From Undaria pinnatifida (lineage: Eukaryota; Sar; Phaeophyceae; Laminariales; Alariaceae), in contig JABAKD010000021.1 of assembly GCA_012845835.1 (NCBI GenBank), positions 2,741,706-2,805,705 on the forward strand: 64,000 nt of DNA, written 5' to 3'. The notes beneath the pieces are model-generated. The model was not told the DNA's origin. It saw nothing but the letters and a program-made list of their open reading frames with translations, and searched no databases. Each line of letters starts with the position of its first letter. Within the stretch, counting starts at the first letter, position 1. Below, one piece after another: positions 1 through 64,000 of this stretch. The position numbers and the translations under genes are program-made.

Positions 1-56
1 AACCCTCTTACTTATATCATACGCACGAAATACATGTATCAGATTATTACAAAAAA

Positions 57-206
57 TGAAATACACTCCAGAGGTGAGATCTAAGATTTCGTCGAAACTC
101 ACCTTTGCAAGGCTATGTGTGATACTCCAATCGCGCGTATTACGGGGTGTGTGTCCTCATCAAGGATACGGGTCGGCGAATCCCCTTAGAACTACAGCTG
201 AAATAC
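57..206 (+). repeat. Dispersed repeat R13, copy 1
   Basis: It shares GTGTGATACTCC, CGATCGCGCGTATTACGGG or close variants, and a TGTGTCCTCA block with 34641-34772 in the same orientation, at clearly more than 80 percent identity by eye. No terminal repeat was recognised. Confidence 0.75.
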
Positions 207-696
207 CACTCGCCGGGCATGTATGTTGCTTATGGACATTGTTTCTCTAAAAATCGGTAGGTACAACACTACCGCAGCCGCTCGGACACACCTCGTACAC
301 CTTAACCCCGATAGAGCCTCCAAACGCCTGCCTATACTATATCCAAGTAACTTGTCCCCAAAAACGGGTTTCCGGTTGACACGGTGTTAAGCCCGGGCCG
401 ATTTTCGTTTTGCCGACGCTGTATTCGTCGTTTAATTTTTACTGCTGTACCGTCTTTGAACTACTGCAGAAAATGATCTGATACTAATTCCAACAAAGAT
501 AGTTTTTTTTTAGTGACAAGCCGATTTTACGTACCTGGTCATATCATACTTTTCCAAAAGGCTTGAACCGGATGGGGCAATTCTGAGTTATTGTCTAGTA
601 CAAAGTATGGAAGTCGGGGAAATTGGTTTGGCCCGCGTGTGCTGCCTGTATTATGATAAGGAAAACATTAAAAACTGCTCAAAATACTGCCACCTT
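207..696. other. No feature recognised
   Basis: This AT-leaning sequence carries only short frames and short homopolymer runs. No repeat seen elsewhere in the window, no coding signal and no RNA gene were noticed. Confidence 0.5.
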
Positions 697-2077
697 AGGC
701 CATTTTTTACACAGTAGGATTTGTCAGTCGAAAACGACCTTTCGACTGAAGCTCAAATCGGGTTTTCTTACACAGTCGAAAAATGGTTTGTTCGACCCAA
801 CTTTTTTCGACCGAGTTTTCCGACTGGGTCTGCCAGGAAAAAAACTCAGTCGAATAAGTTTTGCACCTGTTTTTTGAACCCGTGGCATCGCTCATCCCAC
901 CACAAAACACACACCCACACGCCCACACACCCACACCAGGTACCAGAGAGCAGTGTCATACAACAGCGCCGACGCTGGCTTGGCTATCACTGCTGTTGCT
1001 TCTCGCCGCCAGTCAGCGTGGCGCACTCCTAGCTCCGCTCGCCAGCAGCGTGTATCACACGACGGCAGCAGCGCGCGGTATTGATGCCATTTTACCAACA
1101 ACGACTCGTGCACCTGCTGTAGCTTTGGCGTCTCTCGGCTGAGTGCAACGCCACGTACGTAGCTTTGGCGGCTTTCGGCTAAAGTCCATTGCCACCAACC
1201 CGCTTGGACGAAGGTTCGACGCGCGCGAAGCACGCGTTGCTCGCGAACAACGCGCGAACCACAGAGCTGCCAACCGATATTCGGCTGCCATGCAGCTGTG
1301 CTCCCTCGTAGTAAGGCCATTTCTTACACAGTCGGATTCCGCCGGTCGAAAACGGCCCTTTTCGACCGGACTTTTTTTCGACTGGATTCTTCTGGTCCTT
1401 CTTCTCATCGTCAGGCTTGTCGATTTTATAGCTTTGGTGCTCTTCCTAGAGGCGGTTGGTGCGAGGGAGTACTGCTGCATGGCAGCCGAATATCGGTCGG
1501 CAGCTTTGTGCTTCGCGCGCTTTCTCCGCGAGCAACGGCTCGACGAACCCTCGTCCCAGCGGGTTGGTGGCTTTGGGCTTAGCCGAATGCCGCCAAGGCT
1601 ACTTTCGTGGAGTTGCACTCAGCCGGGAGCCGCCAAAGCTACAGCAGGCGCAGCCGTTGTTGGCAGCATGGGATCGATACCGCGCGCTGCTGCCGTCGTG
1701 TGATACACGCTGCTGGCGAGCGGAACTAGGAGTGCGCCACGCTGACTTGCTGCGAGAAGCAATAAACAGCAGTCATAGCCAAGCCAGCGTCAGCGCTTGG
1801 ATGATACTGCTGTGTGGTACCTGGTATGGGTATATGGCCGTGTGGCCATGTGGGTGTGTGTTAGGTGGTGGGATGAGTGATGCGATCGGTTGAAAAAACA
1901 CGCGTAAAACTTTTTCGACTGAGTTTTTCGACTGGATCCGCCAGTCGGAATTCTCAATCGAAAAAAGATTAGTCGAAAAAGCCCTTTTTCGATTGTGTAC
2001 GTAAGAAAACCCGATTTGGGCTTCAGTCGAAAAAGGCCGTGTTCGACTGACAAATCCGACTGTATAAGAAATGGCCT
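697..2077. mobile_element. Foldback element with long inverted arms (R10)
   Basis: The left end AGGCCATTTTTTACACAG is the inverse of the right end CTGTATAAGAAATGGCCT. Inverted similarity continues inward for about 400 bases per arm, through TCGACTGAAGCYCAAATCGG, a CACACCCACAC/GTGTGGGTGTG block and CCGCTCGCCAGCAGCGTG. A second inverted pair lies inside (about 1143-1310 against 1455-1630). A third copy of the terminal sequence (GGCCATTTCTTACACAGTCG) sits in the centre near 1316. No transposase-like frame is present and no clear target duplication is seen. Confidence 0.82.
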
Positions 2078-3109
2078 CAGATCCAAACTCTAAAACCCCA
2101 ACCCCGACCCCGCCTCCACCCATAAAACTTTGTCCGGAATAAATCCGGCGTTTATTTTAGTCTATTCGGTCGACTAAAAGTAAAACCTGCAGCAAGATAC
2201 TCCACGATCTCCATACGATGTCCTATATAATGACCCAGACATTTCGCCAAGGCTACGAGGTGCATACTGCCGAGGCAGAGCACTGCACCACATGCTACGG
2301 GTATACTTGGGGAATAACTACTACTGTAGTGGTCCCACTACGAGTATAATGCCGGTATGCGCACTATATGATAGAGGGAAATACTCGCACTACAGCGGCA
2401 ACCGGCACTACTCCGCATGTGGCTATTCCCATGTGTGTCAAACGGTTGCAAAGGCACTATAGCGGGCAACCGGCACTACAGAGGGACGTAGTGATGTGCT
2501 CGGAATTAGTGTACCAGGTGTGTATGACTATTTGTTTCAGTACAGCAATGCTGTATGCGATAGTAGTCGCACGTAGAAGTGCCGTTCGCATGTGTGAGGG
2601 CTGCCACCAAGACACAACTCTGACGGTTGCTGCTGCTGCAGATTGCCCATAACTACAAGCGAACCTTCAGCCAACATTCAACACGCCCACACGTACGGGG
2701 ACACACCTGGAGTTGACATGTCAGAGGTAATAATACGCCCAACCTCCTCCTCGAGCGAATGATCCCGCTACCTTGCCTAGGCGAGAGCCATGAGTTCAAG
2801 CTCGGCAACGGTGGCGCGGGAACAAACGCGCCCACTCCACAGAGCAATGCAGACGAAGCAAACTCCATATCTCGCTGGCAGCACGCAGCAGTACGTCAGT
2901 ACAGCAGCAGCACAGTCAGCCTGATGTACGCAGCAGCAGGCAGAAAAACAGCAAAAAGAGAAAAATGGGAGATGCAGGTTTCCAAATACCAGAAGGCGTT
3001 CATATTCAGGGCGTGCTAAACAAAACCAAGAAAAAACCGCCGCACATGGGACGCGCTGGACTTTGCGAGGTCTGGCGATCACCCCAATGCTTGGAATTAA
3101 AGGTGCAGG
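2078..3109. other. Upstream region of the kinase gene
   Basis: It contains R12-type sequence (about 2360-2490: AACCGGCACTAC, CACTATAGCGGGCAACCGGC) and a CAGCAG-rich stretch (about 2880-2945). No TATA box or other promoter element could be singled out. An in-frame TAA at 3098 separates it from the coding start. Confidence 0.45.
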
Positions 3110-3222
3110 ATGGATGTGCACGCAGCTGCCTTGAATGGAGATGTGGACGAAGTGCGACGCTATGTCGCCGGTGCGGGCAACCCCAATCTGCTCAACGAAC
3201 AGGGGATCACGCCACTGCACAG
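3110..3222 (+). CDS. Exon 1: start codon and first ankyrin repeat
   Basis: The exon begins MDVHAAALNGDVDEVRRY and ends GITPLH plus two bases, at donor AG|GTAACC. This is the classic ankyrin pattern (AAxxGxxxxVxxLxxxGAxxN, then GxTPLH). An in-frame TAA lies 12 bases before the ATG, so this is the first usable start in an unspliced leader. The two leftover bases (AG) join the T that opens exon 2, giving Ser. An upstream untranslated exon cannot be excluded, because a possible acceptor (GTGCAG) sits just before the ATG. Confidence 0.85.
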
Positions 3223-3599
3223 GTAACCTGTACGCTTGTCTCGACGTCATCGTCGAACATGCCCAACGAACTCGTTTGATACCTCTCGGACGTGCGGGAG
3301 GCAAACGCAGTTGATTTAATGAGTGCGTTGCTGCGCTTCAGTCATGGCACTGCCCGGACTAGCCTCAGTCAAGGCACGGGGGATCCTACTACAACCACAG
3401 CAGCAGCAGCACCAGCCGCCGCAGTAGTGAGCGAACAGCAGGCCAGTTTCGTTTTAGTTTTGCGTGCCACGAACAACGTGTTTCCGAGCATACATCACAT
3501 TTGCTACCCAGCATGTTTTCATGCAGCACATTTTAGCACACAGTGCACATACAATTGCATGAACAACACTGCTTGCAGCCGACGAACGCGTACACGTGA

Positions 3600-4080
3600 T
3601 CCCATCCTGCATGTGTTGACCCCACCGGTGGGTATAGAAAGCAATACCCTCAAGCCGACCTACTCAACGCGTTGCGGACGCGGCAGTTTATACGATACCT
3701 CGCGCCCCCGGAACATCCCAACAATGGGGATCGTTGGCGTAGTAAAGTATTCTGTAGGTGGTCCCTATGGCAGTCTCTCCATAACTCCGGTTGCCCGCTA
3801 TGGCGCCTGTGAAATCGCGAAGCACACAGATTACAACAACCAGCAACGGCAGTATGCGAAGTAGTGCCGGTTGCCGCTATATGGTGCCGGTATCTCCGGC
3901 TGGCACATGCCGGCGCTGCTGTAGAGGGAGCGCTGACCACGCTATCGTACCGAATCGCAAAACAACACTATTTTTCCTTGCAGCACATCACCATCAACAT
4001 AGCATGGAGTACATTTTTTGCATGCACGGCACACTTGCCAACGCGTACGCGCGTGGTCGCGCGCGGCATAGGTTGACCTC
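3600..4080. repeat. R12 repeats (GTGCCGGTTGCC family)
   Basis: Blocks of GTGCCGGTTGCCGCTATAT, CTGGCACATGCCGGCG and GGTTGCCCGCTATGGCGCC recur here and again at 4490-4640, 50690-50815 and 51395-51425, in changing order. The element boundaries are not clear. Confidence 0.6.
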
Positions 4081-4204
4081 ATGAGTGCGTGGCAAGAAAT
4101 CGCCTTATTTTTTTTACCTATCCATCATGTTGCGGGTGCGCGACAGCTACTACACTCTCATACCGGCACCTGGTAAAAGAGGGAAAACATCCATGCGGGG
4201 ATGG

Positions 4205-4418
4205 TTGCACAGTCAGAGGTTGTCATTTTTTTGCTCATCCCATCTACTTTTTCCGCGTTTGTTATTTCTCCTTCCCCCTCACTTAGATGTAACTCAGACC
4301 CGGGGTCGCTAAGTAGGCTCTTCTCCCCCCTCCCCACTACGGTATACACGCGCCTCCGTTTTTTTTTTCGCGAGAAGAATAATTCAGCCCATTCTTCCCT
4401 CGTCGACTCGCGTTAAAC
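4205..4418 (-). repeat. R5 element copy
   Basis: Read on the minus strand it begins CGCGAGTCGACGAGGGAAG. It contains the C-rich block opposite GGGGAGGGGGGAGAAGAG and TAACTCAGACCCGGGGTCGC. The same layout occurs at 6170-6432, 12022-12205, 24253-24400 and 35478-35690. Confidence 0.65.
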
Positions 4419-4682
4419 TGTCTGTGCTTACGCCCGCGCTCTTAACCGCTCTTGCGGCAAAGTTTTTGCCTTTAGAAAATAAAAACCCGCGATGGTGCCG
4501 GTTAAATAGTGCCCCTGCTCTCTAGGGTGCCCCCGGTGAAATCGCTTGGCACACCTGGAACTCTCCATGGTACTATAACCCTACTCCTAATGGTGCCGTG
4601 CTCTGAATAGTGCCGGTATAACGGGCTCGCCCATTACGGCATGATTTAGGCACCCCTCACTGTATACCGGTACCTGGCAGTA

Positions 4683-4961
4683 GACGCGTGCTACGATAGA
4701 GGTGAACCGCTTTTTTTTCTTAATACTACCCCTCAATTTGGGAGCTTCTCAAGACCTGTCCATACCAAAAACTGATTTGGAGAAAACAAAAACTGCTATC
4801 ATCACCGGATGAACATATCCCATGGCCTAGAGGTACACAACGGGAATCACGAACAAAAAAATGGTCGATTTTTTCCGATGATTTTGGGTTAAGGTGCCCC
4901 GTCATGATTCAGAAAACAAAAAAGCCAAAAAACGGTATACCTCTCTACCGTAGCATGCTTC
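4683..4961 (+). mobile_element. R1 MITE, full copy
   Basis: It starts GACGCGTGCTACGATAGAGG and ends with the inverse, CTCTCTACCGTAGCATGC. The interior has GGGAGCTTCTCAAGACCTG and CGATGATTTTGGGTTAAGG, as in the other copies. Confidence 0.85.
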
Positions 4962-5080
4962 AGCGCAAGAATGCTACATACCCGATACTGAGCAAGGCTA
5001 CGGCAGGGGGATCACGGTTTGGGCCTTTTTTCGGTGTGGCTCGGGGATCACTCGCGGGAGTGACTCCCCTATTCCTTTTT

Positions 5081-5381
5081 TACGCGTGCTACGATAGGAG
5101 GTATACCATGTTTTGCCCTTTTTTTGTCTACTGAATGACCGAGCTCCTTAATCCCAACTCGTCGGCAATGGACCACCTTTTTTTTTTTTTTTTTGCGTGA
5201 TTCTTTCGTTGTATACCTGGACGCCATAGGATTTTTTCATCCGGTGTAGCAGTTTTGTTTTTCTTGAAAAATATGATTGTGGGGTTAAGACGGACATGTC
5301 TTGACCTCCTCCTAAAGCGAGAAAGCGAGGAGCCTCAGAAAAAAAAATGTGGCGAGAACCTCAATCGTAGCAGCACGCGTC
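5081..5381 (-). mobile_element. R1 MITE, full copy
   Basis: It begins ACGCGTGCTACGATAGGAGG and ends ATCGTAGCAGCACGCGTC, in reversed orientation relative to the copy at 4683. It contains a T run and a slightly expanded right half. Confidence 0.8.
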
Positions 5382-5639
5382 TTTGCTGTGCGTGTTATGC
5401 TTTTTTCGTGCTGTTTTAATTTTGCGAGATACGAACCTGTAATGGAATCGTTAGCCTATGCAGCGCCAACAAAGATGTCCCCTCGCGAGTGAACCCTCCT
5501 GTTCCCTTGCGGCCTTAAGCTTTCCCGCTTTCTTTTTTTTACTTTATTTTTCGACACAAATTCGCAACGTGGAATGGTAAGCCCACCCTTCACCAAAACA
5601 ATCGCCTACAGCAAAATTTAGTCCTTGTGGTACAGAGTC

Positions 5640-5805
5640 ACTCTTGCGAATGGCTCGTTGTGTACCCTAGAGCCCATACGATTTTTCATCCGGTGAGCCG
5701 TTCGTTTTTTTTTGCTCTGTATCAGGTTTTTGGTAGAGATGTCTTAAGCTCCCAAATTGAGGAATCCCAGAAAAAAAATGGCGCACCTCTATCGTTCCAC
5801 GCGTC
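5640..5805 (-). mobile_element. R1 MITE, 5'-truncated
   Basis: Only one half is kept, from TTGTGTACCCTAGAGCCC to CACCTCTATCGTTCCACG. The opposite terminal repeat is missing. Confidence 0.75.
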
Positions 5806-6169
5806 CGACTAGCACGCGCGGCTCTGGGCGTCACAAGATATGAAAAATCTGATTCGACCAAAACCCATATAGAACCGAAAGGATAAGCCCACACTACAGC
5901 ACCCCCTCCAAAAAAAAACACGGTCCGAGTAAGGCGATATCCCGATACAAGGCGGTCCAAAATCGCATGGCGGGAACACTGAGGAATTGTACGCATATAA
6001 TTGCCTGGAACGAATAAGGCGGCTTCCCTCTATAAGGCCGTTGTGTGGCTCTCGCACACCACCGCCTTACCGTGGGACCCCTATATTGTGCTGTTGTTCC
6101 TACAAGCTATGTCCCCGAAAGCATAGCGTGTGCAGTTCTGAAGTGGTTATTTTTATGTTTTTTCTTACA

Positions 6170-6432
6170 ATGTGGACGCTCTTAGACCGGATTTTCCCGC
6201 CGCATCTATTTTGTCGCACAGCGTCCCGCCGCTCCTGTGACCCACTCTTGTATTTTTCGCTCGTCCCCCTTCTGTTATCTTCGCACTTTTGTATTTCACC
6301 TTCTCCCCCCCGCAACGTAATTAAGACCCGCAGTCACTAAGCAAGCTCTTCTCCCCCCTCCTCGCTACGGTACGCGGCTTCGTTTTTATCGCAAGAAGGC
6401 TTCAGCGCTTTTATCCCTTGTCGACTCGCGTC
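6170..6432 (-). repeat. R5 element copy
   Basis: TCTTCTCCCCCCTCCTCGCT, then ACGGTACGCGGCTTCG and TTGTCGACTCGCG, follows the copy at 4205 step by step. The rest of intron 1 up to exon 2 holds an R11 copy (6632-6760) and no other recognised feature. Confidence 0.65.
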
Positions 6433-6631
6433 AATTATGCCTAACCCACGCTTAGGACCGGGGCGGGGGTGATCCGCGTGCTCGCATAAATTAGCAGCGG
6501 GAGGTGACCACCGGCCCCAGAACTCCTCATGTCGTCTCCCTCCAACATGGAAATTAACATATGTCTTGGATTAGTGTGAGTTCTACTTATATTTCAACAC
6601 CCTCCCTTGTTTTTTCTCGCACACATCTACT

Positions 6632-6760
6632 TTCCAGCTTCTGGACAAGCCATGGTCACAGGTGTCGTCCCTTCTCTCCCCCGGTTCTTGCCTTCAATTT
6701 TTATCGCGCATAGAATTTCAGCAAATCCCACTCCTCGAGTGTTGCCAACTTCTCCCTACA
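6632..6760 (+). repeat. R11 repeat copy
   Basis: CTTCTGGACAAGCCATGGTC, then ACAGGTGTCGTCCC, recurs at 42588 (+), about 51040-51100 (-) and partly at 56628 (+). The following TTTTTATCGCGCATAG block is shared with the 42588 copy. Confidence 0.7.
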
Positions 6761-7023
6761 CCACTCTGTTCGAAAATATAAGCAACAACTTTCTTCAATA
6801 TTTAGTGTCCAAAGGTTGCTCGCATTTTACGGAAAGAGCTGTGTATTATTGCCTCTCTTGATTGGAAAATTTACGTAAAGCAACACCTGTCAAAATATGA
6901 CGTTGCTGACATGCCACCAACGAACCAACTGTAGACCCTGGCCAACTAAAACAACTATTTGGCGACTTATATCCTAGTCAGCCGACTTACACCCCCTAGC
7001 ATCATCATACATTCCGTGTGCAG

Positions 7024-7194
7024 TGCCGCCGTTCAAGGCTGGGCCGATGTCATCCGCGTGCTTGTGGCAGCGGGAGGAGATACCGACCTGAAGGTGTGCC
7101 ACGGAAAGGAAGGGGCGAGCCACGACGCGTCTCCTTTGCTGCTGGCGGTTCTCGGTGGCCACCTGGAAGCAGCGCAAGTACTTTTGGAATCCGG
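7024..7194 (+). CDS. Exon 2: ankyrin repeats 2 and 3
   Basis: The acceptor is GTGTGCAG and the donor GG|GTGAGA. The exon encodes residues 38-94: a repeat reading SAAVQGWADVIRVLVAAGGD, a short insertion around residues 61-73 (VCHGKEGASHDA), then a third repeat SPLLLAVLGGHLEAAQVLLE. Entry phase 2 and exit phase 2 match exons 1 and 3 exactly. The insertion between repeats 2 and 3 is longer than the usual beta-hairpin loop. Confidence 0.88.
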
Positions 7195-7835
7195 GTGAGA
7201 TGTGCGCATGCTACCACTCCGACAGCAGTTATGTTAGACTTAGTGCCTAAAATTAATAGATGCGTTGGAAAGGAATGAGTAGATAAAATGAGAAGATGTG
7301 GGGGAAAATAGGAGGGAAAATGGGTTGGCAGCAGAAAGTAATAGAGATACTGCCTATTTAAGGAAGGATAATCGATTTACATGGGAACGGCATCCCTACG
7401 TCATATTGTCCGAGGGAAAAAAAAACATTACTTGATACAGGCTCGATATGAATGATGCTTGAAAACCGTGCGAAACTTCCGAGATTTTTCACTGAGGGGA
7501 TGCCAAGTAAACGTCCCCGGGGGTCAGCCAAATGGGTGTATCAAACATTTCATGTATCTTCGTGGTGATGAGATTATAGACGAGCGTTAGGCTTAAGGTA
7601 GCAGTACCGCGTGTCCTCGATTCACTATCGAGTTGATGTTCATTGTTTTCATCGTACCGAGCTCTTGTTTACTGCAGGACTGGTGGATGTTTTGGCAGGC
7701 CTGGGTTGCTCTCGGATAATGTTTGGTTGGCGTCATTCGTTCCCTCGCTGCACCTGGGTCCCATAGTTTCCTCCTCGAATCGCCTTCGATACTTCCTATC
7801 GCGGCCGATCGATTATACGCTTTGATTTTCCCCAC

Positions 7836-7945
7836 GGCTGAAATAGGCGCAAAAAGCGGCAAAGGCCTGGCTTCCATGCACGATTATTATCTTGAGAGCC
7901 TAACGCGGCCATGGTACGGCCGCTGTTCAGCTTGTGCCAAGAGGG
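7836..7945 (+). pseudogene. Decayed copy A of ankyrin exon 3
   Basis: The translation AEIGAKSGKGLASMHDYY aligns with AEVGAKNSKGLTPLHVSC of exon 3. The bases at the expected acceptor are CG instead of AG. After the first 18 codons the ankyrin helices are unrecognisable, although TAACGCGGCCATGG still matches. It lies 208 bp before copy B. Confidence 0.8.
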
Positions 7946-8043
7946 CCTGTGATATGTTTTATAGAATTTCCACTTTTGCGTCGCACCCAAGGACTTGCTT
8001 GCGCGATCGACTCAAACTACGGTGTGCTCCGCTCGTAATATAG

Positions 8044-8170
8044 GGCCGAGGTAGTATCATGGACGCGAAGAAACAGCAAGGGCTTGACCCCCTCCGCACG
8101 TTTCAGGAACCATGCCAAAAACGCCGCTGTGTTGTACGGCGGCATGGGTGCGGCTGCTGCAAAAGGTGTG
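8044..8170 (+). pseudogene. Decayed copy B of ankyrin exon 3
   Basis: It begins GGCCGAGG at the same point as exon 3. It keeps CAGCAAGGGCTTGACCCC and CATGGGTGCGGCTGCTGC, but the reading frame is broken between these blocks by small length changes. It lies 219 bp before the intact exon 3. Confidence 0.8.
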
Positions 8171-8262
8171 CCAGCGTGTTTTTTTGTTTGTTTGTTTGTT
8201 TTTCAAGGCGTTCCCACGTCGCGTCGTCTTCCCCCGGGAATCGTTTGCTGTGCTTTGACCAG

Positions 8263-8414
8263 GGCCGAGGTGGGCGCCAAGAACAGCAAGGGACTGACCC
8301 CTCTTCACGTGTCCTGCCTGAAGCCTAATGCGGCCATGGCGCGGCTGCTGCTCCTGTGGGGGGCCGACGCAAACGCGAGGGATAAGAAGAAGCGGACACC
8401 GGAGCGTGTCATAG
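8263..8414 (+). CDS. Exon 3: ankyrin repeat 4 (intact copy of a triplicated exon)
   Basis: The acceptor is TTTGACCAG and the donor ATAG|GTGATT. Residues 95-145 read GAEVGAKNSKGLTPLHVSC, then a helix pair ending in LLLLWGADANARDKKKRTPE. This closes the ankyrin block with the typical TPxxV capping sequence. Two damaged versions of the same exon lie just upstream, near 7836 and 8044. Only this third copy keeps acceptor, donor and frame together. Confidence 0.9.
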
Positions 8415-8837
8415 GTGATTGGTTTTGGTGCTTTGAACGATGCAGGCACACGCTACGGTATACGCATGCACCATTGTTGTTTTTTGGAAAGGGGACGCAT
8501 GTTATGACAGAGGCGGCGGTTGTTTTTTGGCTGATTTTTGTTTCTGGAACGTCGGGGCTCCTTAGCCCAAAAATCGTCGGAATTTCGCTCATTTTGTTTT
8601 TGCCAACAAAACGTGTTTCGTTGCACACATATATATATATCCCTACAGACTAGATGGGATTGTTGTATCGCGGGGCAATTTTGATCTTCTCAAAAACAAC
8701 ATTTTGCCGCAGATGGAAAAAAAATGCATAGCTCCTCAAGGTCTTAGGAGCCTCAGAAAGAGCCTGAAAAAGGTACACCTCTCCACCGCAGCTCTCGTCA
8801 AGGCTCCCTCCTCCTCAATCCAGGAGCGCTCCACATA

Positions 8838-9205
8838 CCTCGCCCCGCAAAACATTTTTTTGAGTAGAAAGAGTCATTCCACGGAAGGGGTTTCACCGTT
8901 TTAGCCAAAAAAAGGTATACCCTCTGTCCGAGATTGAGATCCTCGAGCGAGGAACTACCGGTTAGTCATTAGTCAAGTAATTTCACGAGTACGTATTGAT
9001 TTAAGGCTCAGTGTTATGGTATCCCTCGCCCCGCAAAAACATTTTTTTGAGTAGAAAGATTCATTCCACGGAAGGGGTTGCACCGTTTTAGCCAAAAAAA
9101 GGTATACTCTCTGTCCGAGATTGAGATCCTCGAGTGAGGAACTACCGGTTAGTCATTAGTCAAGTAATATCACGAGTACGTATTGATTTAGTGCTATGGT
9201 ATTGG
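8838..9205 (+). repeat. Direct tandem repeat, 186-bp unit, two copies
   Basis: CCTCGCCCCGC begins at 8838 and again at 9024. The intervening bases, including the R2 end GAGTCATTCCACGGAAGGGG and CTACCGGTTAGTCATTAGTC, are nearly identical. It is a recent-looking duplication at the left end of a long R2 element. Confidence 0.88.
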
Positions 9206-9651
9206 TCTGGGAGCCTAACAAGGTCTAAGATGTGGGATTAGGACTGGATATAAAAGGGTTTCACATGCCGTTGAGGGCATGCGCGTAGCAGAAAAAGGGG
9301 GATGATGCGATTGCCTCGCAGAATTGCACGCTACTCAGTTCGTCCGCAGTGGCGTGCGTGGAGCTAACAGCAGTGGCCTGTGTGGAACTAATACAAGAAG
9401 AGCTTATCTAGTACAAGTGAGTGATCAACGTGGAACCTGCCTAGTAGAGAAATCTGCAAAGGGTGGCCTGTGTCTGTGGAACAGCCCCTTATTCTTATTT
9501 ACAAAGCGTCGTCGGCAGGACAGCCTTGAAGCTTGGTCGGGATGTGCGAGCGAATGCCTTTGAAAGAGTTTTTCGGGTGAGACAATGAGCTCCTCCTCCT
9601 GTGAGGGGCTCAGGGACTTCCTGCTGCTGCGAATCTACTGTGGGATGGCTC
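8871..9651 (+). mobile_element. R2 element, long form
   Basis: It runs from terminal GAGTCATTCCACGG to terminal CTACTGTGGGATGGCTC. Unlike most R2 copies it keeps an interior of about 340 bp (GGGAGCCTAACAAGGTCTAA to CAGCCCCTTATTC) that is shared with the long copy at 23104. Short reading frames inside look non-coding. Confidence 0.75.
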
Positions 9652-10613
9652 AAAACTGAAAGTGAAAAAAAAAAGCCGACGAACCAAACCCGTGACCTAG
9701 CTAAGTTTGCACAAAAAAAAACGTTTCATTTTGAAGAGGCAGACTCTGACGTTGTCCGACGATTTTTGAGCAAAGGAACCCCGTCATTTAGAAAAAAGAA
9801 AAAAATCACCGAAAAAAGTGTTACCGCTATGGTAGCACTCGTTTGCAGCACAGCACGAAACACCTAAAAAAAAACAGAAATGCTGACTCAGGTTGGGTTT
9901 CGTGTTTGGGAAGGCTTGCGGTCTACACTAGCTTTCGCATTAAAAACGCCCCCCCGATTTCTGTTTTTCGTGCAAAGCTCGACCTGACTCTCTTGGGTTT
10001 AGAGAGTGGCTGTTTTCCTTGATAAATGTGCCGTACTGTGTGCGAGTTTGTAAATGGAGATGCGCTGTACGGTAGAGGCGCACCCGTTTTTCCTGAGTCA
10101 TTCTTAACCCTATGGAAACGGCCAAACAATATAAAATCACGAATCGAGGTTAAATAATAACAAATGAATACGATTGGCTAAGAGCCTGCTGCGTACCCCG
10201 AAGCTGGTACCTGGGCGCAGGGAGTGCCTCCGTATGCTTTTTTCAAGGTAGAGGTCCCATTTTTCGGGAAATGGGACATCTTACTTGTATTTAGTGCACC
10301 TAAGTTCGCCAAGGAGCCAATAAGTGGCTTTTCTTTGACGGGACACTATATGTCCCATTTTTCGGCTAAGTATCCATTGGGGTTAAGGATCTTAAGCAAT
10401 GGCTCCAACAAAAGCTAACGTCGCCAATTCTTTTTTTTTTTGCCAGGAATTTTCGGCGCCCAAAAAGCTTGCCGCAACAGCTCCTGTTGTTAATTTTTTT
10501 TAGTAGTAGTAACATAAGTATTGCACCGTCAGACAATGTGCAGCATGAGTGCTGATATGTGCACTAAAAAACCAGCTTGTTTTGTCCCCGTGCAACGACT
10601 CTTTTGTTGCAAG
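9652..10613. other. Intron 3 remainder, nothing recognised
   Basis: This A-rich sequence has a short inverted TGGGACATxTTAC / ATGTCCCATTTTTCGG pair near 10255-10370 and T runs. No dispersed family or coding block was recognised. Confidence 0.4.
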
Positions 10614-11890
10614 GGCGCCTGGGAAGGGATCCGGCGCAAGAAGACGCGATTCGAGATGCCTTCCGGCAGGCCACCGCCGAAAAGAAGGCCGCCCTAGCAA
10701 ACGCCGCTACGAACGTATCCTCATCTTCATTGATCGCGGACGAAGATACTTCCAGCAACAACAACGCTGCTGGGTTGGCCTCATCTTTAGCTTTGCCCGC
10801 GGCGGCGTCAGCACGCGGCGGGAGTACTGACCACCACCAGAAACCAGTGGCAATGCGCGGCGAGATTACAGACTATCAGCAAAATTCGGCTGGATCACCC
10901 GGCGGGATTACAGACCACCAGCTAAACTCGGCGGGAATGCAACAGACCAACAGCAAGCCTCATCCACGCTTGGAAGCCCCTGGTCAAACGAGGCACTCGG
11001 ACACGCCTCCGCCCCCGCCACCTCCGCATTTACCCCCCCCGCCTCCGTACCCTACCACCGGGACTGCTGTAAAGCATGGGGGGAAGGAAGCAAGGGGAGG
11101 GGGGGAGAGGGCGGGGGGTAGGGAGGGGAGGGAGGGGAGGGGGGCGGAGGGAGCACAGGCACCGAGAGAGGTTTGTGGTTTGGCTGTGTTACCGCCGAAG
11201 CCAACATCTTGTGGCTCTGGGGGTGGGCCTCTACCCGCAGCTGTGCAGGGGGGGTGGTCGCACTCCGTTGTGCGGGATAGGATTGGAGGGGGAGATCCGC
11301 CGCGTTCTCGTCCGGTTGCGGGGGGTGGGGTTGGCGGTGCGGCGGTGCCAATGGTTTCGGTTTTATCCGAGCCGTCTAGGTGTGCAACGACGACAGCGCC
11401 TGTCGGGGAGGAGAGCGGTGCGGGCCCACCGCAGGCTCCGCGTTCAGCACCGCCAACACTAACACCGACGCTAGCAACAACACCAACACCAACATCGGCA
11501 CCAACACCCACGCCCACACCAACGCAGAAAGCAACCCCAACGCTAGAAACAACGCCAACACCAACATCGACTCCAACACCGACACCAGCACCGACACCAA
11601 CACCGACACCAGCACCAACACCAACACCAACACCAACACCGACACCGACACCAACAGCAACACTAGCGCCAACACCAACATCGACACCAACACCGACATC
11701 ACCACCGTCACCGACACCAACACCGACATCAGCACCGACACCGACAGCAACACTAGCGCCAACACCAACACCAACACCAACGTCGCCACAGTCTAGGACG
11801 TTTTCGTCAACACCAAACGTTTGTAGCGTGCGATATGGGGAACCGTTTACTTGCGGGGCGGTCGTCGCGAGCGAATACGAGCTGGAAAAG
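10614..11890 (+). CDS. Exon 4: long low-complexity linker exon
   Basis: The acceptor is TTGTTGCAAG and the donor AAG|GTAAGA. The 1,277 nt are open in the one phase that fits both neighbours. It starts with a short helix, [18 protein letters not shown]. Three imperfect repeats of about 15 residues follow (10830-10950; [26 protein letters not shown]), then a proline run (about 11007-11050), a Gly/Glu/Arg-rich stretch, and a Thr-Pro tract (11458-11790) made of ACACCAAC/ACACCGAC units. It ends with a non-repetitive tail containing [20 protein letters not shown]. It probably acts as a flexible linker. A 306-codon minus-strand reading frame over the same bases is a shadow caused by the repeats. Confidence 0.78.
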
Positions 11891-12021
11891 GTAAGACAAG
11901 GCAAGGCTTGTGTGTGTTGTAGGAGCGTAGTACGCAGGAGCTTTAGCTACATCCCAGGCGAAGCACCCACGCCCTTGATTCTAGCGGCTTGGCTGTTAGT
12001 TACATGGCAGTATTCACGACC

Positions 12022-12205
12022 TGTAGCTCAAATCGATGCGAGTCGACGAGGGAAAAAATAGCTGGAATCTTATCGCGACTCAAACGAAGACGCGTACCGT
12101 AGTGGGGAGGGGGGGGGAAGAGCCTGATTAATGGCCCCAGATCTGAGTTACCCCTAGAGAGGGAGAAGGAAAAGCAAAAGGTGCGGAGAAAAAATAGAAG
12201 GGGCG
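12022..12205 (+). repeat. R5 element copy
   Basis: It begins CGATGCGAGTCGACGAGGG and continues ACGCGTACCGTAGTGGGG, then GGGGGGAAGAGCCTG and AGATCTGAGTTACC. It lies in intron 4. Confidence 0.7.
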
Positions 12206-12435
12206 AGTAAACCAGAGCGCTAGACCATTCGATCACACGTGCGCGCTGGAAAATATAGTCAATGGTGACGATATAGTGCTCGTTGATCTTCGTCCATGGC
12301 GACGGGAGGGACCCGGAGATTAATTCTTAGAAGCGGCTGAGATGCAATTAACGCGAAAGGATTTTGATGGGTACATGGCGTTATTCCCTTGAACCTTCAG
12401 TAACAGTGGCTGGGTGACCTAGCAAATACTGCCAG

Positions 12436-12600
12436 ATGTACCACGACATTGGCGGCCCCTGCGTCAGCGGGAATGGTGGAGAGGGACCGGCGACTTTTCC
12501 AGACAACTTTCTCGTTCGGTTGCGGGGCGAGATACTTGACTCTTCGCTGGATCACTTAACGCGTGCGCAACGTTGCCCGAATTCTCATCGTAGTGATGCC
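12436..12600 (+). CDS. Exon 5: segment before the kinase; 3' end unresolved
   Basis: The acceptor ACTGCCAG joins in phase 0 after exon 4 and gives MYHDIGGPCVSGNGGEGPAT, then FPDNFLVRLRGEILDSSL. The amino acids look coding and GC content is high. The donor is not clear. Candidates are GG|GCGAGA at 12526/12527, CG|GTTGCG at 12518/12519 and C|GTAGTG at 12589/12590, but none joins exon 6 without a compromise. The reported end is the limit of plausible coding, not a chosen splice site. No domain was recognised. Confidence 0.5.
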
Positions 12601-12830
12601 AGGCTCACAAGAGCAACGCACACCGTAGCGCAAGTTCAACGTTAGCCTTCGGCTGCGGTACATGCGCCGCGAAATATAACGAACCAGTGACACGCGCTAC
12701 GCTAATGGTGGACCATGTTTTTGGCTGTAGCTCCCGGCTTGAGTGGAGCTCTAGCTTTTTCTTGGGCCCTGAAAGAGGGCACCCGAGTACCAAACCCATG
12801 GCCTAGTTTAACCAAAAAGAGCATCATCGT

Positions 12831-13072
12831 GGCGGGTGCTACGATAGAGATCCGACACATTTTTTCTGAGGTTTCTGACCTTAGGAGCTTAAGACCCCCT
12901 CCCAACAACTGATTTGGAGAAAAATATAGCTGCTGACCGAACGAAAAATCCCATAGCCTGCGTAATCAACGAGAACCACTAAAAAAAAAAAAAACGTCTC
13001 AAATTTTGGATCCCCATCATTCAGAAAACCAAAAAGCAAAAAAAAAGGCATACCTCTATCGTAGCACGCGTC
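12831..13072 (+). mobile_element. R1 MITE, full copy
   Basis: The left terminal repeat is slightly eroded (GGCGGGTGCTACGATAGAG). The right one is CTCTATCGTAGCACGCGTC. Flanks TCGT and TCGG may be a degraded 4-bp target duplication. It is followed by (TTAGTTGTGC)-type short repeats at 13150-13200. Confidence 0.85.
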
Positions 13073-14218
13073 TCGGATTGCAAAACAAGAAAGACATTTT
13101 CCGACGAAGTTTGGGTTCAGAAGCCCCGTCATTCGGAAAGTATGTATGCGCTTAGTTATGCTTAGTTGTGCTTAGTTGTGCTTAGTTGTGTGTTTAGTTG
13201 AGTTGGGGCTTAGATGGGCTTAACTGTGCTATAATAAGTGCTGCCCTCTCTCTACAGTATCCCTCTTGTCGAGTGCCGAGGCGACTTCCCTCTAAAAAAG
13301 CAGCGAAAGGCATCACACAAACGAACGATAAGGGTGGCCTTAAGAATACCTCGTCCAGACGTGTCTATGGACGTATCGCTTGGTGTTTTCACTTTTTCCG
13401 CCGTAGTCTAGAAAAAAAAATCAGCTCCTTGGAAATTCGTCCGAGGGACTGTGCTAGCTTGAGTGTTAGACGAACGCTAAGGCAGGGGGGGGGGGCGAAA
13501 GATCTAGTACTTGCAGCCTGCCCGATGAGCAGTATGTTCGTGTAACCTACGGAGATACGATTCATGATTCGCGTATGTACGAGCATTATAGGATACTTTG
13601 GTATTGGGAAAAATGAGCGGTTTCTATTGGATGATGGTGTGTTGTCAGAATGTCAGCTACCCCGCCGGAAACATGCCTTCTACGGTATGTTGAGTTCTGG
13701 GTTGATTCCGATGGGGTACGCCCATTATTTCAGTTTTCTTCCAGTCTTGTTCCAGTCTGGTTTATGCTCGCCTTCTGGCCGATCTTGACTCACCCGTCTT
13801 GGTTGTGCTAACCTACCCGGATGTACGCGACCATAATGTAATACATGATGATCAAAACCTGGGACTTCTTTTTTATCTGCTGCCACCGCGCAACCAAGCC
13901 CCCCGCATGAGGTGGGCCACGCGAGCAAGCCGACCCTGAGCATGGGTTATCCCATTAGGGGGTGCCTCCATTTTTAGTGCCGGTTTTCGAGCCACTCGCC
14001 GTCGGCAGTGACTTTGTACATCACTGAAAACAGTATTTAAGGCACTTTTTTTTTGCGAAGAGCGTAGTTTCTGACCATCCCTTTTGCGGTTTCGTAATCG
14101 CCACAAAAACAAAAAATCCCATTACACGAAATTCCCCAAAATAAACTCAAACAGGAACACAGGAGGGTCTGTTGCGTGTTTGACCGCGAACTTTCTGCAA
14201 AAAGCGAATATCTCAAAA

Positions 14219-14484
14219 GACGCATGACACGATATAGAGAGGTAGCACTTTTCGTCTGAAATTGTTTCTGAATGACGGGCGGTCCTTGACCCAAAATCGT
14301 GGGAATTTCGTTTTTGTTTTGATACCTGGTACTCGATTTTCGTTGTGTACAGGCCATGGGATTTTTGTTCCTGGTAGAAGTTTTAGTTTTTCTCCTAAAT
14401 CGGTTTTCGGGAGAGGTGTGTCTTAAGCTCCCAAATTGAGGAACCTCAGAAACTAAGTGGTGGCCCTCTATCGAGGCACGCGTC
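14219..14484 (-). mobile_element. R1 MITE, full copy, AAAA on both sides
   Basis: GACGCATGACACGATATAGA to CTCTATCGAGGCACGCGTC, in reversed orientation. The four bases before and after it are both AAAA, compatible with a 4-bp target duplication. Confidence 0.85.
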
Positions 14485-14604
14485 AAAAGTGACCGCCTTA
14501 GCCGTGGTCTTGGTCCACGGTATGATAATTTTAGCTATGGGAAGACAATCTTGGCCCCTGAGCAAGATCGTCTCACAAGGAAATCTTGGCTGAGGCAACA
14601 TCGT

Positions 14605-14690
14605 CTTAGATTTTTTTACGGGAGAACCGGTCATCAAGCTTGTGTCGGGAGGAAAAAATACAACGCCTTTTTGAGCCCGACCCTACCATG
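14605..14690 (+). pseudogene. Decayed copy of kinase exon 6
   Basis: The bases TTTTTTTACGGGAGAACC, then TCATCAAGCTTGTGTCGG, align with ATTTTTACCGGAGAAGG, TCCTCAAGCGTGTGTCGG of exon 6, followed by a shared GCCTTTTTGAGC block. Length changes destroy the frame, and no glycine loop or splice site is left. Confidence 0.7.
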
Positions 14691-14734
14691 GCAATAACGC
14701 GGTGCGACGAATGCTACTACTGTGGAGGAGCCCA

Positions 14735-14992
14735 GACGCGTGCTACGCTAGAGGTGCAACACTTCATTTATGACGCTCCTCGATTTGGGTCCTTAAGACC
14801 CCCCTCGAAAACTGACTTTGGATAAAAATGAACAGCTACAGGATGAAAAATCCCATGGGGCCTAGATACACACCGAGAATCACGCAAAAACTAAGGGGGC
14901 GTATTTTCCGACGATTTTGGTTAAGGTGAGCCCCATCATTCAGAAAACATATCAGACGAAAAGTGCTACTACCCTCCATCGTAGCATGTGCC
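14735..14992 (+). mobile_element. R1 MITE, full copy
   Basis: GACGCGTGCTACGCTAGAGG to CCTCCATCGTAGCATGTGC. It lies just after the decayed exon 6 copy. Confidence 0.85.
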
Positions 14993-15134
14993 AGCAACAA
15001 CACTTTATGTTTCTGAGGCTGCTACTCCATTGAGAAGCTCCTTAAAAAAATATATCCTTCGAAGTGTATTGATTTTTGAGTTTTTTCACGGTGGGGGTGT
15101 TGCAGGTTTGAGGGCAAAACGTTCCCGGACGATT

Positions 15135-15369
15135 GACGCGTGCTACGATAGAGGAGGTGCACCACTTTTTTTCGGAGGTTCCTCAATTTGGAAACTTAAG
15201 ACCTATCCCAAAAAACTGATTTGGCGAAAAATAAAACTGCACCATGATACCGGATGAAAAATCTTATGGTCTAAAAGTGGTCTGTTTCCGACGAATTTGG
15301 GTCAAGGAGCTCCGTCATTTCAGAAAAAAAAAACAGCCAAAAAATGCTACCTCTATCGTAGCATGCGTC
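15135..15369 (+). mobile_element. R1 MITE, full copy, best consensus
   Basis: GACGCGTGCTACGATAGAGG to CTCTATCGTAGCATGCGTC, 235 bp. The interior shows the standard order: CTCAATTTGG, CTGATTTGG, CCGGATGAAAAATC, CCGACGAATTTGGG, CCGTCATTTCAG. Confidence 0.9.
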
Positions 15370-15377
15370 CACCCACG

Positions 15378-15620
15378 TTCTTTTCTTAATACTACCCCTC
15401 ATTTTTGGAACTTAAAGCCTTTCCAAACACTGGAAACCCTTTCTGGGAAAATAAATAAACCTGCTTTATCGCGGATGAAAAAATCCCATGGCCTGGGTCA
15501 CAAGATGCGATAATCATGCAGGAAAAAAAACCCGGCTGATTTTGGGATTAAGAAGAGCCCCGTCATTTCAGAAAACAACATAGCCAAAAAATGGTATACC
15601 TCTCTATCGTAGAACGCGTC
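15378..15620 (+). mobile_element. R1 MITE, left end missing
   Basis: It begins inside the element (TTCTTAATACTACCCCTC) directly after the previous copy and ends CTCTCTATCGTAGAACGCG. Confidence 0.82.
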
Positions 15621-15621
15621 G

Positions 15622-15888
15622 ATTGAGCTCGTCACGTGAGGAACCACCGATTAGTCATTAGTCAACTATTTTCACGAGTGTATATATATATATACATTTT
15701 AAGACTAACGCATAGAAGCTTGGTCACGGGTTCTGCCAACGAATGCCTTCCAAGTCATTTTTTCGGGTGGGATATTGAGAGAGCTCTTTATCATGTTAGG
15801 AACTCAGAAAATTCTGAGAAACTGCTGCACCCCTACCGCGCTCAGAAATTTCTTAGAATCTGCTGCACCCCAAACGCGGGATGACTCT
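15622..15888 (+). mobile_element. R2 element, short form, left end missing
   Basis: GAGGAACCACCGATTAGTC, CATAGAAGCTTGGTCACGG, CAACGAATGCCTTCCAAG and a right end ACGCGGGATGACTC. A short (TA)n tract lies inside. Confidence 0.75.
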
Positions 15889-16116
15889 TTTTACGCGAAT
15901 AATAAAAAAAAGAATTCTCTACCTGATTAACAATATCACGACCTAGTTATACAACGAAAAAATTACTCCCCTCCCACGAAAGAAAAAAAGACGTCAAAAT
16001 TCCGACGATGTTTGGGTCAAGGAGCCCCTCTCCCCGCATTCAAAACGCGTTTTCCAGCCGAAAAAAGTGCTCTCTTAACACCTTTATCGCGGCATGTGAC
16101 GTGCAGGAAACGGTGA

Positions 16117-16610
16117 TGTTGGTGCTAAGCCATCCCGCGGTAGGTAGGGGATGCGGCAGATTCTGAGAAATTTCTTACCTCCCAAGTTGAGCAAAGGACC
16201 TTACTCAATACCAACGTCACCCGAAACATAATGACTTTGAGACGCATGCTACGATATAGGTAGCATTTTTTTGCTGTTTTTTTTTTTCTGAATGACGGGG
16301 CTCTCCTTAACCAAAATTCGTCGGAAATAGGCCAATTTCTTTTGCATGAAGATTATCGTTGAGTACCTAGGCCACATCTCGGATTTTTTATCCGGTGGCA
16401 AGTTCTGTTTTTCTCCAAATCAGTTTTTTGGTATAGAGAGGTCTTAAGCTCCCGAATTCTGGAAGCTCAAGAAAAAAACGGGTTACACCTCTATCGTGTA
16501 GCACGCGTCTTGGAAGGCATTCGTTCGCGCAATCCGGCCAGCGCTGACCGATAGTTACAAACTTGAGGAGCACAACCGGCCAGGTATACCTTTTTCTGGC
16601 TCAAGAAATT
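16117..16610 (-). mobile_element. R2 element interrupted by an R1 MITE
   Basis: Reversed R2 sequence (GCCATCCCGCGGTAGG to ATGACTTTGA) stops at 16240 and resumes at 16510 (TTGGAAGGCATTCGTTCG). Together these give the uninterrupted R2 order seen elsewhere. This marks R1 as the younger insertion. Confidence 0.82.
16241..16509 (-). mobile_element. R1 MITE nested in R2
   Basis: GACGCATGCTACGATATAGG to ATCGTGTAGCACGCGTC. Flanks are TTGA and TTGG, within R2 sequence ACTTCGAAGG, consistent with a 4-bp duplication that has since drifted. Confidence 0.87.
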
Positions 16611-16615
16611 GCAAC

Positions 16616-16901
16616 GACGCGTGCTACGATAGAGGTGTGCGCACCACGATTTTTTTTCTGAGGTTCCTCGATTTTGGGAGCTTGAGACCTCTCCCAAGAA
16701 AAATCTCATTTGGAGAAAAATAGAAACTGCTACGTATTAGATATCGGAGATGGAAAATCCCATGGGGGGCCTATGGGGGCACAACGAGAGTCACGAAAAA
16801 AAGAAATGACCTGTTTTTCGACGATTTTGGGTTAAAAAGCCCCGTCATTTCAGAAAAACAAAATCGCCAAAAAATGGCATACCTCTAACGTAGTACGCGT
16901 C
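16616..16901 (+). mobile_element. R1 MITE, full copy, CAAC on both sides
   Basis: GACGCGTGCTACGATAGAGG to CTCTAACGTAGTACGCGTC. CAAC precedes and follows the element. It ends about 130 bp before exon 6. Confidence 0.85.
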
Positions 16902-17032
16902 CAACCCCTACCATAGCATGGCTTCAACGTGTTCCCTTTGGTTGCGGTACGTAGCAAGACCCTTTCGCTGGCTGTGTACCGGTGCTCAAAGTGTGAATGA
17001 ATGTGAACAGTGCCGTAATGTTGTGTTGCCAG

Positions 17033-17164
17033 GCACTGCCGTGCTCCAGCGGGTCTAGCGAGATCTGGTATGCGAACAAGATTTTTACCGGAGAAGGAGT
17101 GGTCCTCAAGCGTGTGTCGGAGGACAAGATGGGAGCTTTTGAGCGAGAAAGGGCCGTCCTAAAG
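17033..17164 (+). CDS. Exon 6: kinase N-lobe (glycine loop, beta-3 lysine, helix C)
   Basis: The acceptor is GTTGCCAG and the donor AAG|GTAAGA. The exon reads SSGSSEIWYANKIF, then GEGVVLKRVSEDKMGAFERE. The glycine loop is degenerate, with serines where the second and third glycines would be. VVLKRV supplies the ATP-anchoring Lys and FERE the helix-C Glu. Acceptors at 17010 and 17049 are alternatives, because the phase of exon 5 is unknown. A decayed copy of this exon lies near 14605-14690. Confidence 0.82.
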
Positions 17165-17354
17165 GTAAGATAGATCTTAGCCGGGCGGGGAGGACTATAG
17201 CGGCCATTGTGACCACGCCAGGAGCTCAACATCATACCTGTCTAGTCAATTCCTAGAGACACCGGTGCGATAATTCAACTGGTATTGGGTAGATACACGA
17301 GCTGCAAAAAATGTCCGACGGAAAACGAAACAATAACCAGAAGTAAGACAATTG

Positions 17355-17412
17355 ATCTTCTTCTTCTTCTTCTTCTTCTTCTTCTTCTTCTTCTTCTTCT
17401 TCTTCTTCTTCT
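17355..17412 (+). repeat. (CTT)n microsatellite
   Basis: About 19 uninterrupted CTT units in intron 6. Confidence 0.95.
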
Positions 17413-17439
17413 TTCTCGGAACATTCATTTCAGGGCTGT

Positions 17440-17652
17440 TCACGGGTCACAACCCGGCCCGCGGGTCCGGCAAGGATGTTTTGAAAAACTCATGGGTCGA
17501 GTCGGGTCGGGTCAGGAGCTGTTCGAAACTTCACGCGTCGGATCGGGTATGGCCAGGAGACTTTCAAATAGTCACGGGTCGGGTCGGGTCGGGTCGGGTC
17601 GGGTGGGGTCGGGGCACCTTGACCCGATCCGACCCGCGAGAAACCCTGGTTA
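17440..17652 (+). repeat. (CGGGT) element R7, copy
   Basis: It opens GGCTGTTCACGGGTCACAAC, carries CGGGT units between blocks such as TTTTGAAAAACTCATGGGTC, and closes GACCCGATCCGACCCGCGAG, AAACCCTG. The same frame of blocks is found at 25730-25800, 26050-26180, 26336-26755, 33085-33280 and 47785-48010. Confidence 0.8.
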
Positions 17653-17659
17653 ATTTAGC

Positions 17660-17947
17660 GCACGTGTGCTACGACAGGGGACAGCACATTTTTTTTAGCT
17701 ATAATGTTGCCTGAATCATGAAAAATTCCTTAACCCTTAATAGTCGGAGTAATTTTGTTAATTCTTGTTTAACAAAATGACGTTTGTTTTGTGTACCTAG
17801 GCTGCCGTGGGTTTGTTCGTCGGGGGTCCACTTTCAGTTTTGTTTTAATCAAAATCGGTCTCGTGAGTGAAGTACAGAGCTCGCCAAAGCGAGGAGAACA
17901 GAAAATAAACTGGTCCACCTCCACCGTACTTTTAGTGGTATGCGTTC
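17660..17947 (-). mobile_element. R1 MITE, degenerate copy
   Basis: GCACGTGTGCTACGACAGGG at one end and CACCTCCACCGTACTTTTAG at the other. Inner blocks TTCCTTAACCC and TGTGTACCTAGGC are still recognisable. Confidence 0.6.
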
Positions 17948-18026
17948 AGTGATCGAGGCCGAAGCTCATGCTATACAGTGTAGAATGGCGAAACAGTAGA
18001 GCCGTGAGTCGGTATGATTTCACGAC

Positions 18027-18325
18027 AAAAAACTAGTCGGTAGGTGCCGCTAGCCAACTAACTGACTTTAGTAATCAATTCGGCGGATGAAGCCAGCTGA
18101 TGGCCGGCCGACTTCACGACTTAAGTTAGGCGAGCGAATCGGCCGAAGGGTCGCCGCCCAACGAACATAAGTAAGCATCCGGCATTGAACAATCCTTCCT
18201 ACAGGTATGGAAACCCAATATGTCGTATAGTCGGCACCTCCAGGAAACGTCTCACTATTATTAATAGTCAGACTAAGAACTAGTCGGTGACGTAAGTCGC
18301 ACCGATTCGCAGATCTACGAAACAG
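18027..18325 (+). repeat. Dispersed repeat R14, copy 1
   Basis: GTCGGTAGGTGCCGCTAGCC, GAAGCCAGCTGATGGCCG, TTGAACAATCCTTCC and CTAAGAACTAGTCGGTGAC occur in the same order as at 32183-32506. An inverted TAGTCGG / CCGACTA motif recurs inside. Confidence 0.78.
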
Positions 18326-19016
18326 TCACAACAATGGTAACACCTTTATGTAGCTTAGAGAAATACGCCTGTAGTATGGGTATCTCGGGACTTCTTTCGA
18401 CCACGCTTGACTATATCGTGTCACCCTGCTGACCCTGGTACTAGCTAGCACTAAGGGGAGTCGCCGACCTACATCCTTCATGATGATGACATTTACACCC
18501 CTCGTGACACGCACGATCGGAGTATCACACACAGCTTGCCAAGATGAGTTTCGACGAGATCCTCGTTTTTTTTCAAAGCTGTAGTGTGCTTTGGATTCTA
18601 GTACTGTAATTAATGCCCAAGATCATCCGATAGCGTGACCTATGCGTACTGCGGACACATCCTAACCTCAAACCTAAATGTCTATAAGCGTATCGATCGC
18701 CGGTCGTGCTGCGAGCGAACAAAAAAACACGCTGTACAGCATTGCATATGTGGGGTTTGCTTCGACTACGAAAAAAACGATTAATGTCTTGTATTAGTAT
18801 GAATGAACTAAGTTTGGCACGTTGTATCCTTTGTCCCATTATTTTTTTTCTTCGTCATGAACACGCGTGGAACACCTCTCTTCACTTTATCAAAACCTTT
18901 CAAAGACCACCCGCCAGCGCGCCAGCGTGCCCCCCGGCTATATTCCTTTCCCCGAAGCTACGTGTATACACCGATTTGCCGCCGTTGCGTACACGCGAAT
19001 AACACAGTTCTTGCAG

Positions 19017-19121
19017 AAGCAGGGAGCAAAGGGAGAAGACCGGCACAGCATCCGCTTTCTCGGCGTCGTCCCGGCGCTGCGCTGCCTCGTTCTCGGCCGA
19101 GGCAACAGAAACTTGCGGCAG
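19017..19121 (+). CDS. Exon 7: kinase beta-4/beta-5 and hinge; GC donor
   Basis: The acceptor is GTTCTTGCAG. The exon reads KQGAKGEDRHSIRFLGVV, then PALRCLVLGRGNRNLRQ. This is the usual 'HxxIVRxLGVV...LVLE' strand pair and hinge, with Gly where the hinge Glu usually sits. The only phase-compatible 5' splice site is CAG|GCGAGT, a GC donor with otherwise good consensus. Without that splice, reading runs on to a TAA a short way downstream. Confidence 0.82.
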
Positions 19122-19189
19122 GCGAGTCCCTCACGTTCTGGACGTTTTGGGGGCAAGGAGCGGTTCTGTTAATTGTGGCACGTGTTAAT

Positions 19190-19990
19190 CAAGGCTAGGG
19201 GGGATGTTACGACGGTGTTATGATGATGTTATGATGGTGTTATGATGATGTTATGATGATGCTATTAGTAGGGGGGATGTTATGATGATGGTATGATTAT
19301 GTTATGATTATGTTACGATAGTGTTATGATGATGTTATGATAGTGTTATGATGATGCTATGATAGCCTTGGTACGGTATGGTATTAGTAGGGGGGATGTT
19401 ACGACGGTGTTATGATGATGTTACGATGGTGTTATGATGGTGTTATGGTGATGTTATGATGATGTTATGATGATGTTATGGTGATGCTATGTGATGGTAT
19501 GATGCTGTTACGATGGTGTTATGATGATGTTATGATGCTATTATGATGATGTTACGATGATGTTATGATGATGTTACGATGATGCTGTAATGGTGTTGTG
19601 ATGAAGTTAGGGTTATTTTTTTATGATGTTGTGATGGTGTTGTGATGATGTTGTGATGATATGATGATGTTATGATGCTGTTATGATGATGTTGTGCTGA
19701 TGTTATGATGATGTTACGATGATGTTATGATGATGTTATGATACACTGCTCCCTTCACTACAAGTACCGGGTTTCCATCGCTCGCACGAGTCACTCTTCC
19801 GAATAATACCTCACCGACAAATTGACCTACTGCTGTAGGCGTTCTTTCCATGGCTCAGCGTAGCAGATCACTCGCCATTCTATTGCGGAAGCATATCTCT
19901 CATCACTTATAACAGCACGAAAGCTCAAGGTCGACAAAAAGAACCGGGGCGTAACTCGCGCGACTGGCCCCGAGTGAACCCCCCCCCAAA
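19190..19990 (+). repeat. R4 element expanded by a GATGTTATGAT minisatellite
   Basis: An R4 end (CAAGGCTAGGGGGGATG, repeated near 19370 as CCTTGGTACGG...TAGGGGGGATG) is followed by about 500 bases of GTTATGATGAT-type 11-mers. R4 sequence (CACGAGTCACTCTTCC, CAGCGTAGCAGATC) then runs to a C run at 19981. The same combination occurs at 49933-50482. Confidence 0.8.
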
Positions 19991-20012
19991 CTAAAACACC
20001 GAGTGATAAGAT

Positions 20013-20415
20013 CAAGGCTACGGTAGGGGGGTACCCCCCATTTTTCACCACACCGGGTGTTCACCAGTAGTATCTAGTCGCGCAAGTGACTCTGTGCCTC
20101 GCCGACCAAAAAACGTTCATCGATTTTTTTGGTGCAGCGTAGAGATAACCATCCCTTTTCGTACTAATATCAAGAACGTTAAACAGCGCGAAATAACCCT
20201 GTGGCCGCAAAGGAACAGGGGGGAGGAGGTCACTCGTGCGAGTGACACCGAGCCACACAAACAAAAAATGCAGGACACACGACGCGTATGAAAATACGTG
20301 GAAGTGTGGTGAGCTAAAGCTTTATTTTTCGACCCCATCCGCCGGAGGATACAAAAAAAAAAAAAAAAAAAAAAAAGTGCCCGAAAGGGGACCCTCATCG
20401 TACCGTGGTGTTGGT
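20013..20415 (+). mobile_element. R4 element copy
   Basis: AAGGCTACGGTAGGGGGGTA at the left. Internal GTGCAGCGTAGAGATAACC and the palindrome GTCACTCGTGCGAGTGAC follow. It closes near CATCGTACCGTGGTGTTGG. An A run of about 22 bases lies at 20354-20376. Confidence 0.68.
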
Positions 20416-20499
20416 CATGAGCGACCCTGTCCTACCGAAGCCTTGCTCTCAAGACTGGGAAAACGGCTAGTAAAAAAGGTGAATCATACCCACGTAAGG

Positions 20500-21185
20500 G
20501 TTGGTGTCACAAGGCTTAGTTTGGGTAAAAACTATTGCATGACCTTTTTGCAAGTGGTCAAACGGACTAATACCCCACTAATACCTTAACAAATGGCGTC
20601 GTCGGCAGGACCATGTTTTTTTTTTTCCGGGTCGTGGGTTTCCCACCACCCACCATAATAAAAACTTTTTCAGGCTTTCCCCATGTCGAACTTGAAAAAA
20701 TACTCTCCCCGGTATCCCCAGGAAATGAAACCGCTTGGATATTGACACGCGTTCGCCCGTATATCCGGCTGACCTGGCATCCCGCCGTTTCAGGGGGGGG
20801 GTGTTCATAAGGCTTAGTTTGGGTAAGCTATTGCTTAACTTTTTGCAAGTGGTCAAACGCACTAATACCCTCTAAATCCTTAATGCCATTTGGTTAACCT
20901 TTTGCAAGTGGTCAAACGGACTATTACTACTATAAAATCCTCAATGCTATTGGTTATCCTTTTGCAAGTGGTCAAACAGACTGATACCCCTCTAAATCCT
21001 TAATGTCATTGTTGAACCTTTTGCAAGTGGTCAAACGGACTATACCCCTCTAAATCCTTAATGACATTTGGTTAACCTTTTGCAAGTGATCAAACGGACT
21101 GATACCCCTCTAAATTCTTAATGCCATTGGTTAACCTTTTGCAAGTGGTAAAACGGACTAACACCCTCTAAATCAGGGTTAGTGT
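20500..21185 (+). repeat. 59-bp satellite, about seven units
   Basis: TTTTGCAAGTGGTCAAACGG recurs at 20545, 20840, 20899, 20959, 21018, 21077 and 21136 (spacing 59-60 in the main block). The linker is ACCCCTCTAAATCCTTAATG. The first unit is separated by an inserted segment (about 20590-20810) after which the lead CATAAGGCTTAGTTTGGGTA is repeated. Confidence 0.9.
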
Positions 21186-21194
21186 TGTATTAGA

Positions 21195-21660
21195 GCCATC
21201 CCATAGCAGGGTTGCAGCATCAGTCTCTGACTGCGGCACATGAGGAGCTCAATATCTCACCCGAAAAATGACTTCGAAGACATTCGTCCGCACAACCCGA
21301 CCAAGCTTCTATGCCTTAGTCCTAATACAATACAGCATGTACTCGTGAAAATACTTGATCAATGACTAACCGGTAGTTCCTCGTGTGAGGGGCTCAATGG
21401 CCAGGAACATTTTGGCGCAAAAAGTGCAACCAAATACAACACGTACTCGTGAAAATACTTGATCAATGACTAACCGGTACTTCCTCATGTATGTGAGGGG
21501 CTCAATGGCCAGGAACATTTTGGCGCAAAAAGTGCAACCAAATACAACATGTACTCGTGAAAATACTTGATCAACGACTAACCGGTAGTTCCTGATGTGA
21601 GGAGCTCAATGGCCAGGAACGTTTTGGCGCAGAAAGTGCAACCCCTACCGTGGGACGACT
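21195..21660 (-). mobile_element. R2 element with a triplicated inner segment
   Basis: The reversed R2 order begins GAGCCATCCCATAGCAGG. The piece ACTCGTGAAAATACTTGATC through GGCGCAAAAAGTGCAACC is then present three times (from 21341, 21445 and 21553; units 104 and 108 bp) before the end CCCTACCGTGGGACGACTC. Confidence 0.85.
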
Positions 21661-21692
21661 CTTCCCACGGTAGGGGTTGCACTTTTTGCGCC
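21626..21692. repeat. Near-perfect palindrome at an R2 end
   Basis: GGCGCAGAAAGTGCAACCCC is mirrored by GGGGTTGCACTTTTTGCGCC about a short centre (GGGACGACTCTTCCC). Two R2 ends meet head to head. Confidence 0.92.
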
Positions 21693-21730
21693 GAAAACGC
21701 GTCTGACAATGTTTTTTCGGTCAAGCTCCG

Positions 21731-21995
21731 GATTGATTGTACGATACACCCCCCCCCCCCCCGCTCCCCCAAAATCAGTGATTTTCTTTAACGAACGTTT
21801 TATGTGGCTGCTCCATACAAGGAAAAACACTATTGAAAACAAAGTGGTATCCATGTATTTTCTTGTTTGCATGGGTCTGCCGTTCGGTGACGTCGGGGTG
21901 TCGACGGACACCGTATTGCAGGAGATACGATCGGGAGCTGGATTTGGAACCGGCGATTTTCGTTATAGAAAAATTGGGGGGGCTACCGTAGAACG
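21731..21995 (+). mobile_element. R3 element copy
   Basis: The left end GTACGATACACCCCCC and right end GGGGGGCTACCGTAGAAC are inverted. The interior carries TTTCTTTAACGAACGTTT, GACGTCGGGGTGTCG and GGAACCGGCGATTTTCGTT. A long frame crosses it but is not coding. Confidence 0.78.
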
Positions 21996-22029
21996 ACTTT
22001 CCTCCTCAAGTATGATACGTTTTTTGCGA

Positions 22030-22207
22030 GGCAAATTGGTTTTGTGGCTAGAGCATAGAAAATGTTGGTCGGGTTGTTGCGCGAGCGAAATGCCTCCCTT
22101 TCTTTGCGGAGTCGAGTTTCAGGTTGTGAGATGTCGAGCTCCTCCTCGTGTTAGGAACTCAGAAATTTCTTAGAAGAATCTGCTGCACCCCTGGCGTGGG
22201 ACGACTT
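22030..22207 (+). mobile_element. R2 element fragment
   Basis: GAAAATGTTGGTCGGGTTG, GAGCTCCTCCTCGTGTTAGG and TCTGCTGCACCCC before GCGTGGGACGAC show the right half of R2. Confidence 0.7.
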
Positions 22208-22278
22208 TTTTTATTTTTCGTGTTTATGGCGGGTCCTGAGAACGACGGGACCTCCGTGATAGCGACGTGTGAGCCGTT

Positions 22279-22545
22279 CGTTCTACAGTACTACTGTAGC
22301 GCCCCCAACTTTTCTTGAACGAATTTGGTCGGTTTTGAAACCAACTCCCGCCCGTATCTGCCGAAATACGGTGCTGCTCCTTGACACCCCGACGCTATCA
22401 TTCCGATAGTCTATTCCAAACATACATGGCAAATACATGAAGATTTTGTTTTCGTAGCATCGTTCCTCGTCGTGTCTAGCAACCATGGAACGTTCGTTAA
22501 AGAATACCGCTGATTTTGGCGGGGGGGTATCGTAGAATCAGTCAT
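22279..22545 (-). mobile_element. R3 element copy
   Basis: GTTCTACAGTACTACTGTAG, then CGCCCCCAACTTTTC, at one end and GGGGGGGTATCGTAGAATC at the other. The interior is the reverse of the 21731 copy (TTGAAACCAACTCCCGCCCG, CTGCCGAAATACGG). Confidence 0.78.
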
Positions 22546-23103
22546 TATATATATATGAAACTGGAGAAAGGTTGACAATTTTGGTAACTTGTTTGACATT
22601 TTAGAGCTTTTTTTTACAAGTTTTTTTCTTCGTCAATTTTTTTTTTTTTCAAGTTTCACAATAGCCAATCCAAATAGCAATCGTTGATGGATTTTTTTTC
22701 TTATCTTCAAGTTTCACAATAGCCAGTCCAAGTACAGGTAGCAATTTTTTTGTTGGCACCTTTTTCTTCCCGTACACTTCGCCAAGGAAGGGGACTAGGG
22801 GAAAACATCCAAAGAAAACCCTGACAAAAAATACTCGGGGCGGAATTTTGGCAAATCTAAATGATCATAATCTTGCCGACTTGGCAGAAAAAAAAAAAGA
22901 TTGCAACAAAAAAAAACACGGACTGATGCTCCCTTGGTTTATCTCGGTGAAAAACCGACAACATTGAATGTCTGAAAAGGCAAACATCGGACGACAAAAT
23001 AATCCAAACCGAAAAAGGAAGCAGCCTTAAGGAGCCACGTCGGTCAGAAATACCTCGGCCAAAAAGGATGCTACTCCTGTCCTGTCTATCACATATAGTT
23101 CGC

Positions 23104-24139
23104 GAGTCATCTCCCGGTAAGGACTGCACTTTTTAGCGCCAAAAAAAAAGGTACGCCTCAGCGTTTGAGCTTCTTCTCCAGTGTGGAGCTATCGGTGAGT
23201 ACGATAATTTTACGATCATGTTTGTGTTAGGACTAGTGTGATGGTTTTCCCCTGGGAGCCTAACAAGACGTAAGATGTGGGAGACGGGCTGGATGCAAAA
23301 GGGCTTCACATGCTTTTGTTGAAGGCATGTCCGTATAGGAACAAAAGGGTTGATGATTTTGCCTCGCGGAAATGCACGATTTTCAGTTCGTCCGGGTGGC
23401 GTGTGCGGAACCAGTCCAAGAGCTTATGTTGTACCACGTACAAGCGAGTGGCCAACGTGGAACCTGCCTAGTAGAGAGACCTACAAAGGGTGACCTGTGT
23501 CTGTAACAACCCCTTAATTGTTTTTGGGCATGGCGTCCTCGGCAGGACGGATAGTTTGGTCGGGCTTTTTGTGCGAAAGAATATCTTCGAAGTCATGTTT
23601 CGGGTTTGATATCTTGTTTTAGAACTACTGTGGCGCATAAAAATCTTGGTCGAGATTTTTTTGCGAACGGATGTCTTCGAAGTCATTTTTCGGGTGATAT
23701 ATTTTTGTTTTAGGACTACTGCTGTAGAGCATAGATATCTTGGTCGGCTTTTTGTGCGAACGAATGTCTTCGAAGTCATATTTCGAGTGATATATTTTGT
23801 TTACGGACTACTGGCGCATATAAATCTTGGTCGAGATTTTTTTGCGAACGAATGTCTTCGAAGTCATGTTTCGGGTGAGATATTTTTTGTTGTATGGACT
23901 GCTAGCGAACAGAAATCTTGATCGAGATTTTGCGCAAAAAAGCGTCTTCGAAGTCGTGTTTAGGGTGAGATATTTTTTTATTTAGGACTACTGTAGCGCA
24001 TAGAAATCTTTTGGACGGGAATTTTGCGCGAACGAATGCCTTCCAAGTCATGTTTCGGGTGAGATATTGGGCTAGCTCCTCATGTTAGGGAGAGCTCAGA
24101 AAAATCTTAGAATGTGCTTCACCCCTGCCGTGGGAATCC
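23104..24139 (+). mobile_element. R2 element, long form with a six-unit 90-bp array
   Basis: The left end is GAGTCATCTCCCGGTAAGG and the interior of about 340 bp is shared with 8871-9651 (GGGAGCCTAACAAGACGTAA). Six tandem units of 87-96 bp follow, centred on TGCGAACGAATGTCTTCGAA (TCTTCGA at 23584, 23674, 23767, 23854, 23944, and TTCCAAG near 24040). The right end is CCCCTGCCGTGGGAATCC. Confidence 0.85.
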
Positions 24140-24252
24140 ACACGCCACATTAAGGTATACCACAACCTTGTGAAACGCAGCAAAGAGTGTGAGCTGTTAG
24201 TTACACCTCACCTGCAGTATAATTTGCCGTCCGATAACGTAGCGTAGACCCC

Positions 24253-24400
24253 GTTTGATGCGAGTCGACGAGAGGAGAAAGGTCTGAAGTCTTCTCGCGG
24301 TAAAAATGAAGCCACGTCCCATGATGGGGAGGGGGGAGAAAAGCCTTTTTAGTGACCCCGGATCTAAGTTACGTCCACGGATGGAGAAGGGCCTGTTTAC
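24253..24400 (+). repeat. R5 element copy
   Basis: GATGCGAGTCGACGAGAGG, GGGGAGGGGGGAGAAAAGCC and GATCTAAGTTACG follow the usual order. Related pieces recur near 24620-24700. Confidence 0.65.
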
Positions 24401-24990
24401 CGTATGTCACGGTGTATAGCACACCTCCTCGGACGAGTTTCGTATGCCCATTTCTCGACGACCGGTAAAGTCTAAACGCCGAGCGGCACGTCTATGGCAA
24501 GATCTGGACGACATCCTCCCAAAGCCGCCAACGTTGTTATCCGTGCCGCGCTGGTTTCGGAGGAAACCGGCTCAGCATTTCATCCTGGGGGGGGGTGCTG
24601 TACACTAACACTGTCATATACGGTGGTGACCCTGGACCTGAGTTGCGTCTACGGAGGGAGGAAGAGGACATGAAAAAGTGCGAAGATAATAGATGGGACG
24701 GTCTAGGAACTGAAACAGCAACCGAAAATTACCGTTCCGGTAGAATTAACAAGAAAAAAAAAAACTTCCGTGAAGCAGTAGTATCTCTTGTATGACTCCC
24801 TGCCAATCATTTCCCAGTTTCCCTTCTCCACATTTAGTTTCATTTTGATACCGCCCAACGCCATGGGAAGCTTTGATCAGGAGGAGCTGACTAGAGACGC
24901 TCCATTTGATAAAAAAAAAACACTTCGCCTCTATTTTCCCCACATTAGTTTATGCTCGCTTCGCCTGCTTTCATCGCCCAGATTGGCCAG

Positions 24991-25059
24991 AGAATTTACC
25001 AACGATGTGCCGGGAACGCTGCGGGCTACATGGACAGAGCCCGCCCCTACGCTCGCCAG
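24991..25059 (+). CDS. Exon 8: kinase helix D/E segment
   Basis: It reads RIYQRCAGNAAGYMDRARPY, then ARQ, at donor CAG|GTACGT. Joined in phase 0 to exon 9 it gives ARPYARQVVEICQWLH, the helix-E sequence expected before a kinase catalytic loop. The acceptor chosen is TTGGCCAG. CATCGCCCAG nine bases upstream is equally in phase and would add IGQ. The large upstream intron (5.9 kb) is almost wholly repeats. Confidence 0.75.
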
Positions 25060-25161
25060 GTACGTAGAAAAACATGATGATCGGCCACGATTTTACACTG
25101 GCAGGTATTTCTCGTGTTACGGTAACGGATAATTGTTCAATCAACGTATTGCGTCGTCGGC

Positions 25162-25310
25162 GTCCCCGGTGGCTCCATAGTGGGGCCGCGCAACTATATG
25201 AGGTCAATGTCGTCGGTTCGAACCCCGCCAGGGCCTTTTTTTCTGTTTTAATCGGCAGGCCGAAAGTGCGAGAGAGTCGAGTTGGCGAAGCTCGACGTGA
25301 ATCGACGAGC
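25162..25310 (+). repeat. tRNA-derived SINE-like copy 1
   Basis: The head GTCCCCGGTGGCTCCATAGT, GG resembles a tRNA A box and GGTTCGAACCCC matches the B-box consensus, at tRNA-like spacing. The stems do not fold into a sound tRNA. The body GCGAGAGAGTCGAGTTGGCG, then TCGACGTGAATCGACGAGC, is shared with 50821-51000. It lies 100 bp after exon 8. Confidence 0.68.
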
Positions 25311-25502
25311 GCGCACCAAAAGCTGAAGGGTGGGGTCACTTTTTTTGGTTTTTGGTGCCCGTCCACGATTCACTTCACGTACATTCGTGTTCATCGTTAG
25401 GAAGCTGCCTACCCTAACCCCATCGGAATTCCACTTCCATTTTTGGGTTCCAAAATTCCCCGGGGCTTTTTCACGGGCAGAGTCTCCTATCGCGTGTCGG
25501 AT

Positions 25503-25733
25503 GACGCGTGCTACGATAGAGAGGTATACAATTTATAGGCTCACCTCAACCCAAAATCGTCGGGAAAAAACGCTCCTTTTTTGTTGCATGATTCTCGCCA
25601 TAGGATTTTTCATCCGGTATATGGGTAGCAGTTTTTATTTTTTCATCAGCTACGAAGGACATGTCTTAAGCTCCCAAAAGTGAGAACCTCAGAAAAAAAA
25701 AGCGGCGAGAATCTCTATCGCATCTCGCGGGTC
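25503..25733 (-). mobile_element. R1 MITE, full copy
   Basis: GACGCGTGCTACGATAGAGA to ATCTCTATCGCATCTCGCG. The right end merges into CGGGT-type sequence. Flanks GGAT and GGAC may be a degraded 4-bp duplication. A terminal R1 fragment also lies at 25814-25845. Confidence 0.8.
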
Positions 25734-25884
25734 GGACCTGGTCAGGATGACCCTACCCGATCCGACCCGACCCGACCCGTGAAATTTTGAAAAACTTCCT
25801 GAGGGGTCATCCCGACGCATGTGCTACGACATAGAGGTTATTTCTTTTTTGTTGGGGGGGGGAGAAACTAAACGCATATCTAGG

Positions 25885-26042
25885 TGTTGTTGGCCAGGTG
25901 GCCCGAACGAACGGACGAATGAACGCCTTCGAAGTCACGTTTCGGGGGTGAGCTATTGAGCTCGCTCCTCATGTGAGGAGAGCTCGGAAAATTCTTAAAA
26001 AGGTTCTGCTGCTGCGCCTTGGGGCAGCCATGGGATGGCCCC
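25885..26042 (+). mobile_element. R2 element fragment
   Basis: GAACGCCTTCGAAGTCACG, GCTCCTCATGTGAGGAGAGC and a right end CATGGGATGGCC. CGGGT-family sequence (CCGACCCGACCCGTGAG) follows at once. Confidence 0.72.
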
Positions 26043-26335
26043 TCTCACGCTAGCCGACCCGACCCGTGAGATCTCGAACACCTCCCCACTCTACCCCCGA
26101 CCCGACCCCGCGAGTTTTCGAAAGCTTTCTTGACACGACACGACCCGCGAGCCGGGTCGTGACACGACACGCCAAGAGCCCTGCAACATGCTTGGATTAC
26201 GAGTAGGATCATTTCGCCCTCAGCTTCGGTTACAACATACACTCGGGTTGAGGGTAGCATTTTTTTCTGCCGCATGCCGAGGTGAACGGACTTGTCTCCT
26301 ATCGGGGCTTGACGGAGGGACGCCATCGAAAAAAT

Positions 26336-26755
26336 GCCAACTGTTCACGGGTCGTGACTCGGCCGGTGGGTCGGGTCAGGAGGTTTTCAAAAACTCGCGG
26401 GTCCGGTCGGGTCGGGTCGGGTCGGGTCGGGTCGGGTCGGGTCGGGTCGGGTCGGGTCGGGTCGGGTCGGGTCGGGTCGGGTCGGGTCGGGTCGGGTCGG
26501 GTCGGGTCGGGTCGGGTCGGGTCGGGTCGGGTCGGGTCGGGTCGGGTCGGGTCGGGTCGGGTCGGGTCGGGTCGGGTCGGGTCGGGTCGGGTCGGGTCGG
26601 GTCGGGTCGAGTCGGGTCGGGTCGGGTCGGGTCGGGTTGGGTCGAATCGGGTCAGCAGGTTCTATATCTCACGGGTCGGGCCGGGTCAGATCATCCTGAT
26701 CCGATCCGACTTGTGAGAAGTGATCCGTACCGCGAAAAGCCCTGCAAAAACTGAC
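26336..26755 (+). repeat. R7 element with about 48 uninterrupted-to-near-perfect CGGGT units
   Basis: Flanking blocks (ACTGTTCACGGGTCGTGAC; CCGATCCGACTTGTGAG, CGAAAAGCCCTGC) enclose GGTCGGGTCGGGTC units from about 26400 to 26640. The minisatellite sits inside an element that exists elsewhere with few units. The long frames reading GSGRVGSGRV across it are artefacts. Confidence 0.92.
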
Positions 26756-27115
26756 GAGCACAGGATTGGCTAAAAAACACAGCCCAGACTGCACGGAATG
26801 TGGGGGGGGGGGTATCCGAACTGCGCTATATGTAGCTGTACAACATGGGCGCAACATCATAGCGATACGAGCACTGCTGGCCGCGTTTCCCGATCACCTT
26901 GGTAAAATCACACTTGTGTTTGTATTTGATCGCTAGATACGGATCCCCAAACGGATATCGGTTCGTAACAACTTTACTGGGAGCTGTACAACATACGCGT
27001 GGCATAGCCGCGCGCTCTTTCTTGTTGCTTGATACATGTCACGCTCGTCGCGGTTTTGGATCCCGATAAAAAGGACCCCCTGAAGAGCTAACCGTAAAAT
27101 ATCTTGTTGGCGCAG

Positions 27116-27196
27116 GTCGTGGAGATCTGTCAGTGGCTGCACCGGCTGGGGATCGTATGGGGCGACGTCAAGCCGGAGAACTTCGTCGAGGGAAAG
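27116..27196 (+). CDS. Exon 9: kinase catalytic loop; GC donor
   Basis: The acceptor is TTGGCGCAG. It reads VVEICQWLHRLGIVWGDVKP, then ENFVEGK. The catalytic Asp, Lys and Asn are present (D..K..N in GDVKPEN), but the usual His-Arg before Asp is Trp-Gly. Gly at the Arg place is typical of kinases that do not need activation-loop phosphorylation. The donor is AAG|GCGAGA, a GC site. A GT inside the codon for Val24 would remove the ENFVEGK tail. Confidence 0.88.
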
Positions 27197-27400
27197 GCGA
27201 GAGAACGAACCCTAATAATGCTTAGAATACCCAAGCTTTAAGCTTTCTCCATCGTTCGTTATTCTTTGCAGATTCTCCCCCTGAGTTGCGACAAAATAAA
27301 GATCTTGCTGAAACGTTATCAATCCGAAGCACGAAAGCGGCGGCCGCTGCGCACCTCGATACCCGCGTCCCAGGCCGGAACTTATTACACGGCTAACAAC

Positions 27401-27650
27401 GACGCGTGCTATGACAGAGGTAACACGTTTTGCCCCAAAAACATATCTGAATGACGGGGACTTTTACCCCAAAAAAAGTCGGAAAAATTAGATATTTTCT
27501 GCACGATTTTCGTTGTTTGTGTGCCCAGGCCGTGGGAATTGTACAACCCGCAGCAGCAGCAGCAGCTGCTTTTTTTTTTTTTTTTTGTGAAGTTCCTCAA
27601 GAGAGGGACTCCAAAAAGAAAATCAAATCGCGCATCTCTGTCGAATCTTT
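27401..27650 (-). mobile_element. R1 MITE, diverged copy
   Basis: GACGCGTGCTATGACAGAGG at the left. The right end is worn (CGCATCTCTGTCGAATCTTT). CAGCAGCAGCAGC and a T run lie inside. Confidence 0.72.
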
Positions 27651-27662
27651 GTGCCTTAGGTT

Positions 27663-28223
27663 GACGCGTGCTGCCACGATAAAGGTTTGTTCTCGCCACA
27701 CTTTTCTTCTGAGGTTCGTCACTTTGGGAGGTTAAGGCATGTCCTCCTTAACCCCGCAAAAACTGATTTTCCACAAAAAAATGAAACTTTAAAAAACGTG
27801 TTAAAATGTGCTATCCTTTCGCTTCCTCGTGTGATATTTATTGTTGTTTCTTAGTCTGCAGACAGCACACAGGGCACACCCTGCCCCTTCGTACCCCATC
27901 GTCTGGAGGAACTGGGCAGAGTGCGGCGTGTTGCTGTCTGCAGAAAACAAAATTCAAGAAATGGCGCACGAGGGAGCGAAATAATTGCACTTTTTAATTT
28001 TATTTTCTTTAAATGAGGCTGGACCCATCCGCCCCCAATTAAATGTACAACACGTTCTAAACCTAAACCTGCTTTATCGCGGATGAAAAATCGTATGGCG
28101 TAGGTATACAACGAGAATCTCGCAAAAAAAAGGCCAATTTCCAACGATTTTTGGGTTAAGGAGCTCGGTCGTTTCCGAAAAAAAAATAGCCAAAAATGGT
28201 GTACCTCTATCTAAGCACGCGGC
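27663..28223 (+). mobile_element. R1 MITE split by a younger insertion
   Basis: The left part GACGCGTGCTGCCACGATAA to GAAACTTT and the right part CCTGCTTTATCGCGGATG to CCTCTATCTAAGCACGCG form one R1 when joined. The separating segment is at 27795-28056. Confidence 0.8.
27795..28056. mobile_element. Small TIR insertion inside R1
   Basis: It is bounded by AACGTGTT and AACACGTT. It contains a strong inner inverted pair (TCTGCAGACAGCA at 27855; TTGCTGTCTGCAGA at 27931). No second copy was noticed in the window. Confidence 0.6.
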
Positions 28224-28770
28224 GGATTTTGAGCTGACTGGACTCCACGGTTAGTTATTAGCTGTGCGGCGACGCAAGTCAACTGACCGAGTTAGAAATA
28301 CGAAACACACACATAAATCCACAGACGCACCAGTCCGATATTTAAAAACGCAAAAACCTTGGCGAGTGTTATCGCACGCAAACCATACCTTCAGTACCTG
28401 TTAACAGCCAACTAAGTTCTAGACGAATAACTTCAAGCAAGTAGCCAACCGCTTGTCGTCTGCCAGCTATGCAATCAGTCTCGTCAGGTTTCGTGCAAGG
28501 GTCCTCAAACGAGGAACCTCGGAATGTTTCCGTGGACAAGTTAACGCTTTGATTCCCGAAAAAATGTCCACGCTTCAGTCGTCCTATTAGTAGTTGGTTT
28601 TTGAGCCAGGGTGAACTTTAAGTAGGCCCAACTGCTGCTACCCTTATTGCTTCGAACCAGCACGATATCATGCTTGCAGCAATTGACCGGTTAACAGCAG
28701 CGTAGCTAAACTGCTGCTTGCGACACTCGTTCTTGTGGATATTTTCGCTTGCACTTTGCGCGGCAACTAG

Positions 28771-28898
28771 GACGGCGAGCTGAAAGCGATCGATTTTGAT
28801 TCGGCGTGCAGTTTATCCGGTGGCGTGGCTTTGAGGGATCCGGACATCGCGGAGAATGTGGGGAGCCGCTTTGACGTAGGCCACGTGCTCACACCAAG
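28771..28898 (+). CDS. Exon 10: kinase metal-binding motif and activation segment
   Basis: The acceptor is GGCAACTAG and the donor CCAAG|GTGCGC. It reads DGELKAIDFDSACSLSGG, then a segment ending DVGHVLTPR once joined to exon 11. The DFG motif appears as DFD, keeping the metal-binding Asp. The exon ends in phase 2 (AG), and the first G of exon 11 completes Arg, giving TPRYCSPE. Confidence 0.88.
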
Positions 28899-29029
28899 GT
28901 GCGCGGAGGAAGTTATTACTTGGATAAAAATGATGGAAGAAAAAAGAAAACGCGCATACTGCGAGTGCTGGTGCCGTGTTTCAACGACAGGACATTCATG
29001 TAAAAGCTCTCGATGCCTAGCTACTGCTC

Positions 29030-29328
29030 AGTCGCTCCCCAATAGGGGCTGCACTTTTGGGGTTGACTAATGCTGCTTACCTCTTGCTGGTTGAGCTCCT
29101 CAAGAGCATGGAACTACTTGTTAGCACGATAACTTTACGAGTGTGTACATTTTTTTCAGGGGGCTAAAGCATAGGAGATGTTGGTCGAGGAGTTGCGCGA
29201 ACCAATGTCCTCGGAGCTATGTTCCGGGTGATGTTGATGTCGATGTTGATATATCGAGCTGGCTCCTCCTGCTAGGACTTCAGAAATTCCTTTGAAAAAT
29301 CAGCTGCACCTCTACCGTGGGATGGCTC
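29030..29328 (+). mobile_element. R2 element, short form
   Basis: CAGTCGCTCCCCAATAGGGG at the left and CCTCTACCGTGGGATGGCTC at the right. Inner GAGCTCCTCAAGAGCATGG and GTCGAGGAGTTGCGCGAAC lie in the usual order. Confidence 0.75.
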
Positions 29329-29355
29329 CTGCGAATTTTCTAGGGCACGGTCCCG

Positions 29356-29850
29356 AGTCATCACACGGTAGGAGTTGCAGCTGTTGGATCCACTAGTAAT
29401 GTACCTATCCACGACTGAGCTCCTCCTCAAGCGAGGAATTATCGGTTAGTCATTAATCACGTAATTTCACGAATGCCTTCGATAGAGGCGCATCGCTTTT
29501 TTTTCTGAGGTTCCAGAAGTTTGGGAGCTTAAGACCTCTCTATGCCAAAAAACTGATTTTGCAGAAAAAATAAAACTGATATGATACTGGGTGAAAAATC
29601 CTATCTGGCCCAAGTACGCAACAAAAATCTTCATGAAAAACAAAGTGGTCGATTTTCCGACGATTTTGCCCGGGTTAAGCAGCCCCGTCATTCAGAAAAC
29701 GTGTTTTCGCCAAAAAAAGGTATACCTCTGTCGTAGGATGCGTCGCCTTCCAAGTCATGTAGTATCGGGTGAGATATTGAGCTCCTCCTCATTTGAGGAG
29801 AGCCCAGGGACTGACGCTGCACCCCTACCTAACTTCGGATGGCTCTCATC
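29356..29850 (+). mobile_element. R2 element interrupted by an R1 MITE
   Basis: R2 starts GAGTCATCACACGGTAGGAG, stops near 29476 and resumes at 29745 with CCTTCCAAGTCATGTAGTAT. The R1 in between (29471-29744) ends CCTCTGTCGTAGGATGCGTC. Confidence 0.78.
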
Positions 29851-30156
29851 CTCGCGCGATCGACCTGTCACGTTGCGGCTTTGAAAAAGCTGCGCGTCAT
29901 TTCTCGCTCAACCTCGACCGAGCCCACGGTTTGGTCGACTTAGAGCACTTCGTGTGCAAAATTTTGATAAAATTCGCGACTTCAGCTCCATTTCCCGACT
30001 ATTTGTTTTTTGGGGGTCTCTCTCTCGGCCCTCCATATACTATTATTAGCAATCGATTTGTTTGTTTTCATCGGGTAGAGTATCGGCCACTCGATGGGTC
30101 GAACTCACAGTCTGACGTATTTGTAATGTTTTTTTAATTGTGAAATACGGCCGCAG

Positions 30157-30271
30157 GTATTGCTCCCCCGAGCGAGCGAAGTCTTCTGCCCTGGGAGAGT
30201 CGTGGCTAGCGACGAAATCATCAGACATCTGGTCCGTGGGAATGGTGCTTTTCTGGTTGCTAACGGGACAG
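30157..30271 (+). CDS. Exon 11: kinase APE and helix F; GC donor
   Basis: The acceptor is GGCCGCAG. It reads YCSPERAKSSALGESWLATK, then SSDIWSVGMVLFWLLTGQ. The SPE motif and the helix-F DIWSVG block are both intact. The donor is CAG|GCAAGT, a textbook GC-AG 5' splice site. The following intron begins with a purine-rich run and a TG...CA-bounded repeat. Confidence 0.92.
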
Positions 30272-30308
30272 GCAAGTCAGGGAGGGGAGAGGGGAAGGGG
30301 AGGTTACT

Positions 30309-30551
30309 GTAAGGGTATTGGGCGGGGACACAGAGTGTCCCCTGCAGGTCTGCCAATTGAGAAGGTCCTCGGAGAGTACTAACTTTCTTAGCCTTCCCAG
30401 AGCCGTAGCTTTATTCGATTCCACCAGAGCCCCGGATGGCTTCTGAGATCAGAGGCACGTGCCTCCCATCTATTTCCTGACAATCCCGAATGTAAAATGC
30501 CAACCTTATCGTACGAAACCCATCCAAATTATCTCAATACGGATAATTACA
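30309..30551 (+). repeat. TG...CA-bounded repeat, copy 1 (243 bp)
   Basis: It starts TGTAAGGGTATTGG and ends GATAATTACA. It contains GGTCTGCCAATTGAGAAGG and the palindrome GAGGCACGTGCCTC. A longer copy lies inverted at 62923-63424. The TG...CA ends and size would suit a solo LTR or a small TIR element. No target duplication is seen, so the class is open. Confidence 0.75.
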
Positions 30552-30706
30552 GGCCTGTCGAGGCCGTATCTCAACATTACTCATTAATAGTGCAAGAAGG
30601 AAGAAATGGTGATCCGCAGGTCGGAACAATTTAGAGAAACAGATCCGAAAGCGTCCGCGCCGCAGCCGCGTTCCTCGACCGTTATAGGCCGATTTCTTGG
30701 TCTGGG

Positions 30707-30748
30707 TTAGGGTCAGGGTTGAGGTCAGGGTTAGGGTAAGGGTCATAC
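30707..30748 (+). repeat. Degenerate TTAGGG-like run
   Basis: GGTTAGGGTCAGGGTTGAGG continues into TCAGGGTTAGGGTAAGGG. It is a short interstitial telomere-like run in intron 11. Confidence 0.7.
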
Positions 30749-30974
30749 TTCGAAGCAGGGGGGTTGGGCTGGGTCTACGCCGGCGCCTTGATCCCATTGC
30801 CGGAGGGGATTTTCCTCGAGCACGAACAATATCGTGGTCGATCACGAGCCCGAACCTAGGCTGCAGACGCCCTCTGTGCCCTCGAATATCCGTCGTAGAC
30901 CAAGGAGGGGGGGGGGGGCGATCTGTGGGGCGTGTGGAACGTTTCGCTCGTCCCTGACCCCTCTGGAACTTCGG

Positions 30975-31299
30975 AAAGACCAACGTTTCGATAGGGGAGT
31001 ACCCCCATTTTCAATGTCGGGGTCTGGGCCACTCGCACGGGTGACTCGGTGCCTCCCGCACGAAAAAGAAGGCCTGTCAGGTGATATTTTTTTGGCGCAG
31101 CGTAGCTCACCATTCCGTTGTGGATTATTAGATGTCGCAAATCTTTGTTTTTTTTAACCAGCAAGAACTCTTTTTTTTTAGACCGAACAAAAAGGCGGGG
31201 GGACTCGTGCGCGTGACCTCGAGCTACTGCAAAAAAAAACGTGTCCAAAACAAAAAAAAAGCCCCCCCCCCCCCCCCCCCCCCCCTACTGTAGTCTTGG
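30975..31299 (+). mobile_element. R4 element copy with long C run
   Basis: It runs from GATAGGGGAGTACCCCCATT through CACTCGCACGGGTGACTCGG and GGCGCAGCGTAGCTCACC to a run of 24 C and TACTGTAGTCTTGG. The right end is the inverse of the CCAAGGCTACGGTAGGGGG terminus. Confidence 0.75.
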
Positions 31300-31945
31300 C
31301 GGAAGGGAAAAATAATGGGGGTGTTTGCGATGTACCAACTGTAGGTCGGATAACTCATACCTGGCATAGTTTCTATCGTTCCTAACCCCTTTAGGACTCC
31401 GGAAGGAAAATATTATTGGTAGGGTGTTTGCGGTGAACCAACTGTAGTCGGACAAGAAATATAGTTTCGATCGTCCCTAACCCCGTTGGGTCTTGGGAAG
31501 GAACAAAATGGTAGGGTGTTTGCGATGTACTTTGGTCCAATACGATATATTGGACTAAGCTGGTACATCCCAAACGCCCTATTTTTTGTCTTCCGGGGTT
31601 CAAAAGGGGTTAGGGATTGTCCAACGTGTGGATAGATTCGATCGTCCCTAGCCCCTTTGAGACTTCGGAAGGGATAACAAAAGGGGCTGTTTGCGATGTA
31701 CCAAACGTAGACGGATAACGTGTATAGTTCGATCGTCCCTAACCCCTCTGGGCCTCGGGAAGGCCAAAACATGGTAGGGTGTTTGCGATGTACCAACTGT
31801 CTTATAGCACATATAGCTTCGATCGTCCCAACTGCAGTCGGATAGCACATATAGTTTCGATCGTCCCTAACCCCTTTGGGACTCCGGAAGGACAAAGTAA
31901 TGGAGTGCTCGCGATGTACCATGTTTAGTCCGATTAAAGCATAGA
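31300..31945 (-). repeat. Satellite of about 105 bp (R6)
   Basis: Blocks GATCGTCCCTAACCCCTTTG, GGTAGGGTGTTTGCGATGTA and CCAACTGTAGTCGGATA alternate at least six times, with deletions in some units. GTAGGGTGTTTGCGAT also appears alone near 34340. Confidence 0.88.
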
Positions 31946-32182
31946 AATAAACTAAATTTGAACATTTTTACCTTTTTTCCCAACCCCAGCAGAGGTTGGA
32001 AATCGCAGCGCCGCGGAGTTACCACTGTACGGGTCCACTAACAGTCTACAATTTCCGCCTGCATCACAATCGCAAACACCGTACGGTCTATTTATTTTTT
32101 TTGACGAATTCAACCTCGGCCGCACGAGGCAGTCCGTGCTAAACCAAGGCTCGTTTATAGTTACGAGTCGGCAGGATATGAC

Positions 32183-32506
32183 CACCAATAACCAGCCGGT
32201 AGGTGCCGTTAGCCGACTAACCGACTTTAATCGGTAAGTCGGCTGCCGAAGCCAGCTGACGGTCAGCCGACTTGCTGACTTAAGCCAGGCAAGCGAAGCG
32301 AGCCGAATTAGCACCTCCTGGCCGGGGGGAGAGAGAGAGAGAGCAGAAAAATATAAAACAAAAAATGCATCCCACATTAAACAACCCTTCCAACAAGTGT
32401 AGGACCCCCCAAAAAGACAGGAGGCACTTTCGGGAAACGATTAACTCTTGGTCCAACTAAGAACTAGTTGGTGACTCAGGTCGTGCCGACTCATTGCTCT
32501 ACAATT
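32183..32506 (+). repeat. Dispersed repeat R14, copy 2
   Basis: It follows the 18027-18325 copy (CCGGTAGGTGCCGTTAGCCG, GAAGCCAGCTGACGGTC, TAAGAACTAGTTGGTGACTC) with a (GA)n stretch inserted near 32330. Confidence 0.78.
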
Positions 32507-32842
32507 GGGAGATGCGTCCGATCTTCGGCGTCGGGATATGTACCGTACGACATGATCGATCGCACAGACCTACCGGGTGGAGGGGGATCTCATGATCCAC
32601 TGATCGTTTTATCGCGCGTTGGTAGGTGGTAGGTGTAACCGCATACGATCATTGGTAGATGGCAGATTAATCGTCATGATTTTTTCCGTGTTCCGGAAGG
32701 ACGCGCGCGCAGCACGAAGATAATCACGTTTTTCCTAAACGGGTGTTTCTGCTCCTACCGCATTTCTCGTTTTAGTTACCCGGTCCCCAACGAGATGGCC
32801 GCGTCCCAAACCCACGGCTTTTCTGTCCCCTCGACACACTAG

Positions 32843-32944
32843 GACTACTTCGAGGAGGGATTGACAGACGCGGAGGTGGTGGAGGCCCTGTGTGCTCCGG
32901 AGTTCTCAGTGTGCCTCGCGGGTGTCGACCCGAAACAAGAGCAG
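32843..32944 (+). CDS. Exon 12: kinase C-lobe segment
   Basis: The acceptor is CGACACACTAG and the donor CAG|GTGAAC. The exon is 34 codons in phase 0 at both ends and reads DYFEEGLTDAEVVEALCAPE, then FSVCLAGVDPKQEQ. It follows helix F directly (LLTGQ|DYFEEG) as the linker to helices G and H. Confidence 0.82.
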
Positions 32945-33084
32945 GTGAACCTTTAAACCTTCAGCAATCGGGGTTGGCGTGTCTTGTTTGGGGGGACTCC
33001 AGTACCGGACACAGTACCGAAGCTGCTACCTCAACACCGCCGAGCCATGGTACATTAGGGCGAGTGTAATATTGATTTTAGGGC

Positions 33085-33280
33085 TTTTCGCGGGTCGGGT
33101 CGTTTATCGCGGGTCGGACCGAGTCAGGGTGACCCGTGACACTTAAAAACCTCCTGACCCAACCCGACCCGTCCCGTGAGGTTTCGGACACCTGACGACC
33201 CGACCCGAATCGAACCGCGATATTTTGGAACCCTCTTGATCCAACCCGTGGGACGGGTCACGACCGGTAAAAATCCTTGC
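33085..33280 (+). repeat. R7 (CGGGT) element, short form
   Basis: GGGCTTTTCGCGGGTCGGGT to GTGGGACGGGTCACGACC. The same flanking blocks as the 26336 copy enclose only a few CGGGT units. Confidence 0.78.
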
Positions 33281-33579
33281 GTTTTGTTCAACCAGGGTCC
33301 TTACATTGAGGAGATTTTCACAGTGTACGGTAGCCCCCCCCCCCCCCCCCCCCCCGAAAGGTGGCAATGTGCCAGAGGAATATGGCTGCCTCGTTGTAGA
33401 ACGCCCGCCTTATTCGCTCCAGGCGATGATGAGCGCAAATCCTCAGCCGGGCCAATCCATTTATTTCTGACCGCCTTATATCGGGATACCGGCTTATTCA
33501 GGCCGCCTTGTAGGGGTACCCAAAAATCGCTTGCCCCGACGACCATTCCCACGACTTTCGTAGGTGGACAACGAACAGT

Positions 33580-33823
33580 CGTGCTACGGTAACCCCCTCC
33601 GATTTTTTTTCGGCGAAGTTGCTGGTTTCGATACCAGCTCTCCCGGCCGTGTCTTCTGAAATACAGTGCCCCTTTCCACCCCGACGTCATAGTTCGATAG
33701 ACCTTTGCAAAAAAATATGTTTGATTTTGTTTTCATAGCATCCTGTTCCCCGAGTCGGGCAGCACGACACGTTTCGTTAAAGGATATCGCTCGTCGTGGG
33801 GCGGGCGGGGGGGGGGGGTGTAC
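33580..33823 (-). mobile_element. R3 element copy
   Basis: GTGCTACGGTAACCCCCTCC at the left. Inner CTGGTTTCGATACCAGCTC, CGACGTCATAGTTCGATAG and ACACGTTTCGTTAAAGG follow. The right end dissolves into the G run of the next element. Confidence 0.72.
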
Positions 33824-33998
33824 TCAGTTTTGTGCATGGCCGTAGTCGTATGATCATAAGACCCTCGCATGCCTACTATGCCGGGACGCAGCACGTAGGG
33901 TGTTTACCAACCAGGCAGACATTAGCGTACACCAAGCGCGAAGCGCCGTGAGGTGTTTGGCGAGTCGCACAAAGGGTGAACTGCATCCTTCCAAGAAC
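33824..33998 (+). repeat. R9 repeat, copy 1, starting at a G run
   Basis: G run, then TACTCAGTTTTGTGCATGGC, CGTAGTCGTATGATCA, CCAACCAGGCAGACATT and GAGGTGTTTGGCGAGTCGC. The other copies are at 41218-41400 (inverted) and 58336-58545. All three touch a long G or C run at the same end. Confidence 0.8.
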
Positions 33999-34640
33999 CG
34001 CTCGTAAGACGTACTTCGGCACCTCGTGCCTACTTTCTTGCTTATGGATGACAGCGCCAATGAGTTACCTTGTTTTCAGGTGTAGCCACTCCAGAGACAG
34101 CAATGGGTATTACTACGTAACTGCCTCATGGGTGCCTTACCATGTTAACACTACGTGATGCGATCATTCCCCTTGTGCAGAGTTAGGGTTCTCCACCCTG
34201 CACAATATGATCTAACTCGATAATCATCATGGTGACCGCCAAAACCAAAAACGGTACCCTGGTTGTCTAGCTCACGCAGTGAATGACATGTAGTGGGGGG
34301 GAGGGGCTATCATAGAATCAGTCTGAGGTGGTGGATAGTAGGGTGTTTGCGATTTACGAATGAAAAAAAAAGTAGCACTCAAACCGGCGAATGTCATCAT
34401 AACCCAAGGCCAACCAACCCACAAAAATAATAGGTTGGAAGTTGAAAAAAATGGTATGATACGAGTAAGAGTATACGGTTTCAATGCCATTAATTTATGA
34501 TTTCCTACCCAATTCCTACCTAGCCAAAGTTTTTACATCGCGAAACACCCTACCTTGTAGTATTGCAACCGACGAATGTCATATTAACCTGAGGCCAACC
34601 AACCCGGGAAAAAAAATGGGATAGAATATTATAAAACGTT

Positions 34641-34772
34641 AAAACACACTCCAGCTGTAAGATCGAATATTTTGTCGAAACTCATCTTCGCAAGCTGTGT
34701 GTGATACTCCGATCGCGCGTATTACGGGTTGTGTGTCCTCATTAAGGATATAGGTCGGCGACTCCCCTTGCA
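34641..34772 (+). repeat. Dispersed repeat R13, copy 2
   Basis: It aligns with 57-206 (CACACTCCAGCTGTAAGATC, GTGTGATACTCCGATCGCG, GTCGGCGACTCCCCTTG). Confidence 0.78.
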
Positions 34773-35084
34773 ACAGAATATGTCAATGGAAAAAAAAAAG
34801 TACTCCGTATTTTTAAACAAACCTTTTCGCTGATTTTTCGTGGGTTTGGTTGGCCTTTGACTGAGACGTATGATGGTTCCACTACTAATAATCTATTTTT
34901 TCCTACTGTACCAGACTCCTGCCCAAACCAAAATGGGTGCATCGCAAACACCTCAAAGTCTTGATAAAAAAATGATAAGACAAGAGTTTTCGGCAATAAT
35001 TACAGTAGTTGCTCGGTTGAGGGGAGTCGTCGATCAGACTTGTCGTTGTCTGAACGAAACATTCGTCAGACAAACCGCGATCTA

Positions 35085-35335
35085 GATCATTATACCTCGA
35101 ATAGATCATCTACAGATCATCTACAGATCATCCACAGACCATGCGCAGATTATCCTGCATCGGCCGTTATGCGATGTTGTGCAGGATCTTCTATACATGA
35201 AGAACATATCCAACCCAGGAGACAACATGTGCTAGATCATGCAGACAATACTGCTCCCACTAGGTACCATGAGCTAGACCGTACACATCTTCCCCGCAAA
35301 TATCTAGACCATCCAGCAGGGATCGATTATCTGTC
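35085..35335 (+). repeat. R8 AGATCATCTAC-rich tract
   Basis: Units such as AGATCATCTACAGATCATCC and the wider AGACCATGCGCAGAT pattern relate it to the GATCTAGAT tracts at 43890-44420, 48540-48790 and 56966-57010. Confidence 0.7.
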
Positions 35336-35477
35336 CGAGGTGTCCAAGGCGTCCAAAGCGTTTTCCTCGGATTCATGTTGCAGGTCACCCCGGTGCTCTA
35401 GTGGTTCCCGCGTGAGTCGGACTTCGAAAAAAAAAAAGAAGGAAAAAACAAGATTTCCGAATGCTGAGAGCGCCTGA

Positions 35478-35690
35478 TTCGATGCGAGTCGACGAAGAAA
35501 AAAAAAGGGGGGCTGAAGTCGTCTCACGGTGAATGAATGAATGAATGAATGAATGAATGAATGAATGGATGAATGAATGAATGAATGAATGAAGGCGCGT
35601 ACCGTGGCGGGGAGGGGGGGAAGGGGGGAAGAAGAAATCTGCTTTTTGGTGAGCCCGGATCTCAGTTACGGCTAGGGAGGCAGAAGGAGA
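35478..35690 (+). repeat. R5 element with (GAAT)n
   Basis: GATTCGATGCGAGTCGACG opens it. A GAAT/GAATG microsatellite of about 15 units (35531-35593) is inserted before GCGTACCGTGGCGGGGAGG. Confidence 0.8.
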
Positions 35691-35710
35691 CAAAACAAAG
35701 TGCGAACAAA

Positions 35711-35957
35711 GACGCGTGCTACGATTGAGGTACCGAGCAATTTTCGTCTGAATTTTTTTTTGACCCAAAATCGTCGGAAAATCGGTAATTTGTTTCGGCA
35801 TGGAGTCTCGTTTTGTTTACCTACGTAGGCCGTGGGATTTTTCCATCCGGTAGCAGTTGTTTTTTTTTCAACTTTTTCCCCCAAAACAGGAGAGGTCTTA
35901 AGCCCCGAAAATGAGGGACACACGGAAAAAAAGTGGTGCACCTCTATCGTAGCATGA
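35711..35957 (-). mobile_element. R1 MITE, full copy
   Basis: GACGCGTGCTACGATTGAGG to ACCTCTATCGTAGCATGAGG. A C run (35981-35998) follows. Confidence 0.85.
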
Positions 35958-36229
35958 GGAAAAAAAATAACGAAACGTTCCCCCCCCCCCCCCCCCCGGT
36001 CTAGAACCTTGTGATGACGATCCTGAGCTGGGTAGTGCAATCAGTACGGGTGCGGTGTCGGAGAAAAACAAAATTGGACGCCCCTGGTGCAGCTGGCAGG
36101 TGGTGATCGCTACACCCCTTAGAACGGCACCCACGTTTTACATGTTGAGGGGGAACACGCGGCTTGGAGTTAGAGCGGGATCATGCTTGGAGTACGAAAC
36201 GGACGGACCGAAGGACCTTCGCCGCCAGG

Positions 36230-36335
36230 CCAAAATTGATGAGTTGAGAACTGGCGAGGCACGACAATATGGACGGCGCTCTTTGACTAGCCCTTTTTTA
36301 GCGGTTGGGGCCAGCATTACAGCGGTTTAACCCAA
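36230..36335 (+). pseudogene. Decayed copy 1 of kinase exon 13
   Basis: GGCACGACAATATGGACGGC, then GGTTGGGGCCAGCATTACAG, match GGCGCGGGAGTATAGACGG and GGAGGGGCCAGCATCTCAG of exon 13. The 5' half is shortened, the frame is lost and no donor GT follows. Confidence 0.75.
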
Positions 36336-36870
36336 ACCCCAAACCCGAACCCCAAAACTATAACCGCAACCCAAACCGGAACCGGAACCCAACCCCGATC
36401 CCAAACCCGGACCCGAACCCGAATTCCAGGCCAAAATTGCTCAGTTGAGCACTGGCAAGGCACGAAAATATGGACGCCGCTCTCGGACTAGCCTGTTTTC
36501 TAGCGGTTGGGGCCAGCATCACAGCGGCTTCACCCAAACCCGAACCCGAACCCGGATCCGGATCCGGACCCGAACCCGAACACGAACCCGAACCCGAACC
36601 AGAACCAGAACCCGAACCCGAGCCCGAACCCGAACCCGAACCCGAACCCGAACCCGAACCGGAACCCGAAACCGCAACCGAAACCGAAACCGAAACCAAA
36701 ACCGAAACCGAAACCGAAACTGAAACCGAAACCGAAACCGAAACCGAAACCGAAACTGAACCCGAAACCGAAACCGAAACCGAACCGGAATCCGAACTTG
36801 AATCCGATCCCGAACTCGAACCCAAACTCTCACCCGAACCGGAACGCGAACCCGAACTCAAACCCGAGAA
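36330..36870 (+). repeat. CCGAAC/CCGAAA hexamer array
   Basis: Long runs of AACCCGAACCCGAACCC change into AACCGAAACCGAAACCG, with GGATCCGGATCC blocks. Several frames read as PEPEPE, NPNPNP or RTRTRT; none has splice sites that fit the gene. It directly abuts the decayed exon 13 copies. Confidence 0.92.
36430..36545 (+). pseudogene. Decayed copy 2 of kinase exon 13
   Basis: It matches the copy 190 bp upstream and, more weakly, the intact exon at 39613. The reading [16 protein letters not shown] corresponds to IDGALGRAFFAGGAS. It runs directly into the CCGAAC-repeat array. Confidence 0.75.
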
Positions 36871-37294
36871 TGTTCTTCACCTTCGACGAGGAGAAAACCT
36901 TGAACCTTGACAAGTTTAGACGGTGAGATTCGGACTCGTGATAGCAAAAACCCATGTCGTACCGACGATGACGTTAGTGAAAGTATTCTAGGACGCTTGC
37001 TCACTGGACTACAGGAGAAAAAAGCAAATAGTAAAGGTATAGGGACACATTGACCGACTACCGCTATATGTGCAGGGTGTCTGCGGCTCTGCTCTGGCCA
37101 TCCACGCGCAAGGGTTGATTGGTGATTGGTGTGGTGCTGCATCTTGTATTTTTGATCCTTGCTTGCCGGGTGTCTTGTAAAAAAAGGGGGGCCGGTTCAT
37201 CTTCAATCAAGGCAGGCGATACCGCCTGCCAGGTATGATGAGGGGACACACTTGCTATAGATAATTACGCCACAACACGGAAGTGGGGATACGA

Positions 37295-37590
37295 GCCATC
37301 CCACGGCAGGAGTGCAAGCAGATTCTAAGAATTTTCTGAGCTCGTAGCATGAGGAGCTCGCTCAATATCTCACCCGAAAAATGACTTCGATATCTAAGGC
37401 ATTCGCTCGCGCAACCCAACCAAGCTTCTGTGCCTTAATGCTGAAACACACATGAAACAATGTGTACCCGTGAATTTACTTGATCAACGACTGACCGCTA
37501 GTTTCTTTCTTGAGGAGCTCAATCAACCGGACACAAGCATTTTAGTTAATCTAACAACTGCAACCCCTACGGGGGAAGTGGGGACACGAT
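37295..37590 (-). mobile_element. R2 element, short form, near-complete
   Basis: GAGCCATCCCACGGCAGGAG to AACAACTGCAACCCCTACG. The order CCGAAAAATGACTTCG, AACCAAGCTTCTGTGCC, GAGGAGCTCAATCAACCGG is typical. Confidence 0.82.
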
Positions 37591-37604
37591 AGCACAACTC
37601 CTTC

Positions 37605-38175
37605 CCTGATTCAACGAACGGTTAGCGGTGCCGCAGATTCTAAGAATTTTCTGAGCTCCTGGCATGAGGAGCCCAATCAATATCTCACCCGAAAAATGAC
37701 TTCGATGTAAGGCATTCGCTCGCGCAACCCGACCAAGCTTCTATGCCTTAGTACTAAAACACACATGAAACAACAAGTACCCGTGAAATTGCTTGATCAA
37801 TTACTAACCGCGCTAGTTCCTCTCTTGAGGAGCTAAATCGGACCCAAAGAGTATTGACGCGTGCTAGGATAGAGTTACCTAGCACTTTTCGTCGGAAATG
37901 CTTTTCTGAATGGCGGGGCTCCTTAACCCAAACTCGTCGGAAAAAAAATAAATAATAGGCCATTTGCTTTTGGCGTGATTCTCGTTGTGCACCTAGGCCG
38001 TGGGATTTTTCATCCGGGATCAAAGCAGTTTTATTTTTCCCCATATCGGTTTTCGGGAGAGGTCTTGAGCTCTCAAACCGAGGGGTGGTATTGGAAAAAA
38101 GTGGTGCAGCACCTCTATCGTAGCACGCGCGCTATTAGTTAATCCAACAACTGCAGCCACTACCGGGGAAGTGTC
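37605..38175 (-). mobile_element. R2 element interrupted by an R1 MITE, TATT duplicated
   Basis: R2 reads up to ...AAAGAGTATT at 37855 and continues after the R1 with CTATTAGTTAATCCAACAAC. The untouched sister at 37295-37590 has ATTTTAGTTAATCTAACAAC, so TATT is duplicated around R1. Confidence 0.85.
37856..38129 (-). mobile_element. R1 MITE nested in R2
   Basis: GACGCGTGCTAGGATAGAGT to CCTCTATCGTAGCACGCGC. It is the clearest case for a 4-bp target duplication (TATT) because the empty site is known from a neighbouring R2. Confidence 0.88.
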
Positions 38176-38254
38176 GGGGATATAATAGCACAACTCCTTC
38201 CCTGATTCAATCAACGGTAGGGGTGAAGAAGATTCTGAGAATTTTCTGAGCTCC

Positions 38255-38528
38255 TGAGTCATTCCACGGTAGCGGTTGCAGTTGCATGATTGCGCCAATA
38301 CGTCCCTGTTCGACATAGCTCCTCATGTGAGGAACTACCGGTTGGTCATTAGATCGAGTGATTCCACGAGTACACACTCGTTTTAGGACTGAGGCATAGA
38401 AGCTTGGTCGGGTTGCTTGCGCGAACGAATGCCTTCGAAGTCATGTAGTATCGGGTGAGATGCTAGAGCTCATCGCGTGAGGAGCTCAGGGACTGGTGCT
38501 ACACCCCCATGCTAGGGTGGGATGGCTC
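38255..38528 (+). mobile_element. R2 element, short form, complete
   Basis: GAGTCATTCCACGGTAGCGG to AGGGTGGGATGGCTC, with CTCATGTGAGGAACTACCGG and GCGCGAACGAATGCCTTCG inside. Further R2 fragments follow at 38540-38650 and 38845-38975. Confidence 0.85.
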
Positions 38529-39612
38529 TGCTAACGGGAGGAGCTCAACGGATCTCACCCCCGAAACATGGGCTATTCGAACGCGTTCGTTCGCGTGATC
38601 TCACCAACATTTTCTGTGCGCTACGACGTCTTGATACAAACATAACCCGTAGAACGCTATCATAAAAACCGAAAGTTTGCCACACTTTGCGGAGTTGAAT
38701 ATCTCACCATATACCCGTCATGTTATCGCAATAATCGATAGTTCCACACTTTCGAGGAGTTCAATACCTCACCCGCTCCAAAACATGATGACTTAGAAAG
38801 CATTCGTTTGCGCAAGCAACCCAACCAAGCTTTTGTACCCCGGGAGGCATTCCACGGTATGGGTGCAGCAGATTCTAAGAAATTTCTGAGTTCCTATCAT
38901 GAGGGGCTCACTCAAAATCTCACCCGATACTACATGACTTCGAAGGCGTTCGTGCGCGCAAGCAAAGCCCGACCAAGCTTCTATAATCTCTTGAGTTCCT
39001 GAACAATATCAGGCTCTCGTAAAAAAGCATTACAGTCTAACCCTTGGTTCTTTACTTGAGGAGCTCAACCGGCCAGAGAAGCGTGTTATTGACTAAAACA
39101 AGTGCCTTAAAACCGCTACCATGACTAGACTGTTGTCCCCTTGAAATCGTCATAAATTCCGCTGCTACGAGATGTAGAGATGAATCGTACTCGTAGCAAA
39201 GTCTGATGCATTCGATTTGAGCCATTGGAGATGTTCTACGGAGATTGCGGTGGGTTTTGCGCCATCCCGAAAGGGTACACGACATTGATCTCCCGGACGC
39301 CTATTTGTGTCCTGGGACGAGGGAGAGGACGATACTCTCTCTCACTCCACCTTGTGGTACTCTATTATCTGGTACTCCATCCTCTGGTACTCCGGTAACT
39401 CTGGTTCCCTACCTGTAATGACATATACCTAAGCAACCATGTCCGCCTTGCCTCATGGCATCCTTCACCATCGAGTTCTCCACGTGATCGACGGTAACAC
39501 TCAAGAACCACGTGAAAATAAATCCAACCTCCACCTAATCGGAGTCTTGCCATAGCCATAGCTCTATCCCTAACCCTTGCCCTTTCCCTGGACCTGATGC
39601 CCCCTTCCTCAG

Positions 39613-39732
39613 GCGAAGAATCTTCTAGCGACGATGCTCAGTCGAAAACCCGCAAGGCGCGGGAGTATAGACGGAGCGCTCGGGCGGGCCTTTTTCGCGG
39701 GAGGGGCCAGCATCTCAGCGGCCAAAATTCAG
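39613..39732 (+). CDS. Exon 13: last kinase subdomain
   Basis: The acceptor is CCCCCTTCCTCAG and the donor CAG|GTGGGG. It reads AKNLLATMLSRKPARRGSID, then GALGRAFFAGGASISAAKIQ. The pattern LLxxMLxxxPxxRxS....FF is the final kinase subdomain with its structural Arg. Two decayed copies lie 3 kb upstream, near 36230 and 36430. Intron 12 between them is the longest in the gene (6.7 kb). Confidence 0.85.
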
Positions 39733-40632
39733 GTGGGGTTACTTGCGATGGTGGCTCGGGACTGGCTGTTCTGATAAAAACGTAATAAACGCCAAAATGG
39801 GACGTTGTAAACCTTCAAATATTTCCCTTTGGTACTACATTAGCTAATACCAGGACCAACAGGGCCATACAAAAACGTTCGGATCTTCTATCTATCTACG
39901 CACGAACGTTTTATACTAGTAGTGTTTAATCGCTGCACGTGGGTCCGGCAAGGGTTGCAACAACGTGTGGGAGTTAGGCTCGTTGTTGACGAAGCCACCC
40001 CCCCCCCCCCAACAAAGTAAACTCAAATTTTGGCTTTTGTTGGAAATTTTTATGTCGACGTGCGGAGGCGGTCTGTAACATTTAAAAAAAAAAGTATTAT
40101 CAGAGTATTGCAACAAAACGTGGAATGCTTACATTCCTATTCTTCGTTTTTTCTGGTGTTTATCTGGAAACTAAACATTTTTTTTTTCATTGAAGATGCT
40201 ATCGACAAAGCTTGCTTCAAAAAGACTGACCCTTGCTTGTGCTGTGCTCGACCTGAAAGTACTCTCCGACAACTGATCACGGTGTTTACTATTATATTCT
40301 TTTGTTGAACTTTTTGCCTCCAGTCTTCAACCTTACATCAGCAGCAGCCATTCGTAGTTGGTGATCCGATACCCACCAGCTTCCTGTACTCTGCCGTACA
40401 TGCATTGCTTGTCTGCTACCCGCCGTGTCATTATCCATCCCCTCAATGACAAGCTCATCTCCACCACCCTCTCGCTCTCTCTTACTCGCATGCATCTCCT
40501 AATCAAACACGCCTTCCAAATATATTAAGATCCATCCCCGTTCCCCACACCTCAGTTTTTTTTCCCACGTTCAACCTCACACACGTTTTCCATCCGACAA
40601 TGTGCGGCAGGACGGCCTTCAATGTCGACCCA

Positions 40633-40870
40633 TGACCAAGGCTGCGGTATTGTAGCATCTATCACACTTCCAGTTTCAATACCGGCCCTGAGTCACTTGC
40701 ACGAGCGACTCTTCACCTCACCGACCAAACCACGACAGGCGGTTAGTTTTGGCGCCGCGCAGCTAACCATCCCATGAAGGGTTCTATGGCCGCGAAGGAC
40801 AGGGGGGGTCCCTCTCTCGCGCAAAGAAAGGTCCCGGAAGGGACCCCCCCCCACCCGATATTGCGGTATT
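40633..40870 (+). mobile_element. R4 element copy
   Basis: GACCAAGGCTGCGGTATTG opens it. CACTTGCACGAGCGACTC, GGCGCCGCGCAGCTAACC and a C-rich right end (GGACCCCCCCCCAC) follow. Confidence 0.72.
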
Positions 40871-40880
40871 TTCAAAACAA

Positions 40881-41119
40881 GACGCGTGCTACGATAGAGG
40901 TGCGTCGCTTTTTTTTTCTAATTCTGCTCCTCAATCTGGGAGCTTAAGACATGTCCCTCCCAAAAAACTGATTTTGGAGAAACACAAAACTTCTACCGGA
41001 TGAAACCCCCCCTATGGCTCAGGTACACAACGATAATCGTGAAAAAAAAAAAAAAATGCCCCCCGTCATTCAGAAACCATTTTCGCCAAAAAAAGGTATA
41101 CCGCTATCGTAGCATGCGC
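40881..41119 (+). mobile_element. R1 MITE, full copy
   Basis: GACGCGTGCTACGATAGAGG to CCGCTATCGTAGCATGCGCC. The A run at 41043-41055 replaces part of the interior. Confidence 0.87.
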
Positions 41120-41217
41120 CAAAAGTGCAAGAAAATCCAGGAAAAACTATGATTTGCATCGGAAGGTGGAAACTAACCCACGCCTTGAACCACTGAAAGT
41201 GTACATTAGTTTTAAGC

Positions 41218-41400
41218 GGTTCACCCCTTCATGCAGCTCTTGCCGAACACCTCACGGCGCTTCGCGCCTGGTGCAAGCAACGTCTGCCTGGTTGGTGAAA
41301 ACCCGACGTGCCCCGTCCCGGCATAGTCGGGATGCGAGGGTCCATGGTCATACGACTACGGCCATCCACAAACTGAGTACCCCTCCCCCCCCCCCGCACG
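41218..41400 (-). repeat. R9 repeat, copy 2
   Basis: The reverse of the 33824 copy: GCCGAACACCTCACGGCGC, GTCTGCCTGGTTGGTG, CATACGACTACGGCCATCC, CTGAGTACCCC, then a C run. Confidence 0.82.
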
Positions 41401-41589
41401 GTATATACCAGGTATATAATACCCTCTCCTAAATATTTACTACCTGGTACTAATAAGTTTCATTTTCCCCGCGCTGCATATGTATTTCTCTCCTTTATTG
41501 TACTAATTACTAGTTTAGTGTATTAATGCACTGGCAGTGCTCATTGTGTTGTTTTCAATAGGCTGCGAAGCGCACACAAAACGACGGCA

Positions 41590-41690
41590 GACAGTCTTCT
41601 GCCCGTCCGTGCCCTGCCCTAGCTTGTCGCGCTAGGGCGAACGCGCGGTCCCCCAAGTCACGCGCGGGGCATGGCGAAAGCCTAACTGGC
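41590..41690 (+). pseudogene. Diverged copy of the exon 14 region
   Basis: CCTGCCCTAGCTTGTCGCGC, then TAGGGCGAACGCGCGG, resembles CTGCCCTAACTTGGCGTGCT, AGGCAGAGATGCGGG around the exon 14 acceptor. The match fades after about 60 bases, so this is the weakest of the exon relics. Confidence 0.45.
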
Positions 41691-41749
41691 GCATGCTCTC
41701 TTCCTGGACGCTTGATACCATACCACTTCGTAGTCGTTTTTTTCGACGG

Positions 41750-42115
41750 CGTGCTACGATAGAGGTATTAAGGTATACCTTTTTTTGGCGAAAAAACGTT
41801 TTCTGAATGACGGGGCTCCTTAACCCAAAATCGTCGGAAAAACGACATTTTTTTGTGGTTTTTTGCAATTTTTGCTACGATAGAGATGTTAAGGTATACC
41901 TTTTTTTGGCGAAAACACGTTTTCTGAATGACGGGGCTCCTTAACCCCAAATCGTCGGAAAAACGACATTTTTTTGTTATTTTTTGCAACTTTTGCTACG
42001 ATAGAGGTTTTAATGTATACCTTTTTTTGGCGAAAACACGTTTTCTGAATGACGGTGCCCTCTGAAACAATATCGTCGGAATATCGGCCATATATACATA
42101 TATATTTTGTTTTTT
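41750..42115 (-). repeat. Three tandem R1 half-units, 121-bp period
   Basis: GCTACGATAGAG at 41753, 41874 and 41995. Each is followed by GGTATACCTTTTTTTGGCG or TGTATACC..., a TTTTCTGAATGACGG block and AATCGTCGGAAAAACGACAT. The first two units are nearly identical and the third diverges at its end. Only one half of R1 is repeated. Confidence 0.92.
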
Positions 42116-42318
42116 GCAATTTTGTGTCGCTGTATGCCTGGGTTGTGGGGGTTGCTCCTTGGGTAGAACTACTATTTTCACACAATGTGACGAATCTCCT
42201 GAAAGCAAATTGGGCTTATCTCTGTACACTACCAGGTGTCTTCGGTCGCTACGCCTTGATGCCAAAAGGGTGCCGCTACTTATCAACGTTCTCTGTCTGC
42301 CCTAACTTGGCGTGCTAG

Positions 42319-42395
42319 GCAGAGATGCGGGACTCGCTGGGCAAGACTTCTTTACGGCTAGAAGAAACGATTCGAGAAGAAGCCGGCGCAACGAG
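42319..42395 (+). CDS. Exon 14: start of coiled-coil segment
   Basis: The acceptor is GGCGTGCTAG and the donor ACGAG|GTGTGT. It reads AEMRDSLGKTSLRLEETIRE, then EAGAT plus two bases. Joined to exon 15 it makes a continuous charged helix (ATRLLLDEGMKRLESRADEI). Phase 0 in and phase 2 out fit exons 13 and 15. A diverged copy lies near 41590-41690. Confidence 0.75.
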
Positions 42396-42587
42396 GTGTG
42401 TGTGTGGGCGGGGTTGTCGTTTATTCTATGGTGCAATCGATGTCATACGTTGTGCATTTGTTAAGGCAGGCTGTGTCCCATCAGTGCGTGCATATCACAT
42501 GATGCCGCGTGCAATGTCGTTTTGTGTTTTAATCGGTAGTTTTTTCTCGCCAACTCAACTCGTAAACAGGAGTTCCCCTCAGCGCCC

Positions 42588-42690
42588 TTCTGGACAAGCC
42601 GTGGTCACAGGCGTCTTCTGATCTGCCCCCCCTCCGGTACATGCCTTTACTTTTATCGTGCCTAGGGTTCAATATTCCCACTTTTCAGCA
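42588..42690 (+). repeat. R11 repeat copy
   Basis: CCTTCTGGACAAGCCGTGGT, CACAGGCGTCTTC and TTTTATCGTGCCTAGGGTT follow the 6632 copy. Confidence 0.72.
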
Positions 42691-43052
42691 GCACATGCCA
42701 TGGCAACTAGGCGGGGCATGCTATTATGGTGAACAATCCCGTCAGGAATTTCCGCGTAATAACGCGGACTGTCCACGAGGGTGCGATTTTTTTTGGCCAA
42801 AATACTTTCCATTTAGTGGCTTGAAATGAAGAGCTACTATCCCCAACATCGTCGAAAACTCGTGTGTCGTCGTACTGTGTCGCCTCCTCCAAGTATAGAA
42901 ACCCACCGGTATCTTGAATTGGTGTGAATTGATCTAACCCCAACACCCTTCATGTATGCTAGTGTGTTATTCATTGTATGCCGACGCCGTGGCATTATTC
43001 ATGCGGTGAAGCGTATCTGGTACTTTTTTTTGTTTTCTCGTGGTTTGTTTTC

Positions 43053-43321
43053 GACGCATGCCACGATAGAGGCATACCTTTTTTTGGCGACAACAAGTTT
43101 TCTGAATGACGGGGGCTCCTTAACCCAAAGTCGTCAGAAAAAATCGGCCATTAATTTTTGCATGATTCTCTCGTCGTGTACCTAGGCCACATGTGGGATT
43201 TTTCATCCGGTATCGTAGCAGTTATATTTTTCTACAAATCAGTTATCGGGAGAGGTCTTAAGCTCCCAAACTAAAGGAACCTCAGAAAAACAATGGTTGC
43301 CCCTCTATCGTAGCACGCGTC
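43053..43321 (-). mobile_element. R1 MITE, full copy, TTTC on both sides
   Basis: GACGCATGCCACGATAGAGG to CCTCTATCGTAGCACGCGTC, flanked by TTTC on each side. Confidence 0.9.
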
Positions 43322-43365
43322 TTTCCAAGGACTGAGCTGAACAGCTGTTTCAAATGAGGAGGACT

Positions 43366-43667
43366 GCTTCTACGATACCGCGCCCTCCCCCCCCAAAAAA
43401 CAGCGATTTTCTTTAAAGAACGTTTCATGGCAGCTCGACACGAGGACGGATACCATTAAAAAAAATATCGTCACATAGTTTCTTGTTTGCCAAGGATCAT
43501 CGAACGATGACACGTCGGGGTGGCAAGGGGCGTCGTATCTCAGGCGATACGGCTGGGAGCTGGTTTCGAAACCGGCGATTCGTTCAAGAAAAGTGGAGGG
43601 GGCTGGTTTCGAAACCGGCGATTCGTTAAAGAAAAGTTGGGGGGGGCTGCCGTAGTAAGACTCGGAC
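43366..43667 (+). mobile_element. R3 element with a small internal duplication
   Basis: GCTTCTACGATACCGCGCC to GGGGGGGCTGCCGTAGTAAG. The block GGCTGGTTTCGAAACCGGCG, then ATTCGTTxAAGAAAAGT, is present twice in tandem near the right end. Confidence 0.8.
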
Positions 43668-43889
43668 CCTAAAAAACATTGTAGTGGACACCCTTCTAAC
43701 GTAGCGTGCGTCATCAGTGGGTCTCGAATTATGCCGCGTCGGGGACAGATAATATCCTCACAGATGATCTACATGAATTGCGTCTTTCAGGGCAGGTAGC
43801 TGCCATGGTGGATACGATCTGCATGGCCTATAGATCACGTTGACGCGTGGGAGACGTATGATCTGAATTATCTGTCTGGCACATGTTTC

Positions 43890-44420
43890 CTTGTTTGGAG
43901 CTGTACTGCACAGGTCCTGAGCGACATATGATATCGATATATATATGGGATCTTGATTATCTAGATTATTTAATTACTTAGATGATCTAGATTATCTAGA
44001 TGACATGGGTGAGATATAGACGCTATAGATTACATAGATGATTTGATCTTATGATATGTATGATATATCTAGACATCTTTCTAGATGATCTAGGTGATCT
44101 ATACAGATAATCTACATGATCTACATGATCTATATGATCTATATTATCTAGATGGTCATATTTCCGGTGTGTGAATTTATCGCCGTTGCACAGGACACGG
44201 ATGTATAGATGATCTATTAATAGTAGATCTGATGATACACGCAGTTAATCTAAATGATCTAGATCCTATCTAGATGATCTATCTAGATGATCTATCAAGA
44301 TGATATAGATCCTATCTAGATAATCTAGGTGACCTATACAGATGATCTACACCATCTACACGATCTACATGATATATATATGAAATATACGATCTACAAA
44401 ATCTACATAATTTAGGTCAT
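43890..44420. repeat. R8 GATCTAGAT-rich tract
   Basis: More than 500 bases dominated by short palindromic words (ATCTAGAT, GATCTA, TAGATGATCT), strongly self-complementary. It ends about 45 bases before exon 15. Confidence 0.85.
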
Positions 44421-44464
44421 GATCTGTCCGATGTGAGAATCTTTTGCCCTTGCCCCGGGTGCAG

Positions 44465-44621
44465 GTTGCTCCTGGACGAGGGCATGAAGCGCTTGGAGAG
44501 CCGCGCGGACGAGATTCTGGGGAAGCTCGGCCGGATGGACCGCATGTTGGACGCGATGGTGGAGGGGTGCACGGACTGCCCTCGCCTCTTTATCCTTACT
44601 CCAGCCACAGGAGGACCGACG
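44465..44621 (+). CDS. Exon 15: coiled coil and CPRLF motif
   Basis: The acceptor has a pyrimidine-rich tract ending GGGTGCAG and the donor is ACG|GTACGA. It reads LLLDEGMKRLESRADEILGK, then LGRMDRMLDAMVEGCTDCPR and LFILTPATGGPT. From memory, a CPRLFxLxP strand following a helix is a recurring element in the C-terminal module of some protist and invertebrate kinase or ROCO-like proteins; this was not searched. A full R1 MITE begins 16 bases after the donor. Confidence 0.85.
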
Positions 44622-44637
44622 GTACGAAACTGCGCTA

Positions 44638-44919
44638 GACGCGTGCTACGATAGAGGTGTGCACACCCCTTTTTTTCTAATACTACCCCTCAATTTCGGG
44701 TGCTTGAGACCTCTCCCTAAAACTGATTTGGAGAAAAAATAAAACCGCCCATCGAGTAACAAAATCCCAGATAGCCTAGGTACACAACAAGAGTTCATGC
44801 AAAAAAAAATGGCTCATTATTTATTTTTTTTCCGACGATTTTGGGTTAAGAAGCCCCGTCACTCAGAATACCTGTTTTCGCCCAACAAAAGGTATACCTC
44901 TCTATCGTAGCATGCGTCG
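44638..44919 (+). mobile_element. R1 MITE, full copy next to exon 15
   Basis: GACGCGTGCTACGATAGAGG to CCTCTCTATCGTAGCATGCG. It begins 16 bases after the exon 15 donor. Confidence 0.88.
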
Positions 44920-45151
44920 AATTGTTTTTTTTTTTGGCTGTTTTGGTGCGCCCGATAACGTGTAGCATGCGCTTCAACGTCAATCACTCACACGCATTGC
45001 CCAGATAAAGGAGGAGAAAAAAAACAGTCCAGGGAAACCCCACAAGGGAAACAACACCCCTCCATATCTAGGGTGGACATGTATGGCACTACCCACAAAA
45101 AGGAAACACCCCTCCACGTCTACGTTGGTTGTATATAGCACTACCCACACT

Positions 45152-45434
45152 GACACATGCTACGGTAAAGGAACAAGGTGCGCCATTTTTCCTTCCGAGG
45201 GTGAGGTGCCGAGGAACTCTCTATTTGTCACCCCGAAAACTCTCACGTTTGGAGTGAACTGAAAGTGCTTCCCGGTGACCAAATCCATCGTCCATGGACA
45301 TGGAAAAAAGACACTCAGAGTTTGTGAATCAAGAATCACATTCCAACGATGTTGGGTCACGGAGCCCAATGATTCAGAAAGTACGTCTGCCAAAAAAAGC
45401 GGTACACCTTAACACCTCTAGCGTGGCACGCGCC
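45152..45434 (+). mobile_element. R1 MITE, diverged copy, CACT on both sides
   Basis: GACACATGCTACGGTAAAGG to CCTCTAGCGTGGCACGCGCC. CACT precedes and follows it, so the target duplication outlived much of the interior. Confidence 0.82.
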
Positions 45435-45576
45435 CACTAAGTTAATCTTAGGCACACAGGGAGCACGCGATAATAACGTAGCCAACATTAGCCATTTGTG
45501 TATTTTCCAGCGCACGCTCTCGTAAAGAAAGGAGAAGGCTGCAGTCGATCCGAACAAACGGCACGTCCTCCTTCGA

Positions 45577-45790
45577 GCCGTGTCGCGGTAGGGGCTTGCA
45601 ATGGTTGGGTCAAACGGTTCTGGCCGGTTGAGCTTCTTGAGCCCGGAACTAGCCGCGTGGAGGTATTGGTCGGATTGCGCCGGCGAATGCCTTCCAAGTC
45701 GTTTTTCGGGGATGAGGTATTGAGCTACTTATGCTAAGGAGCCCAGAAACTTCTCAGAATCTACTGCACCGCCTAACCGTGGGATGACTC
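45577..45790 (+). mobile_element. R2 element, short form
   Basis: GCCGTGTCGCGGTAGGGGC to CTAACCGTGGGATGACTC, with GGCGAATGCCTTCCAAGTCG inside. Confidence 0.78.
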
Positions 45791-46444
45791 CTTTGATGGT
45801 TTGGACAGCACTACCCGCGAGCCCACTTGGCCAAGACCAATCCTACGGGAGCGGTTTTTTTTTCAGGGTCCTGTTTTGAAGCGACCCGGGCTCCCTGGCC
45901 CTAGTGACCCACCCCCCTTTCCATGCTTGCGGTCGTAAGCTTTCCTACTGATTTACCTTTTACGATACGAGCCCACGACGGAATGGTAAGCTACTTTGCG
46001 CTAAGAAAATTGCGCTAAAAAGTTATTTTTTTCCCGTGAGATAGGGAGTCATTCGTGCAGGTGGCTCAAACCCATCAGCGAAAATGAGGATATGATGCTA
46101 CAATGCCGTGCCTTTGGTCCCACGAAACCGCACATCAGGACTACAGCAATATGTAGGCCAGTGGGCAAACGCTATTCGACCAAAATAGATGTATGATTTC
46201 GGATTCGAGAGCATGATGGACGGGGTGGTGCATGAACTACCCTTCCCTCTGTGTCCCAACTTGCTGCGGGCACAGAAGGGCTGGCGGAAACTATCTATGA
46301 CGGAGACGGGTTACGACCATGGTGGAGCTTTAGGGTGATTAGTGTTCCGGCTGACGAGGCTTGTGAAATGAGTAACCATCTACTGTAGTAGAGCTGCTGA
46401 ACCACCCATCCCCGACGTCCCCTCAGGAACAGCCCTTTACATAA

Positions 46445-46570
46445 ATGCGTGCAGCTGTGGAAACCCGACCGTGGTGGAAACCCGACCGTGGTTTTCAGCG
46501 TGGGAAACACGCCCAACCCTAACCTTAACCCTGCCCCCCTGGGAAATTTCTCGCGAAGAGCTCCTGTAGC
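46445..46570 (+). pseudogene. Decayed copy 1 of exon 16
   Basis: It opens GCAGCTGTGGAAACCCGACC, identical to the acceptor and first codons of exon 16, then carries a short internal duplication of GTGGAAACCCGACC. The central FLCAH codons are replaced by a run resembling CCTAACCTTAACCC. Confidence 0.85.
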
Positions 46571-46674
46571 GGAGAATTTTGTGTTGACGATCAACCGTTT
46601 TGTAGAAAGGTGGGGAAGGGCAAGTTTTGCAATCAGTAGTACGAAAGTCCTCCATCGTCACTCGACATTCATGC

Positions 46675-46760
46675 GTGCGTGTAGCTGTGTAAACCCGACC
46701 GTGGGTTCTCGGTGGGCCACGTACCTAGCCCTGGCTTTAGAGAACTCGGAAATGTTGATT
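46675..46760 (+). pseudogene. Decayed copy 2 of exon 16
   Basis: GTAGCTGTGTAAACCCGACC corresponds to the exon 16 start with the acceptor AG kept, but a TAA arises in the first codons. GGTTCTCGG and CCACGT blocks still align before similarity ends. Confidence 0.82.
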
Positions 46761-46889
46761 TAAAATCGGGAGTTAGTTCGTGTGCACTATAAAGTCGACC
46801 CTTATTGTGTAGAAGATGGGGGCGAGAAAGTCAGAGTAGGCACCAAATGTTTTGCCCCCCCCCCCCCCCCCCGCCTCTAAATGCCATGC

Positions 46890-47005
46890 GTGCGTCCGTG
46901 CAGCTGTTGAACGCCGACACTTGGTTCCGTGGAGGAAACGTGCTCGACCCTAGCGCACAAAAAACGCCGACCAACCGGGAAATTTCTGAGAACGTTATTG
47001 TAATG
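46890..47005 (+). pseudogene. Decayed copy 3 of exon 16
   Basis: GCAGCTGTTGAACGCCGACA, CTTGGTTCCGTGGAGG and AACGTGCTCGACC follow exon 16 closely. The copy is preceded by a long C run. The second half has drifted (AAAAAACGCCGACC). Confidence 0.85.
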
Positions 47006-47254
47006 GGATATGTTTTGTACACAATGATATTATGCCAATTATTGCAGCGCCGAAAGATGTGGGGGGGGAGTGAAGTCGTTTACACGAGTTTTGTTTCGTT
47101 GGCCGTGGGTTTTGTGTTGTTTCGGTGTGCGTCTGTGAATGATCGATGCTGAAGCTCATCATGTTGCCTGCACGTTATAGGACGACAAAGCTGATAAGAA
47201 TGCCATGTTTTACACCCCCCCTCCTCCCCCGCCGCCGTCACATGTCATACATGC

Positions 47255-47345
47255 GCGCGTGCAGCTGCGGAAACCCGCATTTTTGTTTTCTCGGGGGACT
47301 ACGTGTTCGACCCCAACCCCAATCCCGACCACCGGGGAAAATTCT
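47255..47345 (+). pseudogene. Decayed copy 4 of exon 16
   Basis: GCAGCTGCGGAAACCCGCAT and TTCTCGGGGGACTACGTG align with exon 16. The copy sits 219 bp before the intact exon and shares its leading CATGCGCGCGTGCAG context. Confidence 0.85.
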
Positions 47346-47482
47346 GGGAAGGTTATTGTACAGGAACGTTTTTAGTGCATGTTGATGCCAACTACTGATT
47401 TGTCGAAGGTGGAGGGGGGGTAAGTCATGGACACGAGCTTCCCCTTCCCCCGGTGCCGCCACATACGTACTCATGCCTGCAG

Positions 47483-47620
47483 CTGTGGAAACCCGACACT
47501 TGGTTCTCGGAGAGCAACGTGCTGACCTTCCTGTGCGCACACGACCTGGCACCGATTGGGGAAGGCATCAAGGTTCCTTGTCCACGGCAAAAATTGGAAA
47601 AGTGGGCGCCAGCCATTCAG
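47483..47620 (+). CDS. Exon 16: FLCAH motif exon; GC donor; last of five tandem copies
   Basis: The acceptor is CATGCCTGCAG. It reads LWKPDTWFSESNVLTFLCAH, then DLAPIGEGIKVPCPRQKLEK and WAPAIQ, phase 0 at both ends. The donor is CAG|GCAAGG, a GC site. The FLC(A/E)H....G.G....PRxxLxKxAP pattern continues the CPRLF module. Four decayed copies precede it at intervals of 219-361 bp. Only this one is open with both splice sites. Confidence 0.85.
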
Positions 47621-47784
47621 GCAAGGACGCATGCTACAAATAAACGGTGCACTTCGTCTTTTATTGGGCTTTACACGCTTGCTCCTTAAGCCGCGGCGCT
47701 ATTATATCTGGCTGCAGCTTAACCTCGATTCAGATAATCGTTTTATCTAGAAGCAGCGGGCCAACGTGACCCGATCCGCGGCAT

Positions 47785-48010
47785 GACCAGCATCTCCCGG
47801 GTCATTCGGAGCTCATCGTGTCAGGTCGGGTCGGGTCAGGAAGTGTCCAAACTCTCACGGGTCAGGCCGGATCGGGTCGGGTCGGGTCGGGTCAGAAGGT
47901 CGTTTAATCTCACCGATAGAGTCCGGTCACCCAACCCGACCCGACCCGACCCGACCCGACCCGACCCGACCCGACCCGACCCGACCCGACCCGAGAAAAA
48001 AAATCCTGAA
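47785..48010 (+). repeat. R7 (CGGGT) element
   Basis: GGTCGGGTCGGGTCAGGAAG, then TTTAATCTCACCGATAGAG and a block of about 11 CCCGA units (47934-47994). It lies in intron 16. Confidence 0.85.
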
Positions 48011-48188
48011 CAAAACGACTCACAAGTCGCAAAGGAATGCCGCTAAGGACGTACTAGGAAAAGTGCGTACCAGACGGTAGACTAAATGCAAAATAGAAAG
48101 CAGTACGATAAACCTAAAAACCGACCAAAGCCCCGATTTGAGACACGTGCTACCGTAGGGCTGGGCGATTTTTGTCTTTCGGAGCCTG

Positions 48189-48441
48189 GGTCATCCCACG
48201 GTAGAGGTTTGCACTTTTATAGCCAAAAAAAGGTGTACCTGAGCGGTTGAGCTCCTCATGCGTGGATCTATCAGTTTTGTACGATAATTTTACGAGTATC
48301 CATGTTTTACGACTTTGGTGCATAGAAATGGTCGGGTTACGCGAACGAATGTCTTCCAAGTCCGTGTTTCGCATGAGACATTGAGTTCTGCATTTTAGGA
48401 GCCCGGGAAATTTCTGCTCCAATCCTAGCGTGGGACGGCTC
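48189..48441 (+). mobile_element. R2 element, short form
   Basis: GGTCATCCCACGGTAGAGG to CTAGCGTGGGACGGCTC, with GAGCTCCTCATGCGTGG inside. Confidence 0.8.
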
Positions 48442-48539
48442 AAAAAATTGTTTGGGGGAAAACAATAGGGAGAGGGCAAACCTGATGAACACTCGCGTGT
48501 CATACCGTATTCACACAACAAAACAACGAAACATGGCAC

Positions 48540-48790
48540 CTTGAATCTCGGACAGATCACGACATAGATCATCTACATCCAGCACATCACGATCTAGATC
48601 ATGTACATAGGACAGATCACAGTATAGATCACCAACCTCGGACAGATCACGATCTAGATAACGTATATCGGACAGATCACGATCTAGATCATCTACATCG
48701 TACAGATCACGATATTAATCACCAACCTCGGACATATCACGATCTAGATCATCTGTCAGTAGATCCTGTGTCTGTCGTTCTTAGATGCTG
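48540..48790 (+). repeat. R8 tandem tract, about 47-bp unit
   Basis: CGGACAGATCACGATCTAGA, then TCATCTACATC, recurs five or more times with small changes. Confidence 0.85.
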
Positions 48791-49591
48791 GGTGCAGGAT
48801 ATCTACCTAGAGAGTACAGGTCCAACCCTGCAAGCCTTTGCTAGACCATGAAGATCGTACAGCTGCCACCCGGCAACATCAGCTAAACCTTGCAGATCTT
48901 TCCTGAATGATATAGATAATCACATGGGGATAATAGATAATCTTTCCGACGTGTGTGAGATTTTTAAAGAACGAAATTGTATTTCAACGTCGTCGCGTTG
49001 TTTCTCTGTTGAGAAGCCCCTCCAGGCAGGAAGCTTTTGACCGGAAAGTGCTTCGATATATATCGTAGTACACGTCTTGGCGCATAGAAGACACTTCCTG
49101 TTCATATCGCACCCCTCTTTCGCGAAATTGATAGTACCCCAACTCGCGCACCTCCTTTGCAAAATTACTAGTACTCCACCCGAAAAACTGATTAAAAAAC
49201 AAAATGAAATGTGCAACCCGATGAACACATCTCCTTTGTATACAGGATATTGCTAAACCCAACGTTTGCTATCACCGACACCTCCATCATGGACACGTGC
49301 TACTGCTGCAGAGGGGCACTCTGCCATTTTCAGCGCTCCCCCTCACTTGTGGAGGCCTCTAGGAGTACATGCCGCCCAAGAACTGATTCCGAGAAAACTG
49401 AAAGAGCAAACTTCGAAATATAATCCCCATGGCCAAGGTACCAAAAAATAATAGTACTTTGCGAAAAACAATGAAGGAACCCCGGGTCACTCAGGATTTA
49501 ATTTAGGTAAAAAAACGCCACCTATACCGTGTCTCTTATCCGTGCCCCTCATTGATTGAGCAACGACACACATAACACACTTGGAACAAAA

Positions 49592-49838
49592 GACGTGTGC
49601 TACGATAGAGGTAGCGCTTTTCGTCCGGGATGGTTTCTGAACGGCGGGGCTCCTTAACCCAAAATCGTCGGAAATCGGCCATTTCTTTTTTGCGTGATTC
49701 TCCTTGTGTACTTAGACCATGTGATGTTTCACCCATTAGAAGCTTATTCTTATGAAATCGGATTTTGGGAGAGGTCTTAAGCTCCCAAATCGAGGAACCC
49801 CATAAAAAGAATGGTTCACCTACATCGAAGCACGCGTC
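49592..49838 (-). mobile_element. R1 MITE, full copy
   Basis: GACGTGTGCTACGATAGAGG to CCTACATCGAAGCACGCGTC. Confidence 0.85.
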
Positions 49839-49932
49839 AACAGCATCAGCCGAAGACCTGCTGCCCATAAGACGCCTGCTAAGATAGTAGGAGCACCGCG
49901 TTTTTCCAGCGCCTTCGTCTGAAAAGGTCTAA

Positions 49933-50482
49933 AGACCAAGGCTACTACGGTATTAGTAGGGGGGATGTTCTGATGATGGTATGATTATGTTATGATTATG
50001 TTACGATAGTGTTATGATGATGTTATGATAGTGTTATGATAATGTTATGATGATGTTGTGATGGTGTTATGATGGTGTTATGGTGATGTTACGATGCTGT
50101 TACGATGATGTCATGATGATGTTATATTGATGTTATGATGATGTTATGATGACGTTATGATGATGTTTTGACGACCTTATGATGATGTTACGATAATGAC
50201 GTTACGATATACCCCAGTCTTCACTACCGGATTTGCGCTATCAATACTCGCGCGACCGACCAGATGTATCTTGCGGACGAAAATACTATAGGGAAAGTTT
50301 TTGGCGCGGCGTAGCTTTAACCATGGCGTTGCGGATTCATACGGAAAATTGTAGCAGCACCAAAGCTCAAGATAAGACCGCAACGGAACAGGGAAATCAC
50401 TCGAAGGAGTGACCCCGAGTCACCGCGAGAAAATGCGAGAGATAGTCCCAAAAGTGACCCCCCCCTACCGTACCATTGGTCT
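49933..50482 (+). mobile_element. R4 element with GATGTTATGAT minisatellite, both ends visible
   Basis: The left end GACCAAGGCTACTACGGTAT is the inverse of the right end CCCTACCGTACCATTGGTC. A minisatellite (49970-50195) sits just inside the left end, as in the 19190 copy. Confidence 0.82.
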
Positions 50483-50689
50483 AAAACCGAACGCAAACTC
50501 TGACTGCTCAAAATATAGGAAAGCGCAATTGATCAGCATTCCCGTTACCTAGCTATACAACGAATAATTCTCTAAAAACAATGTCGACACTGGGTAGCTC
50601 TTCCGCGTACAAAGCCCGGTGGGTGGGGAATGGTTTGGCCAAAAATTGACGCACAGGAAGTAGTGCTACAGTGTATGTTCCTACATTGT

Positions 50690-50815
50690 GCCGGTTAAGT
50701 AGTGCCGGTAGCCGGTATATTGCCGGTGTTTTTGCTCTGGCTGGCACATACCGGCGTTAGAGGATATATGTAGTGCCGGTTAATTAGTGCCGGTAGCCGC
50801 TATCGTGCAGATGAC
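50690..50815 (+). repeat. R12 repeats
   Basis: TGTGCCGGTTAAGTAGTGCC, then GGTAGCCGGTATATTGCCGG, with a second similar block after CTGGCACATACCGGCG. Confidence 0.65.
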
Positions 50816-50820
50816 CGGTC

Positions 50821-51000
50821 GCCCCGGTGGCGCATCAGGTTATCCTCGAGCCTGGTATAGTGAGTTCGAATCTCCCCGAGCGAGTGCATACTCGTATCAA
50901 TTCGTGGAAACTTTTTCTTGTGCACAAATTGACTTGGGGAAAACGCGAGAGCGTGAGTTAGCAACACTCGATGAAAAATCGACGAGCAGTGGGATTGCTG
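50821..51000 (+). repeat. tRNA-derived SINE-like copy 2
   Basis: The head GCCCCGGTGGCGCATCAGGT has the A-box pattern and GAGTTCGAATCTCC the B-box pattern. The body ACGCGAGAGCGTGAGTTAGC, then ACTCGATGAAAAATCGACGA, aligns with the body of 25162-25310. Stems are imperfect, so an intact tRNA is unlikely. Confidence 0.68.
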
Positions 51001-51115
51001 AACCCTATGCGTCATAAAATTTGAAGGCAAGAACCAGAAGGGGAAAAAAGGACGACACCTGTGACCACGGCTTGTCCAGAAGCTGGAAAGTACATGTGTG
51101 TGAGATAAAAAAGGT

Positions 51116-51388
51116 GACGCGTGCTACGATAGAGGTAGCACTTCTCGTCTGAAATAGTCTCTGAATGTGTCGGGGCTCCTCAACCCAAAATCGTCCGAAA
51201 TATAGGCCATTTTTGTTTTCACGATTCTCGTCGTGTACCTAGTAGGCCATGGGATTTTTCATCCGGTATGATAGCAGCTTTATTTTTACTCCAAATCATT
51301 TTTTTGGGCGGGTGGTCTTAAGCTTCGAAGCTCCGAACGTGAGAGACCACAGGAAAAAAGTGGTGCACCTCTGTCGTAGTACGCGTCG
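51116..51388 (-). mobile_element. R1 MITE, full copy
   Basis: GACGCGTGCTACGATAGAGG to CCTCTGTCGTAGTACGCGTC. An inverted R11 piece (51040-51100) precedes it. Confidence 0.87.
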
Positions 51389-51489
51389 GGTAGTTTGTTC
51401 CGGTTTGGCACATACCGGCGCTAAAGACGGACCACTGCCTTGCCTTAACCATAGCACTAGTCGCAAGACACCCCTCCCTGCGCTGCGAA

Positions 51490-51560
51490 TCTTGACGCAT
51501 ACCCAGGCAAGGCGCTGTGGTATTGCATGGCAAAAAAGATTGACAACCAAAGCCGGGTTT
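51490..51560 (+). pseudogene. Decayed copy 1 of exon 17
   Basis: CTTGACGCATACCCAGGCAA followed by GGCGCTGTGGTATTGC resembles GTAACGCACAGGCAA, GCGCGTTTGTGGTGC at the exon 17 acceptor. The upstream CCCTCCCTGCG tract is shared as well. Confidence 0.6.
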
Positions 51561-51859
51561 TGACGCACAAAAAACGTCTCTACTGACACCAACGCCCCTC
51601 CCCCCATCTCGGCCTACCGAATAACCGGAATACGCCCCCCCCCCCAAAAAAAAACACTTGCAACGACGCATCGATCCAAACCTCCGCTATCTGGACGACT
51701 CCCCTCGTGTTAGAGGCAACCTAGTCTTGCCGATGAGGCCTATTATAGAGGTATCAGAGGGCTTTCATCTGTTTCACACCGCTGGTAAAAATACTAAAAC
51801 CGATTGACTACCCAATCTAAGGCTTACAGCATCCCTCTGCCTCACGTTTGGGACAACGT

Positions 51860-51900
51860 GCGTTGTCTAAGAAAGCGCGGTTTGCGGCACCAAAAATAGT
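51860..51900 (+). pseudogene. Decayed copy 2 of exon 17
   Basis: A short block, AAGCGCGGTTTGCGGCACC, aligns with AAGCGCGTTTGTGGTGCGCC of exon 17. The surrounding pyrimidine-rich lead (CACCAATGCCCCCCCTCTCC) is shared between copies. Confidence 0.45.
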
Positions 51901-52016
51901 TAAACTACGACACACCAAGACCGATTATTTTAGGAACAAACACGCCTCTTTACACCAATGCCCCCCCTCTCCCTGCGTCTCATCTATCAAACAAATGGCA
52001 TTGGCGTAACGCACAG

Positions 52017-52136
52017 GCAAGCGCGTTTGTGGTGCGCCTGGGCTGTAAAGCCGCGTGCATGACGGCTGGAGTGACACCGGCCGCTGTAGACGGCATGTCG
52101 GCGGCCTTAGGGATCAACTTCCTCGCTGGACAACAG
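52017..52136 (+). CDS. Exon 17: helical hydrophobic exon of the C-terminal module
   Basis: The acceptor is AACGCACAG and the donor CAG|GTAACA. The 40 codons are phase 0 at both ends and read ASAFVVRLGCKAACMTAGVT, then PAAVDGMSAALGINFLAGQQ. It is Ala/Gly/Val-rich and probably forms packed helices. Two diverged pieces of the same exon lie at about 51490 and 51860. Confidence 0.8.
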
Positions 52137-52504
52137 GTAACAATGATGCCAGAAAGAAGAAAACTGCGTACTGCTTCGGTGCCCAGTATCTGAACTGCAT
52201 TTCCGTGCTTCTGCGTTTGCATATCGCGTATCTTATCGGAATCAGACTATTCCAACAATCCGATCCGACCTGACAAATATCGGATTTGTTTGTCGGATTG
52301 TCGGGTTTATATGCCCTTATCGAGCCGGCATCGAATGTCGTCCCGATATGAAACACTATCAGGTAGAGACGACCCCATGAACCCCATAAAAATAATACAA
52401 CTTTTTGTTTTCGTGACTAACTGATCGGAGATAGAGAGGACTGTTTTGGCGGCGGTCAAATGCCTAAAGCGCAGCTGTCGTTACCACCCCTTGCTTTCCC
52501 CTGT

Positions 52505-52570
52505 CCTGGACTACCTTAGGTTTCCGCAGCGCTTCGCCCCGCTACAGACGAGGCTCTTGGTGATGTGTAA
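52505..52570 (+). pseudogene. Decayed copy of exon 18, upstream
   Basis: GTTTCCGCAGCGCTTCG, then CCCCGCTACAGACGAGGC, matches the first 40 bases of exon 18 and keeps an acceptor-like CCTTAG. The frame meets TAA soon after. It starts 200 bp before exon 18. Confidence 0.75.
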
Positions 52571-52719
52571 ATATCGGATTGTTTGTCGTCGAATATCGGG
52601 TCCCCAGGCCTTTATCGGATCGGAATCGATTATCGTTCCGATATGAAACATTAGACACGATCGTAAGGCGCCGCCGTCGTCGCTGCCCCTTGCCTTGCCC
52701 TGCTTTGCCTCGCCCGAAG

Positions 52720-52849
52720 GTTTCCGCAGCGCTTCGCTCCGCTGCGGGCAAGGCCCTCGGCGACGTCGACGACGGAGGAGAGGGAAACAATCGCTTCGCT
52801 GGCGCGTCGGCAGACGCTGTAGACGAAAGGGAGGGTCGAAAACTGACAG
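52720..52849 (+). CDS. Exon 18: small helical exon
   Basis: The acceptor is CGCCCGAAG, in a pyrimidine-rich context, and the donor ACAG|GTGGGA. It reads VSAALRSAAGKALGDVDDGG, then EGNNRFAGASADAVDEREGR and KLT plus one base. The leftover G joins GA at the start of exon 19. The exon is one unit of a four-copy tandem array of about 190-200 bp; the other copies carry stops or lost sites. Confidence 0.72.
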
Positions 52850-52984
52850 GTGGGAGCGAGGGACAACTCCCAAGTTGTTTTTAGCTCTTTGGCTGGGCCT
52901 ATTTTGGCGCTGATGTCCTGTAAAATACACTGTGACACCTACTTCGTGATACATACCTGGTATTACGCTTCGCTTACAACATTC

Positions 52985-53060
52985 AGTCGTCGGGGGCGGT
53001 AGACGCTGTAGACGAAGGAACGGGAGGTCGAAAGCTCCCGGGTGAGCACGATCAAACCAG
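52985..53060 (+). pseudogene. Decayed copy of exon 18, downstream 1
   Basis: GGCGGTAGACGCTGTAGACG, then AAGGAACGGGAGGTCGAAAG, matches the second half of exon 18, about 190 bp after it. The first half of the exon is not recognisable. Confidence 0.7.
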
Positions 53061-53169
53061 CCTTCGCTTTTGTATCGGCACATGTCCTAACGCCGATTTC
53101 CACACGCATATGTCGACACTTAATTTTTCCATAAATACAACGCTTCCATTGCAATAATCAGCTGTCGGT

Positions 53170-53250
53170 GGAGGGAAGGGGGGGGGCGTCGGTAGATGGC
53201 GTGTTACGAAGAACAGGGGGGCTGGTCGAAATGTGGTGAATGAGCTCGAT
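53170..53250 (+). pseudogene. Decayed copy of exon 18, downstream 2
   Basis: GTCGGTAGATGGCGTGTTAC, then GGGGGGCTGGTCGAAATG, follows the same part of exon 18 and lies about 193 bp after the previous copy. It is more diverged. Confidence 0.6.
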
Positions 53251-53554
53251 CGAAGCAACGCTTGCCTTGGTGCTGGGTGCATGGTTCTGGCGCTGATTTT
53301 GTTCACTCATGATTACACATACCCATATACTTACAGTACAAATGTGCGACGACGCGTGCTGATCCCGTGCCAGCGACCCGACATTCAAGAGAAGCGTACC
53401 GCCGGGCTCTTGTAAAACGTCGGAATGATGATTTTAATCGGTTCTGGTTCGTAGACGGACTGTGTGCGTACTAATTGCATCGCGTTCACTAACTTCCACG
53501 TTCATGGGAGACGAGATAAACTTGCCTCGGCGTGTTTTCGTTACAACGATCGCT

Positions 53555-53650
53555 GTCCTTCAGAAAGAAGGCGTAACCACGCCCTTTTAGAGGTTCCGGA
53601 CCAGACGGTGTCGTCGTGGAGAGCCAATTTTGTTGCGCGAGACATCTTCT
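53555..53650 (+). pseudogene. Decayed copy 1 of exon 19
   Basis: AACGATCGCTGTCCTTCAGA, then AGAAGGCGTAACCACGCCC, matches the acceptor and start of exon 19. TCGTGGAGAGCCAATTTTG and GCGCGAGACATC extend the match. A TAA interrupts it and the GAGGTGCGG donor region is missing. Confidence 0.8.
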
Positions 53651-53937
53651 ACTCATTGGGATTTTTTTTTGTGGGTGATCAGATGATAAAGATAATGCTG
53701 CACGTTATCGAATGGCGACATCAATGATAGATTCACGTGCCCAGTATGTTGACCATTTAGAGCAGAGAACCAGAGGTACTGCAGTGCCAGAAAATTGACT
53801 GTGTGTGAGAGAAAGGGCTTGCTCCCCTCCCACGTCCCAGGGCCCAAAATAGGCATCCAGGAGATTGTTCTTGTATACTCGTTCGGGATAACACCAAAAC
53901 CCAGCGCACTCGCCAGAGAGCAGATGTAGTTGGGAGT

Positions 53938-54192
53938 GGTTCTACGGTAGCCCCCCCAACTTTTCTTTAACGAAGTCGCCTGTTTTGAAACCACACCTCC
54001 CGGCCGTACCTCCTGAAATACGGTGGCCCTTGCCACCACCCCGAGGTCATCGATCGGTCGATAGTCCTTCCTTTGCAACCAAGGAAACACATGGAGAATT
54101 TTTTTTCATAGCATCCTTCCTCGTGTCGAGCAGCGCCATAAAACGTTCGTTAAAAAGAAAATCGTCGGTTTTGGGGGGGGGCTATCGTAGAA
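53938..54192 (-). mobile_element. R3 element copy, clean ends
   Basis: TTCTACGGTAGCCCCCCCAA to GGGGGGCTATCGTAGAA. It lies between two decayed exon 19 copies and so is younger than their duplication. Confidence 0.85.
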
Positions 54193-54224
54193 ATCAGTCT
54201 TTGCACAGGTCACGTGTGGCCGAC

Positions 54225-54325
54225 TCTGCCACGAGCAACGAGGAATCTCGACACCAAGCTCTTGTGTCGTTCCTGGATGAGTTTGTCCCGCTTTGGAGAA
54301 CGACCTTGGCACGGGACATCTTTTA
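54225..54325 (+). pseudogene. Decayed copy 2 of exon 19
   Basis: It reads RHQALVSFLDEFVPLWRTTL, against YHALVEFLDETAPSWRAIL in exon 19, then ARDIF and a stop. It is the best-kept relic but has no donor. It lies 167 bp before the intact exon, just after an R3 element. Confidence 0.85.
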
Positions 54326-54406
54326 ACCTCGTTGGATTTTTGTTTTATAAGCGATCGTTGAAGGATGACAAGCAATGTTTCCGTTCTAACGATCGCCACC
54401 CGGCAG

Positions 54407-54510
54407 GAGAGGCGTACCACGCTCTCGTGGAGTTCCTCGACGAGACAGCCCCTTCGTGGAGAGCTATTCTTGCGCGGGGCATGACCAAAGCTATCCGGGA
54501 GGACGGAGAG
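54407..54510 (+). CDS. Exon 19: YHALVEFLDE exon
   Basis: The acceptor is CACCCGGCAG and the donor GAG|GTGCGG. It reads EAYHALVEFLDETAPSWRAI, then LARGMTKAIREDGE. It follows exon 18 in phase 1. If GTGCGG were not used as a donor, reading would stop at a TAA 21 bases later. Splicing instead restores DGEVSWTCHEH with exon 20. Two decayed copies lie upstream, at about 53555 and 54225. Confidence 0.82.
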
Positions 54511-54599
54511 GTGCGGAAAAACCCTACGTAAAAAAGAACCATTGACGTTTCCCGGCTAGGCTAACGAAAAGATTCCCGACGAAAATTTGGAGCTGGTCC

Positions 54600-54665
54600 G
54601 ACGCATGTTACGACAGAGGTAGCAAGTTTTGGCCCAAAATATTTTCTGAAATTGCGAGGCCTCTT
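54600..54665 (-). mobile_element. R1 MITE terminal fragment
   Basis: GACGCATGTTACGACAGAGG continues only to about TCTGAAATTGCGAGG. Confidence 0.7.
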
Positions 54666-54719
54666 TCCCCTTACAGCTATTTGTTTTTTTCAAAATGATT
54701 TTATTTACTTTTTGAATCG

Positions 54720-54959
54720 TTCTATGGTAGCCCCCCCGATTTTCCTTCAACGAAATCGCCGGTTTTGAAACCAGCCCCCGGCCGTATCTCCTGAAAAAAA
54801 ACGGTGCCCTTTGCCCCCCCTTACGTCATCGTTCGACCGTCCTTTGCGAACAAGAAAATATGCGAAGACTGTATTTTTCACTGCGTCCTTCGTCGTGTCG
54901 AGCAGACACGAAACCTTCGTTAAAGAAAATCTCTGGTGTTGGGGGGGTCTATCGTAGAA
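54720..54959 (-). mobile_element. R3 element copy
   Basis: TTCTATGGTAGCCCCCCCGA to GGGGGGGTCTATCGTAGAA, with CCGGTTTTGAAACCAGCC inside. Confidence 0.83.
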
Positions 54960-55262
54960 AAAGTCTTTTTTCAACCTGGGAGACACGCGGGTTTGTTCGA
55001 ACGAGATTGCACTTCCGGTCTGCCAAAAAAAAAATCGGTGCGATAGGCATCGTAGAGCTCTCCAAGTGAAGAGATTCAGCAAAGAAAGGGGCTATATACA
55101 CGGTAACGACGTGACGACCAACGCATTTGTAGACAAGACTGCGTGCAACAACGCTCGACACATATAGCAATGACGAGTTTCGATAAACCCGACACTACAG
55201 CTTGCGCGACAGATGTATTGTGGTGTAGTCAACACTGTCGCGGCCATTGTGCTTCAATATCC

Positions 55263-55320
55263 TAGAAACGGCTCCTTGCTATAGGCACGGATAACGCTTG
55301 CTATAGGCACGGATAACGTG
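55263..55320 (+). repeat. Small tandem repeat
   Basis: CTTGCTATAGGCACGGATAA is present twice. A short CGGCATGTC-rich run follows at 55430-55550 (GGCATGTCATGGCATGTCAC). Confidence 0.85.
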
Positions 55321-55991
55321 CATGATGGTTGGCGGCAGACTCACTCGCTGCGGAAGATCACAAATATGGAATTTTGCAGGGATGAACAGAGCGGGGAAGA
55401 AACTGACTAAACTCGGAACGCCGCGGCATGTCATGGCATGTCACGGCATGTCGTGTGGCGTATCGGGGCATGTCGTGTGGCATGTCGCTGGGGGGTCCCA
55501 CGACGTCCCGCGGGGTCTAGCGGCATTCCATGGTACATCTGACGGCATGTTGTGAAATAGCACAATGACGTATGGCACCGCTAAACTGGCATCGTTATGA
55601 CAAACTTTATCGTTAGCCACGCGCCACACCAACTGTGCTAGCTATCAGCGTGCGGGAAACGATAAATTGATGACGATGCTGCAGACGCACGTGTAAACGT
55701 ATTCCTAGCTAAAACTGCACGCAAAATCTATGGGTAACATGGTGGTGTTTGGCCGTTGTAGAGGTACCCCGGAAGATCGGGAATGTGACCTATTGATGCT
55801 GTGCGTCTACCAAAACGTTTATTTTCAACGACAACAAAATGCTTTGACGCGCCTTCAACAATCAACCTCCTAGAGTAGAATCTTTTGACTGCAACAGATA
55901 AAAAAAAACGGTCCGTATGGGTGCGCTTCGTTTCGGTGCGCTGACTGTCTCTGCTTTTGATACCCGCCCCTCGACTTGAAACTATTAATAG

Positions 55992-56459
55992 GTGTCGTGG
56001 ACGTGCCATGAGCACGGGGAGGCATGGAGACGCTCCAGCCCAGTCTCGGCGAAGAACCACGACGGCGACGGCGATATCCCCATCGCCACCCTCACCACGC
56101 TCTCATCCTGTCCGCAACCCCTCGCCAACAGCAAGCTTTCTGAAATTTCTGGAGAATTTTGTGAGGAAAATTCTGAAGAAAATGCTAAAGAAACTTCTAG
56201 AGAAGTTTCTGCAGGGTTTTCTGCCGAAGGAGCAGACCTATCGGGAGCTGCTGCTGGGGTGGCGGCTGGCTGTAAGGGAATAGAGAATCCCGCCGGCGAT
56301 GTTACGATCGTAGCAGCACCCGGTGACGAAATAAAAGGAGGCGGTGGGGGGAAGGGGGTAGGGTTGGGGTTGTTTTCTAAGATTAAAGGCAAGTTTGCGC
56401 GACACTCGGCTTCTGCGCGGAGCGGCGTCGATCGCAAGAAAAGTGAAAGCGGAGCATGA
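55992..56459 (+). CDS. Exon 20: terminal exon with WTCHEH motif and stop
   Basis: The acceptor is CTATTAATAG. It opens VSWTCHEHGEAWRRSS, completing the DGxVxWxCxxH motif begun in exon 19. It then runs through a polar tail (SEISGEFCEENSEENAKETS), a Gly-rich stretch and a basic end (FSKIKGKFARHSASARSG) to TGA at 56457-56459. The tail from about 56130 to 56220 is built from an imperfect short repeat. A second frame through it is also open and would encode a strongly amphipathic helix. The WTCHEH frame is preferred because it continues the module. Confidence 0.82.
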   Translation: MSWTCHEHGEAWRRSSPVSAKNHDGDGDIPIATLTTLSSCPQPLANSKLSEISGEFCEENSEENAKETSREVSAGFSAEGADLSGAAAGVAAGCKGIENPAGDVTIVAAPGDEIKGGGGGKGVGLGLFSKIKGKFARHSASARSGVDRKKSESGA

Positions 56460-56627
56460 GAGCTCGACTAGGCCGGGTTGCAGCAGAACCTCTTAGCGTG
56501 GGCATGATGATTATTTTTTGGTATTTAAGCGGGCCAAGTGGAATACTATGTTTCGTTCATTTCGCGCCTTCGTGTTTTTCTTCTTTTAGCTGTTGAGTAA
56601 TTTTAAAATGTCTAACTTTTGAATGTC

Positions 56628-56966
56628 CAGCTTCTGGACAAGCCGTGATACCTGCCCTGGGCCATGTGTGGAATGGCTCACACCTCGCCATGCCATGGTA
56701 GATCTTGGATGTCCTTTTTTTTTTCGAAGCTCCTCACCTGAGGAGTTCCACACCCTTCTCACCGCATTATTTGATGGGGGGTGGGGGGATGGAACCAGAT
56801 GAAAAAATCCCATAGCGTAGGTATACAACGAACGTTATTCCAAAAAAAGGAAGAAAAAAAAAAATGACGATTTTGGGTTAAGGAGCCCCGTTATCAAAAA
56901 AAAAAAATGGAACAACCAAAAAGCTGCTATTTAATACCTCCATCGCATCATACATAGCACGCGTCT
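56628..56966. repeat. R11 fragment and a left-truncated R1
   Basis: CTTCTGGACAAGCCGTGAT is R11. From about 56800, GATGAAAAAATCCCATAGCG to the terminal CATACATAGCACGCGTC is R1 without its left half. Confidence 0.7.
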
Positions 56967-57172
56967 CGGACAGATCTAGGTCTAGATACTCCAGATCCTA
57001 TATCTATCTGTTGTTATAACAGCTTATGATATGTTTTGCACGATCTGTGCAGTACACAGATCTAACCCAGAAACATGCGCTATACAAGGTATATAGAGAT
57101 CGCGCAGATCGTAGGGCCCACAGCCGGCCACATCATCTATATGTTGGCCCTGAAGATCACATGATCACACAA

Positions 57173-57338
57173 CCCTGGATGATGAGCACTATTCTAGCTG
57201 GTTTTTGCCGCCCGACTATGTAGTGCAGTTACTTCTCAAGCGAGTAATCGCCGGTCCCTGGATGATGAGCACTATTCTAGCTGGTTTTTGCCGCCCGACT
57301 ATGTAGTGCAGTTACTCCTCAAGCGAGTAATCGCCGGT
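57173..57338 (+). repeat. 83-bp direct repeat, two units
   Basis: CCCTGGATGATGAGCACTAT begins at 57173 and 57256. The units are almost identical through CAAGCGAGTAATCGCCGGT. The second runs into an R2 right half that ends at 57538 (TCGTGGGATGACTC). Confidence 0.93.
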
Positions 57339-57684
57339 AAGGCTGATACTTTTACGAGTTCATCCGTTTTACGAATAGAGCGCGTAGAAAAGTTGGTGGG
57401 GGTTTTGCGCGATTGAACACCTTCGGAGTCATGCTTCGGGTGGTGGTGGATGGTGATATCGAGCTGCTCATCATGTTAGGAGCTCAGAAATTTCTTAGAA
57501 TCCGCCGCACCGCACCCCTATACATCGTGGGATGACTCACGCCAGGCTAGACCGCGTCGAGGGTGGGGTGTTAACTTAGACTTCGTTGGAGGAGCCTGGT
57601 GTCACGTCCATCGCATAGCGTACACAGGCTAACCCCTCCCCCTCCCCCCCCCAAAAAAAAAAAAAAAAAACAGAACAGTGATTT

Positions 57685-57765
57685 CAGTGCGACTCGAACC
57701 CGGAATATACTAAAGTTACAACACGAACATGCACTCTACACCTCAGACCAAGTTTCATACATCAT
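57685..57765 (-). repeat. tRNA-like sequence, minus strand
   Basis: On the minus strand GGTCTGAGGTGTAGAGTGC resembles an A box and CCGGGTTCGAGTCGC a B box. The stems do not pair well, and a T run of about 19 bases follows, as after a SINE. It does not share the body of the other two SINE-like copies. Confidence 0.4.
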
Positions 57766-58335
57766 GAGATTTTTTTCAGCGTTTTTTTACGGGGAGTCAG
57801 GAACGTTGGATGTGCCTATAAGGACACTTAAAAGGACACAAGAAATGTCGAGCACACCCTACTGATTGTTTCTTTAGGCTCTTCACGTGTGGAGCGCAAC
57901 ACCTTTTGCCTCAAAAACTAACGCGAACCGATGTACAAAACCCATGTGCCTACGGCACCAGGTACACAAGCAAAAAAACACTCAAAATAATTATCAATTT
58001 CCGACAATTGTTTTGGTCAAGGCGCGCCATTTCTCAGAAACAAATCTGTCGAAAATTGCTACCCCCTCCAGTTTTAGCGCGCGTCGAAAGCGCCTTGGCC
58101 GGTGACCCGTCAGCCTAGACTGCGCTCGAGGTTGGGCCATCAGCAGCCTAGCCTGCGTTGGGAGGAGCCTGGTGTCCCTTCGGTTGCAGCCTACACCGCG
58201 GCTAAAACGGCCCAAAGTCCTTGGAAAGCTGACAGAGTTTGTACTTGTTTTTTCTTCCCTCCACACCGGTATTGCAACAGTTTCCGGTGCTGCCGAAAGG
58301 TAGCGAAGGGCAGCTACCGCACAGTGGAGGCGGTG

Positions 58336-58545
58336 GGGGGGGGGGGGGGGGGGGGGGGGGGGTATTCAGTTTGTGCATGGCCGGAGTCGTACGACCGTAG
58401 ACGTTCGCATCGCTACTAAATGCAGGGACGGAGCACGTGGGGTTTTCACCAACCAGGCAGACATTCTTGGCGCCAAGCGCGAAGCACCGTGAGGTGTTCG
58501 GCGAGTCGCATGAAGGGTGAGCTGCACCCTTCCAAGGACCGGGGG
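58336..58545 (+). repeat. R9 repeat, copy 3, with 28-base G run
   Basis: A run of about 28 G precedes TATTCAGTTTGTGCATGGCC, CCAACCAGGCAGACATTC and GAGGTGTTCGGCGAGTCGC. Confidence 0.85.
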
Positions 58546-58663
58546 AAGCGGGGGGGGGGGGGAGTAGTGGACACGCCTGCTACAGAGATGGCACTTCTAT
58601 TTTATCTTTTTCCCCCTGATTTCGAGGCTCATTAACCCATTATCGCTGGAAGGTCCATTCTTA

Positions 58664-58912
58664 TTTTGCAATATGATGTTTTAGTACGCCTGGGCCACGG
58701 GTTTGTCCGTTCGTCGGGTTGCCCTTTTCATTTTGCTCAAAATACACTCTCAGTTTGTTCGAAATCAGCATATATTTGCCTTAGAATTTTGCAATATGAT
58801 GTTTTAGTACGCCTGGGCCACGGGTTTGTCCGTTCGTCGGGTTGCCCTTTTCATTTTGCTCAAAATACACTCTCAGTTTGTTCGAAATCAGCATATATTT
58901 GCCTTAGAATGC
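58664..58912 (+). repeat. 123-bp direct repeat, two units
   Basis: TTTTGCAATATGATGTTTTA begins at 58664 and 58787. The units appear identical through CAGCATATATTTGCCTTAGA. The duplication looks very young. Confidence 0.95.
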
Positions 58913-60141
58913 AAAGAATACAACTTTGTCAAGCCAAGAAGCTTGCAGGAAAAAAATAAACAGTGGGTGGTGCACCAATACCGTGCGTGTCGTTTGTCTG
59001 GACCCGCCGCATATGGGGGCCTTCGACGACAGAGTTGGGATGGGAGGGGGTTGGGGTAGTGGACACGCCACGTGTTGAGGCGTTCCGGTGGCGGAATTGG
59101 GGCGGGAGGCAGGGGGGGGGTACATCCTACTAAGAACCCCTTCTGAGGCGGACGGACTTCCGCTCCTTGTACGTACTTTGCTGGATATCAGTTCTAACTG
59201 CTTCAGATGAATATATTTGTTTTTTGGTGTGGTCACTTCGCCGTTCCAGCCGGGGGGGGGGGGTGTTACAAGGCTGAGTTTTGCGGCGGTTAACCTTCCA
59301 CCAGTCGTCACGCGGACGGCTACGCTTTGAGCTAGCCCAAGGTAAGAGACACGGTTTTGGAATCCCATGGGGTATCCGATGGGTGGCCTGCAAGCCGATC
59401 GAAGGGTAGCGCCAGCATCCACCGCGCTTTTTTCCCCTAGGCTGGCGGCTAGCGAACCGGCGGCGATGTCGTCGGCCGAACGACACAGCAGTAGCGCTAT
59501 AAGGTACCCTCGTCCTGCACTTTTCACGGCCGAGTTGAGGCTATATACTCACCAGCCGCTGAAAAAAATGTTCCCTTTGAAAGCAATTCCCGCCCCTATA
59601 CCGTAGCAAGACGTATGACCCGTTCCACGATAGAGGAACGGTATACCCCTTTTTGGCATCCCTCCCTATACTAACTCAACACAAAATTGAAAAAAAAGGG
59701 TTTTCAGTTGCAAAGGCGTTCATCCATTCCCCCAACACCCCAAAAAATATTGCAGTCTAACTCCAAATGTCTTATCCCCGCGTCGGGAGTGCGGTGCTAA
59801 AAGGGCCAACCAATTAGCAAAACCTTTTGGGAATTTCGTTATTGAGTTTCGGTTGTATACCTCATTACCCCCCAGTAGACCATGAGAGACTGCTCATCGG
59901 GTAAAATAGTCCTTTCAGATTTCTCCATGGATCTGTTTTTTTTTTTTGTGAGGTATACATATCCCACTCTTAAAAGAGGGAGGAAGTCTTGCCGAGCCTC
60001 AGGAAAAAAGAAACGGCGCGCGTCTCCGCCGTACATGATACCGTGCATCCGTACGGTAGCCCCGGTTCCTTAAAACACTGGGCATACATCGAGTGAATGA
60101 CGCTGTTCACAAACAGACCAAGCCTGCGGCAGGAGGGGTAC
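58913..60141. other. No gene recognised
   Basis: G runs (59112-59119, 59252-59261), open minus-strand frames without family features, and an R1 terminal piece near 59622-59655 (CGTTCCACGATAGAGG). No splice-consistent coding block was found. Confidence 0.45.
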
Positions 60142-60705
60142 GAGGCGTGCTACACGACAGAGGTGCATGCGCACCACTTTTTTCCTGAGGTTTTCTTCAA
60201 TCTGGGAGCTTGAGACACCTCTCCCGAAAAAAATGATGTTAAGAGAGAGAAAACGAAAACTGCTACCACCACCGAATGAAAAAATCCACGGCTCACAGAG
60301 CTACACAACGAAAATCGTGAAAAAAAAATGGCCCACTATATTTATTTTTTCCGACGATAGAATTAGTAGGTTAAGGATTCCCATCGTCCAGCAACGTTTT
60401 GTCGCCAAAAAATGGTATACGTTTATCGTGTAGCATGCGTCTTTTTCGAAATGGTCTATCTGAATGTGACGGGGCTCCTCAACCCAAAAACGCCCGAAAT
60501 TTAGGCCATTTTTTGTTTTGCACATATGATTATCGTTGTACACCTATAGGCCCCACACGGGAATTTTCATTCACGGTATGATATCAGTTTTTTTCTTCTT
60601 TCTCCGAATCAATTTTGAGGTTCGGGCGGTCTTAAGCTCCGAAGCTCCGGAAGTAAGGGACCTCAGCAAAAAAAACGTCGTGCACCCTCTATCGTATCAC
60701 GCGTC
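60142..60705 (+). mobile_element. Compound of two R1 MITEs, GTAC on both sides
   Basis: A full R1 (GAGGCGTGCTACACGACAG to ATCGTGTAGCATGCGTC, ending 60441) is joined directly to an R1 in the other orientation that lacks its outer left end and closes CTCTATCGTATCACGCGTC. GTAC lies before the first and after the second. Confidence 0.85.
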
Positions 60706-60867
60706 GTACACCCATTTTCTCAACCGGGTTCGAGCGACTCCGGACGAGTGGCTCTGTACCTCAACTTATACACGAAAAGGAGTCCTGGACCGGCGGTCGT
60801 GTTTTTTATTTTGTGAAAAGCGTAGCTTAACGTTCCATAATGGGGATTCAGATCGCGAAAAAAAATT

Positions 60868-61111
60868 GAGTCATCCCGCGGTAGGGGTTGCAGTTGTATG
60901 ATTGGGCCAAAAAGTCCCTGGGCGATTGAACTCCCCATGTGAGGAAATGCCGGTTAATGAAGTAATTTCACGAGCATGATTTGCTCAGGCATAGAAGCTT
61001 GGTCGGGTTGTGCGAACGAATGCATTCGAAATTATTTTTCGAGTGAGATATGTAGTTCCTCGCGTGAGGACCTCAGGGACGTCCTGGTGCACGCCTACCG
61101 CAGGATGGCTC
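60868..61111 (+). mobile_element. R2 element, short form, complete
   Basis: GAGTCATCCCGCGGTAGGGG to CTACCGCAGGATGGCTC (244 bp). A part of R4 (60712-60866) precedes it. Confidence 0.85.
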
Positions 61112-61130
61112 ATAACAGTTTTTTTTCAAC

Positions 61131-61409
61131 ACGCATGCTACGACAGAGGTATACCTTTTTTTGGCGAAAACACGTTTTCTGAATGACGGGGCTCTTAAAT
61201 CTGGGCAAAATCGTCGGAAATATAGACCACTTTGTTTTGCATGAATATTCTCGTTGCGTATACTTAGGCCACATACGTAAGATTGTTCGTCCGGTATCAC
61301 AGCAGTTTTATTTTTTCTTCCAAAAATCAGTTTTTGGCATAGAGAGGTCTTAAGCTCCCGAATTGTGGAACCTCAGAAAAAAAAACTGGTGCACCTCGAC
61401 CGTAGCATG
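61131..61409 (-). mobile_element. R1 MITE, full copy
   Basis: CACGCATGCTACGACAGAGG to CACCTCGACCGTAGCATGG. Another R4 piece with CACTCTCGCGAGTGAC follows at 61420-61545. Confidence 0.83.
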
Positions 61410-61545
61410 GGTTCGGTCCGAAAAGGAACAAGGGCGGGAGGGGAGGGGTCACTCTCGCGAGTGACCCCGACCCCCTCCACTACAAAAAAAAAAATGGGCC
61501 AAACGTGCCCCCCCCCAGTTTACCACCGTAGCCTTTGTCAACAAC

Positions 61546-62922
61546 AAACAACTGTGACGTTCCGACGACATGGTCTGACGTTCATTTGCCGGATACTTCT
61601 TGCCTCGATTGAGGCTCGCCGTGTGTTATTCAGAACGGAAGCTGGGCTAGAAGGGGGTGCCGCTGTCTTCCTATCTGTCGCAGCACGGCTCGGCAATTAA
61701 TTACTGCTGACATTGCTCATCGAGTTGTTTGTTACATCATCGCTATAGCGGTGCGGGTCAAGCGTAGGCCGAGGGCTCATACGCGCAGTCGGGGGGAGGG
61801 GGGGATTCGGGGGGGGAGGGGGAAGAGGGGGAAGGGGAGGATGAGAGGGGGGGGGGGGGCTCTCATCCCCCCCTTCCCGGGGTTCTTTGGAATCTGCCTG
61901 TTGTAGGAAGCAGGATAATCTATTGTTATAATAGGTGCGGCGGTTTACTTGTGTGTGGCGCTTTGTTTTTGGCACTTTTCACTCATTTTGCGAGCCTCGC
62001 AGGTACGTGGCTCATCTGTTTGCCTGCTCATTCGACGAGGTCACAGCAAGCAGCCCTCGTTGTGGCCCCACCCACAATATTATCATGTGTTTGACTGTGA
62101 GCGCCCGCCACGTGCGTTTTTGTGTACCCCGCCCCACTTGTTACAGGCAAGTCTGTGTAATACGCACGCGTGTGATAATGTGGCGGTGGAACACCGGGGA
62201 CATGGGATTTTTGCACCCCAAGCTCCGGTACCTGGTAGCACCGAACCCTCAAAAGATATGCCAGCAGAGGCATGTCCGTCAAGGGAAAATGTGTACCGGT
62301 CAAGGGTAAAGCCGAGTGAGTGTTCCCATACTTAAACCTAGTGGTGTGGCGTCCGCCAAGGCAAATCAAAATTGGCATTATATATATAGTCTGTCAAAGG
62401 AAGGGGGTGAACGCGTCCTGTGTTCTGACGTGTTTAACTGATGATTGTCGAGGACCGTTACGTACTAAAAGCGTTACACAAAGTAAGAGAGGCTGTTGGC
62501 GCCGCTGCCTGGAAGCCCTCGGGAATGGTGCACAGGGGATTGCCCTGCAGAGTGCTTGTGTTTTGAAAACAGCAATTCGACAGCCTGCTGTGGCTGACGA
62601 CGTGAAGCGTATTCACTCTCGGTGTTTTACCGTCAATCGCCCGCACGATAACCACCATCTCATCAGATCTTCTCCGGTGGGGATACAAAACCGCCCGCAA
62701 TTTTTTTGGTGTCACGACCACGATACTCATCGGCAACCGAGACTTTTGTTCACGGCATACGCAGCCAGTGCATGTGCATGCAGCATCCTCATTTCATAAA
62801 ATGCACACAACGGTTGTTACGGTTTCACGGCCGTGACTGTTTTTACAATGTATACTCGCGTATAAACAGTTCGGATTTTTTTTTATAATTCTATACATGT
62901 TAAGATACGGCCTCGAAAGGCA
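61546..62922. other. No gene recognised
   Basis: A G-rich strand-asymmetric run (61790-61860) and several open frames in different phases, none with recognisable motifs or good splice sites. Confidence 0.4.
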
Positions 62923-63424
62923 TGTAATGATCCGTATTTGAGATAATTTGGATGGGTTTTGTTTGATAAGGTTGGCGTTTTATATTCGGGATAGTCAGGA
63001 AATAGATCGGAGGCTGTTGATAGCTGGCGCGGGAAGGCGTGGTGATGACTCAAGACGGTGACACAGAACTCTCTCTTATATTATCCAGCCGTCGAGCCTG
63101 ACTCGGTCTCCTATGGGGCCAACTACGAGTGACAGCTCATGGCAAATAATGCCGGGAACTATCCGGCCAAATAGTCCCCTTACACCTTATACATGAATCC
63201 CTTACCAATATCCGGAACTCCCTGATATAAGATGGATCATAATCGCCATGTTCATGAGGACAACCAACAGAGGCACGTGCCTCCGATCTCAGAAGCCATC
63301 CGGGGCTCTGGTAGAATAGAATAAAGCTACGCGTCTACGAAGGCAAAGAAAATTAGTACTCTCCGAGGACCTGCTCAATTGGCAGACCTCCAGGGGGCAC
63401 TCTGTCCCCACCAATACCCTTACA
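62923..63424 (-). repeat. TG...CA-bounded repeat, longer copy
   Basis: The minus strand begins TGTAAGGGTATTGG and ends GGATCATTACA. It matches 30309-30551 on both sides of a segment of about 240 bp that the other copy lacks (between the GAGGCACGTGCCTC palindrome and GATCTATTTCCTGAC). Either this copy gained a segment or the other lost it. Confidence 0.75.
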
Positions 63425-63451
63425 TTATAGCGTTGTCTTAGGCTAGACTTG

Positions 63452-63958
63452 CTATTGTGGCAGCGTTCCTCCAATCTCTCCGATAGCTGTTTTTCGAAGC
63501 GATTTTGCTTTTGCTTTCCATCGAGCCCACAACCCCTGTCCCTTCACTGGCTTCTCAATGGAAGGAGCGCCCTTCCTCTTCCAACGGCGACCGCAACAGC
63601 AGTGAGATGGCGGGGGCCCCTCCTGTTGGTCGCCGGGCACGAACCACACGGACGACACCTTCCAACTACGTGCGGGCGACACCGATCTTCGGAGCACACT
63701 CCTCGTCTCGGCTTTTGGTCCCATCAGTTCCCCGCCAGCTGTGTTACATGGGCCACCCCGCAGCGGAACTGTCCAAACCCCATCCATCAGGAGCACACTC
63801 CTCGTCTCGGCTTTGGGTCGCATCAGTTCCCCGCCAGCAGGTCGCATGGACCACTCCGCAGCGGAACTGCCCAAGCCCCACCCATCAGACTTGTTCGATC
63901 CGCGCTCCGCCAGCATGTTGCACTGCTCATCTCCGCGAGCTGCCAGCACAAGCCCCAA
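63452..63958 (-). CDS. ORF with an in-frame 33-residue tandem repeat; function unknown
   Basis: This minus-strand frame has 168 codons. A unit of exactly 99 bp is duplicated in frame: GGELMRPKAETRSVLLMDGV and GGELMGPKAETRSVL, starting at 63692 and 63791 on the plus strand, with a third partial unit (63890 onward). In-frame duplication and lack of stops suggest coding or former coding. The basic C-terminal part reads GRRWKRKGAPSIEKPVKGQG. No family was recognised and the 5' context is cut by the window end. It could be an exon of a gene continuing beyond 64000, or a repeat-derived frame. Confidence 0.35.
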   Translation of the reverse strand: MGLVLAARGDEQCNMLAERGSNKSDGWGLGSSAAEWSMRPAGGELMRPKAETRSVLLMDGVWTVPLRGGPCNTAGGELMGPKAETRSVLRRSVSPARSWKVSSVWFVPGDQQEGPPPSHCCCGRRWKRKGAPSIEKPVKGQGLWARWKAKAKSLRKTAIGEIGGTLPQ

Positions 63959-64000
63959 GATCGCCCGTCGACCTGTACTTTTTTTTGCGCTTCGGGGCTG

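What the first reader, a model, noticed from the sequence alone, without database searches (positions are those of the whole stretch)
7836..54510. Exon graveyards: many exons are preceded by decayed tandem copies of themselves
Decayed copies of exons 3, 6, 13, 16, 17, 18 and 19 (and probably 14) lie in the adjacent introns, often at about 190-230 bp spacing, a length near one exon plus flanks. In most cases only the 3'-most copy keeps acceptor, donor and frame. This points to repeated local duplication of exon units followed by loss of all but one. It could be a way of turning over or swapping exons. I know of no description of such a pattern along one gene.
Basis: partly seen in the sequence, partly recalled or inferred. 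Interest (0 to 1): 0.88.

Follow-up and report, generated by a model that had tools for sequence, protein, structure and literature searches.

The report
Broken exon-edge copies in long introns
Seven exons of a long algal-looking gene have decayed partial copies of themselves in a neighbouring intron, most simply explained by short tandem DNA duplications that hit exons and plain introns alike, rather than by a special exon-swapping system.

Summary
The relics are real. In a 19-exon model of an ankyrin-kinase gene, 7 of 17 exons tested match their own flanking intron clearly above shuffles: E2, E3, E5, E12, E15 and E18 upstream, E14 downstream, 13 relics in all. Reversed and reverse-complement exons reach at most 14, non-adjacent introns 16; the seven score 18-43.

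The interpretation needs changing. Relics are partial. Exon parts missing beside them are absent, not just decayed, in 11 of 14 end tests by simulation. For E3, E15 and E18, upstream relics lack the exon's 3' end; the downstream E14 relic lacks its 5' end. A tandem duplication with one breakpoint inside the exon predicts this. On that reading the copy never had its second splice site. E2 and E5 relics are internal fragments and fit less well.

Exon-free sequence carries similar local duplications: 13-15% of unique random segments against 35-41% of exons. Slower exon divergence could account for that excess, though this is argued, not measured. An ordinary process, densely recorded.

The parts
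3110..56459 (+). Host gene, 19-exon model, 1225 aa: ankyrin repeats (E1-E3), Pro/Thr-rich exon (E4), protein kinase (E5-E12), unassigned C-terminal region (E13-E19)
   Evidence: Frame-consistent assembly; Pfam Ank_2 1.8e-23, Pkinase 4e-20; C-terminal part no Pfam hit. No RNA evidence.
6461..6516 (+). E2 relic (matches exon positions 18-65 of 171)
   Evidence: score 18 vs 11.6 shuffled, z 5.1; 66-171 absent
7836..7928 (+). E3 relic r2 (exon 1-91 of 152), acceptor AG lost, net frameshift
   Evidence: E 6e-8, z 14.7; 92-152 absent
8044..8160 (+). E3 relic r1 (local match exon 9-51 at 8060-8104, second piece exon 68-89 at 8139-8160), AG kept
   Evidence: E 1.6e-4; second piece p 0.001; start read from letters
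8263..8414 (+). Intact E3
14613..14676 (+). E5 relic (exon 50-112 of 132), internal fragment 2.4 kb upstream
   Evidence: E 1.9e-5, z 10.4; both ends absent
17033..17164 (+). Intact E5
36229..36325 (+). E12 relic r2 (exon 23-109; acceptor AG kept, gaps near the 5' end)
   Evidence: E 8e-10
36430..36528 (+). E12 relic r1 (exon 23-110; acceptor AG kept), followed by a hexamer array
   Evidence: E 3e-13, z 25
39613..39732 (+). Intact E12
44465..44621 (+). Intact E14
46215..46316 (+). E14 relic, DOWNSTREAM of its exon (exon 91-157 plus about 30 nt of intron; 5' end absent)
   Evidence: z 8.2; extends to +30 past the donor; 1-90 absent
46455..46475 (+). E15 relic r4 (exon 1-22; homology from -9)
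   Evidence: E 1.4e-4 with flank
46685..46722 (+). E15 relic r3 (exon 1-38; homology from -8)
   Evidence: E 5e-5
46904..46949 (+). E15 relic r2 (exon 1-45; homology from -4)
   Evidence: E 1.4e-4
47265..47312 (+). E15 relic r1 (exon 1-45; homology from -41)
   Evidence: E 9.6e-7 with flank
47483..47620 (+). Intact E15; positions 46-138 not detectable beside any of the four relics
52807..53099 (+). Weak E17 relics r2 and r1, about 190 bp apart, covering the whole 40-nt exon and both splice-site positions
   Evidence: r1 E 2.3e-4 with flanks; r2 by similarity to r1 and alignment
53196..53235 (+). E17, 40-nt exon inferred only from the phase gap between E16 and E18
53569..53645 (+). E18 relic r2 (exon 4-76; homology from -30), AG kept
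   Evidence: E 2.6e-7
54253..54319 (+). E18 relic r1 (exon 10-76)
   Evidence: E 1e-4
54407..54510 (+). Intact E18

Best explanation
The relics are by-products of frequent short (mostly about 80-300 bp) tandem duplications in this genome that fall without regard to exons. When one breakpoint falls inside an exon, one copy is born truncated: upstream and without a donor if the right breakpoint is in the exon, downstream and without an acceptor if the left one is. The complete exon stays on the other side, so splicing tolerates the event. The truncated copy, with its slice of intron, can be duplicated again into a small array, and then decays. Shown here: the relics, their locality, direct orientation, partial extent, and local duplication of the same kind in exon-free sequence. 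Inferred: that events were single tandem duplications with a breakpoint in the exon, that selection removes duplications leaving two complete exons, and that end-joining after staggered breaks made them.
For: Partial extent: in 11 of 14 end tests (strict scoring) the missing exon part scores as chance and a homologous piece would score that low in at most 0.2% of simulations; E12r1 3' (3%), E18r2 (2%) and E18r1 (15%) have less power. End points within one exon agree in part: E12 110 and 109, E18 76 and 76, E15 45, 45, 38 and 22, E3 91 and, as a second piece, 89. Geometry: E3r2, all four E15 relics and E18r2 have homology starting before the exon and lack the 3' end, and lie upstream; the E14 relic lacks the 5' end, runs past the donor position, and lies downstream. 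Stretches after position 45 of the E15 relics are homologous to each other in 4 of 5 pairs tested while the exon's own remainder is not. Generic process: exon-free local duplications, e.g. 20830-21174, 31300-31934, 52465-52766, 58663-58910. Random unique segments have a local partner in 13-15% of cases, exons in 6-7 of 17; raw binomial p 0.009-0.027, but 0.17-0.29 if the chance of detection is doubled for a slowly changing exon. Mismatch rates at codon positions 1 and 2 are alike (48/255, 52/260, p 0.82). Three near-exact young duplications have 0-2 bp beyond two copies.
Against: E2 and E5 relics are internal fragments (18-65 and 50-112); a single tandem duplication giving an upstream copy should keep the exon's 5' end, so a later deletion must be assumed. 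E3r1 and E18r1 matches also start inside the exon (9 and 10). E17, if real, was duplicated whole. The stretches after the two E3 relics show no homology to each other (p 0.23). Third codon positions differ more (78/257; three-way p 0.003): expected from silent change in the exon, but also if some relics were constrained for a time. The raw exon excess is nominally significant and the doubling is an argument, not a measurement. Upstream bias 6 to 1 is unexplained, though not significant. A deletion before an array grew could mimic truncation at birth. The simulated divergence was set from the matched, hence better kept, part. No transcripts; one window; no genome held.
Confidence: 0.72

Rival explanations
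1. One reading: whole exons with both splice sites are duplicated again and again, and all but one copy decays, as a way of turning over or swapping exons.
For: Several relics keep the acceptor AG (8 of 9 that I could score, 5.8 expected, p 0.11); the E17 relics cover the whole short exon; third-position excess of mismatches.
Against: The rest of the exon is absent beside E2, E3, E14 and E15 relics despite ample power; no complete spare exon among the seven families.
Confidence: 0.11
2. Relics are alternative or mutually exclusive exons still in use.
For: 11 of 13 aligned relics have no stop within the aligned blocks; E15r3 and E18r1 have no indel either.
Against: One end of the exon is missing; net frameshift in 9 of 13; codon positions 1 and 2 differ at about 19-20%.
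Confidence: 0.03
3. Relics are pieces of a paralogous gene or TE-captured fragments inserted here.
For: Introns hold many short inverted-repeat elements (36 terminal-motif matches); the E5 relic is an isolated internal fragment.
Against: Each relic lies in an intron touching its own exon and in direct orientation, four exons have serial relics, and there are no comparable hits in other introns. Not tested against a genome.
Confidence: 0.07
4. Chance or low-complexity similarity.
For: The E13 and E16 claims fall here; E4 matches are low complexity, also in reverse.
Against: Shuffles, reversed exons, reverse complements and non-adjacent introns give nothing comparable for the seven exons; E2 is the weakest of them.
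Confidence: 0.01

Closest known systems
Tandem duplication across an intron-exon boundary, potato RdRp gene (PMC4974935; abstract and passages seen)
   Same: [quoted passage not shown] direct and adjacent; the same gene also has an 83-bp duplication inside an intron.
   Different: There the duplication is recent and gave a new intron; here the copies are old, decayed, often serial, and at several exons of one gene.
Exon duplications with degenerate intronic copies as searched by Exonize (PMC12343006; part 1 of 3 of the text seen)
   Same: Exon copies found by searching exons against the introns of the same gene, degenerate ones included.
   Different: That work centres on full-exon duplications (about 4-7% of vertebrate genes); here copies are partial and touch 7 of 17 exons of one gene.
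Exon shuffling of LRR exons in brown algal ROCO genes (PMC11378527; abstract, outline and passages seen)
   Same: Perhaps a similar lineage (my untested inference); local exon duplication in a signalling gene.
   Different: There each shuffled exon encodes one repeat motif and copies are functional; here relics come mostly from non-repeat exons, kinase exons included, and look dead.
Small tandem duplications from end-joining at breaks with 3' overhangs (PMC8355091; abstract and outline seen)
   Same: Short tandem duplications; three near-exact young ones here have 0-2 bp overlap.
   Different: Shown in mouse and human cells; the mechanism here is inferred.

Membership tests
Full tandem exon duplication | Whole exon copied | tested here: not met
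   E2, E3, E5, E14, E15 copies partial; E12 and E18 probably partial (less power); only weak E17 is whole
Full tandem exon duplication | Copy within the same gene, in an adjacent intron, direct | tested here: met
Partial tandem duplication across an intron-exon boundary | Segment spans intron and part of an exon | tested here: met
   E3r2 -8..91, E15r1 -41..45, E18r2 -30..76, E14 91..+30; E2 and E5 not shown to cross a boundary
Partial tandem duplication across an intron-exon boundary | Contiguous head-to-tail units | tested here: inconclusive
   E15 units homologous to each other in 4 of 5 pairs, E18 p 0.009, E3 p 0.23; E5, E12 and E14 relics lie 1.7-3.2 kb from the exon
Partial tandem duplication across an intron-exon boundary | Gain of a new intron or exon (as in the potato case) | not testable with these tools
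   no RNA data
Mutually exclusive exons | Copies keep both splice sites and frame | tested here: not met
   one end missing; net frameshift in 9 of 13
Mutually exclusive exons | Copies used in transcripts | not testable with these tools
   no RNA data
Repeat-exon shuffling (brown algal ROCO) | Each exon encodes one protein repeat of fixed length (72 bp in ROCO) | tested here: not met
   Relic-bearing exons are 104-171 nt; Pfam repeats only in E2 and E3 among them
Dispersed repeat | Copies elsewhere in the window | tested here: not met
   best non-adjacent score 16 against 18-43 for the seven

The most novel reading that the evidence does not exclude
Exon edges in this genome are duplicated more often than introns, building arrays of acceptor-bearing, donor-less exon heads in front of working exons; these could act as decoy 3' splice sites or as a reservoir for new exon starts. 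The evidence does not exclude a real exon bias (raw p 0.009-0.027), an upstream bias (6 of 7) or retention of acceptor AGs (8 of 9, p 0.11).
Probability: 0.08. Interest if true: 0.75.

Novelty: new member of a known kind. Interest (0 to 1): 0.38.

Why it matters
A conserved exon is a slow clock beside neutral DNA. Its truncated copies record old short tandem duplications that intron-intron pairs may already have lost to decay. If the density seen here is usual for this genome, exon-edge relics give a way to measure short tandem duplication rates and breakpoint positions far back in time, and to ask whether selection removes duplications that leave two complete exons. It also warns annotators against calling such relics exons.

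Tried and rejected
Homologues elsewhere: the search for related loci with a 350-aa part gave 12 pattern stretches but no relative in genome contigs and nothing in viral contigs; the terminal-repeat motif had no exact match in viral contigs. The kinase part matches 169 PDB sequences, all that were shown being kinases (best 60 listed), which says nothing about the relics. So no paralogue or orthologue comparison was possible. One large duplication from inside E14 to inside E15 was considered, because the E14 relic sits just before the E15 array. It predicts an E15 head between E14 and the E14 relic; none was found (score 11 vs 9.5, p 0.15). Permissive-gap alignments align almost anything and were not used to judge relic ends, except to read off the acceptor letters of E12. 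E16 relics by multiple alignment did not pass the shuffle test upstream. E12 drops out of the 3-kb control (exons 5 of 16, 6, 5 and 5 of 17 at thresholds 16-22, P 0.05-0.26); I widened the radius to 3.5 kb knowing this, so that comparison leans toward an exon excess. E4 and E19 were left out of exon counts (low complexity; last exon). Random control segments: 1500 drawn, relic regions avoided, those with a distant match dropped (709-895 kept). Local arrays built of short units, such as 43797-44458 and 48545-48754, I do not count as evidence for ~200-bp duplication. Three end tests include intron flank (E2 5', E5 3', E12r1 3'); E12r2's 3' end was not tested there; E12 1-22 against r2 gave p 0.032. 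Literature: seven searches listed no paper on decayed copies of many exons along one gene, by title and abstract start; most subscription papers are not held.
Full report
Setting. No whole genome is held for the window. Sequence character (long introns, many short inverted-repeat elements) suggests a brown alga; that is my inference and was not tested. I built a plus-strand gene model of 19 exons, 3110-56459, from splice sites and reading frame. It gives 1225 residues without an internal stop; introns are 1.06-6.67 kb. Pfam finds ankyrin repeats (Ank_2 1.8e-23) and a protein kinase domain (4e-20); the region after the kinase has no Pfam hit. E17 (40 nt) rests only on the phase gap between E16 and E18.

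The observation. I aligned each of 17 exons (E4 and E19 left out) with its upstream and downstream intron and compared with 200 dinucleotide shuffles of that intron, with the reversed exon and with the non-adjacent introns. Seven of 17 exons stand out: E2, E3, E5, E12, E15 and E18 upstream, E14 downstream (scores 18-43; shuffle means 10.0-11.8; best reversed exon 14; best non-adjacent intron 16; reverse-complement exons at most 14). Three further sides have p below 0.05 in 34 tests (E3, E16 and E6 downstream, scores 14-15) and were not counted. BLAST adds further relics, 13 in all: E2 one, E3 two, E5 one, E12 two, E14 one, E15 four, E18 two. E17 has weaker support.

They are partial copies. 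Best matched parts are exon 18-65 of 171 (E2), 1-91 of 152 (E3), 50-112 of 132 (E5), 23-110 of 120 (E12), 91-157 of 157 (E14), 1-45 of 138 (E15) and 4-76 of 104 (E18). I then asked whether the rest of the exon is merely decayed. In 14 end tests under strict scoring none of the missing parts scored above chance (lowest p 0.11). In 11 of 14 a copy mutated to about the divergence of the matched part would score that low in at most 0.2% of 1000 simulations; E12r1 3' (3%), E18r2 (2%) and E18r1 (15%) have less power. Under permissive scoring the lowest chance p values are 0.078 (E18r1) and 0.082 (E12r1). In an earlier run E12 1-22 against r2 gave p 0.032, so that end may be present. Relic ends agree within E12 (110, 109) and E18 (76, 76), partly within E15 (45, 45, 38, 22), and for E3 if the second piece of r1 is counted (91, 89). 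After position 45 the E15 relics resemble each other (p 0.001-0.005 in 4 of 5 pairs, 0.20 in the fifth) but not E15 (p 0.24-0.92); the stretches after the two E18 relics are alike (p 0.009), those after the two E3 relics are not (p 0.23).

Geometry. A tandem duplication whose right end falls in an exon leaves an upstream copy without the exon's 3' end and donor; one whose left end falls in an exon leaves a downstream copy without the 5' end and acceptor. E3r2, the four E15 relics and E18r2 fit the first form, with homology starting 8, 4-41 and 30 nt before the exon, and E14 fits the second. E12 fits the first less surely: its relics keep the acceptor AG but have gaps near the 5' end. E2 and E5 are internal fragments and need an extra deletion. 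So most relics probably never were whole exons, and 'loss of all but one' is not needed. The upstream excess, 6 of 7, is not significant (two-sided p 0.125).

Decay and arrays. Relic-exon identity is 67-95%. Mismatches by codon position are 48/255, 52/260 and 78/257: positions 1 and 2 are alike (p 0.82) and the third is higher (three-way p 0.003). Free drift of the relic plus silent change in the exon gives that, but early constraint on some relics would too. Net frameshifts occur in 9 of 13 relics; 11 of 13 have no stop in the aligned blocks. In E12 the two relics share 16 differences from the exon against 9 seen in one relic only, so a dead copy was itself duplicated. In E15 the heads are star-like (0-1 shared differences in six pairs). 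E3 (3 shared against 15) and E18 (5 against 26) relics separated early.

A general process. Local duplications are also common where there is no exon. In 120-bp tiles with no distant match, local partners occur in 9/31, 8/32, 6/32 and 4/32 exon tiles and 77/392, 75/442, 77/484 and 76/532 non-exon tiles (relic regions excluded) at thresholds 18, 20, 22 and 25 (from the scan). With length-matched random segments and a 3.5 kb radius, exons give 7/17, 6/17 and 6/17 at thresholds 18, 20 and 22; random unique segments give 107/709, 116/804 and 114/895; raw p 0.009, 0.027, 0.015. A first run with a 3 kb radius, which misses E12, gave P 0.05-0.26. The flank beyond the gene (56460-64000) has a similar density: 14/101, 22/125 and 21/147. 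Offsets near 170-300 bp also occur without exons, so the spacing need not be an exon length. Near-exact young duplications 58663-58910, 57173-57338 and 55275-55318 have 2, 0 and 0 bp beyond two copies; 8838-9190 holds less than two full copies and 63691-63888 is only 89% alike, so I do not use them. This is compatible with end-joining, a route shown in mammalian cells (PMC8355091, abstract and outline).

Known work. [quoted passage not shown] A potato gene shows a tandem duplication crossing an intron-exon boundary, and a second inside an intron (PMC4974935, abstract and passages); that paper cites Gao and Lynch 2009 for internal duplications being common (not held). Brown algal ROCO genes show shuffling of repeat exons (PMC11378527, abstract, outline and passages), a different thing. 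In Ectocarpus introns are long and rich in degraded transposable elements (PMC12477816, passages). I conclude: a real and dense but probably ordinary record of short tandem duplication, read by the first stage as an exon system.

Noticed in passing
window, introns after E6, E8, E10, E15: Four of 18 introns in the model start with GC instead of GT (gcgagt, gcgaga, gcaagt, gcaagg), a high share if the model is right.
   Followed up: no
window, 36 places: Terminal motif GACGCGTGCTACGATAGAGG occurs 36 times on both strands with up to 3 mismatches, chance 0; nine plus/minus pairs 235-286 bp apart look like a short inverted-repeat transposon family in the introns.
   Followed up: partly
window 36470-36910: Relic E12r1 runs into a 56-copy hexamer array and a 146-aa open frame ([28 protein letters not shown]...) that, by eye, keeps the exon's own reading frame at its start.
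   Followed up: partly
window 26398-26653: 51 copies of CGGGT, with related short tracts at 17575, 47858 and (ACCCG) 47929.
   Followed up: no
window 25160-25235 and 50815-50885: By eye, tRNA-like box A and box B text (ggttcgaacccc; gagttcgaatctcc), perhaps tRNA-derived short repeats; ARAGORN and Rfam report nothing.
   Followed up: partly
window 4227-4416 and 6253-6434: A 193-bp pair at 73% identity 2 kb apart in intron 1, without exon content.
   Followed up: no
window 9589-9609, 52798-52825, 24559-24578: Short downstream matches to E3, E16 and E6 (scores 14-15, p 0.01-0.03 in 34 tests), too weak to count as relics.
   Followed up: no
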